Position numbers and translations under genes: made by a program | Shown: one piece after another, positions 1 through 64,000 of the stretch | Numbering within the stretch: position 1 is the first letter of the stretch | Layout of the letters: each line of letters opens with the position of its first letter | The notes under the pieces: model-generated | What the model was told of the DNA's origin: nothing | Databases searched by the model: none | The model's input: only the letters and a program-made list of their open reading frames with translations | NCBI GenBank assembly: GCA_029448655.1 | Contig: JACCLO010000011.1 | Location: forward strand, 1-64,000 | Reading direction: 5' to 3' | Length of the DNA: 64,000 nt | Origin: Wolfiporia cocos | Lineage: Eukaryota; Basidiomycota; Agaricomycetes; Polyporales; Phaeolaceae

Positions 1-146
1 CCTAACCCCTAACCCCTAACCCCTAACCCCTAACCCCTAACCCCTAACCCCTAACCCCTAACCCCTAACCCCTAACCCCTAACCCCTAACCCCTAACCCC
101 TAACCCCTAACCCCTAACCCCTAACCCCTAACCCCTAACCCCTAAA
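1..146. repeat. Telomere, CCCCTAA repeat
   Basis: About 20 uninterrupted copies of the 7-bp unit CCCCTAA run from the first base to about 146, where they pass into AT-rich sequence. The C-rich strand reads 5'->3' into the window, as expected for the left end of a chromosome. The unit corresponds to TTAGGGG, one G longer than the common fungal TTAGGG. The array is perfect as far as I can read it. Confidence 0.97.
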
Positions 147-620
147 ATGCAAAATTAAATTTAAATTTAAAATTAAAATTTATTTTACGTTACCTAATTG
201 AATCTAACTCCAAACAATACCATATAATTTCAATCAACACCACATGACCTCACATAATTTCATTTCATGCTCACATAACCCCACATAATTTCATTTCATA
301 CTCACATATCCCCACATAAATATATACAATACTCACACAACCCCATTAAATTCATTTAAAATTCCCACAACTTCAAATAAATTCACCCAAAATCAAATCA
401 TCCCCAAACTACCACACACACTTTTATCATCTCTATCACATTCATCCTCCATACCTACCCTTAATCCAACAATCTAAATCTCACTCCCTCATCTAACTAA
501 TCTCATCTCACCTACTACACTCCTACATAGTCCCATCACCTATCATCACACATACCATCTCAGCTCTCACAATCTCTTATCTATCTCTCACAATTCTGTC
601 TCTGTCACATCTCAACCTGC
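147..620. other. G-depleted AT-rich subtelomeric tract
   Basis: Next to the telomere the + strand is built almost only of A, C and T. It opens with AAATTTAAA-type runs (147-185) and continues with words such as CACATAATTTCATTTCA and CTCACATAACCCC, repeated imperfectly around 240-330. G is nearly absent until about 600. No ORF or gene is seen. A similar G-poor tract follows the telomere-like scar at 19473, so it may be a property of chromosome ends in this genome. Confidence 0.7.
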
Positions 621-2552
621 TCACACAACATAGACTTCTGCTAAGAACAAAACAGTTGCTAGCCAAGTGCACAATCCTCAGCAACAGTAGAAAACAGTTG
701 CAAAATACCCCAACTTTCCATAGCATACATCTAATTACTAAACGAGCCACCCGTGACAATGCTCACATACCAGTCACATTCCCCACGTCCAATCCGTCAT
801 CCCATAGGGCATGTCCCACTGACCCAGAGAGTTGGCCAGTGAATTCCCATGCCCCGTGCTTGCAACGCACATCTTCAAATCCCTTTGACAAAAACTTGTG
901 TTGCGCATCTTCTTCCTGCACTGCCCTATGGGAATTTTGTAGCTGTTGTAATCTAAATGGCCTGTAGATACCCAACAGAAAATCCCAATAAATAACAGGG
1001 AGGGATTACATTTTGCACACACGATTACAAGCAGAGTGATGATAACACCAAGCATTAGTGACGTGTCAGAAGTCGCTGAGTGGTGTGGAAGGGCAGTGCA
1101 AAAATGCAGCGAATAGCAGGTCGCCGATACGTAGCGCGAGAGAACAAAATGTATGTGTGGGAATGCAAGAAAAACCCACAACAAAATATCCGATTGGCCA
1201 CAAACTAATGTGCGCGCAATGACGAATACTAACACATGATCATGTTTGCTAACGACGAGGAGATACTACGAGATGAAACGACTAAAAACTTCAAGACTCA
1301 CCGGTGATCTCTTCACCACGAACACTTGATCAGCTACGGTTGAGCTTGGCGTCGCCTCGCTAAGACTTAGAGGACAGCGTCACACAGAAAATGCAAGGAG
1401 AGAGAGATGGATTGCACCCTGGGTATGGCAGCTGTTTTATGTTACAAACGACACAGTTTCAAGAGCCAACTGAAATACGACAGAAGAAAAAGTAGTGATA
1501 TGCGATCGAGAGAAGCGAGTGATCATGTAACTCGATAAGGAAAAATGACTACCATAACAGTCTTGTGGCTATGAATCTATGTGAAGTAGTGGAGAAAAAA
1601 TAGATGGAGGCCACGTTGTCGGCACAGACACATCCGACATACCGTCAGGATTGGCGTACGAAACACGCAATGGCTCGGACTCCATCAACAATGTCAAGAC
1701 CACATCCAATTTACGTGCGCATCTTGCCATCCCTCGAGCGCAGAAACGTCGGTCTGGAACGTCACAGATCCTACTTCACTTTTGCGTACCACTCCCTTGG
1801 GACATGTCTCACGCGCTGCTAGAGTCGGTGCAGAGGTTTTAGTACAGTAAGGAAAATAATCAAAAATACCAGAAATAAAATATACATGCAGGACGACGAC
1901 CTGTATGCATGATCGAAGAGTATAATCGCATACTAATGCTGTACGCTCGATGAAGTTTTTGGTATGTGCTTGATTCTTAAAGCTTCTGCGAGTTTGAGTG
2001 TAGAGAACTTGAGCTTGCTATCTTGTAATCGTTGTTCGAATGGTGATCTTGTGACTTATACGGATTTGAGTATAGAAACGCGCTACCCCTCCACAAGAGG
2101 ACGACACTTTTTGTCTTGACCTTAAGACCAATTCATCCCTGCGACCTCATCGGCTAGAACCATGGCTTCATGCTACTCCAGTGTACCAGTGGATACAACT
2201 TGTCAAGGTTGGTGTGATACTTGCATGATGTTGCCCGGATTTCGGTGGAGTTGTATAGTGTGATTGAACCGGCTTGGTGTGCCTCGCGGATGTACGCGGT
2301 GTCGGATACAATGCAGTGATATTGGGTGTGAAAGTTTCGAGTGCCGATGGAGAAGTTCGGAGCATCACGCTGTAGCACGAATGACGTCTCGATGGTCTGA
2401 TGATCCTCTCTGTAGTAAAAAAGTTTGAGCCTGTTTGCTACAACTAGTTCTTTCAGCACAGATAGACTGCAACGTCGCGTACACAAGCGTCTAGCGCCGC
2501 TGCGCGAGGGCATAAGACCGTATCCTCTAATAATAGACCAGTTACCCGCTCC
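621..2552. other. Non-coding subtelomeric stretch, nothing recognised
   Basis: Only short ORFs occur here, on both strands, and none resembles a known family or shows coding character. No tRNA, LTR ends or tandem repeats were found. The stretch ends just upstream of the decayed retroelement at 2553 and may contain its unrecognised upstream part. Confidence 0.5.
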
Positions 2553-3431
2553 ATGACAAAGTCATCCACTAGTTCTACTAATCAGCAGCCCCTCAACACG
2601 AACGTGAACACAAACACAAACACGACGAACATACCATCGATCGCAAACACCATGTCGGCAATCACTTCAGCACTCGTCGTTCCGATGATGAGCGCAGGGT
2701 CACGCTATGCACCTAAATTTGACGGTAAGAACGTAACAGATTTCTTGTTAGTTTTTGAAGCACAGGCTTACGCTGCTGGTATTCCGTATACCGAGTGGTC
2801 AGACAAGGTTCTACAGTATTGTAAGTCCAGCATTAGACAGATCATCAAGAATCATGAGCTGTTCAAGAACAAGACTTGGATAGATACTAAGAAGGTATTT
2901 TATCATTATTTTCCTTCTGAGGAGGAGAAAACGGTACCTATGCCGGAGGGTCTATGTGAGTTCTCAAGGCGTTGCTGAGAGGACGAGCGAGTGAACTTGT
3001 GTAGCTCCTTCGACAGATATGTTAGGAACTTTGCTCTGAAAGAGGGGGACCTGGTGAGAAAGAGTAAGATGACAGAGACAGAGAGAGATTTGTTATTTTA
3101 CCAAGGCTTACCGGTGACTGTGAGGCATCGTATTGCAGGTAGTTTGCGCAGGAAAATAGGTAAAGACATCACAATGGATGCACCTCCGGATCAAAGCATG
3201 ACGATTGAAGCAGTAAGATTGTATTTTAGCAGAAATAACATTGAGTATGGTCTAGGTACATTGAACTCAGGTTCTGACGAAGAGACGAGTGACGACAAGG
3301 AGTTGTCATCTGACGAATCGGATTCCGGGAAGGAGGTGAGGCGTAGAGCTAGAAAGAGAGCTGAGAAAGAGTAATGTGGTAAGAAAGTGAAGTCGAAGGC
3401 TAACGAGAAAGACGAACAGACGGAAAGATAG
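2553..3431 (+). pseudogene. Decayed retroelement gag-like region
   Basis: One frame opens with ATG at 2553 and runs through two in-frame stops (TGA at 2976, TAA at 3372) to a third at 3429. The first 40 residues are Asn/Thr-rich. A capsid-like helical part follows (YAPKFDGKNVTDFLLVFEAQ, later FYQGLPVTVRHRIAG), then an acidic Glu/Asp/Ser stretch and a basic tail. The order resembles gag N-terminal regions of Ty3/gypsy-type elements in agaricomycetes. Because the reading continues sensibly past the stops, I read them as mutations and not as gene ends. It is continuous with the protease and RT relics downstream. Assignment is by layout and composition, so moderate. Confidence 0.6.
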
Positions 3432-3448
3432 CACAGCTGAGTGAAGCA

Positions 3449-5023
3449 TTGACTAAATTACAGCTGACGATCGCAAATCAGGAGGTAGCGACACAGGTAC
3501 GACAGGAACAACCAACGACACAGCATCAGCATACGCATCAGGTATCGACTGGCCAGATGGAAAGGGCACCACATACATGTTTCATGTGTGGCAAGACGGA
3601 GGGTGTCAATCTCGATCATCCGATTGGGATGAGTAAGTGTCCAGAGACGATAGCACTAATTGCAGAAAAGATGTGTCAGTTTTCGCCAGCAACTGGGAAG
3701 GTCATTCAAGCGAACGGAGCAAACTTACTGATGATGCCTGCCGGGCAACGTGGCGGCATTGCAGTGGTGCTGCAAGAGGAGATCTGTTTCGGTAAGGAAA
3801 AGAACCGTGACATGTCTAATGTTGCAGGTCCCTCAGGTACCTGTTCGAGCCTAGGGGTGTTAGTTGACGGCGAACAATTGATCGAAGGTGACGTATATGC
3901 ATACTCATTGAGGGTGCTGAACACTTTTGCAGCTACTCAAGCACAAGCCAAGAAGTCGACAGCAGAGGATGGGGAGTCAAGCAATGAAGAGCCGATAGCC
4001 AAGAGGTTTGAATACAGGCACACTAACGATAGGTCGAAGGGTAAGGTTGTGGGGCTGTCTGAAGCTACGAAGATGACGCCGACAGCGAAAGTGGACAGTA
4101 AGGCTGCGAGCGAGAAGCCACCAGCCGTGAACATGGAAGAGGGTTGGAAGACTAGGAAGAAGGATCAGGTAACTGCGCACAAGAGGGACATGCCTCCTCA
4201 TCTGAAGCAGCCGAGGTTCACGTCTGACGTATAGGATATGGTGTCCGCCGACAACGTCGCTAATCAGATACTTGATCAGAAGCTAACGCTGCAACTGAGA
4301 CAGATAATAGGAATTTCGCCTACCTTGCAGAAGCGTTTTGCGGCACTCACAAAGACGCGCAAGGAGGTAGGTGGATCTGTGGCACAAGCAAATCGGATAG
4401 CCACAGTTGAAGATGAGAAAGAGGCAGTCGAGAATGTCGTGACAGAGGGGTCGGTGATGCTGAGCTTACAGGAGGGTGAGAACCTCGAAGAGGTAATAAC
4501 GCAGCACGCTGACGTTTATGCTGTGGCAGTTGGACAGGAACGATTCTTTGCAATGGCATGTGGAGTTGTACAAGGGATGTTTGGGACTGAGGCAGTAATG
4601 TACCTCGTAGACTCAGGATCAAAGCTGAACTTAATATTGAAGAAAGTGTGGGATCAGACTAACCTAGCTATCGATCCAGATGGGTGTGGGTGGACACTCA
4701 AAGGTATTAATGGTATGCTTACACCACTTGAGGGCTGCATCCGTGACGCACCTGTCGAGATTGGGGGGGAAAGGTTTGATCACCATTTCTTTGTCACCCT
4801 GACTGACTTAGGGCAACACAATGGGATTCTCGGGCAGCCATGGTTACAGTGGGTGGCAGCTAATCTAGAATATGAAAGGAAGAACGGAATGTACCTTGTG
4901 GCACATCGCAACGGTGATCGATCCATGACGCCGATACAGGTGCGTATTGTCGACACAGGCACTGACCGAAACAAGGAGAAATTAGTGTTCATGACAGGAC
5001 TCGTGTCGCGCAAGGATTTTTGA
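3449..5023 (+). pseudogene. Decayed retroelement zinc-finger and aspartic protease region
   Basis: A second frame runs from 3449 to 5023, broken by an in-frame TAG at 4232. Near its start is a cysteine/histidine cluster (C-x2-C, then His and Cys further on) resembling an expanded zinc knuckle. Basic and Ser/Glu-rich linkers follow. The part after the stop carries LVDSGSKLNLI, a retroviral-type aspartic protease active site (D-S-G), and downstream GILGQPWL, matching the I-L-G-x-x-W/F-L part of the fold. It lies between the gag-like and RT relics in a different frame from gag. It is dead because of the stop and the surrounding breaks. Confidence 0.7.
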
Positions 5024-6326
5024 AGAGAGGCGTGATGTCTGAACTGGCCTCGATAGGTAGTATCGCGTCCTCAGAAATTCCTAGGTTGGGTAACATTTTT
5101 CATTGTGTTGCGAGCGACATCTCTACACTCACAGATTCAGAGTTATCGATAGCTTCCCAGATTGATCCACCAGACTCTTCTGACAGGTTGTTACAGGATT
5201 ATATTGCAGCAAGCCCCATTCCTTTGACTCCAGTCCCTTCAGCATGGCGCAAACGTGTACAAATGCATTATAGCGTGACAGTAGCATTGAAAAGATATAA
5301 GCCCATTGACCGAAAGGTGTGCCCAGTGCCATCGTATATGCCTAACCCATTCACACAGAAATTCAAACCTATTGCTATACCTGAGTTGATGCCGCTACCA
5401 ATTGAACCGAGACCCTGAAAGAAGTATGAATTCGGCTCAGGCAATCGGTGGACCGTGCAGCGGCTGAGTGATGTGATTGCGAAGATTCCCGCTAACTTCT
5501 TATCAGATGCAGAAATTGACTTGCTAGTCCATGTTGTGGTTTCGTGACAGGCAGCATTTGCGTGGACTGACGATGAGTGAGGTACTTTCTCCCCAAGATA
5601 CTTTCCTGACTATGAAATACCAGTGATCGAACACGTACCATGGGCACAACCGTACATCCGAATTCCGAAGGCCATCGGGAGAAGGTGAAAGCAGTCATCA
5701 AATGCCAATTAGATGCTGGCAAGTTTGAGCCATTCTCCGCGTCGTATCGGACAGCATATTTTGCGGTCAAAAAGAAACAGGGTGATCCGCGACTCGTATT
5801 CAATTTAGGTGACCTTAACGCTATCACTATATGTGATGCGGTGCTACCTCCATGGCCAGATGACTTCGCTGAAAGCTTTGTAGGGCATCACATTTTTATG
5901 CTAGCTGACATTATGGCAGGTTTCGACAACTGCATTCTCGCATCAGTTTCGCGCGACCTTACAACATTCCAATGCCCCTTTGGGTCGTTGCGATTGACTA
6001 GGCTGCCACAAGGCTATACTAATGCAATGCCTGAATTCAGTCAATGCATATTGCATACGTTGGGTGACATGTTACCGAACGAAGCTGATGCTTTTGTGGA
6101 TGATGTAGGTGTGAAGGGTCCGAGTACTGACTATGACGACAAGGCTGTTGCAGGCAATTCGAATATTCAGAGGTTCATGTATGAGTTTGCATGTACAGCT
6201 AATAAGCTGCTTGCCAGGTTTGTCGAAGCGGGAATTACGGCATCTGGATCGAAGCTTGTTATCGCGATCCCCAGGCTGAAGATCGTCGGTTCCTTAATAT
6301 ATAGAAGTCTGTATGACCGCAAATAA
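5020..6326 (+). pseudogene. Decayed retroelement reverse transcriptase, truncated
   Basis: The frame starting at 5020 gives a pre-RT linker with a stop at 5416 and further stops around 5545-5580. Near 5675 the reading must shift frame to enter 5640-6326. That part has clear RT motifs: LADIMAGFDN (motif A Asp), LPQGYTNAMPEFSQ (motif B) and AFVDDVGVKG (motif C, V-D-D). The ORF ends soon after, at 6326. No RNase H, integrase or 3' LTR follows, so the element is truncated as well as frameshifted. The family resembles LTR elements of agaricomycetes, distinct from the chromodomain elements later in the window. Confidence 0.8.
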
Positions 6327-6853
6327 GTAAGACCACTCTAAACTAAGGTGATCTGTGCATAAGTGGCTAAGTATAGCCCATGATGCCATAAGCCCTCATG
6401 GTGTGGTGCTACTCTAATGATAGTGCAGTATATCATAATGATGTCCTTTGTATCCTAAGAATATCACTGTATGTCATAGAAGATGACTTGACTATGTAAG
6501 ACTAGCCTTGTATGTCATATGTGTATAGTAAATGGCACCACTATGTCATACCTGTAAGGTAAGCAGACCACACTGAGTCTGGGCCTATAATAATAGGCAT
6601 GAGGTTATAGAAACCTAGAATGTGAGGCTTGTAGACTAATAATAGTCCTGACATCTTAGATAAGAAGGAGGGTCACCTGACATGATTCCTGTGATAGTAC
6701 CTGGTGCTGCTATCTAATCTAAGAGTTTGGCAAGTCATGTGACACAACTCACATGACCCACTGACCTTCAGGTCGTTGGATCGACCCCAGCCATGTGCAA
6801 TAAGTACAGTAAACATAGTAAGAGAGGACAATTCTGGATGTGCACAAAATAAT
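6327..6853. other. Non-coding, TE-derived target of the solo LTR
   Basis: There is no ORF of note. The sequence contains many TATGTCATA-like words and CACATGACC/GGTCATGTG palindromes, similar in style to 7980-8337 and 12240-12800. This suggests one old element or LTR family broken up by later insertions. Boundaries cannot be set from this window. Confidence 0.4.
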
Positions 6854-7974
6854 TGACACAAGCCATCTTGTGGGACTCACCAACTTAAGGGTCTTACTCA
6901 GACAAGTTGGTGAGGGGTTAGAAGGCAAGCTACAGAGGGTGAGAGGTGCTTCTGCGGCGGTAGCCGAGAAGAATAGAACTAAGATATCAAGGCGTCAAGC
7001 CTTGGTCTTTAAATATGTACAGGGTGAGAACACGTGCTACTAACTAGTGTGTCTGCCCTAAAGGAATGGTCAGTGCGCCCTATCGGCGTATGCTGACGTA
7101 TACTCTACTCTAAGAGACCGTGGGAGGCCGGTAATGGCCAGACCAATGGTAAATGAGAGAGTGGTGGTGTCACCTTGCGGTGGACATGTGGAACGCGGGC
7201 GCAGCCCGGGTATATGGAAGGCCGGTTGTACCGGTGCCTTGAGGGACTATGGCTATTTGCCAGGCCCTTGGTGACTCAGGCCGAGAAGGCCGAGTGGTAT
7301 GCCAGAAGCCGGTGATATGATCAGGCCGGTGGTGGCGTGGGAGCGAGGCCTTGCGGCTGGCTCGGAGGTATGGCAACGCCGGCGTGAGAAGCACGGAGGT
7401 TGCACATTGCCGGGTCTAGAAGCCCGGAGGTAGGACTGTGCCGGTGACGGGAAGTCCGGGGGTTGCATAAGGCCGGTGATAGAAGCGTGTGCTATTGAGG
7501 GAAGCACGGAGCTTAGGAAGTGCCGGTGATGCATGTGGTGGTCGTTAGGCTTCTCAGCGTAGTAGACCGATGGGCACAGAGCTTAGTCAGCTGTTGTGCC
7601 ATGTTGCCATTATTATGCGAGTGGTGCTCGCTGACAGGGAGAGGCTGGTCGACTTGTGGACTCTAGACTCTATGACGGGGTTGTGACGTAGCGGTGGCGG
7701 TGCTATGACCTAGACGTATGACGTGGATCACAGGATGAGGCACAGCGAAGCACGTTGCCTTAGTGATGACGTAATCAGTCATGTGGTGTAGCGTTGGGCC
7801 GGTGCTATGGGTCACGTGTAGGTTAAGGCCTATTCGGCCGTAAGGTTCCGTTATAATACCTCGGCAGGTTCGGCATGGTGGGATAAGTCCCGGATAACTT
7901 TGTAGAGGCTTGTATAAGGCCAGAATTGGTGCTATAATTGCGCGAAAAATGTGCTATGTCCCAAATCCGTGACA
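6854..7974 (-). mobile_element. Solo LTR related to family 2 (target duplication ATAAT)
   Basis: This 1121-bp unit begins TGACACAAG and ends CCGTGACA, the reverse complement of an LTR of type TGTCACGG...CTTGTGTCA. It is flanked on both sides by ATAAT (6849-6853 and 7975-7979), so the ends are secure. Internally it aligns with the family-2 LTR of the nest (GGCCGGTAATGGCC, CGGGCGCAGCCCGGGTAT, AGAAGAATAGAACTA) but is diverged. It has no attached internal region, so it is the product of LTR-LTR recombination. Confidence 0.88.
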
Positions 7975-7979
7975 ATAAT

Positions 7980-8337
7980 CTGTGACACTATGAGGTCAGA
8001 ACTATTATTAGTTTACAAGGCCCCACATTCCATCGTTTACAACATCAGCGCCCATACTGGCCCAGTCTATGACATCATGCCTATTATTATAGGTCTATAC
8101 TTAGTGTGGCCTGCTTATCTGACAGGTATGACATAGCGGCCTGCTTCCTCCACATTTATGGCATACAAGGCATATTTACAGAGCCAGTGTCATCTCTATG
8201 ACATACTGCACTATTCCTAGATAGCACCATATTATGACGCCTTATGGCATCACTATGATACCACAACATGTGCACAGACTAGCTGCATTAGGGTAGACAT
8301 TAGTAGTAGTATAAGGTCTTATATGTCTAGGCATCTA
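7980..8337. other. Non-coding spacer between solo LTR and DNA transposon
   Basis: Short TATGACAT-type words recur, as in 6327-6853 and 12360-12800. No gene or element boundary was recognised. It ends at the TA dinucleotide that flanks the DNA transposon. Confidence 0.4.
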
Positions 8338-8373
8338 TGGTGCCAACGGCCTAGTCACCGCCTCTTTTGTACA
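8338..8373 (+). repeat. Left terminal inverted repeat of the DNA transposon
   Basis: Matches the reverse complement of 11579-11614 at 35 of 36 positions, with TA immediately outside. Confidence 0.92.
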
Positions 8374-8538
8374 GTAGCCAAATCCTGTGGGCAACTTCAC
8401 GTTAACCCTAATGCAGGGTTTACATAAGTGCTGGTACCTGGCGGCACCCTGAGATTAAACATTTTGGGTATAGTACGGCACGGAGAGAACATTTGAACAC
8501 TTGTTGTGGTGTAGATACGGCAACGGCGCAGGCCTGTT

Positions 8539-11367
8539 GTGTATGTACTATTTCACTACATGCCGCGCTCTAGTAAGATACAGAAAGCACGCAAAGCTGC
8601 CGCTGCTCGTGCACGTACTGGGAAGCAGTTGAGCACACACGCCAGCGCCAGGAAGCAGTCGTGCACATCACAAGCCCAAGTATCAGCTGTGCGAGATGTT
8701 CTCTGCATAAGCTCAGATGAGGATGACAAGTGCACGTCATGGATGGGGGATGTGAGTTACATGATCTCCTCGGACAAGAATGAAGATGGAGAGGACTTGA
8801 ATGATGACGAGGGCAACAACGGAGATGATGACGGAGATGATGACGGAGATGATGACAACAACAACAACGATTTGTCTGAGTTGAAGGGTGATGAGCTGCG
8901 TCAGAGTCTGGAGATGGCACAGCAGAGGAAAGAACGCAACAGGGATGCCTTCGGTATCCTAATGAGACCAATGTCTCAGAGCGTCTGGAAGCAAGCAGAG
9001 AGCAACCGGGCTCTGGGTTACAATGGCATGTCAGACAGAACGAAACGGAGGCACGATAAGAAGCTTCGGGATGAACAGGCTCACCGTAAGAGGTACTTAT
9101 CACAATTCATGGGCAAAATGTATGTGTTGACGAGTTTCGGGCACAGCTCTGGTGCGCAATTCATGCACTCGTTTTTCTCGACACAGAAGGGTCCTGAGCT
9201 GTCAGAGCAGCAGTCAAATGAGCAACAGGGTGGTTTACATACCATTCCAAGTGTTCGCCAGCCAGCACTGAGTGGAGATAAGATTTTCTGTGGATATCTC
9301 TCTGATATCTCATCATCAGAGGATGAGTACGAAACCGGAGATGTGGGTGCTGAAGGTGGAGAAGGAAGTGAAGAGAACATCCACAATAGCCAGGAGCATC
9401 AAAGTGCGATGCTACAGTTACTCATGCATGAGGAGGAGGAAGAGAGCAAAATGGACGAGGCTGAACTTACTGTGGATTCCAGCCCCTCACAGCAGCAGCG
9501 CACTGTCCGCTCCAACCAGACAACCCCCCCTCCAAAGCACTGCAAGCTTGAAGTGCCAGCATGCATTACCCGCTCTCACATCAAGGAGAACCGTATGCAG
9601 GACCTTCGAGAATGGACTTGATGCAATCCAGAAATTCATTAAATCAAAGCGACATACCTTTATTTCAGGCGATAACAGTCTGCAGGCCTGCTGCAGGCAC
9701 TGTATTGAGAGCTATCTGCACTTGATTGTCAAATACAAGCACTCCATGACTGTGGCAGGGGAATGTGCAGCGAAAAGCCATGGCTTTTCTGCAAAATGGG
9801 GTGTAAGGATGGTGCAGAAGTGGGCTCGAAGATGGTTGAATGCGCGAGAACTTCCCGTATCCTTGAAGGGCCGGCATATCAAGTCCTATACATTGCTACA
9901 GGACCCTGTGGTGCAAGTGGAGCTACGCTCATACGTGCAGTCAAACAAATGGGCCATGAATCCCGAAAAACTCACCAAATTCACCAAAAACAGCATGGTA
10001 CCAGCAGCTGCTCAGCAGTATCTGAAAGAGATCATTCGTAAGGAGATGCCAGCAGGGTTAAAGAAGTATATGGAGCTTGAACTCTTCCCATGGATTCACT
10101 TGAAGGTTGGCCAAGAAATCTCCCTGAGCACTGCGCACGATTGGCTTCATCGAGAAGGCTTCCAGTACATCGAGCACAAGAAGAGCCTCTATTATGATGG
10201 TCATGAGTGGCCAGATGTTGTCAGGTATCGTCAAGAAGTCTTCCTGCCAGCAATGGCACAGCATCAAAAACTGAATGATCGAGTATGTCGTTGGAAATGT
10301 CTCGGAAGAGGTCAACAAGCAAACAGAAAATTATGTCGAGTGCCATCTAGTGTTTGTGGTGCATGACAAAATGACTGCCCAAGCACATGATGGTGTCAAA
10401 AAAAAGCTGGGTTTTCAAAGGTGAGCAGCCACTACAAAAAAAGGGTCCCGGCAGGGGCATTCACCTGCAGCGACGTAATCTGTTCCACATTCGGTTGGTT
10501 GAAGGATGCGGGACAAGGCCTTGAATATGGTAAAAATCATGATGGCTTCTGGAACGGTGAGATGTTTGTGAACCAGGTATGCCATGACAAATCTGTAGCA
10601 GACTTGACTCACAAAATAATTGATCATAGCTGAAAACAAAGATCATTCCGACATTTGAAAAATTGCATGGCCCCGGATTCCAAGCCTTAATTGCTGTTGA
10701 CCACTCACAAGGACATTCTGCCTTCGCTGAGGATGCACTTCTTGTGTCACGCATGAATCTGTGCCCTGGTGGAAAGCAGGCACAAATGCGTGATGGCTGG
10801 TTCATGAAGAATGATCAGAAAATTATCCAACAAATGAATTTTCCATACAATCATCCTGATCATCCCAATCTTCCCAAAGGGATTCGACAAATTCTCATCA
10901 AGCGAAGCCTCCGGGTTGATGGACTGCGAATGCAGTGTCACAGGAAATGTGACCCAGATGTGATCAGTTGCTGTGCCAAGCACATACTCGAAAATCAGCC
11001 AGACTTCAAGGAACAGAAAACTCTTGTCCAGGAAGTCATTGAGAATGCAGGCCACATGTGCATATTTTTACCAAAATATCACTGTGAGCTGAATTTCATT
11101 GAATACTTCTGGGGTGCTGTCAAGAAGTATCTCCGCAACCACTGTGATTATACGTTTCCAATATTACAAGCCAATATGCCAGATGCACTGGCATCGGTAA
11201 GTGTCGAGACAATCTGGAAATGGGAGCACCGGGTTGTTAGGTGGATGGATGCTTATCACTCAGGATTGGGCACAAAAGATGCTCAATTACAGGTGCAGGC
11301 ATTCAGTTCTCGTCGATACAAGTCTCACCACCGTGTTCCAGAGACCCTCGCACGTCAGCTTGACTGA
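8539..11367 (+). pseudogene. DDE superfamily transposase, frameshifted
   Basis: The reading passes through several frames: 8539 to about 9600, then 9600-10280, then about 10281-10410, then 10421-10633, then 10663-11367. The N-terminal 300 residues are acidic and low-complexity (runs of D, G and N). A helix-turn-helix-like basic segment follows (WARRWLNARELPVSLKG near 9815). The DDE core shows VVHDKMTAQ (first Asp), LIAVDHSQGH (second Asp) and CELNFIEYFW (Glu), in the style of Tc1/mariner-type endonucleases. One break lies at a run of eight A near 10400. Some frame changes could be short introns, but the number and the homopolymer break favour a pseudogene. It sits between the TIRs in the expected orientation. 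Confidence 0.8.
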
Positions 11368-11578
11368 TATACTATATTTAAATTAGTCAGATAGGTAGAG
11401 ATGTCAATACTTTCCTTATATAGTACTGCTTTCCCACAACTGGCCAAATTTGGACATATAAATTTCTCGATTTTGATTTTCAGAGAAATCCGCCTAGCCA
11501 TTTTGTTCCTATGTTCAATCTAAGCATTTTGGCTAGACCGATTGTCTCTAGGCACCAATCTGAGCGAGCAGTAAGACT

Positions 11579-11614
11579 TGTACAAAAGAGGCAGTGACTA
11601 GGCCGTTGGCACCA
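11579..11614 (-). repeat. Right terminal inverted repeat of the DNA transposon
   Basis: Inverted partner of 8338-8373, one mismatch, followed by TA at 11615. Confidence 0.92.
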
Positions 11615-11616
11615 TA

Positions 11617-12984
11617 GGGACTTACTTTCCTAGACTCAACAATGTGAACTTGGAGCATTTCCCTACTCTTTTCTACTCTTGCTGAGCATCGTGTGCTTGC
11701 CTGGGAACTCTTTTCTTCTTCTTAAAACTCTATCTTGTGCTGGCAGCTTGAGATGTCACAGAGACAGGATTGTGACAATAAGGCCTAACAATCTACTGTC
11801 ACTTATCTGACTGCATATAGGTTACGATTCCTGAGGTATGAAGAAAGTGTTTTGTATGATGTAGATCCATCAGTTTAGGGTGACCACAATCTGTGTCATA
11901 TGTGAGAATATAAAATAAACTGTCATTGCATTGGTCTATTCTCATTGTGTCTGACAAATAAATTGTTTCACGTAAAGATAACGTCAGAATAAAATACTGA
12001 AAGGCTAATAGAATCCATATATCTATATCTTTGATGCAAGTCTAGGCTTGGACTTGCTAATGCAGTTGTAAGGGTTGGTTGCAGTCAATAAGATAAGTGA
12101 CCCGTCAAGCAGGAATTGCAAGAGTAGTAAACAAAGTGAATGTGTCACAGTTTTACAAGGCATTTCCCACATTCTCTATTCTCATAATGGAAGTCGTGCA
12201 GCCCCTTTACTAGTACAGGTCTTCTCATCTACATTGTTAGAATCACATGACCAAGGGCTTTCCGATGCACTAGAAATTACCAAGTCACATGACCTTCCAG
12301 GTCATGTGACCTACTCAACTACATCAGATTAGATATGTGCCACTAAGTCCAATCATAGGCACCATACCAGGTGACCTTATCTCTTATCTTATCTGTACAA
12401 GTTATGACATCAGGTTCCATTACTGGACCAGACCATGACATCATCATGACAACACTATTACTAGGTCATGACACCATAGAAAAGCTCATCAGAAGACATT
12501 CTGATACGTTACATATCAAATACCTGAAACATGATCATCAACATCATTAGAAGCCATTAGGACAACCCTTCCAGCTAGAAGCCTAGCAGTTCCATATATC
12601 AAGTGTTATTATTAGCGTAGCACTCCACTGTCACAATGTGGCCTTATAGCCCGCTTACTTTCCATCATGACAAGAAGGCCTAGAAACCTTCACGAATGTC
12701 ATTACCAGGTACATGCCATATCACACCATAGTCACACCATATTAGCACTACACACAGACCAAGCCATTAGGACAGGTCTACTCATGAATAGTATACATCA
12801 TGTATATAACCGAACATCTAGCATCCTACAGCGCTAGACTTAACAATTGCCGCTAGGGCATCCATATTCTCTATGGGGGCGTTTCCCCTACTTTTCTTCT
12901 AACCTCCTGCTGGATGACTTATGGTCTGATTTGAGGCTTACCCCTTGGTGTTATACTATGTACTGGCAGCTTGAGACGTCAACT
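11617..12984. other. Non-coding, old LTR fragments
   Basis: No gene is seen. Two similar segments end in a pyrimidine-rich run followed by TGGCAGCTTGAGA(T/C)GTCA (about 11736-11755 and 12964-12982), which looks like an LTR 3' end plus a tRNA-type primer binding site. The second has ATGTATATAACC, a TATA-like box, near 12803. They may be LTRs of the old family that fills 6327-8337. Element ends could not be defined. Confidence 0.35.
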
Positions 12985-13561
12985 TGACACATACTACTCA
13001 CATCTGTGGGACCGGTCCTACTGGGGACCCTAACCGTCAGACGAGGTGCGACCGCGCCGTCAGCAGTGATCCTAGAACCTATGTGACAGAGGTTGCATAG
13101 GCCTCCCCAGGCCTAAGGTGACATAACAAGGTGGTGACCCTCGGACTAGCAGTCAAAGAGCCAGTAAGGACCACAGCCAGCACACAGAGAGGTAAGGAGT
13201 AAGAGGGCCAAGCCCTAATGCCGAGAATCTTAGACTTGAGGCATAAGGCAACAAGTCGACATACTTATATACATGAGGTAACTACCTAATGGCTGGCCCT
13301 AAAGTCATAGCCTGTGTGCAGTAACTAAGGGAGCACATGATGAGTAACTACCGTAATGTAACATGTACATAGTGTGACCGTGATGTAAGTACCTGAGACG
13401 CGTGCTACCCTACAGTGCTAATCTACTGGGTCGGGTGGTCTGATAAGATAACAAGGAGCGGACGAGAGGAAACTGTACGCTAAGACTTAGCCCCATGCCT
13501 AGGGGCACTTCCACAATACAGAAAGGGATGTCGAGAACCCCTCACAGAGAATTCTGTGACA
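12985..13561 (-). mobile_element. Solo LTR (target duplication CAACT)
   Basis: The unit begins TGACACATAC and ends TTCTGTGACA, so on the minus strand it reads TGTCACAG...TGTCA like the other LTRs here. CAACT flanks both ends (12980-12984 and 13562-13566). Internally CTTATATACATG at about 13264 is a minus-strand TATA box of the same type as in families 1 and 2. It is 577 bp with no internal region attached. Confidence 0.85.
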
Positions 13562-15419
13562 CAACTAAGACATTGGATTAGTGTGACAAAACGGTTCTAA
13601 GGAAAGTACACCTTAGAAGTCAAGCTTATATACATAAGGTGCAGCGATCAGTAATCGTCTGCCCTGAAGCTAGATGGTCTGTGCATAAGCAAGTAATGAC
13701 AAGCACACATTTGTTTGGACGCCCTATAATGAATGATCCAAATCATGGTTGTGTATGGGACTGTAGGTCCTTGTTTGTCCAGTATGACAAAAGATGTTAG
13801 TTAGCAGGCCATGAAAATGTACCCAGACCACTGATATAAACCAGCTTGGTAGTGTGTTTGAGATGTGTCTGATAATTGTTATGGTCTTTGCAGGTACACT
13901 CAGTTTATTCCTTTGACACCTCACTGTGTATCAGGACTTGGCCTTCAACCGCTCCACTGTGTGCTCTATTCTACGGACCTCCACTCAACCATAGGCCCCT
14001 GTTTCATGTATAACAATCCTATGCCCATAGTCTACTTACTGTCTCGTTGCCTTCTAGCTGATATCCTATGTCTAATCATATGTCTTCTCTGTTTCATTCC
14101 TTGTCATGCTCAACTGCAGCACTTCTCATTTGTTACTTAGAATGCTAGCTCGATGGACTTAATAGTAGCAGTACCAAGGACACTATGACCCCGATTATCG
14201 AATCACAGTATAAAACTTGATGTACATACTGATCAAGTTCCTCAGCTCAACCTTGTTGAATAACAAGCATCTTATACTCATTCTCAAAGGCTTGAGCAAT
14301 CAAGTGCCCAGCTTCTATATCCACACTCTGACTCTGTGGAGTCCAATGAGTAGTGCACTACTCAATATGCTGAGTAACTCCACTTGGTTATTTCAGCTAA
14401 ACAGATATTTGATCCGTAACAATAATCAAGTGACCATGTGTCACAGATCCTGTGACATGGGTCAGCCGCTCTACCCCAGCTTGAACCTACAGTAGATTAC
14501 ATTGTAAGTAGCAGAGTTAGATATACCTCAGCCTGGTCATCTAGATGTGACTGCTTACATACAGGGTATCATACATCGTGCACAGACCATGCCTTTAGAG
14601 CTGGTCCAATTACTTAGTGTAGTGATCCCCGATGTATATATACCATATGCTGAGGTCTTACAACCTCAGTCTGAATATACTCGACTTGGGGTGCATGTGC
14701 CCCCAGTCTTGCATCTCATTACCATGTCTGCTCATCTACAACACATTCTCTACGTTATACCCTTGCTAGTCTGTGATGCAACCTTAGCAACCAAGACAGC
14801 CATTTTGGTGTTACCTTATAGGCTCTGAAGATAGGCAACAGACACAGATGTAGCTCTGTGTCGCTGTGTATCTCATGTACCTTCAAATTTGTTGTGATCT
14901 AGACTGTACTTCTAAGCTAGGCGCGTTCTGGTGGCTTGTAACTATAGTTATACAATCTGGTACCATGATAATGCTTATCTAAGCTATTCCCACAGCCACA
15001 AGTTGATATGCAATATTGTAGCCCTGTAAGAAAACCATCATGTGACACATAAGTGCCTGTGTGGTATGTGATGGTTGAAGCATAAAATGTAAAAGATAAT
15101 CCCAGACACAAGTCTTTTGAATGTAAAATCCTGACAATAACTGTCACAACACTCCAATTATCAAAATCTGCCAACCAGATCTCCCAGAACAGCCTCTGGA
15201 AGTTTGGACTACCTATCTTGGAAGCTCAGCCACAGCCCAAAAGGTATGTCAATCAAGTCACATGATGGTGCTGATACTTATCACCTCCCCATTCTGTAGC
15301 CTCTCTGACCCTCAAATGCCTGCAGTACACTCTAGAAAAACTATGGTAGATCCAATCGGCTTCAATATATACCCATAGCATCTGACCTGTGCACCCACTC
15401 TACTGTGTCTATTTGCTGC
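13562..15419. other. Non-coding; LTR-like fragment at its left end
   Basis: 13600-13800 contains GCTTATATACATAAG and GGGACTGTAGGTCC, resembling the middle of the family-1 LTR in minus orientation, without clear ends. 13865-14830 has several + strand ORFs of 85-93 codons with no recognisable homology or coding character. At 14433-14451 TGTCACAG and CTGTGACA form a tight palindrome that looks like two LTR tips but has no element attached. Nothing else was identified. Confidence 0.4.
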
Positions 15420-16000
15420 TGTAGATGATTCAATTCATGTGGCAATAGACCTACAGAAATGTGAAATTATGCAGCAGAAAAATGCAAATATGAGTGCAGA
15501 TTGAAATTGTAAACCAATATAGAATATCTATTCAACATCATTGAGTGCCCCGTGAACCACTCTATGGTGCCTATTTATTGCTATGGAAGGTCTAATCCAC
15601 ACGGCAATAGACTGACAAAAACATGAAATTGTGTACCGAAAGAAATACATGTATGGCTGCAGATTGAAATTGTAGAGTGTCATAGAACCTCCAAATACAT
15701 TCAACATGGTTGGATGCCATGTGCACCTACTGTAGGGTGAGTATTTATCACTGCAAATGGTCTACCTTTCATGCCAATGCATCATGCAGCAGTAAAACAT
15801 GCATAGAATAAAAGGTCAAAATTACAGAGCCAGACGCAGCACAACAAAGGGATTCCACATGGCTGCATATTCTGTGCACATGCTCTTGGGCACCTATTCC
15901 TGCAGTAAATGGCATCTTTCACATGGCAATAGACTGACAAAATACAAAACTGTGTAGCACAGAAATGCAAAAATTGTAGCAGATTGAAATTGCAGTACTG
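15420..16000 (-). repeat. Degenerate, inverted copies of the satellite
   Basis: Three or so diverged units share the order GGCAATAGAC, GAAATTATGCAGCAGAAA, GATTGAAATTG. These are the reverse complement of satellite words (TTTCTGCTGCATAATTTCGC, CTATTGGCC) found in the array to the right. Spacing is about 165-170 bp. Divergence is far higher than in the main array. The block is interrupted by the solo LTR at 16001 and resumes at 16604. Confidence 0.65.
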
Positions 16001-16598
16001 TGTCACAGATTATTCTGGGATGTCGCCGCTACTTTTTATAGGATTTATTACGCCATTCTACGCCTTGTAAGTAGCTATCCTCAGTAGCGTCACTCACCTT
16101 ATGCATGGGCGCCATTACCGACACCACCCTCTATGTGGAAGCGCCCCTACAGGCGTCTTCCATCATGTTATGCCAGAGTGCCATTACTGGCGTCTCTACC
16201 CCTATGCCACATGACTCTGCGCCATTACTGGTGCCTTGTCATTATGTTACCTTCTCTCTGCATTACACGCACAGACCCTCGTGCCTTAGGACAGGCTCGT
16301 AGGTACTGGTGCACCCCCATGTATATATGCGCTAGCATGAGGACTTGCATCCTCATGTTTAGCATTCTCGACGTAGGGTAATGACACCCTCTTTCATGCT
16401 ATCTTGTGGGCTGCCATTCCTCTCCTAGTCCTTGGCTTGCTTGTCTAGGGACGTCAGCTTTGTCACCCGGCGTACTGCCATCAAGACTCGCTTGTCACCC
16501 CCGCCTCTCCACAGGTGCCATGGACCTTGGAATACGGCGTAGGGCTATTAAGACTACCGTGGCTATGGGCCAGTCCCACAGATGGTATGTCTGTGTCA
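16001..16598 (+). mobile_element. Solo LTR (target duplication TACTG)
   Basis: Starts TGTCACAGATTATT and ends CACAGATGGTATGTCTGTGTCA when read in two pieces, matching the tips of families 1 and 2. TACTG occurs on both sides (15996-16000 and 16599-16603). An ATGTATATATG TATA-like box lies near 16318. The length is 598 bp, close to the LTR of element E (620 bp). It split a degenerate satellite unit. Confidence 0.88.
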
Positions 16599-16603
16599 TA
16601 CTG

Positions 16604-16840
16604 GACACAACAGACAAATGGATCAGACCAGGTTGAGTACACTATGCACTCAAGAGACCTATTTAACACAGCCAACAGTGCACTTGCTATGCCAACAGAT
16701 CCATAGAAACACAAAATTATGAAGCAGAACCAAATGAATCTAGCAGAAGGTTAAGATCAAAATAAATTGCCTCTATTTTCTGCAATGAATGGGTGTCCTA
16801 TATTGGATGCACAATGAATCCAACATGACTGGGGCTTTGA
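16604..16840 (-). repeat. Degenerate satellite copies, right of the solo LTR
   Basis: Continues the inverted, diverged satellite words (CACAAAATTATGAAGCAGAA near 16697). The orientation switches to + at about 16840-16870, where the well-conserved array begins. Confidence 0.5.
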
Positions 16841-16867
16841 GCCTACTGCATCTGGCTCTGCAGCTTT

Positions 16868-18898
16868 AATTTTCTGTTTTATTCATGTATTTTTGCTGCA
16901 TAATTTGTCATTTACGGTTGATCTATTGGCCTGTAAATGATTGCGATAAATAGACGCCCACCCATGGTGAACATGAGCATCCAACATTGCCGGATTTTTT
17001 GGCCTGTCAGAGTTGGCTTCGCGGTTTAAAAATTTCTTCTAATCCAGGTATTTCTGCTGTGTAATTTTGCATTTCTGCACATTTCTAGTAATCTATTGGC
17101 CTGTATATTACTGCGATAAATAGACGCCCACCCATGGTGGACATGAGCATCCGACATTGCCGGATTTTTTGGCCTGTCAGAGTTGGCTTCGCGGTTTAAA
17201 AATTTCTTCTAATCCAGGTATTTCTGCTGCATAATTTCGCATTTCTGTGATTTTTTGGTGATCTATTGGCCTGTATATTACTGCGATAAATAGACGCCCA
17301 CCCATGGTGGACATGAGCATCCGACATTGCCGGATTTTTGGCCTGTCAGAGTTGGCTTCGCGGTTTAAAAATTTCTTCTAATCCAGGTATTTCTGCTGCA
17401 TAATTTCGCATTTCTGTGATTTTTTGGTGATCTATTGGCCTGTATATTACTGCGATAAATAGACGCCCACCCATGGTGGACATGAGCATCCGACATTGCC
17501 GGATTTTTTGGCCTGTCAGAGTTGGCTTCGCGGTTTAAAAATTTCTTCTAATCCAGGTATTTCTGCTGCATAATTTCGCATTTCTGTGATTTTTTGGTGA
17601 TCTATTGGCCTGTATATTACTGCGATAAATAGACGCCCACCCATGGTGGACATGAGCATCCGACATTGCCGGATTTTTTGGCCTGTCAGAGTTGGCTTCG
17701 CGGTTTAAAAATTTCTTCTAATCCAGGTATTTCTGCTGCATAATTTCGCATTTCTGTGATTTTTTGGTGATCTATTGGCCTGTATATTACTGCGATAAAT
17801 AGACGCCCACCCATGGTGGACATGAGCATCCGACATTGCCGGATTTTTTGGCCTGTCAGAGTTGGCTTCGCGGTTTAAAAATTTCTTCTAATCCAGGTAT
17901 TTCTGCTGCATAATTTCGCATTTCTGTGATTTTTTGGTGATCTATTGGCCTGTATATTACTGCGATAAATAGACGCCCACCCAGTGGTGGACATGAGCAT
18001 CCGACATTGCCGGATTTTTTGGCCTGTCAGAGTTGGCTTCGCGGTTTAAAAATTTCTTCTAATCCAGGTATTTCTGCTGCATAATTTCGCATTTCTGTGA
18101 TTTTTTGGTGATCTATTGGCCTGTATATTACTGCGATAAATAGACGCCCACCCATGGTGGACATGAGCATCCGACATTGTCGGATTTTTTGGCCTGTCAG
18201 AGTTGGCTTCGCGGTTTAGAAATTTCTTCTAATCCAGGTATTTCTGCTGCATAATTTCGCATTTCTGTGATTTTTTGGTGATCTATTGGCCTGTATATTA
18301 CTGCGATAAATAGACGCCCACCCAGTGGTGGACATGAGCATCCGACATTGCTGGATGTTTTGGCCTGTCAGAGTTGGCTTCGTGGTTTGAATTATAGACG
18401 CCCACCCAGTGGTGGACATGAGCATCCGACATTGTCGGATTTTTTGGCCTGTCAGAGTTGGCTTCGCGGTTTAAAAATTTCTTCTAATCCAGGTATTTCT
18501 GCTGTGTAATTTTGCATTTCTGCACATTTCTAGTAATCTATTGGCCTGTATATTACTGCGATAAATAGACGCCCACCCATGGTGGACATGAGCATCCAAC
18601 ATTGCCGGATTTTTTGGCCTGTCAGAGTTGGCTTCGTGGCTTGAATAATAGACACCCACCCGGTGGTGGACATGCATATCCAACATTGCCGGATTTTTTG
18701 GCCTGTCAGAGTTGGCTTCGTGGTTTGAAAATTTCTTCCAATCCAGGTATTTCTGCTGCATAATTTCGCATTTCTGCACATTTCTAGTAATCTATTGGCC
18801 TGTATATTATTGCGATAAATAGACGCCCACCCAGTGGTGGACATGAGCATCCGACATTGACGGATTTTTTGGCCTGTCAGAGTTGGCTTCACGGTTTG
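16868..18898 (+). repeat. Satellite array, 170-bp unit with 84-bp variants
   Basis: The word GGCCTGTCAGAGTTGGCTTC recurs at 17001, 17171, 17340, 17510, 17680, 17850, 18021, 18191, 18362, 18446, 18616, 18700 and 18871. Spacing is 169-171 bp except for two steps of 84 bp (18362-18446 and 18616-18700), where the half containing TTTCTGCTGCATAATTTC is missing. The central copies are nearly identical and the edge copies are diverged, as expected for unequal exchange. Each unit includes two short palindromes, around CCACCCATGGTGG and TCCGACATTGCCGGA. Minus-strand ORFs inside are by-products of the period (170 is not a multiple of 3) and not genes. Confidence 0.95.
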
Positions 18899-19169
18899 AA
18901 TATCTTCAGCACCTTCACTAAATCCAAATCCACCTCGGCATCCCCACTCTCATCAGTAAAGTCTTTGGCAACAGGGCTCTCATCATCATCAATGTTCATT
19001 GAGTCCTCATCCCATCTCCATCTGTGCAGCCTCCACTCCTCCTCCTCCCTCTCATACTGGTCCTGTGTTCCCTTCAGATTCACTGTGAGAGGATCCAAGC
19101 ATGATATCTGGCTTGCTGAAGCAGAATGACTCAATATTTTGTGACATCAACTTTGACACCCTTGTCCGT

Positions 19170-19273
19170 CCGGCCATGTCGGATGTGGATGTCCACCGCT
19201 GGGTGAGCGTCTATCTACCCATAGCCGCATGTGACCCCACCCAGCAGTGGACATCCACGTCCGACATGGTCGG
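19170..19273. repeat. 35-bp inverted repeat at the satellite border
   Basis: Arms 19170-19204 and 19239-19273 are reverse complements with about four mismatches, separated by 34 bp. They contain ATGTCGGATGTGGATGTCCA-type words that resemble the palindromic core of the satellite (GGTGGACATGAGCATCCGACA). Confidence 0.75.
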
Positions 19274-19472
19274 ACACAGTGTGTGAGCTGCCATGTAGGC
19301 ACCACTGGTTGAATACATGGCACGTCCAATTGCAGAATAGCTGGGCGCACAATTGTGCTACTACTGCAGGATAAATAGATACAGTAGTGAACAAGGCAGT
19401 AGTACTGTAGGGGTCATGCCCTAGCTAGGGATGGCACCCTAGTGGTGAGACTGCAGGGTTAGACACCCTATG

Positions 19473-20440
19473 GCGTCTCATAACCCCTAAAAATTAAAAT
19501 CTAAAATCTAAAATCTAAAAACTAAAATCTAAATTATATACAAATCAATCACATTTTCCAAAACTTTCCCTCTCCTCGCCCATTCTCCTGCCTCCTCTCC
19601 ACCTTTCTTTTCTGTACCACTCACCTCACCCACCAATCTACCACATAATTCATTCATTTTCTTCAAATCTCTCTAACACCTTCTATTTTCCTTTAACCCC
19701 TTAATACATCTTATAATTCCCCAAAATCTCCCCTTACATCCTTTCAAATCTCCTTCCATCCCTATAACTCTATTGCTTTTTCACAAAATTATACACAAAT
19801 CTCTACAACAACTCTTTACTTATACTCTCATCTCCAAATTATTTCTTCTTAATCTCTCTTCATACTCCTTCTTCATTCTGCTTCCCATTCAAATTCTTCC
19901 TTTTTTTTCTTCATTTTACAATTTTTCCTTTTTTCTTCTTCTTAATATTCTTTCTTTCTCCTTTAATTTTTTTTTCTTTATCCTCGTCTGCTTTTCAAAA
20001 AAAATTTCCTTTTTCAATCTCATTCTTGATGCTTTCTTGTTTTCTTAATTCTATTCTTTCAATCTTTGATCCCTTCTCAATTTTTTTTTCTTAATATCCT
20101 TCTCCTTTCTTTAACTTCTTCTTATTTTCTCTTCTTCTCTTTTTTTATTCCTCCTTATCCCGCTCTTCTTTTCTTTGATTTTCTTTTATTTCTTTTTTTT
20201 TCTTTCCCTGTCTTTTTTTTCCTTTTCCTCTTATTCCACTGCTCTTCTAATATTCCTGCATTCATCTGCATCTCCTTCCCACTGGCTGCTGTTTTGTCGT
20301 TTTTTATGATTGTTCTTTCTTTAACTTTTTCTAACCTGTCTTTTTTGTCTCTCTTGTTCTTCTGTCCCATTCTTCTTTATCCTATCTTCTGTTCTCCTTC
20401 TATTCTCTACTGTCTACATATCTGACTAAACATATCTGAC
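19473..20440. other. Telomere-like scar and pyrimidine-rich tract
   Basis: At 19478 the sequence reads ATAACCCCTAAAAATTAAAATC followed by five TAAAATC-like words, closely recalling the passage from telomere to subtelomere at 130-180. From about 19550 the + strand is nearly free of G and becomes a C/T tract with long T runs to about 20440. ORFs here (19773-20425, rich in Phe, Leu, Ser) are compositional artefacts. It may mark a former chromosome end or a duplicated subtelomere. Confidence 0.6.
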
Positions 20441-20922
20441 CAATGTTCTTTTGCAGCCTATAGCCTATAAAACATATCACACCATGTCTCGTCCTCTGCT
20501 GTATCTATGCTTCTTTCTTTGAAACCCATCTTAAAACCAAATTTACAACCATCTGTCCAGTTTCAATGATCGGTCTTCAATCGCAAATGTCTTATAATGT
20601 TCTGCCATCTCTTTGTAAAATATAACATCTGATCACCATTGCCATTCATACACCCCTTGAGATGCCAGAATATAATCTCATCCAAGAATTTGCAGAGTTT
20701 AAATTCATCAAAATCTTTGCACCCAAATGTCATGGCATAGAAAACATCTACATGTTGCTCCTTGTTCAGAAAATACAACACTTGCTCATCATTTTTTCAG
20801 CCCTCAAAATGTCAGAACGTACATCCCTAGGAGTTGTTACAATACCTTCACCGTTGCTTCTAAGCCAAGTCGACTCCTTAAAAAGTTGAGGTCCTTCATT
20901 AAAACTTCTATTCATTTATGTT
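20441..20922. other. Non-coding, nothing recognised
   Basis: AT-rich sequence without a convincing gene. No LTR tips or repeats were seen. Confidence 0.5.
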
Positions 20923-21565
20923 ACGGGTCTAATACCCGTTCGTATATTCGAATCGCGAATATAGATCGTTCTTCTGCACGTAGGCACGTTGCCGTATGCA
21001 AGGCAAATACTCGTTAGATGCCTTCGGGTCCTAAGTGAAGTCCTTAGGAGATCGGTTAATATCCAATACGCGTTAGAGGATATAATCTGTTCAGATGCGA
21101 GTCTGATAGAATATAAGACTCGCCTAAGTCCGAGAAGTCAGTGTGCACTTCGAGGACTTAGTCGTTCAGTTGCTCGAGCGAGAAATACTGAGCGTAGTTT
21201 CCTACGTTTGAGAACAAGTATAAGACTTCTTGTTTGTACAACAAGGTCGAGCTGAAGAGCCTCGACGGTAAATACATGCGTTTTATACTACGCTAGGTTT
21301 CAGGGGTCAAGTCTGTCCCAGATGCCACCGATACTATCTACGCTATAGTCCCAAACGTCGGATAAGTATGGAGTGATATATCTGAGACGATAGATAGGAA
21401 TGATGGCGGTTGAACGCCATCTATCAGCTAATAAACGATGAACATGAAACGGTGGCAGGGTTGGATCTGCCAAACATGAAACGAGCCCTATAGACTAGTA
21501 CAACTGGGGATGCGCCCAGTAAGATCACGAGTAGCCAGGGGGGTTGGTTGCGCAACAAGTCCCTG
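20923..21565. other. Train of about 15 short hairpins
   Basis: Back-to-back inverted repeats with unrelated stems. Examples: ACGGGT/ACCCGT (20923-20939), TATATTCG/CGAATATA (20943-20963), AAGGCA/TGCCTT (21000-21024), TCCTAAG/CTTAGGA (21029-21049), ATATCC/GGATAT (21059-21083), GCGAGTC/GACTCGC, CTAAGTCC/GGACTTAG, CGTAG/CTACG, GTCGAG/CTCGAC (21246-21266), ACTAT/ATAGT (21333-21349), GATGGCG/CGCCATC (21402-21421), TGGCAG/CTGCCA (21453-21472) and ACTGGG/CCCAGT (21503-21520). Two of them, with different stems, carry nearly the same 13-nt loop, AATAC(T/G)CGTTAGA. The best ORF (20989-21255) has no recognisable homology. A structured RNA or a relic of a hairpin-rich retroelement is possible. Confidence 0.65.
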
Positions 21566-22225
21566 TACCGTATTTGCCCAGTGGTGAGTTCTGTCGATAT
21601 TCGAAAAATCAGAATAACCGTAACAATTTACTTCTCTCCTTCTGCTGTCAAGAGCCTGTGCAATGTTCATTGACACAATAGGCATTTCTTTAATCTCACA
21701 AACAACGCATGAAGTGTACATCCCACACGTATGCATTGACTCGCGCTTATCACTTAGATGAGGTTTATGAACTTTTCGCTGATCTCAAAGTATATGTTTC
21801 TAGTCTTGATTAGATGCTCTACAGCGGTGTGGCTGCACCACAGACACAGCCGAGTGGATATTGAAAAACCAAACACAATGAAGTGCTGTAGAGCATCTGA
21901 CGGATTTTCCTAGTACGGATGTAGATGACCCTATCCCATGACCGCAAGGTGCATGTCCATACATCTACGCATTGTTGCAAGTCCTCCCCAAATTGTGATA
22001 AATATGCCACTGCATGCTCACTGTATTCTACATACCAATAGAATGCCTCGCAAGCCATTTTTACAGACTATGTATGATCTCAACAACAAGCACTCCGACG
22101 TTCTGCTAAAGACAGCCCGTGAAGCAGCTTATAGAAACGGTGGCAAGTCTATGACACAAGCGCTATCTCAAGTAACTGCTCAGGGTAATATGACTCGCAC
22201 AAAGGCATATTACTGATCTGAGGCT
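21566..22225. other. Mostly non-coding; one short unassigned ORF end
   Basis: The + strand ORF at 21938-22216 ends in a charged, well-composed segment (MYDLNNKHSDVLLKTAREAA), but I do not recognise it and its N-terminus is weak. It could be the first exon of a decayed transposase. Nothing else is seen. Confidence 0.3.
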
Positions 22226-23210
22226 ACTGTCACGGTTTTCGCCGTTGACTAAGGGTACGCCTATCTTTTTGCCTTTTTCTTAGGCCTCTAGCGTATGCCT
22301 CGCACCCAAGTCCCCTAGTTCCCCCTGTCCTCGTCATACGCTCACCATAGCCAGGTAGTCACGTGACCCATAGATTAGATAGTAGCATCATCCCCAGACA
22401 GCGTTATCTTATCGTTAGCCTAGCGTTACCTTAGCGTTACCTTAGCGTTGGCACTAACCTAGCGTCTGTCCTACCGGCGTCAGCCTTACAGCTGACGTCA
22501 CACATTATGCACAGCCTTGTATCTATGATGATGAGTCTAGATACTTAGGTCTCCAGCCTGGACCTTTAGGGTTTAGGCCTTATGTTTATCTCTTTACATG
22601 TGACGTGTGCCCTTATCGGCGCACAGACCATTACTTTAGGGTAGTACCTTAGATAGTGGTCTGTCCATGTATATGCTGCGTTCTTCAGCCTTAGAGCCTT
22701 AGAACGATTATTCTCGACCTTGGGCCTTAGTGCCCCATTCCTACCAGTCTGCGTCTACTTGTGCACCTCGACATCGACCTTTGGCCTTAGTTGGCCCCCT
22801 CAAGGTCTCTGTCCACAACCTCTGGCTTCACTCTTAGACCGCTAGTCTGTGCGACAGCCATTCGTGGCCGTTACGTCGCCCCTCTATACGGTCCTCAAGC
22901 CATGTTAGTGCCTTGTGGGCAATGACGGTATTTCTGCGTCAGCTACTCAAGGCAACAAAGGCCAAGATGAGTCTGGGGTGCTCCCTGCTTGTTTGGCTGG
23001 TATATATGCTACTTGACTGTTTGTACAGGTTTGGCTACTGTACAGTTATTACGTAAGCTAATAGTCCATGTCCAACCCTAACCTAGGGGTAGAGCCGAGA
23101 GAAGAGTGTCCGGGGTCCTGCACGTGACTGATAGGCGGGCGCTTAGATAAGATAAGAGTACTCCTAGTCGTCTGCAAGCATTAGAAAATTGGCTTGTGAC
23201 AGTCTAGATC
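22226..23210 (+). other. LTR-like non-coding block with an 11-bp tandem repeat
   Basis: TGTCACGG at 22226 resembles an LTR start, and ATGTATATGC near 22669 a TATA box, but no matching end or target duplication could be found. 22400-22454 holds five imperfect 11-bp units of AGCGTTACCTT. No ORF is seen. It is probably an old LTR with one end lost. Confidence 0.35.
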
Positions 23211-25269
23211 TTTGGAGTGCATATATGCTAGTATTCATAAGACCCTTTAGAGCTATGTCGCCTGATTTATTGAGATTGTTGCATAGCCGTCGCATATGAT
23301 CTTAATGTGGCGTCTTCAAGCTGGTATTAACGTGCTCCTTCAGCCCTGTCTTTGTTGTTTTTCTAGTAAATGAAATTACTGCTATTGGCAGAATTATCCA
23401 TTGTATTGATTTAAAATTTTTAGAATACTTCTACAACAGGGCAAGGTGCTAATGTATTCTAACATCGTTGGCATGCCATTGACTTTGTGCAATGTGTAGA
23501 TGTGTAGACGCCCGCCTCGCGATCACGAGACAGGGGTCACCTATATCCTCCCCATCAAAATCCATCAGACGTTCTGTTAGTGCGCTTTGTTTTTCAATCT
23601 CCGCTCAGGTGCTCCCAAGCAGCACGTGTGCTGGCAGAACGTCTGATCAAGACTAATATGTTTCCAACAATGTTGATTTTTGTATATACTTTGTTCAGAT
23701 TCAATGGAAATAATACCACTTGATCTATCCAAGGACACATTCATCGACAACACTGCACTGCACAAAGTACACCCCTTGTAGATTTCATGAAAACATTTTC
23801 CAGAAAAGAAAACAGCTCAAACCCTGACTTAAGATTCACGGAGGTGCAACATATCACAAGACGCGCAGCGGACCCAATGCAACGCGCTTATGAGTGGTGT
23901 TATAGACCACTCCCCCAAAAGGGCTACGATAACAGCTTGGCTGTTATCAAGGGTCCGGCTATATCTGCAGTTCAGATTCCCACGCTTAGCGTCTACGGGT
24001 AGCCTTGTTCAGGTTATACCCACGTATTCCCTCTGTATACCCTAGTTAATTACTCCGTAATGTCCAGATGCCTTTACAGGTATAATCTGTGACACAACAC
24101 ACCTGAAGAAACATAAAGTTTTAATATATTTCTCACAGGTGAGACTTCATGTGATTTCTTCTGATTGAAATACATTGTTTTGAGAAACTTTACACTACAC
24201 GATTATTCTTTATAAGTAACACTACCAAAGGCACATGCTGCCCAATCAAGGAGCTTCATTTGGTACACTTTTAAAGTCCAAAATCCAGAGAGCTGCCTCT
24301 GTGTGGTATTCAGACAATGCCCTGGTTCACATTTTAAATATAGACAGCCTCTATGATAATAAAGTCCAGCTACTTACAGAACAGAGAGCTACACCACTGC
24401 TACTGCTGATTGGAGCTGAGTTTATTATTGATGAAGATCAGTATGCCAGGTAACGTCAACTTCAAGGTTTTCATAAACACTTGATATGCAATACCAGTAA
24501 CATTGTGCGGTTTAATCTATTCAGGAACTCAAATGGATTTATTGATGATGCTGTACTGAACACAGTGCAATTCTCGCATATCTCATGGAAACACTTTCAA
24601 GAAAGGGATTAGTTCAAACACTGGCTTGAAATTGATGCTCATATGTGACGAGAAGAAAAATTTGTTTAATTTTTTGTGACCTACTTAGCAGTTATAACCT
24701 TCCTAGGTCTGTAGTGGTGACCCCGAAAAGCCTTGATAGCAGCCACAGTTGTTGAGGCAGCTGAGGAATGGAAGGTGCTGGCCGCTGACATATCCACTGA
24801 TGTTGTATTGTTTATAGCCTCCAATTCTTAGATTGTATCTTTGTTACCTACATTGCAGACAACATCAACAAAATTTACCAACATATGAATAGACATGTAC
24901 CTGGCTCTGCATGTTTGATGATAAGGGAGTGTGTAAATAGAAACATTCAAAAGCTGTTAAAGCAGAAGATGGAACAAGGACTCACCTGCACAGTCATCAT
25001 TAGCTGTGGTTAATGCAAATGTTATGCTTGACTGTGATCTTGTATGAGTTGTGGCACCTCTTTGAGTCCAACTCCTACTAATTGTAGTTAGCGAAGCACA
25101 GAACAACAAAAAAAGTACAAAGCCAATTTAATTATGAGCTGGCTAGTATGCTTGCTCATGTAGCCTTCAAAATGATCTGGCTCTAGAGGACATTTCTTGC
25201 CACAAATGGATTCCGTAGAGCCTTGTTCCTCTGAGAGGGGCATTTGACAAATATTTTTGTACTCACATC
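23211..25269. other. Non-coding; one possible two-exon ORF
   Basis: 24235-24453 is a + strand ORF of 72 codons whose frame can be extended through a candidate intron (GTAACG at about 24452, ending in a CAG near 24526) into about 28 further residues before a stop. I do not recognise the product. The rest shows no features. Low confidence that anything here is a gene. Confidence 0.25.
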
Positions 25270-26335
25270 AAGTTGATACATCCAGCAGGTGTTCTAGATT
25301 GGCATAGTAGGTTCTAGGTTGGCATGATAGTGAGAAGAAGCTTGCTCAGAGTCCAAGATTGTGCCATGCAGGGATATATCTGGATGGGTGCAATTAGGAA
25401 CAGAGTAGTTGCAGGGAAGCTGGCATGTAGGATAGGAATGGCTTTTGCTGGGCTTGTGATGTCCCTTCAGTGGACAATAAAGTCAGCAACCCTGATCTTC
25501 AGAGTGTCTTACTGTGTCATTGAGATAGGCCATTGCAGGACCATCAGCAGCACCAAAAACAACATAGAGCTCAAACTCATATAGCCCATACCACCTGCAC
25601 CAGATTTTGAGCTTCTTGTGCTGTCCCATAAAACTAGCAATATATCAGAGACTATACATTCTTTGGCTTTTTGGGGCCTGGAATGAAGCTGGCAGGCATT
25701 ATATGCATTTTTTACAGTGAACATCAGGTGCATAATTCAGAAGTATTCAGATGAACATTCAGCAGTCTGAAAGCTTGCTAGCATAGAGCTGTGTGCCATC
25801 AATAGAAAACATGAGACAGGTATCTTCATCTTTGATATCACCATGTATGACGGCTTTGGGATAGTCTTTACCATGCATATAGTTGCTATTTTTTCTCAAG
25901 CTTGCCATTGGTCTTCTGAGATGAAGCAAGAGCCTGCTGAGTAGCAGTGGCACAGTACTCAGCTGCACAGAACCCCTCTGTCAAGCATTGCATGGCCTGA
26001 ATCATAGAAGCAATGGGAATAGTCATTGACTGCTTTCTCAGAACATGTCTGCACTTGTGTCTTTGTTTTCATTCCTCAAAGCATAGTTCATCACATTAAT
26101 TACACTATCCAGCTTGCTGTAAACTGATTAGTTACATAAAATCTATACATACTGGTTGCATTGTGTACAATGCTGTGACTTTGCTCCAGCTTCCATAAAC
26201 TGGTATCATCTTGGAAGAGGCTGTCCTATGTATGTGTGCCACTTTCAGAATGATAGGCAATAGTAAGAGTAAACTGATATTCACCTGCATCTGCTCTAGA
26301 TACAGAGCTGGATCCCCCTGCACTTGTTGTGGCAT
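25270..26335 (-). pseudogene. Decayed Plavaka-like transposase
   Basis: Read on the minus strand through several frames, the order of motifs matches Plavaka-type transposases of agaricomycetes as I know them. First comes CLMFSIDGTQLYASKLSDC (around 25770-25825), then SFIPGPKKPKNV (about 25650-25690), then ADGPAMAYLN (about 25525-25555), then LYCPLKGHHKP (about 25440-25475) and a Cys/His-containing tail. Stops and frameshifts separate them, so no intact product exists. The minus-strand ORF at 26132-26335 may be further N-terminal sequence. No terminal repeats were found. The family assignment is from memory and would need a profile search. Confidence 0.6.
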
Positions 26336-26482
26336 TTTTCTCAGGCTAAATCATATTTGTGGCGAGTCCATTTTTTTTGCCATGTGTGCATCACATCTTG
26401 GAGATATGTACCATTCAAACTCGCTGTCAGATCAATTCTTCTCTTTGGGGGAGGCCTAATAGTCTTAGAAGGGTTCCCTTAT

Positions 26483-27102
26483 TGTCACAAGAATTCTCCT
26501 AGTTTCCCTATATCTCTTACTAATTTTTCCGGCAATTCTACGAATTATCTACGACTTTCTAGACCAATAACTAGCTTATCCGGTTCATAAGTTAACGGTT
26601 ACATACGTGCCAAATGATGGCCGTGTTATCTCCCGTAACAACGGTCTTATCTTATCATTAGTAGTTACCATCAGTCACATGTCTAGTTCTAGCCAATCGG
26701 ACATTCTGTCCGGAAGCAGTCAGCGTATAAACGTCAGCGGACCGGGCTTTGGTCACGCCCCGTCTTTGCAATGACAAGAGCGCAAAACGCCATTCGTGCG
26801 GCCTACGCCGCCTTTCTATATCCCAGTTTTGATCGGCATATGTATTCATCGTATATTACTAAGTACTTAGGTATCTGGGGACTTGTACATACGAATACGG
26901 GCATTAGTATTATCTAATAAGACTGTTAGGGGTCTTAATTATCATGTATATATACTAGACTTGCTGAGCGCTATTGCCTCAGTTCTATTCATTGCATTCA
27001 TACTACGAGTTAACCACTCAACGTATCCTGCTTAACAACTACTTATCCCTTGCCTAACCAGCAAATACCAAGATCATTACAAGTAAGTGTTATCTTGTGT
27101 TA
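26483..27102 (+). repeat. 5' LTR of element E
   Basis: Begins TGTCACAAGA and ends TCTTGTGTTA, a pair of inverted tips; the final CA has become TA. The end is fixed by homology of the following bases (TATGAATAGAATTC) with the sites after the family-1 and family-2 LTRs. The TATA box at 26947-26954 lies about 35 nt before the presumed transcript start. The partner LTR is outside the window, so the start position rests on the tip pattern. Confidence 0.75.
26947..26992 (+). promoter_or_regulatory. E promoter and self-primer start
   Basis: TATATATA at 26947-26954 is followed 35 nt later by AGTTCTATTCAT (26981-26992). That stretch is complementary, with one G-U pair, to the site directly after the LTR (27104-27115, ATGAATAGAATT). 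This is the Tf1-type arrangement in which the 5' end of the transcript primes reverse transcription. Confidence 0.65.
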
Positions 27103-27802
27103 TATGAATAGAATTCGCTTTCGCCCCCGCCCTCTTTGAGGGTCTGGGATTTTTTCTTCTTAGGGGTTTTTGTCGCCGTCTGCGCACCCCTGCTCGCCGC
27201 CAGGCAGCGGGGTATCCTTAGTGGGCTCTGGGGGATCACCGCCTTCGGGCAAATAGCCGGACCGTAGGCTTAAGCGGAACCGGGGACTAGCTGACAAGCT
27301 TTTCCCCATATGTTGGGAATCGATGGCAACGGTGTAAACTCTTGACCAGGCCGGAGACGACCTTCTCGCCTATCCCCAGGTGTACAGGGGCCACTCTATT
27401 TAGAGTTGGGATGGTGGGCACGAGTTGCCCTGCCTAGAACCGCTGCCGATACGGCTTCAGAATGATAGAGTTCTGGCCTTGGCGCCCTCTAAGTCCCTCA
27501 GGGCATGGGTTTGGTTTAAACACTGGCAGCCACCTAACTGGAGTGAGGCGTGGGCACATGCGGGGTGTAATACCCCAAATCCTGCATTCCCAGGCGTCAA
27601 GGGAAGACGACCTGCTGTATCCTCCACCTGGTAGCGTGAGAGAGACGCAATCCAGTCGCCAACACTAACTCCGGTCGAGGGCGGAGCGCCCATTGACGCC
27701 GGAGGATAAGCGCACGACACATCAAGAAGCGACGATAAGCCCTGACAGAAGACCGCGTGAATTTCCACTAGAATAGCTTACTTAGACTTCTTCTACGTAG
27801 TC
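27103..27802 (+). other. E leader with priming site and TGACAA hairpin
   Basis: The 700-nt untranslated leader starts with the putative self-priming site. At 27282-27307 a hairpin has outer stem GGGGA/TCCCC, a 2x2 pyrimidine internal loop, inner stem AGC/GCT and loop TGACAA. The same plan occurs in the leaders of families 1 and 2. Short ORFs in it are antisense or overlapping artefacts. Confidence 0.65.
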
Positions 27803-28618
27803 ATGCCGAAAGCACCACGTTTCACGGTCACTCCGAGAAACGCCGCTACGGGGGAGCGCGAGGAATGGCACATTGCCTCCTCCAAATCGCTCGAAGACCG
27901 CATTTCCGCGGTCACAGCCCCAAAGCGGGGAAAGTCCCGAAAGGGCCAAGACGTCTTCTATAGGAAGCCGAACCCTGACCCAGAGGAGATCCAAAGGGTC
28001 AACCACGAGGCCGCCCTCGCCGATATTAGGCGGAAGAAGCTCGACAAGCTTTTCCGACAGAAGGAGAAGCTCGAGGCTCGGATCCAAAAACAGAGCCTGG
28101 ATCAGCTGATCGCCAAGGCGGCCAGGAAGAGGGTTGAGGATGAGAGAATGGTGAGGAGTTTTCGGGAGCGAATCCAGCCCCCAAAGAAGTCGTTGTTGGA
28201 AAGAGTGGAGGAGCTCAGGATGCCGGCCGAGTGGGTCGAGAAGCGGGGTCTTGTGAACCCCAAGGACGTCCATTGCACGGAGAAGAAATGGGACTGGTTC
28301 TTGGACGTCAACAAGCAGATGAACGCCACCCACAAGAACCTTTTCCGGCTATGGAAAGTCCCTGACACAACCACCAGGGCCCCCATAATAGCGAAATTCA
28401 CCACACTAGTCACCAATTTCGACGATCTCTCCACACACCTGGAGCAAAGGGTCCGTCAGGATTCCATGAAGAACGAAGATCTCCGCCGCCTCGAAAAATA
28501 TCTCAGGAGGGTGGAACACGTTTTTGGAGACCTAGACGTTAAACAGCACGTTACGTACTTAAAGACGCATCTAGTACATAGCGGTCTCGACTTCGACCTT
28601 GGGAAACCCCAGCTGTAG
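27803..28618 (+). CDS. ORF1 of element E, unknown function
   Basis: A 271-residue protein starts at the first ATG after the leader and ends 100 bases before gag. It is highly charged. Residues 1-60 are basic and probably disordered, 65-130 are predicted helical with many Lys/Arg/Glu (LDKLFRQKEKLEARIQKQ), and 150-260 look like a compact helical domain ending in DFDLGKPQL. I do not recognise a domain, and an ORF in this place is not part of the standard Ty3/gypsy plan. Family-1 elements have an ORF of similar size, composition and position with no clear sequence match. A nucleic-acid-binding or assembly role is conceivable but not shown. Confidence 0.7.
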   Translation: MPKAPRFTVTPRNAATGEREEWHIASSKSLEDRISAVTAPKRGKSRKGQDVFYRKPNPDPEEIQRVNHEAALADIRRKKLDKLFRQKEKLEARIQKQSLDQLIAKAARKRVEDERMVRSFRERIQPPKKSLLERVEELRMPAEWVEKRGLVNPKDVHCTEKKWDWFLDVNKQMNATHKNLFRLWKVPDTTTRAPIIAKFTTLVTNFDDLSTHLEQRVRQDSMKNEDLRRLEKYLRRVEHVFGDLDVKQHVTYLKTHLVHSGLDFDLGKPQL

Positions 28619-28718
28619 TAGATAGAAAGTCCTGGAAAGGCATTATTTCTTGGTGCATGGCATTGATTGCAAAAAGTCCTGAAAGGCATTTAAGTCCTGA
28701 AAAGGCACCTTTTTTTTC
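28619..28718 (+). other. ORF1-gag spacer with three AGTCCTGAAAAGGCA-like repeats
   Basis: Three copies of a 16-18 nt word (28627-28644, 28674-28690, 28692-28708) have a CC...GG stem around TGGAAA, TGAAA or TGAAAA, recalling the TGACAA/TGAAAA hairpins of the other families. Confidence 0.6.
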
Positions 28719-31010
28719 TTGAATTATCGTTTAAGGAAGAAAACAACTCAAGCTGACGAATACTGTTCAGCAATGGTGTCTTACACAATCGTCCAAGGCG
28801 CTTTGTACAACACCCACAAGGTGGCTACGGCCTACCGCCCCGCCGTCGGCAAGCACGCGTGGCCCGGAGAGCAAACCTGCTTGATGGACTACCTGCGAGT
28901 CGTATTCGGCATCAGAGTTAGGGGGAGTGTCACCTCCTTCAACTCAATTCCGGCGCATGTGCACCCATTCCTAAACATGAACCATACGGCGTACATCAAG
29001 TACTACGGGGAAGATTCGACTAGGAACCACATATCGTGGTGGAGGTGGGACAATTACTGTACCGCCATCCCCCTGTCAGACCTCATAGTCCTGTATGGTG
29101 ACGTCCACTGGTACTCGGAAGAAGAAGCATCGCCGCGCACGAGAGCCGCCAGGCTCTTCAACACGGAGACACCCGTACGCCGCGCAGTCGTCACCCCTGA
29201 AGGCAGCGAGACTCCACGACCGGAGGAAACAATCAACACGGAGCCCCTATTTGGGATGCTCCCCGATCTCCTCCCTTCCTATGAAAGGAGGACTCTGGAA
29301 ATCATCGTGCAGCCGGAAAGGAGCGAAAACAAACTGATGGGAAGGTTGCAGCGCACTCTGGAAGTGCCCGCCTCAGACGAAGTTCTGCAGGTGGGAAAAG
29401 AAGCGTACAGAGAGGCGCTGTACCAAGCCAAGAACCATCTCTACAGCAACCTCGCGGCTTACAAAGGCCGGGTGGACACGGATTTGGAAATGGTCTGGAA
29501 TAAGACCAACCAAATTCGGAGTCACAACCAGGTGCTTCAAAACAGAATCGAAGCACTAGAGGAAGCGGAGAGTTTGCGGCAACAACTGGACACCCTTTCC
29601 GAAAATTGGTTTGTCCGCATAGAAAAAGATATCGCAGTACTGCAAAAGCGTCCGGCAGCCCCAACCGCGGGACCCAGCGGTGCCCAGGTCACGGCACTAA
29701 TTAATAGAATTGACCAACTCGAAGCGGAGTTAACCGCTCTAAAAAATGCACCGGCAGCCGCGCCAGCAGCTGCCACAACGGTCAACTTCCAACAGACCAA
29801 ACCGACTCAGCCACCGAAGTTCTCGGGCCCTAAGGACTCCATCTCATAGAAAGAATGGATCCAGAAAATGGGCATGTATTTCGCAGACGCCAAGGTGACC
29901 ATCGAGGAGGACAAGGTTCGCCAAGCCCTGCTACGGCTCACGGGCGAGGCCTACCAGTACATGTCGCCGGTAGTTGATAAAATCGCCGCCGGACAAACCT
30001 CGGGGCACACCTGGAAAACGTTTGCGGAAACAATTGAGAAGGTGTACGGCAAGAAGACGGACAAGGAGATTTCCGAAAAGGAGATTGAAGGGTACTTCGG
30101 AGACGAAGGGAAAAAGAAGCTCCAATCGGACTTCTTCTCTTGGGCACAGAAGCTCAGGACCCTGGCTCGCCTGGCCGAGACTGACAACAAAACGTTGTTC
30201 AGCCACATCAAACGGATCCTCCCGGAAAAGGTGCAAGAGACCCTCGCTACCTTGGAATCGGTGCCCGGCTTCACAATGCCGACCGACTGGGAGGTTTACC
30301 TCGATATGGCCATTGACCTCTACAAGAGGCAATACGCGGATAAGCTCAAAGGCAAGATCTTTAAGGAAGAAAAGAAGAAGGAGTCGTCGGGGTCTGGCAA
30401 GACCACCGACAAAGCTACGTCGAAGCCTGCCAAGGCTGATGACAAAGGCAAAGGCAAGGCAAAGGAAACCGGCTCTTATGGAAAGGACTGTCGCAAGCAC
30501 CCTGGACAACACAAATGGGGCGACTGTCCTGAGAACCCGAAGAACAAGCCGAAGGAAGCCAAGCCGGCCAGTAGTGGAAGCGGAACGACGAAGCCGACAG
30601 GCTCGTCGAGCGGAACGCAACAGTCGGGCCAGAAGAAATTGGACCCGAAAAAGAAATACAAGGTCCGAATTGTCAGCACCCAGGAACTGGTGACTGACGA
30701 TGAAGATGAGTCCCCCCAAGCCACCGTAGGGACCATCCAGACCAACGTTCCGAAACAACCAGAGGTGGTTCCTCTGGCCCCCACTACGCGCATCAGCGAT
30801 GAGGAGCAAAGCAGGAGTTCGGTGCGAACGACTGAAAGCACCAGCCCCGTCCAGACCCAGTCGACTGGTTCGACTTCGACTGCGCCTACACCGTCGGGCG
30901 ACTCCATCAGGACACATCTGCCCTGGCTTCGCAAGCGGATAGCCGATTCCGCAAACACCCTGGGCATCTACGGAAGCTCTGCCTCGGGTTTTCCCACCGA
31001 GCACATGTGA
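28719..31010 (+). pseudogene. Gag of element E, interrupted by an amber stop
   Basis: One frame runs from 28719 to 31010 with a single internal TAG at 29847-29849. Before it lie a compact N-terminal region, a coiled coil (about residues 220-345) and an Ala/Pro linker. After it comes the capsid-like core (KEWIQKMGMYF..., matching QEWVEKMGLYF in family-1 gag), a Lys-rich part and a zinc-knuckle variant near 30490, C-x2-H-x3-H-x4-C, where the second Cys is His. Family-1 gag reads straight through the same place, so the stop is best seen as a mutation; regulated readthrough is the alternative. The start could also be the ATG at 28772. The stop TGA overlaps the pol ATG at 31010. Confidence 0.8.
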
Positions 31011-31921
31011 TGACCTGCCCACTTGTGCTCCCACGTAATTTTAGTCCCGTACCCACTGTAAAGAGTGTATTCGAGTCAATGTATCATATTTTTGGCAATG
31101 ATGCGCGCGACTTCGCTCGATCTTTCCGTGTCGAAGTAACACTCTGGGTATATGGGCAAAAAGTGCAGGCTCTGGCTTTAATCGACAGCGGCGCAACCAT
31201 ATCGATCATATCACAACGATTGGTCGATAAACATAAGCTGGTCACCGACAAATTAGCGTTTCCTATTACGGTTACAAACGCAGACGGAACAGAAAACGTC
31301 GCCGCCCGCTTAACGCAATCAGTAAAACCATTCATGCAACATGGCACACACAAGGAAAAAATAGGTCTGATGGTCATGCACCTAGAACCAGACCTAATCC
31401 TTGGCTATGACTGGTTACGTCTCCACAATCCTACCTTTGACTGGAGGAAAGGAGAAATGGAATATGCGCGCTGTACACACGACCAACCTTACGCCAGAAA
31501 AAAGGGTAACCGCCCTTCTGAGGAGGAAGCAGTTGAACTCCCAGAAAAGGAAATCATCGAAGTAAATTCGATTTGGGACACTCCCGTGGACATATTAGGA
31601 GAGGAGGACCCCGAAAATCCTTTGATCGCTTGGGTGGCAACCCTTGACGACGAGGAAATGAACCTACTGACACAATTGGTAGCCGAGGTACTTGACAAAG
31701 ACCTCAACGAAGCAGACGACCAGGAGGAAAACACACCACCAATCGACATTGAAAAATGGCGATCGTTAGTGCCCGAACAATACCAAGAGTATGGGCCAAC
31801 GGTGTTCTCACAAAAGGCATCAGAGAGGATGCCGGAACGGAAGCCCTGGGATCACGCCATAGTGCTTGAACCAGATGCGCAGCGTCCCCCCCGGTAAAAC
31901 CATACAAAATGTCTCCCCAGG
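31010..31921 (+). pseudogene. Pol of element E, protease part only
   Basis: Starts at ATG 31010, overlapping the gag stop (TGATG), which suggests reinitiation. It carries LIDSGAT (aspartic protease) about 60 residues in and LILGYDWL further on, then an acidic linker and the pre-RT segment ending in RMPERKPWDHAI. At 31890-31896 a run of seven C is one base short of what keeps frame with family-1 pol, giving a stop at 31895. The conserved segment before the RT continues in the shifted frame to 31921, where family 2 is inserted. Confidence 0.82.
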
Positions 31922-33011
31922 TGACACAGATGGCTCTGTGGGACTCACCACGCCAGTATCCTTGCGATGAACTAAGGCGACGAGGTGAGGTAGAGGTTAT
32001 CAGACGCTATAGTAGGTGGAAGGTTCTTCTACGGCGTACGCCGAGAAGAATAGAACTAGGGTTATAGGCCGTCAAGGCCCTACTTATATACACATATATA
32101 ACGGGTCATGTGCTACTGTATATGCCCGATAAGGAGTGTGGGCTTGGTTGCCATAAGGGCGACCAAGTGGTATGACTACTCTACAAAGGCCGTGACCCGC
32201 CGGTAATGGCCGGGCCAATGGTAAAATAGAGAGTGTGTGGTCTCATCGTTAGATGGACATGTGAAGACGGGCGCAGCCCGGGTATAAGGGATGCCGGTTG
32301 CCGGATACCGTGAGGTATAATGGCGATTGGCCGGTCATCATGTGCTGACCAAGGCGGAACGCCGAGGTCGTAATGCTATTGGGCCAGCAGGCACCGTAGC
32401 ATGTGATATGTCCGGACCGGAAGGTTTACCGGAACATATGGTGGTCTTAGCCGTGAGGCGAGGACCGGTGTTTGGGCAACGCCGTGATGGCAGAAGCCCG
32501 GGACTTGGAGAACGCCGAGTCCGTGAGAGGCCGAGAAGGCCGTAGCCTATAGCGATATTGCCTTGATGCTAATATAGTGCTATTTGGCCGTGTTGCCATT
32601 ATTATGCGAAGGCGTGGCGCGCCTGAGGTGCCATTGTGATCTAGGATCTTATGGCGATGGGAAGCCGGGAGGGCCGACCCAATAGTACAAGGCCGCGAGG
32701 CACTGTTTGTACTTGTGGACATTATTATGCGAGCGTGCCGCGCTCGGCCTATCATTATGATCTAGGATCTATGACGTGGCTGGTCTTGCTCTGACGGGCG
32801 AGACCTGTATGACGTAGCCGTACTATGCTATTGGACCGGAAGGTGCCGTAGCGTTATGTAAGCTGGTCATGTGGTGATAAGCCCAGTTAAGAGCTTGTCG
32901 TGGTGGCAATGGGAGTTAACCCGTAGATAACTTGTAGTTAGACGTATAAATCCCAGGTAAATTGCTATAATCGTAGGAAAAATGCTGTAAGCCCCAGATA
33001 AATCTGTGACA
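31922..33011 (-). repeat. Family-2 LTR, left copy of the tandem
   Basis: Begins TGACACAGATGG and ends AAATCTGTGACA; on the minus strand it reads TGTCACAG...CTGTGTCA. It has TATA (CTTATATA near 32074) and the self-primer word AGAAGAATAGAACTA. ORFs inside it (e.g. 32327-32545 and 32447-32755) recur only because the LTR recurs. Confidence 0.9.
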
Positions 33012-34423
33012 TTACCCCCGCTTTAGGTTTCATCGTCCCTGATGAAACTATTCCTCATTGTGTACGTCCCAAGAGCGGTATAACGCGTGATGACGAAGTG
33101 TCAAATGCCGTTATGGTGCTGCTTCAATTTGTCAATTGAACAGGGATAAATGGGAGTTTCAGGACTTGTGGTGGAACCTGAGCGTGGAAGGCGATTTTAT
33201 TCCTTATAGTGATTTGTAACGCGTGATAGCGAAGTGCTAAATGCCGTTACTAGCGATTATCAACGCGTGATGACCGAAAGGTCAAATGCCGTTGTTAGGG
33301 AGATGTAGTCGTGTTACTAGAGTGTGCTGTCATTGTGCATGCGGATCCTAAGAGGAGGGACTCTCCTGTTATCGCTGAAGGTGTTCTAGTGCCTTTTCGC
33401 GACCTTGGTCGGATTATTGCTTTTGCTTATGACGTTACTCGTAGTAGAAGGCGATATGGAAATGGTCATCATATAGTGCCTTTGAATCTACTTGTAATCT
33501 GTATCTCCAATAGCTTGCCAAGCGTATTAGAGGGTGCATTGTGTCGTTGTACGTATTTCGGATAGCATTGTGCGATATTCCTTAGAGTGAGGGCTTCACT
33601 GTTAGCTCTGGAGATTTTCTAGTGTCTCTTCGAGCCCTTGGGCGGATATGTTGCTTATGCGTAGTACCCATTGAGTGTGACATAGCGGTGCTTTTTCGAC
33701 GTCTATTGCCTAGCGGTGAATGGGATTGCAAGTTCCTTCGTTCGCGTGGCGGGTGTCTTAGGCTTTGTGCTTGTACAGGGGTAATCCTACTTTGTACGAC
33801 TTATGCGGTTTGAACGGTTATTAAAGGACGTCGCCTTGTGAACGTTTATGAGGCGTCGCCTCCCTAGTATCGCAAGTACTAAGCGTGAGACATTTGTCAA
33901 TGCCCATTTGTTACAGGGGTTGTGTCCCCTAGTTAGATTGCTTCTATGTAGCGATCTCTTCGGAGTCGTAAGTTCCGGAATGAAGCTGTGCCTTCGTTGT
34001 TGTGTGCACTATTTATTAACGAGTAGGCTTCTCGTGTAAAACCCCATAGTATAGGTACTAATCATTGTGCATTATGTTTATATGCTTATGATTGTATTCC
34101 CTAATACTGTAGTGTCGTTGCCGTAGTGAGGCCTTATTGGGTAACCGTGAGAACATACATCCTTGTCAGGAGTTGTCTCGTATAGGTGTATCCCGTAAGG
34201 GCTGAAGTCCCATGGTGGCGATGACGGTAGTTTCCAATGTGCTTGTATGTCGTTAAAGTCGTTCTTCGATTGAGTATGACATTGTAAGCGTGGGAACTGA
34301 GATGATCGTTGGGGAAGGGTATATTTCGCTATTGGATAGATAGCTACTATATTCCTATTACAGGGTTGTCGTCCATATACGAATAGGACAGTACGAGCAT
34401 GAATGAGGGTAATCGGGCCTCTT
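33012..34423 (-). other. Family-2 internal region, 3' part (first tandem unit)
   Basis: Starts with the polypurine tract (TTACCCCCGC on + strand) against the LTR. It contains three copies of the AACGCGTGAT...AAATGCCGTT hairpin and two copies of the covarying two-hairpin module, all read on the minus strand. No ORF longer than about 85 codons occurs. It is interrupted at 34423 by the nested copy. Confidence 0.8.
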
Positions 34424-35518
34424 TGTCACAGATTTATCTGGGGCTTACAGCATTTTTCCTACGATTATAGCAATTTACCTGGGATTTATACGTCTAACTA
34501 CAAGTTATCTACGGGTTAACTCCCATTGCCACCACGACAAGCTCTTAACTGGGCTCGTCAACCACATGACCAGCTTACATAACGCTACGGCACCTTCCGG
34601 TCCAATAGCATAGTATAGCTACGTCATACAGGTCTCGCCCGTCAGAGCAAGACCAGCCACGTCATAGATCCTAGATCATAATGATAGGCCGAGCGCGGCA
34701 CGCTCGCATAATAATGTCCACAAGTACAAACAGTGCCTCGCGGCCTTGTACTATTGGGTCGGCCTTCCCGGCTTCCCATCGCCATAAGATCCTAGATCAC
34801 AATGGCACCTCAGGCGCGCCACGCCTTCGCATAATAATGGCAACACGGCCAAATAGCACTATATTAGCACCAAGGCAATATCGCTATAGGCTACGGCCTT
34901 CTCGGCCTCTCACGGACTCGGCGTTCTCCAAGTCCCGGGCTTCTGCCATCACGGCGTTGCCCAAACACCGGTCCTCGCCTCACGGCTAAGACCACCATAT
35001 GTTCCGGTAACCTTCCGGTCCGGACATATCACATGCTACGGTGCCTACTGGCCCAATAGCATTACGACCTCGGCGTTCCGCCTTGGTCAGCACACGATGA
35101 CCGGCCAATCGCCATTATACCTCACGGTATCCGGCAACCGGCATCCCTTATACCCGGGCTGCGCCCGTCTTCACATGTCCATCTAACGATGAGACCACAC
35201 GCTCTCTCTTTCACCATTGGCCCGGCCATTACCGGCGGGTCACGGCCTTTGTAGAGTAGACGCTTCACTTGGTCGCCCTTATGGCAACCAAGCCCACACT
35301 CCTTATCGGGCATGCACTATACAGTAGCACATGACCCGTTAAATATGTGTATATAAGTAGGGCCTTGACGGCCTATAACTTTAGTTCTATTCTTCTCGGC
35401 GTGCGCCGTAGAAGAACTTTCCACCTACTACCGTGCCTGATAACCTCTACCTCACCTCGTCGCCTTAGTTCATCGCAAGGATACTGGCGTGGTGAGTCCC
35501 ACAGAGCCATCTGTGTCA
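34424..35518 (+). repeat. 5' LTR of the nested family-2 element
   Basis: TGTCACAGATTTATC...GCCATCTGTGTCA. TATATAAG at 35350-35357 precedes the self-primer word (35382-35394) by about 30 nt. Confidence 0.92.
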
Positions 35519-35532
35519 TAAGAATAGAACTA
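35350..35532 (+). promoter_or_regulatory. Family-2 TATA box, self-primer and priming site
   Basis: TATATAAG (35350-35357) is followed by TAGTTCTATTCTT (35382-35394). The reverse complement of this 13-mer is AAGAATAGAACTA, found exactly at 35520-35532, one base after the LTR end. No TGG-type tRNA binding site is present there. This fits Tf1-type self-priming. Confidence 0.8.
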
Positions 35533-37456
35533 CCTACCCCCCTGCGCCTCCTTAACTGGTGGCGCCTGGGTTTTTCCTCCAACAGGTGTCTGAGATAGCG
35601 CAGGGGCCGCTACTCTCCTGCAAAGGGGATGTATGCTCCGTGGTTGCGGATTGGGATACATCGGCGGCGGGCTTAGCGGCCTGCTGCCACCCAGTGGGGC
35701 GCTGCTTGCCTAATCAGCAGCATGCGTCCTGCGAACCCGGACTCCAGGGTTAAGGAGAGGCGCCGGCTTCCTGACAAGGTTGCTGGTGCCAGCGGTTGAG
35801 ACCCGCCTATTGGGAAAAGGGGACCGTCTGCCTGTGTGCGCGCAGCCCCCTGTCTTGGCAAGCCCTGTTCAGGGCCCCAACACTACCAGTAGGATCCCCA
35901 TAGGGATATGCGCTTCGGCGTATTCCCTTAGTTGGGTGTGGGAATCTTCCAAAGCCGCCCCCCAGGCGTAAGGGGCCCGCTTGGGATCTCCTTTGGGGAA
36001 TCCAAGTGGTGAGGCGGTGAGACTCGCAAGGTCAAACCGGCCGAGGTCACTCGCGGTAGCCAATAGCGTAAGTCCTACGGGCAGCTCGGCGTGCGAGCCT
36101 GGGTTAAACGGATTTGGGGCCCCGTTGGAAGAGGATCGCGTAGCCCACCATCTTTGATGTGTGGAGCGCTGATCTCTCGCGATCTTTGATCGACAATGGT
36201 TTTTTAGCCCTGATGTGACACCCAGGTGGCTATAGATGGCAAGCCTTACCACTAAAGCGTGGACCGGTCGCGGTGTAATACTGCGACCACTTTCCAGCTC
36301 ATCTCCGCGAGGAAATGGGCTGTGTATCCTATTCCCAACCATGTGACCCAGCCTGTCAAGCGCTGGCAGTCACCGACTCTCTTTCTAGAAGGAAGTCGCG
36401 CGCTTCGATGAAGACACCTGTCGGCTAAATTCCGCGCGGCGTCCTGACAAGGGCGCCCCTAACCATGCCCTCGTTCTTCTTGTGTTAGACATGACCACTC
36501 AGCGTTGATCGCTGATGACGAGCTCTCTTTCAGGTACCCTGGTATCCCAGTCCATAAGTAGATAAATATGTAGTTTTAGTGGCGGCTCCTAGTAAATAGC
36601 AATACTTGTATTAGCTTAGAAACCGTCCAATAGCATCTGTATTCGCCTCTGGAAATCCTGCGTCACCTGCTGGTTCCCAGGTTATCTAGCCTGGTTAAGG
36701 TCGCCTATGTACATAAAAGGCAACCTTTACGTCTTACGGGTACACTTAGTCAATCGAAGAACGATACTAGTACCTGTTCCCTTAGACGTAGGATCGCGTA
36801 CGCTTGGCAAATATATGCTTATAACTATTATTACTATGGGAATGCCTAAGTACCAAGTCGATTAGGATTCACATAATCCGTCGGCGCCCGTTTGACTTCG
36901 GTCTTCGCTCCTGAAAAGGGGATTCGGGTTATTTGAGCATCTGTCATTTGGTCACATGTCATAAGAACCTTTGAACGGGGGCACCCCTTTCGGTAATGGA
37001 ATTCCTGACAAGGAAATTACCATCCGTTTGGGAAGAGACGTCTGACAAGCGTCTATAAATAATTGGGTACAGCGCTGTTTCCACCAGCCACCCATGTACA
37101 AACAGATCGCAACAAGATTACTTCATTGAATCTTGCAATCTGGGTTAGAGGAAAGGAAAACAAGGGACACACGCTATTGATACGCGTTCCCTTGAAGTGT
37201 AGCGGAGGCCGCAAGGCTTCTAGAATCACACTTCATTCGGCATTCTCGCACAATCGCCGAATCTACACCGGTTTCCACACCGGTTCCCCCCTGTATTGAA
37301 ATCGACAATTTCGCACGCCACTCGCAAAATTCGTCACGAGGCTCGCTACCTCATTTATGATTTCACTTCGATTCAACTTTTCTCTGTGGGGAGAATAACC
37401 GAATTCGAAAAATACACCTTAGCAATTCAATGCGATCGTCCGCAAAAGGTCTCGAA

Positions 37457-37499
37457 GAAGCACTCGAAAACTTCCAGAGATAACAAGGGAGCCCCCCTT
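37457..37499 (+). repeat. Two-hairpin module, copy 1
   Basis: Stem GAAG/CTTC with loop CACTCGAAAA, linker CAGAGATAAC, then stem AAGGG/CCCTT with loop AGCCC. Confidence 0.8.
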
Positions 37500-38765
37500 A
37501 TTAGGACAATCAAGCCGATTTGGCAATCGGTTATCATTTATTTGCTTGGTTTACGGAAACCTGCGTCGTCGAGACACGCAATAAATAAATCCGGATCTGT
37601 ATCCTTACGACAAGAAAGGATTACATCTCGTCACTACATCGAATATGGGCCTGGAAAACCCTTCGATTCCGACAAACTAGGGCCTGGAAACCTTAGTATA
37701 AAAATCTGGTCGCATATGCGAGCGACTACTGGATACAGCCGTATATGGATATACGTCAAGAATACCTTCGGCCCACATCCACCCACCCTTATCTGGGTAT
37801 AGAGGCGGTTTAACCTCTTTAAAAACCAAAACCATCTGGATAGGTTCGATCGGGAGATCAAACGTGAAAGAGGGGGTGGAAACCCTAATTTCGCACCTAG
37901 GACCTTAACAAGTCCACTATCCCACGCTTACAAATGTACCTTACGGTCATTAAAGCAACAAACGACATGCACTAAGAGGCCTGATTACCCTCATTCATGC
38001 TCGTACTGTCCTATTCGTATATGGACGACAACCCTGTAATAGGAATATAGTAACTATCCATCCAATAGCGAAATATATCCTTCCCCAACGATCATCCCAG
38101 TTCCCACGCTTACAATGTCATACTCAATCGAAGAACGACTTTAACGACATACAAGCACATTGGAAACTACCGTCATCGCCACCACGTGACTTTAGCCCTT
38201 ACGGGATATACCTTTACGAGACAACTCCTGACAAGGATGTATGTTCTCACGGTTACCCAATAAGGCCTCACTACGGCAACGACATTACAGTCTAGGGAAT
38301 ACAATCATAAGCATTGACCATAATGCACAATGATTAGTACCTATACTATGGGGTTTTACACGAGAAGCCTACTCGTTAATAAATAGTGCATACAACCACG
38401 AAGGCACAGCTTCATTCCGGAACTTACGACTCCGAAGAGATCGCTACATTGAAGCAATCTAACTAGGGGACACAACCCCTGTAACAAATGGGCATTGACA
38501 AATGTCTCACGCTTAGTACTTGCGATACTAAGGAGGCGACGCCTCATAAACGTTCATAAGGCGACGTCCTTTAATAACCGTTCAACCGCATAAGTCGTAC
38601 AAAGTAGGATTACCCCTGTACAAGCACAAAGCCTAAGACACCCGCCACGCAAATGAAGGAACTTGCAATCCCTTTCACTGCTAGGCAATAGACGTCGAAA
38701 AAGCACCGCTATGCTACATTCAATGGGTACTACGCATAAGCAACATATCCGCCAAAGGGCTCGAA

Positions 38766-38808
38766 GAGACACTAGAAAATCTCCAGAGCTAACAGTGAAG
38801 CCCTCACT
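38766..38808 (+). repeat. Two-hairpin module, copy 2
   Basis: Stem GAGA/TCTC with loop CACTAGAAAA, linker CAGAGCTAAC, then stem AGTGA/TCACT with loop AGCCC. Confidence 0.8.
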
Positions 38809-38997
38809 CTAAGGAATATCGCACAATGCTATCCGAAAACTGTACAACGACACAATGCACCCTCTAATACGCCTGGCAAGCTATTGGAGCACAGATTACT
38901 AGTAGACTCAAAGGCACTATATGATGAACATTTCCATATCGCCTTCTACTACGAGTAACGTCATAAGCAAAAGCAACAATCCGCACAAGGTCGCGAA

Positions 38998-39040
38998 AAG
39001 GCACTTGAACACCTTCAGCGATAACAGGAGAGTCCCTCCT
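38998..39040 (+). repeat. Two-hairpin module, copy 3
   Basis: Stem AAGG/CCTT with loop CACTTGAACA, linker CAGCGATAAC, then stem AGGAG/CTCCT with loop AGTCC. Confidence 0.8.
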
Positions 39041-39099
39041 TCCAGGATCCGCGTGCACAATGACAATACACTCTAGTAACACGACTACAATTCCCAAAC

Positions 39100-39310
39100 A
39101 ACGGCATTTGACCTTTCGGTCATCACGCGTTGATAATCGCTAGTAACGGCATTTAGCACTTCGCTATCACGCGTTACAAATCAATAAGGAATAAAATCGC
39201 CTTCCACGCTCAGGCTCCATCCACAAGTCCTGAAACTCCCATTTATCCCTGTTCAATTGACAAATTGAAGCAGCACCATAACGGCATTTGACACATCGTC
39301 ATCACGCGTT
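39100..39310 (+). repeat. Three copies of the AACGGCATTT / ATCACGCGTT hairpin
   Basis: Copies at 39100-39131, 39145-39175 and 39280-39310 have the same arms AACGGCATTT and ATCACGCGTT. Between them are different complementary pairs: GACC/GGTC, AGC/GCT and GAC/GTC, with loops TTTC, ACTTC and ACATC. Confidence 0.85.
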
Positions 39311-39380
39311 ATACCGCTCTTGGGACGTACACAATGAGGAATAGCTTCATCAGGGACGATGAAACCTAAAGCGGGGGTAA

Positions 39381-40475
39381 TGTCACAGATTTATCTGGGG
39401 CTTACAGCATTTTTCCTACGATTATAGCAATTTACCTGGGATTTATACGTCTAACTACAAGTTATCTACGGGTTAACTCCCATTGCCACCACGACAAGCT
39501 CTTAACTGGGCTCGTCAACCACATGACCAGCTTACATAACGCTACGGCACCTTCCGGTCCAATAGCATAGTATAGCTACGTCATACAGGTCTCGCCCGTC
39601 AGAGCAAGACCAGCCACGTCATAGATCCTAGATCATAATGATAGGCCGAGCGCGGCACGCTCGCATAATAATGTCCACAAGTACAAACAGTGCCTCGCGG
39701 CCTTGTACTATTGGGTCGGCCTTCCCGGCTTCCCATCGCCATAAGATCCTAGATCACAATGGCACCTCAGGCGCGCCACGCCTTCGCATAATAATGGCAA
39801 CACGGCCAAATAGCACTATATTAGCACCAAGGCAATATCGCTATAGGCTACGGCCTTCTCGGCCTCTCACGGACTCGGCGTTCTCCAAGTCCCGGGCTTC
39901 TGCCATCACGGCGTTGCCCAAACACCGGTCCTCGCCTCACGGCTAAGACCACCATATGTTCCGGTAACCTTCCGGTCCGGACATATCACATGCTACGGTG
40001 CCTACTGGCCCAATAGCATTACGACCTCGGCGTTCCGCCTTGGTCAGCACACGATGACCGGCCAATCGCCATTATACCTCACGGTATCCGGCAACCGGCA
40101 TCCCTTATACCCGGGCTGCGCCCGTCTTCACATGTCCATCTAACGATGAGACCACACGCTCTCTCTTTCACCATTGGCCCGGCCATTACCGGCGGGTCAC
40201 GGCCTTTGTAGAGTAGACGCTTCACTTGGTCGCCCTTATGGCAACCAAGCCCACACTCCTTATCGGGCATGCACTATACAGTAGCACATGACCCGTTAAA
40301 TATGTGTATATAAGTAGGGCCTTGACGGCCTATAACTTTAGTTCTATTCTTCTCGGCGTGCGCCGTAGAAGAACTTTCCACCTACTACCGTGCCTGATAA
40401 CCTCTACCTCACCTCGTCGCCTTAGTTCATCGCAAGGATACTGGCGTGGTGAGTCCCACAGAGCCATCTGTGTCA
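39381..40475 (+). repeat. 3' LTR of the nested family-2 element
   Basis: Preceded by the polypurine tract AAAGCGGGGGTAA; same sequence as the 5' LTR as far as compared. Confidence 0.92.
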
Positions 40476-42933
40476 CTCTTAGTGCATGTCGTTTGTTGCT
40501 TTAATGACCGTAAGGTTCATTTGTAAGCGTGGGATAGTGGACTTGTTAAGGTCCTAGGTGCGAAATTAGGGTTTCCACCCCCTCTTTCACGTTTGATCTC
40601 CCGATCAAACCTATCCAGATGGTTTTGGTTTTTAAAGAGGTTAAACCGCCTCTATGCCCAGATAAGGGTGGGTGGATGTGGGCCGAAGGTATTCTTGACG
40701 TATATCCATATACGGCTGTATCCAGTAGTCGCTCGCATATGCGACCAGATTTTTATACTAAGGTTTCCAAGCCCTAGTTTGTCGGAATCGAAGGGTTTTC
40801 CAGGCCCATATTCGATGTAGTGACGAGATGTAATCCTTTCTTGTAAGGATACAGATCCGGATTTATTTATTGCGCGTCTCGACGGCGCAGGTTTCCGTAA
40901 ACCAAGCAAGTAAATGATAACCGATTGCCAAACCGGCTTGATTGTCCTAATAAGGGGGGCTCCCTTGTTATCTCTGGAAGTTTTCGAGTGCTTCTTCGAG
41001 ACCTTTTGCGGACGATCGCATTGAATTGCTAAGGTGTATTTTTCGAATTCGGTTATTCTCCCCACAGAGAAAAGTTGAATCGAAGTGAAATCATAAATGA
41101 GGTAGCGAGCCTTGTGACGAATTTTGCGAGTGGCGTGCGAAATTGTCGATTTCAATACAGGGGGGAACCGGTGTGGAAACCGGTGCAGATTCGGCGATTG
41201 TGCGAGAATGCCGAATAAAGTGTGATTCTAGAAGCCTTGCGGCCTCCGCTACACTTCAAGGGAACGCGTATCAATAGCGTGTGTCCCTTGTTTTCCTTTC
41301 CTCTAACCCAGATTGCAAGATTCAATGAAGTAATCTTGTTGCGATCTGTTTGTACGTGGGTGGCTGGTGGAAACAGCGCTGTACCCAATTATTTATAGAC
41401 GCTTGTCAGACGTCTCTTCCCAAACGGATGGTAATTTCCTTTTCAGGAGTTCCATTACCGAAAGGGGTGCCCCCGTTCAAAGGTTCTTATGACATGTGAC
41501 CAAATGACAGATGCTCAAATAACCCGAATCCCCTTTTCAGGAGCGAAGACCGAAGTCAAACGGGCGCCGACGGATTATGTGAATCCTAATCGACTTGGTA
41601 CTTTGGCATTCCCATAGTAATAATAGTTATAAGCATGTATTTGCCAAGCGTACGCGATCCTACGTCTAAGGGAACAGGTACTAGTATCGTTCTTCGATTG
41701 ACTAAGTGTACCCGTAAGACGTAAAGGTTGCCTTTTATGTACATAGGCGACCTTAACCAGGTTAGATAACCTGGGAACCAGCAGGTGACGCAGGATTTCC
41801 AAAGGCGAATACAAATGCTATTGGACGGTTTCTAAGCTAATACAAGTATTGCTATTTACTAGGAGCCGCCACTAAAACTACATATTTATCTACTTATTGA
41901 CTGGGATACCAGGGTACCTGAAAGAGAGCTCGTCATCAGCGATCAACGCTGAGTGGTCATGTCTAACACAAGAAGAACGGGGGCATGGTTAGGGGCGCCC
42001 TTGTCAGGACGCCGCGCGGAAGTTAGCTGACAGGTGTCTTCATCGAAGCGCGCGACTTCCTTCTAGAAAGAGAGTCGGTGACTGCCAGCGCTTGACAGGC
42101 TGGGTCACATGGTTGGGAATAGGATACACAGCCCATTTCCTCGCGGAGATGAGCTGGAAAGTGGTCGCAGTATTACACCGCGACCGGTCCACGCTTTAGT
42201 GGTAAGGCTTGCCATCTATAGCCACCTGGGTGTCACATCAGGGCTAAAAAACCATTGTCGATCAAAGATCGCGAGAGATCAGCGCTCCACACATCAAAGA
42301 TGGTGGGCTACGCGATCCTCTTCCAACGGGGCCCCAAATCCGTTTGACCCAGGCTCGCACACCGAGCTGCCCGTAGGACTTACGCTATTGGTTACCGCGA
42401 GTGACCTCGGCTGGTTTGGCCTTGCGAGCCGCACCACCTCACCACTTGGATTCCCCGAAGGAGATCCCAAGCGGGCCCCTTACGCCTGGGGGGCGGCTTT
42501 GGAAGATTCCCACACCCAACTAAGGGAATACGCCGAAGCGCATATCCCTATGGGGATCCTACTGGTAGTGTTGGGTCCCTGAACAGGGATTGCCAAGACA
42601 GGGGGCTGCGCGCACACAGGCAGACGGTCCCCTTTTCCCAATAGGCGGGTCTCAACCGCTGACAGCCGCAACCTTGTCAGGAAGCGGCCGTCTCTCCTTA
42701 ACCCTGGAGTCCGGGTTCGCAGGACGCATGCTGCTGATTAGGCAAGCAGCGCCCCACTGGGTGGCAGCAGGCCGCTAAGCCCGCCGCCGATGTATCCCAT
42801 AACCGCAACCACGGAGCATGCATCCCCTTTGCAGGAGAGCAGCGGCCCCTGCGCTATCTCAGACACCTGTAGGAGGAAAAACCCAGGCGCCACCAGTTAA
42901 GGAGGCGCAGGGGGGTAGGTAGTTCTATTCTTA
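40476..42933 (-). other. Family-2 internal region, 5' part (first tandem unit)
   Basis: Continuation of 33012-34423 after the nested copy, up to the priming site (42920-42933) against the right LTR. It aligns with 35519-37970 of the nested copy in inverted orientation. The leader hairpin at 42661-42692 keeps the TGACAA loop and has a partly different 9-bp outer stem from its counterpart at 35759-35790. Confidence 0.8.
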
Positions 42934-44023
42934 TGACACAGATGGCTCTGTGGGACTCACCACGCCAGTATCCTTGCGATGAACTAAGGCGACGAGGTGA
43001 GGTAGAGGTTATCAGACGCTATAGTAGGTGGAAGGTTCTTCTACGGCGTACGCCGAGAAGAATAGAACTAGGGTTATAGGCCGTCAAGGCCCTACTTATA
43101 TACACATATATAACGGGTCATGTGCTACTGTATATGCCCGATAAGGAGTGTGGGCTTGGTTGCCATAAGGGCGACCAAGTGGTATGACTACTCTACAAAG
43201 GCCGTGACCCGCCGGTAATGGCCGGGCCAATGGTAAAATAGAGAGTGTGTGGTCTCATCGTTAGATGGACATGTGAAGACGGGCGCAGCCCGGGTATAAG
43301 GGATGCCGGTTGCCGGATACCGTGAGGTATAATGGCGATTGGCCGGTCATCATGTGCTGACCAAGGCGGAACGCCGAGGTCGTAATGCTATTGGGCCAGC
43401 AGGCACCGTAGCATGTGATATGTCCGGACCGGAAGGTTTACCGGAACATATGGTGGTCTTAGCCGTGAGGCGAGGACCGGTGTTTGGGCAACGCCGTGAT
43501 GGCAGAAGCCCGGGACTTGGAGAACGCCGAGTCCGTGAGAGGCCGAGAAGGCCGTAGCCTATAGCGATATTGCCTTGATGCTAATATAGTGCTATTTGGC
43601 CGTGTTGCCATTATTATGCGAAGGCGTGGCGCGCCTGAGGTGCCATTGTGATCTAGGATCTTATGGCGATGGGAAGCCGGGAGGGCCGACCCAATAGTAC
43701 AAGGCCGCGAGGCACTGTTTGTACTTGTGGACATTATTATGCGAGCGTGCCGCGCTCGGCCTATCATTATGATCTAGGATCTATGACGTGGCTGGTCTTG
43801 CTCTGACGGGCGAGACCTGTATGACGTAGCCGTACTATGCTATTGGACCGGAAGGTGCCGTAGCGTTATGTAAGCTGGTCATGTGGTGATAAGCCCAGTT
43901 AAGAGCTTGTCGTGGTGGCAATGGGAGTTAACCCGTAGATAACTTGTAGTTAGACGTATAAATCCCAGGTAAATTGCTATAATCGTAGGAAAAATGCTGT
44001 AAGCCCCAGATAAATCTGTGACA
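42934..44023 (-). repeat. Family-2 LTR shared by the two tandem units
   Basis: Same 1090-bp sequence as 31922-33011. It is followed by the internal 3' side again (TTACCCCCGC at 44024), which makes the arrangement a tandem. Confidence 0.9.
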
Positions 44024-44386
44024 TTACCCCCGCTTTAGGTTTCATCGTCCCTGATGAAACTATTCCTCATTGTGTACGTCCCAAGAGCGGTATAACGCGT
44101 GATGACGAAGTGTCAAATGCCGTTATGGTGCTGCTTCAATTTGTCAATTGAACAGGGATAAATGGGAGTTTCAGGACTTGTGGTGGAACCTGAGCGTGGA
44201 AGGCGATTTTATTCCTTATAGTGATTTGTAACGCGTGATAGCGAAGTGCTAAATGCCGTTACTAGCGATTATCAACGCGTGATGACCGAAAGGTCAAATG
44301 CCGTTGTTAGGGAGATGTAGTCGTGTTACTAGAGTGTGCTGTCATTGTGCATGCGGATCCTAAGAGGAGGGACTCTCCTGTTATCG
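44024..44386 (-). other. Second family-2 internal region, left piece
   Basis: Same as 33012-33373; interrupted by element B after TATCG (44382-44386). Confidence 0.88.
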
Positions 44387-45085
44387 TGACACAGACTAGA
44401 CTGTGGGACTCACACTATAACCTTGTAAGCGACTTGAAGGAGTTGCTGGAGGTTGGTGAGGAGACTAGTGGGCGCAAGCAGAGATGTTATGTAACTGTGC
44501 GAATGCAGAGAACAAATCTAAGGCTTATCCGCAGTGATAGCCCTACTTATATACATGCTTTGTTTGGTTACCGGTAAGGGAGCCAAACATGAAGGTGGTC
44601 TGTGCGCAGACATAACTAATATGGTTAAGTCGTAAACTACAATAGACCATGTGCGCCGGTAATGGCCGCACCAGTAAGATCGTTTGTTTGGACCGTAGGT
44701 CCATGTTGTGGAAGTGGCTGTAGCTACGTTAGTAAGCCATGCATGTGATTCTTATATTCCGGTATCGGAATATGAGTAATCGTGAGGGCATTGGCATGTG
44801 ATAACGAGCGGGCCGCTTATCCAATTGTACTGACATAGCCCGGTACCGGGATATGAGTAAAGCGCGTGACACCGGAGGTTAGTCCGCTGAGTCATTGACG
44901 CGTACAAGCGTGTTATGTACGTGTTGTTATGACAGGTGGACGTGTACCGCGTTGTGTACGTGTTGTTTGTTTGCGTGTACGTGTAGACGAGCGCTTGGCA
45001 GCGTAAATGTCTACAAGGTCGTAGAAATACCAGATAAATAGGTAAAAATACGGGAAAAATAGTGGCATGTCCCAAATCTGTGACA
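44387..45085 (-). repeat. 3' LTR of element B
   Basis: TGACACAGACTAG...AAATCTGTGACA on the + strand; the polypurine tract (CCCCCTCTTC on +) lies at 45088-45099. Confidence 0.94.
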
Positions 45086-45124
45086 TTACCCCCTCTTCAG
45101 GTTTCATTGTCCCTAATGGAACGA

Positions 45125-48100
45125 TTACTTCCCCGTGGAGCCGAAACCACCAGTACCGCGCTCGGATTTAATCTTTTCAAAGTAAGATTTTCCGTGTAGC
45201 GTAATGTGTGGGTCCTTAGCAACTTCGCAGATGAGCTGGGCAATCTTATCACCGGCCCGAATATCGATAGATATGTCGGAGTGATTCCGGAGAATGATGA
45301 TTACTTCGCCTTGATAATCGTGGTCGATAACGCCACCCATTACGTCTATGCCTTTTCGGGCAAGACTAGAGCGGGGGGCGATACGTCCGTAAGTGCCGAA
45401 AGGTACCTGGATCTTCAGTTTGGTGTTGTATTCTGTCTGCCCGTGAGCTGGCAGAACGTCGCCTGTTGCAGTGTACAGGTCAAACCCAACCGAGTCCTTG
45501 GTTCCTTTTTCCGGCATTCGGCCGCCTTCACCGACTACGATTTTCAAATCCGCGTTTTGGTTAATGTTCGCTGACATCCATCCCCCGTCGGGGTGTCTAA
45601 CCATGCGTTGCTTAGGGTCCTTCGCAAATTCTTCGCGATACTGCGGCCAGTCGTCTGGCCACGTGCATTCGTCGGCTTCCCAGTCGTCGCTGTCAGGGTC
45701 GAAGACGTGAACTGCTTCTTTCCTTCTAGCTGATCGCCTGAGGGGGACATCCTGCATGGGAATAGCGTGTGAAGCCTTGTATTCTTGCAGAATGTCATAT
45801 GCCGTGTCGAGATCGGCTTCGCGTACCCAGGAGTCGTCATTGATACCAAATCCTTTCCATCGGATTCTGTATTCAACTCTTCCTGCGCGGAGGCGATGAT
45901 CTAAGATCTTCTCAACTTCCCATAATTCCTCGCCGTCGACCATTTCTGGTTGAGGCTCTGGTTTTTTCTGATGCACCGGGTCCTTGTACATGACCAACTT
46001 GGAAGCGTGAAATACTGGGTGATAGGCCCTGTATTGCTCGTCCATATATACCCTAAAGGTGACCGGCGATAATTGTTCAATTATCTTAAATGGTCCCAGA
46101 TAGCGTGGACTAAGACTTCTTTCGGAGTCTTGCCAGCTACGGGCGTCAACGAGGACTTTGTCGCCGACTTTAAATGGTACCGAGCGCTTATGTTGATCGT
46201 AGTACCAAGACCAGCGTTCGGCAGCCAATTTCATTGCTGCCTTAGCTTGTTCTTGTGCTGACCATCGTTCGTAAGCAATGACATTTAGGTCCGTGTATGG
46301 TGTTGGACGTAAATTCGTAGGTCCTGCATTAGGGTGCCTTCCTAGTTCGACAAAGAATGGGCTATTCTTTGTTGTCTCACTAGCCGCGTTGTTGTACGCG
46401 AATTCAGCCGTTGGGAGAAACCATGACCAGTTATCCTTTTGAATAACATCGATGTAACATCTAAGATATTGTTCCAGGATCTGGTTAACTCTCTCCGTCT
46501 GGCCATCCGCTTGCGGGTGATAGGCGGTTGTCATTGACCGTTGGATTCCCAATTGCTCACACCATCCCTTGAATAAGGCGGCTGCGAATTGCGGGCCTCT
46601 ATCCGAAATGATTTGTTTCGGAAGTCCGTGGTTCGGATAAATCCGAAGGTACAGGAGGTTCGCTAATTCTTTTGCCGTTATCTTGTCTGACGTGGGAATG
46701 AAGTGTGCTCGTTTGGTAAGCCGGTCCACTATTACCATAATAGCATTGAATTGTTTCAATTCGCCGCTGGGCGGTAGGTGGACGATAAGGTCAATTGTGA
46801 CGGTGTCCCAAGGTGCTTCCGGAACTGGGAGCGGTTGCAGGGGTCCGTACGGGGTCTGGTTGTGGTTCTTCATGCGTTGACATGTGTCACAACCTTCCAC
46901 GTATTGCTTTACCATCGTGGTCATTCCAGGCCACCAGTAATTACGTGATAGAAGTTCATAGGTCTTCCATCGTCCGAAGTGTCCGGCCGTCACATGGTCA
47001 TGATGTAACTCCAGAATCTTCGTGCGCAATTCTTTAGGCTCTTTTGGAACGTACACTTTTCCTCGTCTGAGGAGTAATCCGGCCTCCATGTTCCATTCCT
47101 GGAGATCTTTACCGAATTCCTTGGGACCACTTTTCAGTAGTTCCTGGTAATCCTTGGTAATTTGATCGTCCATGAGGGCTTGTCGGATTTGTCGGAGAAG
47201 GTCCTCGTCGCCTGATTGTATCTCCTGCTGTGACGCTTCTAGCGCCCTAACCGTAAAGTATTCCGGTTTCAGCAAAATTTGATCGCGATTGTCGAGTTCC
47301 ACCCCCTCTTCATGGTCTGGCCTCCGTGACAGAGGATCAGCCGTGAGCATTGTTTTACCGGGTTTGTGGCACATGGTGAAGTTGAACCTTGTCAGGTAAA
47401 GACTCCAACGTGCCTGTCTCCGGGTTAGCCGTTGTGCCGATTTGAAATATGTCAGATTGAGATGATCCGACCATACTTCAAACTTGTGTGGATGTCCTTC
47501 GAGGTAATGTCTCCATTCCTCTAGAGCGCGGATGATTGCGAGCAATTCCTTGTCGTAAATCTCATAGTTCCTTTCGGGTGCTGATAGAGATTTCGAGTAA
47601 AAAGCTACCGGGTGCCAGAGCTTATCCTCCGAAGAGTATTGTGATAGCACCGCACCAGTTGCGTAATCGGAAGAATCCGCTTCCACGCGGAACGGGGACT
47701 CCTGATCTGGGATCCGGAGTATTGGAGCCGATGTGAAAGCTTCCTTGAGAGTTTGGAAGGCTTCCGCTTGTTCGGGTCCCCAGTTCCATTGCGTGTTTTT
47801 CTTGGACAGTTCGGTTAACGGCTTAACCACTTTGGAGAAGTCTTTAATGAACCGCCGGTAGTAGTTGGCGAAGCCAACAAAGGCCTGGACGTCCTTCACC
47901 TTGGCAGGTGTAGGCCAGTCCATTACGCCGGCTACCTTCTTAGGGTCCATTTCGACCTTTCCTTTGGAAATGATCATTCCCAGGTATTCAATACTGCTTT
48001 GTTCGAAGAAGCACTTTTCAGGCTTCGCGAACAAGTCGTTGTCTTGCAAGATTTGTAATACTTGCTTGACGATACGACGGTGTTCCAGCAGGTCGTTTCC

Positions 48101-49660
48101 GAACACAAGGATGTCGTCTAGGTAGACAATGACCTTTCCTTCTCTGATAAGGTCACCTAGGATATCGTTCATCATGTGTTGGAACGTGCTGGGTGCATTA
48201 CAAAAACCGAAGTACATGACTACGGCTTCGTAAAGGCCGTTAGGCGTAATGAATGCGGTCTTCCATTCATCTCCCTCCTTGATTCTTACGTTGTTGTAGC
48301 CCCAACGCAAGTCGAGCTTCGTGAATATCGAAGCCTGGCTAAGCTTATCGATAAGCTCGTCTATGCGTGGGAGAGGGTACCTGTTTTTAATGGTCAAGTC
48401 GTTTACTTTTCGGTAATCGACTACCATTCGGGCTCCGCCGTCTTTTTTAGGGACGAAGAAGACCGGACTCGCGATCGGGGATTTCGAGTGTCGGATGTAG
48501 CCCTTCTGTAACTCTTCCTGAATCCACTGATCTAGCGAGTTCGCCTCCTGAGGAGACATCTTGTATGCCTTACTTGGGGGCGGTAGTACCGCGTCATCGG
48601 GAAAGTCGATGGCGTGGTCGTATGGTTTCCGTTCGGGCATCCTTTCGGATGCGCGTTGAGAAAATACCGTGGGACCAAACTCCTGGTATTCCTCTGGAAC
48701 CAAGGATTTCCATTTCTGGAGATCCGCATCTGTCAGGAATTCATCGTCCGACTTCTCCGTTATCGACTGAATGGCATCGATAAGGAGTTCCGTTCCTTCG
48801 TCAAGGGTGTTCACCCAAGCGACAAAGGGATTCTCCGGCTCCTCTAAGCCGAGAAAATCTATTGGAAAGTCATTGATGATCTGATAGATGTTGCGGGGTT
48901 CGATTTCGTCTTCTTCCTCAGAAATCGAAACCCGTTTGCCATGTTTGCATTTTTCCGTACACCGATATGTGAAGGTTCCTTCCGGCCAATTGAAGTCCGG
49001 GTTGTGTTTCAGGAACCAGTCATATCCGAGGATCACATCCGCATTCTGTATGTCCATTACGTACAAGAATTCGGTGGACTTGTGTTCCTCGTGCACCATA
49101 TAAGCTTTTACTGCCATATTGATATTACCGGCGGTATTAGAGGTACCGTCGGCGTTACGAATCTCGAGAGGCGAAGGTAGTTTCTGAGTGACTAACTTTT
49201 CCTCGTGGACGAGTTTCTTATCAATGACGCTTATTGATGCACCGGTGTCGATTAATGCCATGGCGTTAACTTTCTTTCCATATACCCACAGTTCCACTTC
49301 GATAGAGAACGATTTATTGTCGTCTCGAGAATCGTTTCCATGTACATTATACAAAGTGAAAAACTTTAGCGCGAGCGGGTCAGGATAGAAGTATTGTACA
49401 GGAGGAGCACGTGTAGCTAGTGTCCTTGTCCTCCGGGCAAAGTCCATTGCCGAGTTACCGAATATACCGAGATGGGATACCGGGTGACGTACGACCGCCT
49501 TATCTTCCCACAAGATAAGGGGTCTCTGTGAAGCCTCTTCGTAGAGGTGCGCTTCTTCGGGGCGCTGTACACTCCCAGCCGCTGCGGGGCTGGTGTGTTC
49601 TTCACAGAACGTCTTCGAGACGTGTGGTTGGGGCGAGGGGAACCGAGATGGTCCCGACAT
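45125..49660 (-). CDS. Pol of element B: PR-RT-RNaseH-IN-chromodomain-dUTPase
   Basis: This 1511-residue polyprotein copies the RNA and integrates the cDNA. In order: aspartic protease LIDTGAS (about residue 137); RT with TKLDLRWGYNN and YLDDIL (about 513); RNase H (EADSSDYATGA, YDKELLAI); integrase with an HHCC zinc region, D, D and E (TIDLI, SDRGPQF, QTERVNQ); a chromodomain of about 50 residues (EVEKILDHR, YRIRWKGFG, DDSWVREADL) that would target chromatin; and a complete trimeric-type dUTPase with all five motifs (SVGFDLYTA, PRSSLA, GGVIDHDYQGEV, RAGDKIAQL, GTGGFGSTGK). It overlaps gag by 59 bases in another frame, so expression needs a +1 shift or reinitiation. The chromodomain places it in the Tf1/sushi-like chromoviruses. 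Confidence 0.96.
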   Translation of the reverse strand: MSGPSRFPSPQPHVSKTFCEEHTSPAAAGSVQRPEEAHLYEEASQRPLILWEDKAVVRHPVSHLGIFGNSAMDFARRTRTLATRAPPVQYFYPDPLALKFFTLYNVHGNDSRDDNKSFSIEVELWVYGKKVNAMALIDTGASISVIDKKLVHEEKLVTQKLPSPLEIRNADGTSNTAGNINMAVKAYMVHEEHKSTEFLYVMDIQNADVILGYDWFLKHNPDFNWPEGTFTYRCTEKCKHGKRVSISEEEDEIEPRNIYQIINDFPIDFLGLEEPENPFVAWVNTLDEGTELLIDAIQSITEKSDDEFLTDADLQKWKSLVPEEYQEFGPTVFSQRASERMPERKPYDHAIDFPDDAVLPPPSKAYKMSPQEANSLDQWIQEELQKGYIRHSKSPIASPVFFVPKKDGGARMVVDYRKVNDLTIKNRYPLPRIDELIDKLSQASIFTKLDLRWGYNNVRIKEGDEWKTAFITPNGLYEAVVMYFGFCNAPSTFQHMMNDILGDLIREGKVIVYLDDILVFGNDLLEHRRIVKQVLQILQDNDLFAKPEKCFFEQSSIEYLGMIISKGKVEMDPKKVAGVMDWPTPAKVKDVQAFVGFANYYRRFIKDFSKVVKPLTELSKKNTQWNWGPEQAEAFQTLKEAFTSAPILRIPDQESPFRVEADSSDYATGAVLSQYSSEDKLWHPVAFYSKSLSAPERNYEIYDKELLAIIRALEEWRHYLEGHPHKFEVWSDHLNLTYFKSAQRLTRRQARWSLYLTRFNFTMCHKPGKTMLTADPLSRRPDHEEGVELDNRDQILLKPEYFTVRALEASQQEIQSGDEDLLRQIRQALMDDQITKDYQELLKSGPKEFGKDLQEWNMEAGLLLRRGKVYVPKEPKELRTKILELHHDHVTAGHFGRWKTYELLSRNYWWPGMTTMVKQYVEGCDTCQRMKNHNQTPYGPLQPLPVPEAPWDTVTIDLIVHLPPSGELKQFNAIMVIVDRLTKRAHFIPTSDKITAKELANLLYLRIYPNHGLPKQIISDRGPQFAAALFKGWCEQLGIQRSMTTAYHPQADGQTERVNQILEQYLRCYIDVIQKDNWSWFLPTAEFAYNNAASETTKNSPFFVELGRHPNAGPTNLRPTPYTDLNVIAYERWSAQEQAKAAMKLAAERWSWYYDQHKRSVPFKVGDKVLVDARSWQDSERSLSPRYLGPFKIIEQLSPVTFRVYMDEQYRAYHPVFHASKLVMYKDPVHQKKPEPQPEMVDGEELWEVEKILDHRLRAGRVEYRIRWKGFGINDDSWVREADLDTAYDILQEYKASHAIPMQDVPLRRSARRKEAVHVFDPDSDDWEADECTWPDDWPQYREEFAKDPKQRMVRHPDGGWMSANINQNADLKIVVGEGGRMPEKGTKDSVGFDLYTATGDVLPAHGQTEYNTKLKIQVPFGTYGRIAPRSSLARKGIDVMGGVIDHDYQGEVIIILRNHSDISIDIRAGDKIAQLICEVAKDPHITLHGKSYFEKIKSERGTGGFGSTGK

Positions 49661-51635
49661 TGGCGACGGTGGTGGCGGGGGCCGAGGGTCCTGCTGAGCT
49701 TGAGTCAGCCGTCACTTCTTCCCAGATCGTTCGGGCACGATACGTCTTGCCATCCGCGGGGGGCGCCGAGTACGGCTTCTTGCCAGAAGCCTGTCCCTTT
49801 CCACTACCCGAAGGAGCAGCCGTGGTCTTTCCAGACGCGGCAGCTGCATCCTTCGCCCTTTGTTGTTCGGCCCGCTGAGCAGCAGGCACGAACGTTCCCG
49901 CAGCCTTGTCTGCGGCAAGCTTAGGACACTTGTTGAAATAGTGTCCCGTCTGCTTGCAGTAAGTGCAGACGGCGTTGGTGGTGTCGGCGGGGGCTTTGGC
50001 GGGCGCCTTTCCCTTGTCCTTCTTTTTCTCCGACTTCTTTGCAGAAGCGGAGGACGTTTCCTTCTTTTCGGCAGGTGCCGAGTCCTTCTTGCCGGCCTTC
50101 TCGAAGATCGAACCCTTGATCTTGTCTGGATATGACGTTTGGTACATTTCCAGAGCAAAATCGATGAGGGGCTCGATGTCGGTCGGGGCCTTGAAGAACG
50201 GGGTTTTGCCGAGGACGTTCAAGGTGTCCTTAACCTTTTCGGGGAGAGTCTCGGTGAATTCCCACACCAGAGTCTCGTTGGCGGTTTCGGAGAGTCGGCC
50301 GAGGGTGCGGAACCGTTCGCAGTAATTGAAATAGTTCGATTCTGCCAGTTCCTTGCCCTTCGTGCCGTAGTAGCCGCGAATTTCCTTCTTGGCTATCTCC
50401 TTATCCGTCATTTTCCCATATTGCACCATTACGGATTTGGTGAAGTCCTCCCAGGTGCCGAGAGGTTCACCGTTTCCTGCCTTCTTGATGAGAGGCGAGA
50501 AAAATTTGTATGCGTCCCCTGTGACGCGGAAGAGGGCCGTGGTGATACGGTCATGGTCATCGTAGACCCTGAGCGTACCGAAGTACAGGCCCATTTTCTC
50601 CACCCATTCTTGCGCAGTCACCTTTCCAGATGACCCGGAGAATTCGGGGGGAGGGGGGATTTTCAGGTTTTGAGGCAGACCTGGAATCTGCGGGGCGACG
50701 GCTGCAGCAGCAGCAGCTGCAGCTTGAGCGGCGGCAGCGGCCTCGGCTGCTCTGGCTTGAGCATGACCGGGGGCCGGTACCGGGTCTTCCGGAGGCGTGC
50801 GGACGCCGGGAGGGTTGGGAACGGAGGGATTCTTGCGGATCCTCCGGAGTTCCTCGTCAACCTTCTCCATGCGCTCGGCGAACGCATCCTCGAGGTCATC
50901 GAGCCGAGACCGGTAGTCCTTTCGGAGCTCCTTTTCCAGCGTGGTGAACTTGGCGGTATACTCCTGTCGGAGTTCCTTACCAAGGTCCACCAGCGTGGAC
51001 AGCACCTCGTTGCGGACTGAATTTACCGCCTCGTGTAGCTCGTCTTGGGCCTTCTGTTCGATGGCCCTGGATTGCCCAGCCAGGGAATCGATTCGTTCAT
51101 GGATACGCTCCAGGCGGGCGTGCACCATTCGACCTAGGGTGTCGGTGGTGTCATGGCTTATGGCCGCACTTCGTTGTACGGCGGCATCGATGATTGGCCC
51201 ATGTATGGACCCATCCACCTTGTGGTGTTCCTCCTCGGGGAGGTACGCCTTGAGCTGGTTTTCGACCACGGCGTTGGTCTGCCGTATTGGTCCGGAGAAC
51301 TCCATTTCCAGAGTGGTGGCGGGCCCGATTGGGCGAGTTCGACGAGCCGGTGGGTATCCGGCAATGGGGGAGCCCGGGCGTGTACCCATGGGATTGGTCG
51401 GAGATTCCCTTTGCGGGGGAGCGAACTCCGGCATTTCCTCTTCTCCTTCCTCTTCCTCTCCCTCGCTTAGGTGCTCCAGCGTCACCAGTTGCTGGGTTCC
51501 CGAGGGACCAGCTACCGGGGTTACCGGACCTTCTGAGCGGAGACGCATCTTGCGGGGAGCGAGGGGGGTGCTGACGGAGGAGGTGGAAGACATTGTGAAT
51601 CTGTTTGTGACGAATGTTAGTTTCCGGTTACTCAT
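49602..51635 (-). CDS. Gag of element B, CCHC zinc knuckle
   Basis: A 677-residue structural protein. After a Ser/Thr-rich start with an acidic patch come a long coiled coil (about residues 130-270), an Ala-rich linker (about 295-320) and the capsid core of the retrotransposon gag type (QEWVEKMGLYFG to about residue 520). A Lys/Ser/Ala-rich segment and one CCHC knuckle (CTYCKQTGHYFNKC, near residue 557) follow, with a tail overlapping pol. It should form the particle and bind element RNA. The ATG at 51635 is followed by a second in-frame ATG at residue 15. About 100 bases separate it from ORF1. Confidence 0.92.
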   Translation of the reverse strand: MSNRKLTFVTNRFTMSSTSSVSTPLAPRKMRLRSEGPVTPVAGPSGTQQLVTLEHLSEGEEEEGEEEMPEFAPPQRESPTNPMGTRPGSPIAGYPPARRTRPIGPATTLEMEFSGPIRQTNAVVENQLKAYLPEEEHHKVDGSIHGPIIDAAVQRSAAISHDTTDTLGRMVHARLERIHERIDSLAGQSRAIEQKAQDELHEAVNSVRNEVLSTLVDLGKELRQEYTAKFTTLEKELRKDYRSRLDDLEDAFAERMEKVDEELRRIRKNPSVPNPPGVRTPPEDPVPAPGHAQARAAEAAAAAQAAAAAAAAVAPQIPGLPQNLKIPPPPEFSGSSGKVTAQEWVEKMGLYFGTLRVYDDHDRITTALFRVTGDAYKFFSPLIKKAGNGEPLGTWEDFTKSVMVQYGKMTDKEIAKKEIRGYYGTKGKELAESNYFNYCERFRTLGRLSETANETLVWEFTETLPEKVKDTLNVLGKTPFFKAPTDIEPLIDFALEMYQTSYPDKIKGSIFEKAGKKDSAPAEKKETSSASAKKSEKKKDKGKAPAKAPADTTNAVCTYCKQTGHYFNKCPKLAADKAAGTFVPAAQRAEQQRAKDAAAASGKTTAAPSGSGKGQASGKKPYSAPPADGKTYRARTIWEEVTADSSSAGPSAPATTVANVGTISVPLAPTTRLEDVL

Positions 51636-51736
51636 TGTCTTAGATTCTTAAGAAGGGATTGGTTTTGAAAGCTGCGACTTTCGTTATAGATCACACTCGC
51701 ACTCTATTTCAGAGTTAAAAGATGATAGTATTTCTA

Positions 51737-52660
51737 CTATACAATCGCGAGTATATCCTCTTCTACCGAAGTAGTTGAGGGCCCTGCCACCTTGTCAGGT
51801 GGTGTTACACCGAAGGCAAAAGTAATTTGTAGCGCTACGCATTCTGCTACGATACGAGCTAAGTCCGTACGCCAATCCAAAAAGGAAATATTGCCGAGCT
51901 GTTTGCAATACTTCTTCATAATTCTCCAGTCTCTATTGGTGATCCTCCCTCGTCTCGCTCTATCCTTTACGTTATCCACCAAGTCCTCCAATTCTACTAC
52001 CATAGTATGGAAACGCATGTCGTTTTCCATATGGAAGCCTGGGTAATTAGGGGGATGGTTGGCGAGAGGAGTGAGACGAGTGAGAGTGCCTTCTAGCATG
52101 GGAATAACTTGGTCGCATGCTTGGAGAGGCTTCTTCTTCCCGAAGACGAGGGAAGGGTCGAGAATCTTGTGGTTGGCCGGAACGGAAGGTCCGGCCGCCG
52201 GGCTGGAGAGACGGAGGGCCAGTGAAGAAGCTGCTTGCTTGGCTTCCTTGGCGGCTTGTTTGGCGGCGATTCGCTTATTCAGCTTATCGCGGGCGAGCTT
52301 GAGCTTGTTGAGTTCGCGGAGTTCGATGAGGTTCTCCATGGCGGTAATGGAAGCGGCTAGCTTCTCTTCCTCTGTCCAGATACGCTTAGCGAGCGGAACT
52401 GGTTTGGGAGGTCGAGGAGCGGGTTTCCCAGCCTCAGCAATGTGCTTTGGCATGTGGACGGGAATCTCCCAAAGATGGAGTTTCCCAGTGTAATCTTCCT
52501 TTACAGGAAGCGTGTAGGTGACGTCCTCTGCCCGAGGAATGTCGGCGGTGTCGATGCGGCTGAGAAGGGACCGCTTCGCCGGTTTGACGTAAGGGGCAGT
52601 GGAGGAGCCACGGGTGCGACGGGTAACGCGGGGCATGATTCTAGAAAGTGCAGCTTTCAT
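51737..52660 (-). CDS. ORF1 of element B, unknown function
   Basis: A 307-residue protein encoded between the leader and gag. The N-terminal 100 residues are basic and Pro-rich. Residues about 100-150 form a strongly charged helix (KRIWTEEEK to KQAAKEAKQ). The last 130 residues look like a helical domain (TLTRLTPLANHPPNYPGFHM, RDWRIMKKYCKQLGN, ARIVAECVALQITFAFG). No domain is recognised. The ORF is kept open in D (310 residues, few changes) and has a positional counterpart in E. Near its end the coding sequence includes a TGACAA hairpin with CCACC/GGTGG arms. Confidence 0.8.
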   Translation of the reverse strand: MKAALSRIMPRVTRRTRGSSTAPYVKPAKRSLLSRIDTADIPRAEDVTYTLPVKEDYTGKLHLWEIPVHMPKHIAEAGKPAPRPPKPVPLAKRIWTEEEKLAASITAMENLIELRELNKLKLARDKLNKRIAAKQAAKEAKQAASSLALRLSSPAAGPSVPANHKILDPSLVFGKKKPLQACDQVIPMLEGTLTRLTPLANHPPNYPGFHMENDMRFHTMVVELEDLVDNVKDRARRGRITNRDWRIMKKYCKQLGNISFLDWRTDLARIVAECVALQITFAFGVTPPDKVAGPSTTSVEEDILAIV

Positions 52661-53679
52661 GAGAAACGAAGTTTCCCAGTGATACGTCCAAGAACAGGAA
52701 TGAAAGGGATTATGTAAGGTAGGGTAGTGGACTCCTTTTCAGGAGCAAAGAAGGTGTACTACGGGGCATAATTACTCTTATGTTGCGCGCAAACCCTGTG
52801 CCGAGACGGCGCGGATATTCGCATGACCCTAACGGTCAGAGGCGCCGACTCCAGGGGTAGAGTTGCTGACTGCCAGGCCGGTTCCTGGGTCAGATGATTG
52901 GGAATCGGATACACGACACCGCCCCGGAGGGACGATGCCGGAAAGTGGCTGGGATTTTACATCCCTTAGCCTGTCCATGCTTCAACAATGAGGTTGCCGT
53001 CTATAGCCACATGGGTGTCACATCAGGGCTAAAAAACCACTGTCGATCTAAGATCGCGAGACAGCAGCGCTCCACATCCCGAAGGAGTGGGCCACGCGCT
53101 TCTCTTCCAATGGGGCCCCAAATCCGTTTGACCCATGCTCGCACGCCGAGCTGCCCGGAGGACTTATGCTATTGGCTACCGCGAGTGACCTATGGCAGGG
53201 TGATTTTTTACGTCACCCCCCTCACTGCTTTTCCCATAACGGGTTCAAAGCAGGTCCCTTACGCCTGGGAGGCGGCTTTGGAAAATTCCCATGCCATCAT
53301 AATGATGACCCTGTGGATAGTGATGGGGCGCTGAACAACGCTTGCCATGACAGGGGGTTGGGCGCACACAGGCAGACCGTCCCCTTTTCTCCACAGGCGG
53401 GTCTTAACCGCGCATAGTCCAAGCTTGTCAGCGAGGACCATGTCTCCTTGACCCTGGAGTCCGGGTTAGGTAGGCCTCCTGCCTAAAAAGGTGGTGTGGC
53501 TTCCCTGGTTGCCAATCCTCTGCCGAGGATGGCGATGTATCCCCCAGATCTCAACTATCACCCCTAACTCTTTGTCAAGAGTAGGGATGTGCGCAGCAAC
53601 GAGCAATAGCCCCTGTAGGATAGAAACCCAGGCCCAAGCGCAAGCGCAAGGGCGGGGGTAGGGGGGAGATTTGTTCTTA
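52661..53679 (-). other. Leader of element B with priming site
   Basis: About 1 kb of untranslated leader. The priming site (53667-53677) matches the self-primer word at 53802-53812. TGACAA hairpins occur at about 53415-53437 and 53553-53575; the latter has arms ACTCT/AGAGT where D has an unrelated pair. Much of the leader aligns with family-2 42109-42780. Confidence 0.8.
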
Positions 53680-54378
53680 TGACACAGACTAGACTGTGGG
53701 ACTCACACTATAACCTTGTAAGCGACTTGAAGGAGTTGCTGGAGGTTGGTGAGGAGACTAGTGGGCGCAAGCAGAGATGTTATGTAACTGTGCGAATGCA
53801 GAGAACAAATCTAAGGCTTATCCGCAGTGATAGCCCTACTTATATACATGCTTTGTTTGGTTACCGGTAAGGGAGCCAAACATGAAGGTGGTCTGTGCGC
53901 AGACATAACTAATATGGTTAAGTCGTAAACTACAATAGACCATGTGCGCCGGTAATGGCCGCACCAGTAAGATCGTTTGTTTGGACCGTAGGTCCATGTT
54001 GTGGAAGTGGCTGTAGCTACGTTAGTAAGCCATGCATGTGATTCTTATATTCCGGTATCGGAATATGAGTAATCGTGAGGGCATTGGCATGTGATAACGA
54101 GCGGGCCGCTTATCCAATTGTACTGACATAGCCCGGTACCGGGATATGAGTAAAGCGCGTGACACCGGAGGTTAGTCCGCTGAGTCATTGACGCGTACAA
54201 GCGTGTTATGTACGTGTTGTTATGACAGGTGGACGTGTACCGCGTTGTGTACGTGTTGTTTGTTTGCGTGTACGTGTAGACGAGCGCTTGGCAGCGTAAA
54301 TGTCTACAAGGTCGTAGAAATACCAGATAAATAGGTAAAAATACGGGAAAAATAGTGGCATGTCCCAAATCTGTGACA
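53680..54378 (-). repeat. 5' LTR of element B
   Basis: Same 699-bp sequence as 44387-45085. On the minus strand TATATAAG (53839-53846) precedes AGATTTGTTCT (53802-53812), the reverse complement of which abuts the LTR. Confidence 0.94.
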
Positions 54379-54762
54379 TATCGCTGAAGGTGTTCTAGTG
54401 CCTTTTCGCGACCTTGGTCGGATTATTGCTTTTGCTTATGACGTTACTCGTAGTAGAAGGCGATATGGAAATGGTCATCATATAGTGCCTTTGAATCTAC
54501 TTGTAATCTGTATCTCCAATAGCTTGCCAAGCGTATTAGAGGGTGCATTGTGTCGTTGTACGTATTTCGGATAGCATTGTGCGATATTCCTTAGAGTGAG
54601 GGCTTCACTGTTAGCTCTGGAGATTTTCTAGTGTCTCTTCGAGCCCTTGGGCGGATATGTTGCTTATGCGTAGTACCCATTGAGTGTGACATAGCGGTGC
54701 TTTTTCGACGTCTATTGCCTAGCGGTGAATGGGATTGCAAGTTCCTTCGTTCGCGTGGCGGG
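54379..54762 (-). other. Family-2 internal remnant between B and D
   Basis: These 384 bp continue the second family-2 internal region from TATCG onward (same as 33369-33751) up to GCGGG, where D is inserted. They hold part of the covarying hairpin modules. Confidence 0.88.
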
Positions 54763-55461
54763 TGTCACAGATTTGGGACATGCCACTATTTTTCCCGTAT
54801 TTTTACCTATTTATCTGGTATTTCTACGACCTTGTAGACATTTACGCTGCTAAGCGCCCGTCTACACGTACACGCAAACAAACAACACGTACACAACGCG
54901 GTATACGTCCACCTGTCATAACAACACGTACATAACACGTTTGTACGCGTCAATGACTCAGCGGACTAACCTCCGGTGTCACGCGCCTTACTCATATCCC
55001 GGTACCGGGCTATGTCAGTACAATTGGATAAGCGGCCCGCTCGTTATCACATGCCAATGCCCTTACGATTACTCATATCCCGATACCGGTATATAAGAAT
55101 CACATGCATGGCTTACTAACGTAGCTACAGCCACTTCCACAACGCGGACCTACGGTCCAAACAAACGTTCTTACTGGTGCGGCCATTACCGGCGCACATG
55201 GTCTATTGTAGTTTACGACTTAGCTGTATTAGTTATGTCTGCGCACAGACCGTCTAACTGTTTGGCTCCTCTTCGAGTAACCAAACAAAGCATGTATATA
55301 AGTAGGGCTATCACTGCGGATAAGCCTTAGATTTGTTCTCTGCATTCGCACAGTCACATATCATCTCTGCTTGCGCCCACTAGTCTCCTCACCAACCTTC
55401 TGCAACTCCTTCAAGTCGCCTACAAGGTTATAGTGTGAGTCCCACAGTCTAGTCTGTGTCA
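54763..55461 (+). repeat. 5' LTR of element D
   Basis: TGTCACAGATTTGGG...CTAGTCTGTGTCA, 699 bp, with scattered differences from the B LTRs. Confidence 0.93.
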
Positions 55462-55474
55462 TAAGAACAAATCT
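55295..55474 (+). promoter_or_regulatory. Family-1 TATA box, self-primer and priming site
   Basis: TATATAAG (55295-55302) lies 34 nt before AGATTTGTTCT (55329-55339). The exact reverse complement AGAACAAATCT is at 55464-55474, two bases after the LTR. The word differs from that of family 2, yet each family matches its own site. Confidence 0.8.
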
Positions 55475-56473
55475 CCCCCTACCCCCGCCCTTGCGCTTGC
55501 GCTTGGGTCTGGGTTTTCATCCTACAGGGGTATATTACTTGTTGCTGCGCACATCCCTTTCTGCCTGACAAGGCGATTGGGGTGATAGTTGAGATCTGGG
55601 GGATACATCGCCATTCTCGGCAGAGGATTGGCAACCAGGGAAGCCACACCGCCTTTTTAGGCAGGAGGCCTACCTAACCCGGACTCCAGGGTCAAGGAGA
55701 CATGGTCCTCGCTGACAAGCTTGGACTATGCGCGGTTAAGACCCGCCTGTGGAGAAAAGGGGACGGTCTGCCTGTGTGCGCCCAACCCCCTGTCATGGCA
55801 AGCGTTGTTCAGCGCCCCATCACTATCCATAGGGTCATCATTATGATGGCATGGGAATTTTCCAAAGCCGCCTCCCAGGCGTAAGGGACCTGCTTTGAAC
55901 CCGTTATGGGAAAAGCAGTGAGGGGGGTGACGTAAAAAATCACCCTGCCATAGGTCACTCGCGGTAGCCAATAGCATAAGTCCTCCGGGCAGCTCGGCGT
56001 GCGAGCATGGGTCAAACGGATTTGGGGCCCCATTGGAAGAGAAGCGCGTGGCCCACTCCTTCGGGATGTGGAGCGCTGCTGTCTCGCGATCTTAGATCGA
56101 CAGTGGTTTTTTAGCCCTGATGTGACACCCATGTGGCTACAGACGGCAACCTCATTGTTGAAGCATGGACAGGCTAAGGGATGTAAAATCCCAGCCACTT
56201 TCCGGCATCGTCCCTCCGGGGCGGTGTCGTGTATCCGAATCCCAATCATCTGACCCAGGAACCGGCCTGGCAGTCAGCAACTCTACCCCTGGAGTCGGCG
56301 CCTCTGACCGTTAGGGTCATGCGAATATCCGCGCCGTCTCGGCACAGGGTTTGCGCGCAACATAAGAGTAATTATGCCCCGTAGTACACCTTCTTTGCTC
56401 CTGAAAAGGAGTCCACTACCCTACCTTACATAATCCCTTTCATTCCTGTTCTTGGACGTATCACTGGGAAACT
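55462..56473 (+). other. Leader of element D
   Basis: A 1-kb leader with the priming site. A TGACAA hairpin at about 55559-55576 has arms TC(T)GCC/GGCGA where B has ACTCT/AGAGT. A second at 55705-55726 has outer stem GTCC/GGAC, a 2x2 internal loop and GC/GC around TGACAA. CTCC/GGAG arms around TGAAAA occur near 56399-56412. ORFs in it are antisense artefacts. Confidence 0.8.
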
Positions 56474-57406
56474 TTGTTTCTCATGAAGGCTGCACTTTCT
56501 AGAATCATGCCCCGCGTTACCCGTCGCACTCGTGGCTCCTCCACTGCCCCCTACGTTAAGCCGGCGAAGCGGTCCCTTCTCAGCCGCATCGACACCACCG
56601 ACATTCCTCGGGCAGAGGACGTCACGTACACTCTTCCTGTAAAGGAAGACTACACCGGGAAGCTCCATCTTTGGGAGATTCCTGTCCACATGCCAAAGCA
56701 TATCGCTGAGGCTGGGAAACCCGCTCCTCGACCTCCCAAACCAGTTCCACTTGCCAAGCGCATCTGGACAGAGGAAGAGAAGCTAGCGCAATCCATTACC
56801 GCCATGGAGAACCTTATCGAACTCCGCGAACTCAACAAGCTCAAGCTCGCCCGCGATAAGCTGAATAAGCGAATCGCCGCCAAACAAGCCGCCAAGGAAG
56901 CCAAGCAAGCAGCTTCTTCACTGGCCCTCCGTCTCTCCAGCCCGGCGGCCGGACCTTCCGTTCCGGCCAACCACAAGATTCTCGACCCTTCCCTCGTCTT
57001 CGGGAAGAAGAAGCCTCTTCAAGCATGCGATCAAGTTATTCCCATGCTAGAAGGCACTCTCACTCGTCTCACTCCTCTCGCCAACCACCCCCCTAATTAC
57101 CCAGGCTTCCATATGGAAAACGACATGCGTTTCCATACTATGGTAGTAGAATTAGAGGACTTGGTGGATAACGTAAAGGATAGAGCGAGACGGGGGAGGA
57201 TCACCAATAGAGACTGGAGAATTATGAAAAAGTATTGCAAACAACTCGGCAATATTTCCTTTTTGGATTGGCGTACGGACTTGGCTCGTATCGTAGCAGA
57301 ATGCGTAGCGCTACAAATTACTTTTGCCTTCGGTGTAACACCACCTGACAAGGTGGCAGGGCCCTCGACTACTACGGTAGAAGAGGATATACTCGCGATT
57401 GTGTAG
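56474..57406 (+). CDS. ORF1 of element D, unknown function
   Basis: 310 residues, starting MFLMKAAL; the second ATG (56483) corresponds to the start used in B. The product differs from B ORF1 by only a few substitutions, with no indel after the start, which suggests selection or recency. The same three-part layout applies: basic Pro-rich N-terminus, charged helix, helical C-terminal domain. Its stop lies 101 bases before gag. The CCACC-TGACAA-GGTGG hairpin lies at 57341-57356, within the last 25 codons. Confidence 0.8.
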   Translation: MFLMKAALSRIMPRVTRRTRGSSTAPYVKPAKRSLLSRIDTTDIPRAEDVTYTLPVKEDYTGKLHLWEIPVHMPKHIAEAGKPAPRPPKPVPLAKRIWTEEEKLAQSITAMENLIELRELNKLKLARDKLNKRIAAKQAAKEAKQAASSLALRLSSPAAGPSVPANHKILDPSLVFGKKKPLQACDQVIPMLEGTLTRLTPLANHPPNYPGFHMENDMRFHTMVVELEDLVDNVKDRARRGRITNRDWRIMKKYCKQLGNISFLDWRTDLARIVAECVALQITFAFGVTPPDKVAGPSTTTVEEDILAIV

Positions 57407-57507
57407 TAGCAATACTATCGTCTTTTAACTCTGAAATAGAGTGCGAGTGTGATCTATAACGAAAGTTGCAGCTTTCAAACCCAATCCCTTCTTAAGAATC
57501 TAAGACA

Positions 57508-59547
57508 ATGAGTAACCGGAAACTAACATTCGTCACAAACAGATTCACAATGTCTTCCACCTCCTCCGTCAGCACCCCTCTCGCTCCCCGCAAGATGCGC
57601 CTCCGCTCAGAAGGTCCGGTGACCCCGGTAGCTGGTCCCTCGGGAACTCAGCAACTGGTGACGCTGGAGCACCTAAGCGAGGGAGAAGAAGAGGAAGAGG
57701 AAGGAGAAGAGGAAATGCCGGAGTTCGCTCCCCCGCAAAGGGAATCTCCGACCAACCCCATGGGTACACGCCCAGGCTCCCCCATTGCCGGATACCCACC
57801 GGCTCGTCGAACCCGCCCTATCGGGCCCGTCACCAACCTGGAAATGGAATTTTCCAGTCCAGTACGGTGGACCGATGCAGTGGTCGCCAACAACCTCAAG
57901 GCGTACCTCACAGAGGAGGAACACCACAAGGTGGATGGGGCCCTGCATGGACCAATCATTGATTCAGCCGTACAACGAAGTGCGGCCATCGCCTACGACA
58001 CCACCGATACCCTCGGGCGAATGGTGTACGCCCGCCTGAATCGCATCCACGACAGAATCGATTCCCTGGCTGGGCAATCCAGGGCAATCGAACAGAAGGC
58101 CCAAGACGAACTACACGAAGCGGTCAATTCGGTCCGGAACGAGGTATTGTCCACCATGGTGGACCTCGGCAAGGAACTCCGACAGGAGTACACCGCCAAG
58201 CTCTCCGAAATGGAGAAGCAGCTCCGAAAGGACTACCGGTCCCGGCTGGACGACCTCGAGGATGCGTTCGCAGAGCGCATGGAGAAGGTTGACGAGGAAC
58301 TCCGGAGGATCCGCAAGAATCCCTCCGTTCCCAACCCTCCCGGCATCCGCACGCCCCCGGAAGACCCGGCACCGGCCCCCGGTCATGCTCAAACCAGAGC
58401 AGCCGAGGCCGCTGCCGCCGCACAAGCTGCAGCCGCTGCTGCAGCAGCCGTCGCCCCGCAGATTCCAGGTCTGCCTCAAAACCTGAAAATCCCCCCTCCC
58501 CCCGAGTTCTCTGGGTCATCTGGAAAGGTGACTGCACAGGAATGGGTGGAAAAGATGGGCCTGTACTTCGGTACGCTCAGGGTCTACGACGACCATGACC
58601 GTATCACCACGGCCCTCTTCCGCGTCACAGGGGACGCATACAAATTTTTCTCGCCCCTCATCAAGAAGGCAGGAAACGGTGAACCTCTCGGCACCTGGGA
58701 GGACTTCACCAAATCCGTAATGGTGCAATATGGGAAAATGACGGATAAGGAAATAGCCAAGAAGGAAATTCGCGGCTACTACGGTACCAAGGGCAAGGAA
58801 CTCGCCGAGTCGAACTACTTCAACTACTGCGAACGGTTCCGAACCCTCGGCCGACTCTCCGAGACCGCCAACGAGACTCTGGTGTGGGAATTCACCGAGA
58901 CTCTCCCCGAAAAGGTTAAGGACACCTTAAACGTCCTCGGCAAGACTCCGTTCTTCAAGGCCCCGACCGACATCGAACCTCTGATTGACTTCGCCCTGGA
59001 AATGTACCAAACGTCATATCCGGACAAGATCAAGGGCTCGATCTTCGAGAAGGCCAGCAAGAAGGACTCGGCACCTGCCGAAAAGAAGGAGACGTCCTCC
59101 GCTTCTGCAAAGAAGTCGGAGAAGAAAAAGGACAAGGGAAAGGCGCCCGCCAAAGCCCCCGCCGATACCACCAACGCCGTCTGCACTTACTGCAAGCAGA
59201 CGGGACACTACTTCAACAAGTGTCCTAAGCTTGCGGCAGACAAGGCCGCGGGAACGTTCGTGCCTGCCGCTCAGCGGGCCGAACAACAAAGGGCGAAGGA
59301 TGCAGCTGCCGCGTCTGGAAAGACCACGGCTGCTCCTTCGGGTAGTGGAAAGGGACAGGCTTCTGGCAAGAAGCCGTACTCGGCGCCCCCCGCGGATGGC
59401 AAGACGTATCGTGCCCGAACGATCTGGGAAGAAGTGACGGCTGACTCAAGCTCAGCAGGACCCTCGGCCCCCGCCACCACCGTCGCCAATGTCGGGACCA
59501 TCTCGGTTCCCCTCGCCCCCACTACACGTCTCGAAGATGTCTTGTGA
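57508..59547 (+). CDS. Gag of element D
   Basis: 679 residues with the same plan as B gag: Ser/Thr-rich start, acidic run (two Glu longer than in B), coiled coil, Ala-rich linker, capsid core, basic segment and CCHC knuckle (C559, C562, H567, C572). Residues about 110-240 carry many replacements relative to B, whereas the capsid core is nearly identical. Its last 59 bases overlap pol in the +1 frame. Confidence 0.92.
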   Translation: MSNRKLTFVTNRFTMSSTSSVSTPLAPRKMRLRSEGPVTPVAGPSGTQQLVTLEHLSEGEEEEEEGEEEMPEFAPPQRESPTNPMGTRPGSPIAGYPPARRTRPIGPVTNLEMEFSSPVRWTDAVVANNLKAYLTEEEHHKVDGALHGPIIDSAVQRSAAIAYDTTDTLGRMVYARLNRIHDRIDSLAGQSRAIEQKAQDELHEAVNSVRNEVLSTMVDLGKELRQEYTAKLSEMEKQLRKDYRSRLDDLEDAFAERMEKVDEELRRIRKNPSVPNPPGIRTPPEDPAPAPGHAQTRAAEAAAAAQAAAAAAAAVAPQIPGLPQNLKIPPPPEFSGSSGKVTAQEWVEKMGLYFGTLRVYDDHDRITTALFRVTGDAYKFFSPLIKKAGNGEPLGTWEDFTKSVMVQYGKMTDKEIAKKEIRGYYGTKGKELAESNYFNYCERFRTLGRLSETANETLVWEFTETLPEKVKDTLNVLGKTPFFKAPTDIEPLIDFALEMYQTSYPDKIKGSIFEKASKKDSAPAEKKETSSASAKKSEKKKDKGKAPAKAPADTTNAVCTYCKQTGHYFNKCPKLAADKAAGTFVPAAQRAEQQRAKDAAAASGKTTAAPSGSGKGQASGKKPYSAPPADGKTYRARTIWEEVTADSSSAGPSAPATTVANVGTISVPLAPTTRLEDVL

Positions 59548-62500
59548 AGAACACACCAGCCCCGCAGCGGCTGGGAGTGTACAGCTCCCTGAAGAAGAGC
59601 ACCCCTACGACGGGGCTTCACAAGGACCCCTTATCTTGTGGGAAGATAAGGCGGTCGTACGTCACTCGGTATCCCATATCGGTATATTCGGAAACTCGGC
59701 AATGGACTTTGCCCGGAGGACAAGAACACTAGCTACACGTGCCCCTCCTGTACAATACTTTCATCCTGACCCACTCGCGCTCAAGTTCTTTACTTTGTAT
59801 AACGTTGTACATGGAAATGATTCCCGAGACGATAATAAATCATTCTCTATCGAAGTGGAACTGTGGGTATATGGAAAGAAAGTCAACGCCATGGCATTAA
59901 TCGACACCGGTGCATCAATAAGCGTCATTGATAAGAAACTCGTCCACGAGGAAAAGTTAGTCACTCAGAAACTACCTTCGCCTCTCGAGATTCGTAACGC
60001 CGACGGTACCTCTAATACCGCCGGTAATATCAATATGGCAGTAAAAGCTTATATGGTGCACGAGGAACACAAGTCCACCGAATTCTTGTACGTAATGGAC
60101 GTACAGAATGCGGATGTGATCCTCGGATATGATTGGTTCCTGAAACACAACCCGGACTTCAATTGGCCGGAAGGAACCTTCACATATCGGTGTACGGAAA
60201 AATGCAAACATGGCAAACGGGTTTCGATTTCTGAGGAAGAGGACGAAATCGAACCCCGCAACATCTATCAGATCATCAATGACTTTCCAATAGATTTTCT
60301 CGGCTTAGAGGAGCCGGAGAATCCCTTTGTCGCTTGGGTGAACACCCTTGACGAAGGAACGGAACTCCTTATCGATGCCATTCAGTCGATAACGGAGAAG
60401 TCGGATGATGAATTCCTGACAGATGCGGATCTCCAGAAATGGAAATCCTTGGTTCCGGAGGAATACCAGGAGTTTGGTCCCACGGTATTTTCTCAACGCG
60501 CATCCGAAAGGATGCCCGAACGGAAACCATACGATCACGCCATCGACTTCCCCGATGACGCGGTACTACCGCCCCCGAGTAAGGCATACAAGATGTCTCC
60601 TCAGGAAGCGAACTCGCTAGATCAGTGGATCCAGGAAGAGTTACGGAAGGGCTACATCCGACACTCAAAATCCCCGATCGCGAGCCCGGTCTTCTTCGTC
60701 CCTAAAAAAGACGGCGGAGCCCGAATGGTAGTCGATTACCGAAAAGTAAACGACTTGACCATTAAAAACAGGTACCCTCTCCCACGCATAGACGAGCTTA
60801 TCGATAAGCTTAGCCAGGCTTCGATATTTACGAAGCTCGACTTGCGTTGGGGTTACAACAACGTAAGAATCAAGGAGGGAGATGAATGGAAGACCGCATT
60901 CATTACGCCTAACGGCCTTTACGAAGCTGTAGTCATGTACTTCGGTTTTTGTAATGCACCCAGCACGTTCCAACACATGATGAACGATATTCTAGGTGAC
61001 CTTATCAGAGAAGGAAAGGTCATTGTCTACCTAGACGACATCCTTGTGTTCGGAAACGACCTGTTGGAACACCGTCGTATCGTCAAGCAAGTATTACAAA
61101 TCTTGCAAGACAACGACTTGTTCGCGAAGCCTGAAAAGTGCTTCTTCGAACAAAGCAGTATTGAATACCTGGGAATGATCATTTCCAAAGGAAAAGTCGA
61201 AATGGACCCTAAGAAGGTAGCCGGTGTAATGGACTGGCCTACACCTGCCAAGGTGAAGGACGTCCAGGCCTTTGTTGGCTTCGCCAACTACTACCGGCGG
61301 TTCATTAAAGACTTCTCCAAAGTGGTTAAGCCGTTAACCGAACTGTCCAAGAAAAACACGCAGTGGAATTGGGGACCCGAACAAGCGGAAGCCTTCCAAA
61401 CTCTCAAGGAAGCTTTCACATCGGCTCCAATACTCCGGATCCCAGATCAGGAGTCCCCGTTCCGCGTGGAAGCGGATTCTTCCGATTACGCAACTGGTGC
61501 GGTGCTATCGCAATACTCTTCGGAGGATAAGCTCTGGCACCCGGTAGCCTTTTACTCGAAATCTCTATCAGCACCCGAAAGGAACTATGAGATTTACGAT
61601 AAGGAGTTGCTCGCAATCATCCGCGCTCTAGAGGAATGGAGACATTACCTCGAAGGACACCCACACAAATTTGAAGTATGGTCGGATCATCTCAATCTGA
61701 CATATTTCAAATCGGCACAACGGCTAACCCGGAGACAGGCACGTTGGAGTCTTTACCTGACAAGGTTCAACTTCACCATGTGTCACAAACCCGGTAAAAC
61801 AATGCTTACGGCTGATCCTCTGTCACGGAGGCCAGACCATGAAGAGGGGGTGGAACTCGACAATCGCGATCAAATTTTGCTGAAACCGGAATACTTTACG
61901 GTTAGGGCGCTAGAAGCGTCACAGCAGGAGATACAATCAGGCGACGAGGACCTCCTCCGACAAATCCGACAAGCCCTCATGGACGATCAAATTACCAAGG
62001 ATTACCAGGAACTACTGAAAAGTGGTCCCAAGGAATTCGGTAAAGATCTCCAGGAATGGAACATGGAGGCCGGATTACTCCTCAGACGAGGAAAAGTGTA
62101 CGTTCCAAAAGAACCTAAAGAATTGCGCACGAAGATTCTGGAGTTACATCATGACCATGTAACTGCTGGACACTTCGGACGATGGAAGACCTATGAACTT
62201 CTATCACGTAATTACTGGTGGCCTGGAATGACCACGATGGTAAAGCAATACGTGGAAGGTTGCGACACATGCCAGCGCATGAAGAACCGCAACCAGACCC
62301 CGTACGGACCCCTGCAACCGCTCCCAGTTCCGGAAGCACCATGGGACACAATCACCATCGACTTCATTGTCCACTTACCGCCTAGTGGCGAACGTAAACA
62401 ATTCACTGCCATTATGGTAGTAGTGGACCGATTGACCAAGCGCGCACACTTCATTCCCACTTCGGACAATATCTCGGCAAAGGAATTAGCGAACCTCCTG

Positions 62501-64000
62501 TACCTTCGGATTTATCCGAACCACGGGCTTCCGAAACAAATCATTTCGGACAGAGGACCGCAATTCTCTTCTGAGCTATTCAAGGGATGGTGCGAGCAAT
62601 TGGGAATTCAGAGGTCGATGACAACAGCCTATCACCCGCAAGCGGACGGCCAAACGGAGAGAATTAACCAAATTCTAGAACAATACCTACGATGCTACAT
62701 CGACGTTATCCAAAAAGATAACTGGGTATTCTATCTCCCCACGGCAGAGTTCGCGTACAATAACGCGGCTAGTGAGACGACCAAGAATAGTCCATTCTTC
62801 GTCGAACTAGGAAGGCATCCCAATGCAGGACCTACGGATTTGAAGCCGACGCAATATTCGGATTTAAATCAATTTGCTTACGCCAGATGGTCAGCACAAG
62901 AGCAAGCTAAGGCAGCTATGAAACTGGCTGCTGAACGCTGGTCTTGGTACTATGATCAACATAAGCGCTCGGTACCATTTAAAGTCGGCGACAAAGTCCT
63001 CGTTGACGCCCGTAGCTGGCAAGACTCCGAAAGAAGTCTTAGTCCACGCTATCTGGGACCATTTAAGATAATTGAACAATTATCTCCGGTCACCTTTAGG
63101 GTACACATGGACGAGCAATACAGGGCTTATCACCCAGTATTTCACGCTTCAAAGTTGGTCATGTATAAGGACCCTGTGCATCAGAAGAAACCAGAGCCTC
63201 AACCAGAAATGGTCGATGGCGAGGAATTATGGGAAGTTGAGAAGATCTTAGATCATCGCCTCCGCGCAGGAAGAGTTGAATACAGAATCCGATGGAAAGG
63301 ATTCGGTATCAATGACGACTCCTGGGTACGCGAAGCCGATCTCGACTCGGCATATGACATTCTACAGGAATACAAGGCTTCACACCCTATTCCAATGCAG
63401 GATGTCCCCCTCAGGCGATCAGCTAGAAGGAAAGAAGCAGTTCATGTCTTCGACCCTGACAGCGACGACTGGGAAGCCGACGAATGCACGTGGCCAGACG
63501 ACTGGCCGCAGTATCGCGAAGAATTTGCGAAGGACCCTAAGCAACGCATGGTTAGACACCCCGACGGGGGATGGATGTCAGCGGACATTAACCAAAACGC
63601 GGATTTGAAAATCGTAGTCGGTGAAGGCGGCCGAATGCCGGAAAAAGGAACCAAGGACTCGGTTGGGTTTGACCTGTACACTGCAACAGGCGACGTTCTG
63701 CCAGCTCACGGGCAGACAGAATACAACACCAAACTGAAGATCCAGGTACCTTTCGGCACTTACGGACGTATCGCCCCCCGCTCTAGTCTCGCACGCAAAG
63801 GCATAGACGTAATGGGTGGCGTTATCGACCACGATTATCAAGGCGAAGTAATCATCATTCTCCGGAATCACTCCGACATATCTATCGATATTCGGGCCGG
63901 CGATAAGATTGCCCAGCTAATCTGCGAAGTTGCAAAGGACCCGCATATTACGCTACACGGAAAATCTTACTTTGAAAAGATTAAATCCGAGCGCGGTACT
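59489..64000 (+). CDS. Pol of element D, open to the window end
   Basis: From the ATG at 59489 the frame stays open for 1504 codons to base 64000. The window cuts it inside dUTPase motif 5, eight residues short of the B end. Protease Asp is D139 (LIDTGAS), RT Y514-L-D-D, RNase H D663, and the integrase triad D958, D1021, E1057 has the expected 35-residue D-E gap. The chromodomain lies at about 1245-1300 and the dUTPase from about 1370. It has one residue more than B upstream of the protease. Integrase residues about 955-1140 differ far more from B than the rest. Confidence 0.93.
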   Translation, partial: MSGPSRFPSPPLHVSKMSCEEHTSPAAAGSVQLPEEEHPYDGASQGPLILWEDKAVVRHSVSHIGIFGNSAMDFARRTRTLATRAPPVQYFHPDPLALKFFTLYNVVHGNDSRDDNKSFSIEVELWVYGKKVNAMALIDTGASISVIDKKLVHEEKLVTQKLPSPLEIRNADGTSNTAGNINMAVKAYMVHEEHKSTEFLYVMDVQNADVILGYDWFLKHNPDFNWPEGTFTYRCTEKCKHGKRVSISEEEDEIEPRNIYQIINDFPIDFLGLEEPENPFVAWVNTLDEGTELLIDAIQSITEKSDDEFLTDADLQKWKSLVPEEYQEFGPTVFSQRASERMPERKPYDHAIDFPDDAVLPPPSKAYKMSPQEANSLDQWIQEELRKGYIRHSKSPIASPVFFVPKKDGGARMVVDYRKVNDLTIKNRYPLPRIDELIDKLSQASIFTKLDLRWGYNNVRIKEGDEWKTAFITPNGLYEAVVMYFGFCNAPSTFQHMMNDILGDLIREGKVIVYLDDILVFGNDLLEHRRIVKQVLQILQDNDLFAKPEKCFFEQSSIEYLGMIISKGKVEMDPKKVAGVMDWPTPAKVKDVQAFVGFANYYRRFIKDFSKVVKPLTELSKKNTQWNWGPEQAEAFQTLKEAFTSAPILRIPDQESPFRVEADSSDYATGAVLSQYSSEDKLWHPVAFYSKSLSAPERNYEIYDKELLAIIRALEEWRHYLEGHPHKFEVWSDHLNLTYFKSAQRLTRRQARWSLYLTRFNFTMCHKPGKTMLTADPLSRRPDHEEGVELDNRDQILLKPEYFTVRALEASQQEIQSGDEDLLRQIRQALMDDQITKDYQELLKSGPKEFGKDLQEWNMEAGLLLRRGKVYVPKEPKELRTKILELHHDHVTAGHFGRWKTYELLSRNYWWPGMTTMVKQYVEGCDTCQRMKNRNQTPYGPLQPLPVPEAPWDTITIDFIVHLPPSGERKQFTAIMVVVDRLTKRAHFIPTSDNISAKELANLLYLRIYPNHGLPKQIISDRGPQFSSELFKGWCEQLGIQRSMTTAYHPQADGQTERINQILEQYLRCYIDVIQKDNWVFYLPTAEFAYNNAASETTKNSPFFVELGRHPNAGPTDLKPTQYSDLNQFAYARWSAQEQAKAAMKLAAERWSWYYDQHKRSVPFKVGDKVLVDARSWQDSERSLSPRYLGPFKIIEQLSPVTFRVHMDEQYRAYHPVFHASKLVMYKDPVHQKKPEPQPEMVDGEELWEVEKILDHRLRAGRVEYRIRWKGFGINDDSWVREADLDSAYDILQEYKASHPIPMQDVPLRRSARRKEAVHVFDPDSDDWEADECTWPDDWPQYREEFAKDPKQRMVRHPDGGWMSADINQNADLKIVVGEGGRMPEKGTKDSVGFDLYTATGDVLPAHGQTEYNTKLKIQVPFGTYGRIAPRSSLARKGIDVMGGVIDHDYQGEVIIILRNHSDISIDIRAGDKIAQLICEVAKDPHITLHGKSYFEKIKSERGT

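What the first reader, a model, noticed from the sequence alone, without database searches (positions are those of the whole stretch)
27282..57356. Hairpin family with a fixed TGACAA/TGAAAA loop and unrelated stems in three retrotransposon families
Seen: loop TGACAA is enclosed by perfectly or nearly complementary arms at 27282-27307 (E), 35759-35790, 36438-36457 (GGCGTCC/GGGCGCC), 37002-37031 (TTCC/GGAA inside GGTAAT/ATTACC), 37046-37064 (AGACG/CGTCT), 39252-39269 (TTCAAT/ATTGAA) in family 2, and 55559-55576, 55705-55726 and 57341-57356 (CCACC/GGTGG) in family 1. At 41431-41460 the outer family-2 copy has TGAAAA where the nested copy has TGACAA. Stems share no sequence; only loop and pairing are kept. 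This is what a selected RNA (or single-strand DNA) structure looks like. I know of no named motif of this kind. A packaging, Gag-binding or translational role is inference.
Basis: partly seen in the sequence, partly recalled or inferred. Interest (0 to 1): 0.88.

Follow-up and report, generated by a model that had tools for sequence, protein, structure and literature searches.

The report
Loop-conserved RNA hairpins across fungal retrotransposons
Related retrotransposons of one fungus carry many small RNA hairpins that keep the same kind of loop while their stems change, in the best-studied case in matched pairs, which is what a repeated landing site for a recognising protein would look like.

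Summary
With no motif chosen beforehand, TGACAA is the loop most enriched for complementary arms in 27000-64000 and first of 1,976 hexamers for stem energy (z -9.3). It beats dinucleotide shuffles (12 hairpins, shuffle maximum 3); the wider loop class beats synonymous-codon shuffles. The loop rule is mainly Y-GNMA-R, on the RNA-sense strand (28 sense, 4 antisense). In a leader hairpin shared by two families, 16 sequences with 12 different stems pair at 191 of 191 cells. In 30 copies of the family without coding domains the loop's U, G, A, A vary at 0.8%, its middle bases at 5.2%, flanks at 2.0%. That family shares LTR ends, post-LTR region, polypurine tract and leader with the coding family. 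Best reading: dispersed cis-acting recognition hairpins for packaging or replication, perhaps bound by Gag or the basic ORF1 protein; the partner is inferred. Parts of another element family of this genome and of ten distant Gypsy elements lack the signal, so it looks lineage-specific.

The parts
27188..27212 (+). family 3 leader hairpin A, loop C-GCCA-G
   Evidence: homologous site in the C2 relative has loop CGTCAG and a paired stem
27282..27307 (+). family 3 leader hairpin B: GGGGA / 2x2 CT-TT / AGC [TGACAA] GCT
   Evidence: relative has TGCAAA on an almost entirely different stem (alignment gappy there)
29142..29157 (+). family 3 coding hairpin AGAGC[CGCCAG]GCTCT
   Evidence: loop not kept in the relative
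30386..30410 (+). family 3 coding hairpin, loop TGGCAA
   Evidence: relative has TGAAAA and a G:C to C:G double change
30419..30443 (+). family 3 coding hairpin, loop TGCCAA
   Evidence: loop not kept in the relative
30586..30608 (+). family 3 coding hairpin, loop CGACAG
   Evidence: same loop and stem in the relative
31620..31655 (+). family 3 coding hairpin, loop TGGCAA
   Evidence: loop not kept in the relative
31685..31705 (+). family 3 coding hairpin, loop TGACAA, other stem in the relative
35603..35639 (+). family 2 leader hairpin A, loop TGCAAA, aligned with family 1 hairpin 55552-55584
35759..35790 (+). family 2 leader hairpin B: 9-bp helix, 2x2 TT/TT, CC/GG, TGACAA
   Evidence: covariation
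36438..36457 (+). family 2 hairpin, loop TGACAA
36991..37026 (+). family 2 hairpin, loop TGACAA/TGAAAA
37864..37894 (+). family 2 hairpin, loop TGGAAA
38218..38248 (+). family 2 hairpin, loop TGACAA
38490..38507 (+). family 2 hairpin, loop TGACAA (15 of 180 pair cells broken among copies)
39249..39273 (+). family 2 hairpin upstream of the 3' LTR, loop TGACAA; loop changed in some copies
53567..53582 (-). family 1 leader hairpin A, second stem version ACTCT/AGAGT
55552..55584 (+). family 1 leader hairpin A, stem version GCC/GGC, loop TGACAA
55701..55730 (+). family 1 leader hairpin B, homologous to 35759-35790
56398..56411 (+). family 1 hairpin CTCC[TGAAAA]GGAG, upstream of the first ATG of ORF1
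56632..56649 (+). family 1 hairpin TCTTCC[TGTAAA]GGAAGA in ORF1; outermost pair lost in the minus-strand copy
57341..57356 (+). family 1 hairpin CCACC[TGACAA]GGTGG in ORF1
58176..58189 (+). family 1 hairpin ACTC[CGACAG]GAGT
59097..59121 (+). family 1 hairpin, loop TGCAAA
59302..59333 (+). family 1 hairpin, loop TGGAAA
59358..59375 (+). family 1 hairpin GGCTTC[TGGCAA]GAAGCC
60500..60515 (+). family 1 hairpin GCATC[CGAAAG]GATGC
61232..61264 (+). family 1 hairpin, loop TGCCAA
61745..61775 (+). family 1 hairpin in pol, loop TGACAA
34424..40475 (+). family 2 element: LTRs 34424-35518 and 39381-40475; no Pfam domain in the four ORFs tested
54763..64000 (+). family 1 element (5' LTR 54763-55461, ORF1 56405-57406, gag-like 57496-59547, pol from 59438, runs off the window)
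   Evidence: Pfam was run on the minus-strand copy of pol
26800..31921 (+). family 3 element fragment (leader, ORFs 27761-28618, 28701-29849, 29850-31010, protease from 30836); low end set by me

Best explanation
These are cis-acting RNA hairpins, capped mainly by a GNCA/GNAA tetraloop on a pyrimidine-purine closing pair (above all U-GACA-A), spread along the genomic RNA of one lineage of Ty3/Gypsy-type elements: at least two in the leader and about 1.3-1.6 per kb overall. Shown: enrichment, strand preference, loop constraint, compensatory stem changes in the leader, and presence in an element without coding domains that shares the replication signals of a coding one. Inferred: a protein made by the elements reads the cap. 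The likeliest reader is Gag (one CCHC knuckle in family 1) or the extra ORF1 protein (pI 9.8-9.9), with the leader pair starting and the dispersed copies spreading assembly on the right RNA, that is, dispersed packaging signals that a non-autonomous partner also uses.
For: Unbiased loop scan and stem-energy scan, TGACAA first of 1,976 hexamers. Dinucleotide shuffles. Synonymous-codon shuffles in ORFs: 15 Y-GNMA-R loops with arms >=3 against mean 1.58, maximum 7 of 400 shuffles. Strand: one combined rule gives 28 sense and 4 antisense in families 1-3, 8 and 0 in a family 3 relative. Covariation: 13 rows, 12 pairs, 155 of 155 cells paired, 7 pairs with a both-sided change (4 in the family 1 row, 3 in L068), 0 of 500 shuffles as good; with more variants 191 of 191 cells. 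Loop constraint in 30 copies (Fisher p 2e-9 middle bases against U,G,A,A). Shared LTR ends, post-LTR region, polypurine tract and leader of families 1 and 2. Genome counts: CCTGNMAAGG 5,477, reversed-loop control 700, unpaired-arm control 1,051.
Against: No binding, packaging or probing data. An 8.5 kb stretch from the RT of another element family downstream (L069) and ten distant Gypsy loci show nothing, though these are mostly pol and hold no proven leader. In the family 3 relative TGACAA itself has no strong stems (rank 85 of 212); only the CGNNAG class leads (z -3.4). By the rule, 4 of 8 family 3 hairpins are not kept there (29147, 30428, 31635, 31750). One family 2 hairpin (39258) has loop changes in some copies, and 55 of the 61 both-sided changes in family 2 copies sit in one hairpin. 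Purine-pyrimidine closed GNNA loops are also enriched in sense (11 of 175 with arms >=3), so the closing-pair rule is loose. For yeast, the Ty1 packaging signal maps near the 5' end, and most of the internal Ty3 RNA is dispensable for retrotransposition when proteins are given in trans (PMC4974528, passages and section 7 read).
Confidence: 0.56

Rival explanations
1. Selected RNA hairpins read by a host protein (export, localisation to assembly sites, stability or escape from silencing), not by Gag or ORF1.
For: The same sequence evidence; nothing here names the protein; ORF1 gave a low-confidence model (mean pLDDT 51.2).
Against: Under the rule the signal is absent from the stretch of another element family (L069: 0 and 0) and from window 1-26000 (0 sense, 1 antisense), so a general host code is unlikely; a host factor captured by one lineage remains possible.
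Confidence: 0.23
2. The palindromes are made by a mutational process, such as reverse-transcriptase fold-back or template switching at TGACAA, not by selection.
For: Arms of family 1 leader hairpin A are replaced wholesale between two subfamilies while downstream DNA is nearly identical.
Against: Fold-back copying should yield perfect Watson-Crick arms. Here stems carry G.U pairs, an internal loop of fixed place and stepwise G.U intermediates, and loop bases U, G, A, A are held while the middle two drift.
Confidence: 0.06
3. General selection for stable RNA structure or RNA-RNA contacts (dimerisation, tetraloop-receptor packing), with no protein reader.
For: Loops resemble GNRA-type caps; CGNNAG is the second class; CTTCGG loops have arms >=2 in 6 of 15 sense cases (p 2e-4).
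Against: Within the Y-GNMA-R set the third loop base is C in 20 of 28 hairpins, not the purine of GNRA; CTTCGG reaches arms >=3 in only 1 of 15; U-A closure (23 of 28) is commoner than C-G (5 of 28), opposite to plain stability.
Confidence: 0.11
4. Chance, or picking after the fact.
Against: Unbiased scans and shuffles, genome-wide controls, covariation.
Confidence: 0.01

Closest known systems
Dispersed packaging signals of single-stranded RNA viruses (MS2-type model; PMC6281560, passages read)
   Same: Many stem-loops along the genome share a loop motif while stems differ; the motif is degenerate.
   Different: Here in LTR retrotransposons, with covariation seen in one hairpin; no coat-protein binding shown.
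Ty1/Ty3 packaging determinants (PMC4974528, passages and section 7 read)
   Same: Structured leader downstream of the 5' LTR; Gag with a CCHC knuckle in Ty3.
   Different: Ty1 signals map near the 5' end; here the same cap recurs along the element. The review says packaging sequences of Ty elements are not precisely defined and Ty3 RNA structure is uncharacterised.
Phage P22 boxB / N peptide (PMC12550061, passages read)
   Same: GACA-containing loop of GNRA-like fold read by a peptide; U-A closing pair (recalled).
   Different: boxB is a GACAA pentaloop for antitermination (function recalled); here a GACA tetraloop or UGACAA hexaloop at many places.
dUTPase-bearing chromoviruses of Postia placenta (PosPlaTy3-4; PMC2864245, passages read)
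   Same: Gypsy pol with C-terminal dUTPase; additional ORFs of unknown function occur in the elements drawn there.
   Different: No hairpin family is mentioned in the passages read.
Non-autonomous LTR elements (LARD/TRIM type, recalled)
   Same: Family 2: LTRs, post-LTR region, polypurine tract, no coding domain found.
   Different: Carries the dispersed hairpin series.

Membership tests
Dispersed packaging signals | multiple dispersed stem-loops sharing a loop motif | tested here: met
Dispersed packaging signals | specific binding by the capsid protein | not testable with these tools
   needs a binding assay
Dispersed packaging signals | effect on assembly or RNA choice | not testable with these tools
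   needs particle RNA data
GNRA tetraloop | third loop base a purine | tested here: not met
   C in 20 of 28 hairpins, A in 8 (the rule allowed only A or C there)
boxB of lambdoid phages | pentaloop on a short stem | tested here: not met
   arms pair around 4 or 6 bases, stems of varied length; one family 2 variant at 39258 has an extra A
Any Rfam family | match at gathering score | tested here: not met
   0 matches in 26000-64000
Ty3/Gypsy chromovirus (family 1) | RT, RNase H, integrase and chromodomain in pol | tested here: met
   minus-strand copy
Non-autonomous LTR element (family 2) | LTRs and replication signals without coding domains | tested here: met
   4 of the 5 ORFs of 100 aa or more, 0 Pfam at E 0.1; the fifth is the 3' LTR copy of one tested

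The most novel reading that the evidence does not exclude
A lineage of fungal LTR retrotransposons marks its genomic RNA along its whole length with a multivalent code of Y-GNMA-R hairpins read by Gag or the lineage's extra ORF1 protein, and a non-coding parasite of the lineage bears the same code, beyond the leader on sequence unrelated to its partner, so as to be packaged: a dispersed packaging code in a retroelement, with stems free to drift and the cap held.
Probability: 0.48. Interest if true: 0.9.

Novelty: new variant of a known kind. Interest (0 to 1): 0.8.

Why it matters
How Ty elements select their own RNA is not precisely defined even in yeast (PMC4974528, section 7). A motif with a loop rule, a covarying leader stem, homologous sites across families and a user without coding domains makes the question testable with one binding assay. 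It would also bear on whether packaging signals can be dispersed rather than confined to the leader.

Tried and rejected
ORF1 fold: model of low confidence (mean pLDDT 51.2, pTM 0.21), so no fold search was run; the only profile matches in solved structures up to E 1 were four vimentin chains at E 0.05-0.1. tRNA genes: none in the window. Viral contigs: no related locus. A DNA cruciform was rejected on G.U pairs and strand bias. Coding constraint was rejected: hairpins exceed synonymous-codon shuffles, and the loops at 57346 and 61758 lie in different reading frames. A general GNRA preference was rejected on the C-rich third position. The homology search with the gag-like ORF gave one protein without a name. 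Paper searches in which no listed title or abstract start names such a motif: (open-licence full texts only). Passages were read from PMC4974528, PMC6281560, PMC12550061 and PMC2864245, and section 7 of PMC4974528.
Full report
Setting. The window is the start of contig C3 of a 64.4 Mb genome. Family 1 is a Ty3/Gypsy chromovirus: the minus-strand copy of pol has protease, RT, RNase H, integrase, chromodomain and dUTPase. It has a gag-like ORF with one CCHC knuckle and an extra ORF1 of pI 9.8 (both named by eye, no Pfam match). Family 2 has 1,095-base LTRs at 34424-35518 and 39381-40475 (100% identical) and no Pfam domain in the four ORFs tested. Family 3 (about 26800-31921) is cut short in the window and has ORF1, a gag-like region and protease; its ORF1 is weakly similar to that of family 1 (E 7e-6 for the single comparison).

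The observation. TGACAA occurs 62 times on both strands, 51 contexts after removing copies. A scan of all 4- to 8-mers with at least 4 occurrences, used as loops, ranks TGACAA first in 27000-64000 (9 of 20 de-duplicated contexts with arms >=3; its reverse complement ties, being the same sites). In 1-27000 it is not among the eight best 6-mers; the 5-mer TGACA leads its list there at a modest p of about 1e-3. In sense-oriented pieces 14 of 19 have arms >=2, antisense 0 of 1. Against 500 dinucleotide shuffles of families 1-3 the 12 hairpins (arms >=2) compare with a mean of 0.36 and a maximum of 3; for the class TGNNAA, arms >=3 number 20 against 1.23, maximum 7. With the loop masked and stems scored by energy, TGACAA is first of 1,976 hexamers (z -9.3), the class TGNNAA first (z -8.5) and CGNNAG second (z -5.6) among classes fixed at the first and last two bases; on the antisense strand TGNNAA has z -1.3. 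In the ORFs, 400 synonymous-codon shuffles give a mean of 1.58 Y-GNMA-R loops with arms >=3 (maximum 7); observed 15. For TGACAA alone, arms >=3 number 2 against a maximum of 1.

The loop. Taking one rule (Y-GNMA-R, arms >=3, or >=2 with stem energy <= -10), families 1-3 hold 28 sense hairpins: third loop base C in 20, A in 8; closing pair U-A in 23, C-G in 5. Antisense there: 0, 4 and 0 for families 3, 2 and 1; two of the four are the two LTR copies of one site. Controls under the same rule: window 1-26000, 0 sense and 1 antisense; L069, 0 and 0; ten distant Gypsy loci (48,092 bases), 5 sense and 6 antisense. L069 runs from an RT downstream and the ten loci are 3.7-6.6 kb pieces around RT, so leaders are not tested there. 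Loops outside the rule: third base G or T, 2 of 56 sense and 6 of 93 antisense with arms >=3; purine-pyrimidine closed GNNA, 11 of 175 sense and 1 of 159 antisense, so the closing pair is a preference, not an absolute. In 30 copies of family 2, over 11 hairpins, the loop's U, G, A, A changed in 10 of 1,320 cells (9 of them at the single site 39258), the middle bases in 34 of 660, flanks in 248 of 12,645. Pair cells broken were 32 of 3,303; changed on both sides 61, of which 55 in leader hairpin B and 6 in leader hairpin A.

Covariation. Family 2 35734-36380 is 75% identical to the family 1 leader 55676-56284. In both lies leader hairpin B. MAFFT puts the two in pairing register without help: 12 pairs, 155 of 155 cells paired, 7 pairs with a both-sided change, 4 in the family 1 row and 3 in L068; sliding the partner by 1-3 columns leaves at most 1 such pair. 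With variants (in one search, 54 of 156 places came with letters), 15 equal-length sequences of 11 stems plus family 1 pair at 191 of 191 cells, and the sense strand folds at -20.1 on average against -10.6 for the antisense. Two sequences of another register and one with extra bases were left out of that table; they also fold as hairpins. Leader hairpin A has two stem types in family 1: of 264 genome places with the exact flanks, the hundred or so listed fall into these two with point variants; family 2 has a third stem at the aligned place with loop TGCAAA. Family 3 was compared with a relative on C2 (69% over the alignment; 74% in the best stretch). In the leader, CGCCAG becomes CGTCAG on a kept stem, and TGACAA becomes TGCAAA on an almost entirely different stem, in a gappy part of the alignment. 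In the gag-like region TGGCAA becomes TGAAAA with a G:C to C:G change. Of the 8 family 3 hairpins under the rule, 4 keep the loop class there and 4 do not. TGACAA itself ranks only 85 of 212 hexamers in that relative, where CGNNAG is the first class of 247.

Genome-wide. Among the first 100 listed places of a pinned CTGACAAG pattern, 10 of 59 non-redundant contexts have 2 or more further pairs; with the loop reversed, 1 of 75 (Fisher p 0.0012). Counts for CCTGNMAAGG are 5,477, for the reversed pattern 700, for unpaired arms 1,051; high-copy families must weigh heavily in these.

Reading. Families 1 and 2 share LTR ends, the region after the 5' LTR and the polypurine tract, so family 2 looks like a non-autonomous user of the family 1 machinery. 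It has the leader hairpins and further hairpins on internal sequence without a blastn match to family 1 (matches over 150 bases at E 1e-20). What an element without coding domains must keep is what packaging, reverse transcription and integration need. Hence the packaging reading, which is inference; the reader protein is unknown. The structural claim itself I hold at about 0.95, the packaging role at about 0.5.

Limits. All positive data are from one genome and one lineage. DNA of other fungi was not available except Gypsy pieces in bacterial assemblies that look like contamination. One hairpin carries most of the covariation, and R-scape was not run.

Noticed in passing
34424-40475 and one search places such as C1:4742343, 4747304, 4752265: Family 2 hairpin hits recur at about 4.96 kb, the length of one LTR plus the internal part, on several contigs: probably tandem arrays sharing LTRs.
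   Followed up: no
54379-54766 and 33370-33757: A 388-base piece, 100% identical to family 2 sequence at 33370-33757, lies between two head-to-head family 1 copies: both seem inserted into family 2 sequence.
   Followed up: no
55552-55584 / 53567-53582: Two family 1 subfamilies differ by wholesale replacement of hairpin A's arms; upstream DNA differs by several percent, downstream hardly at all, as if a recombination border lay at the hairpin.
   Followed up: partly
56405-57406 and 27761-28618 (ORF1): A source record named Fusarium falciforme (longest contig 23,865 bases) encodes proteins 99% and 93% identical to parts of the two ORF1 proteins: contamination or transfer.
   Followed up: no
45125-49660 (-): dUTPase at the C-terminus of pol, as in Postia PosPlaTy3-4 (PMC2864245, passages).
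   Followed up: partly
L072-L081: Ten Gypsy-like RT loci sit in bacterial genome assemblies, two with coverage of 0.3-0.5 in the title: probable eukaryotic contamination.
   Followed up: no
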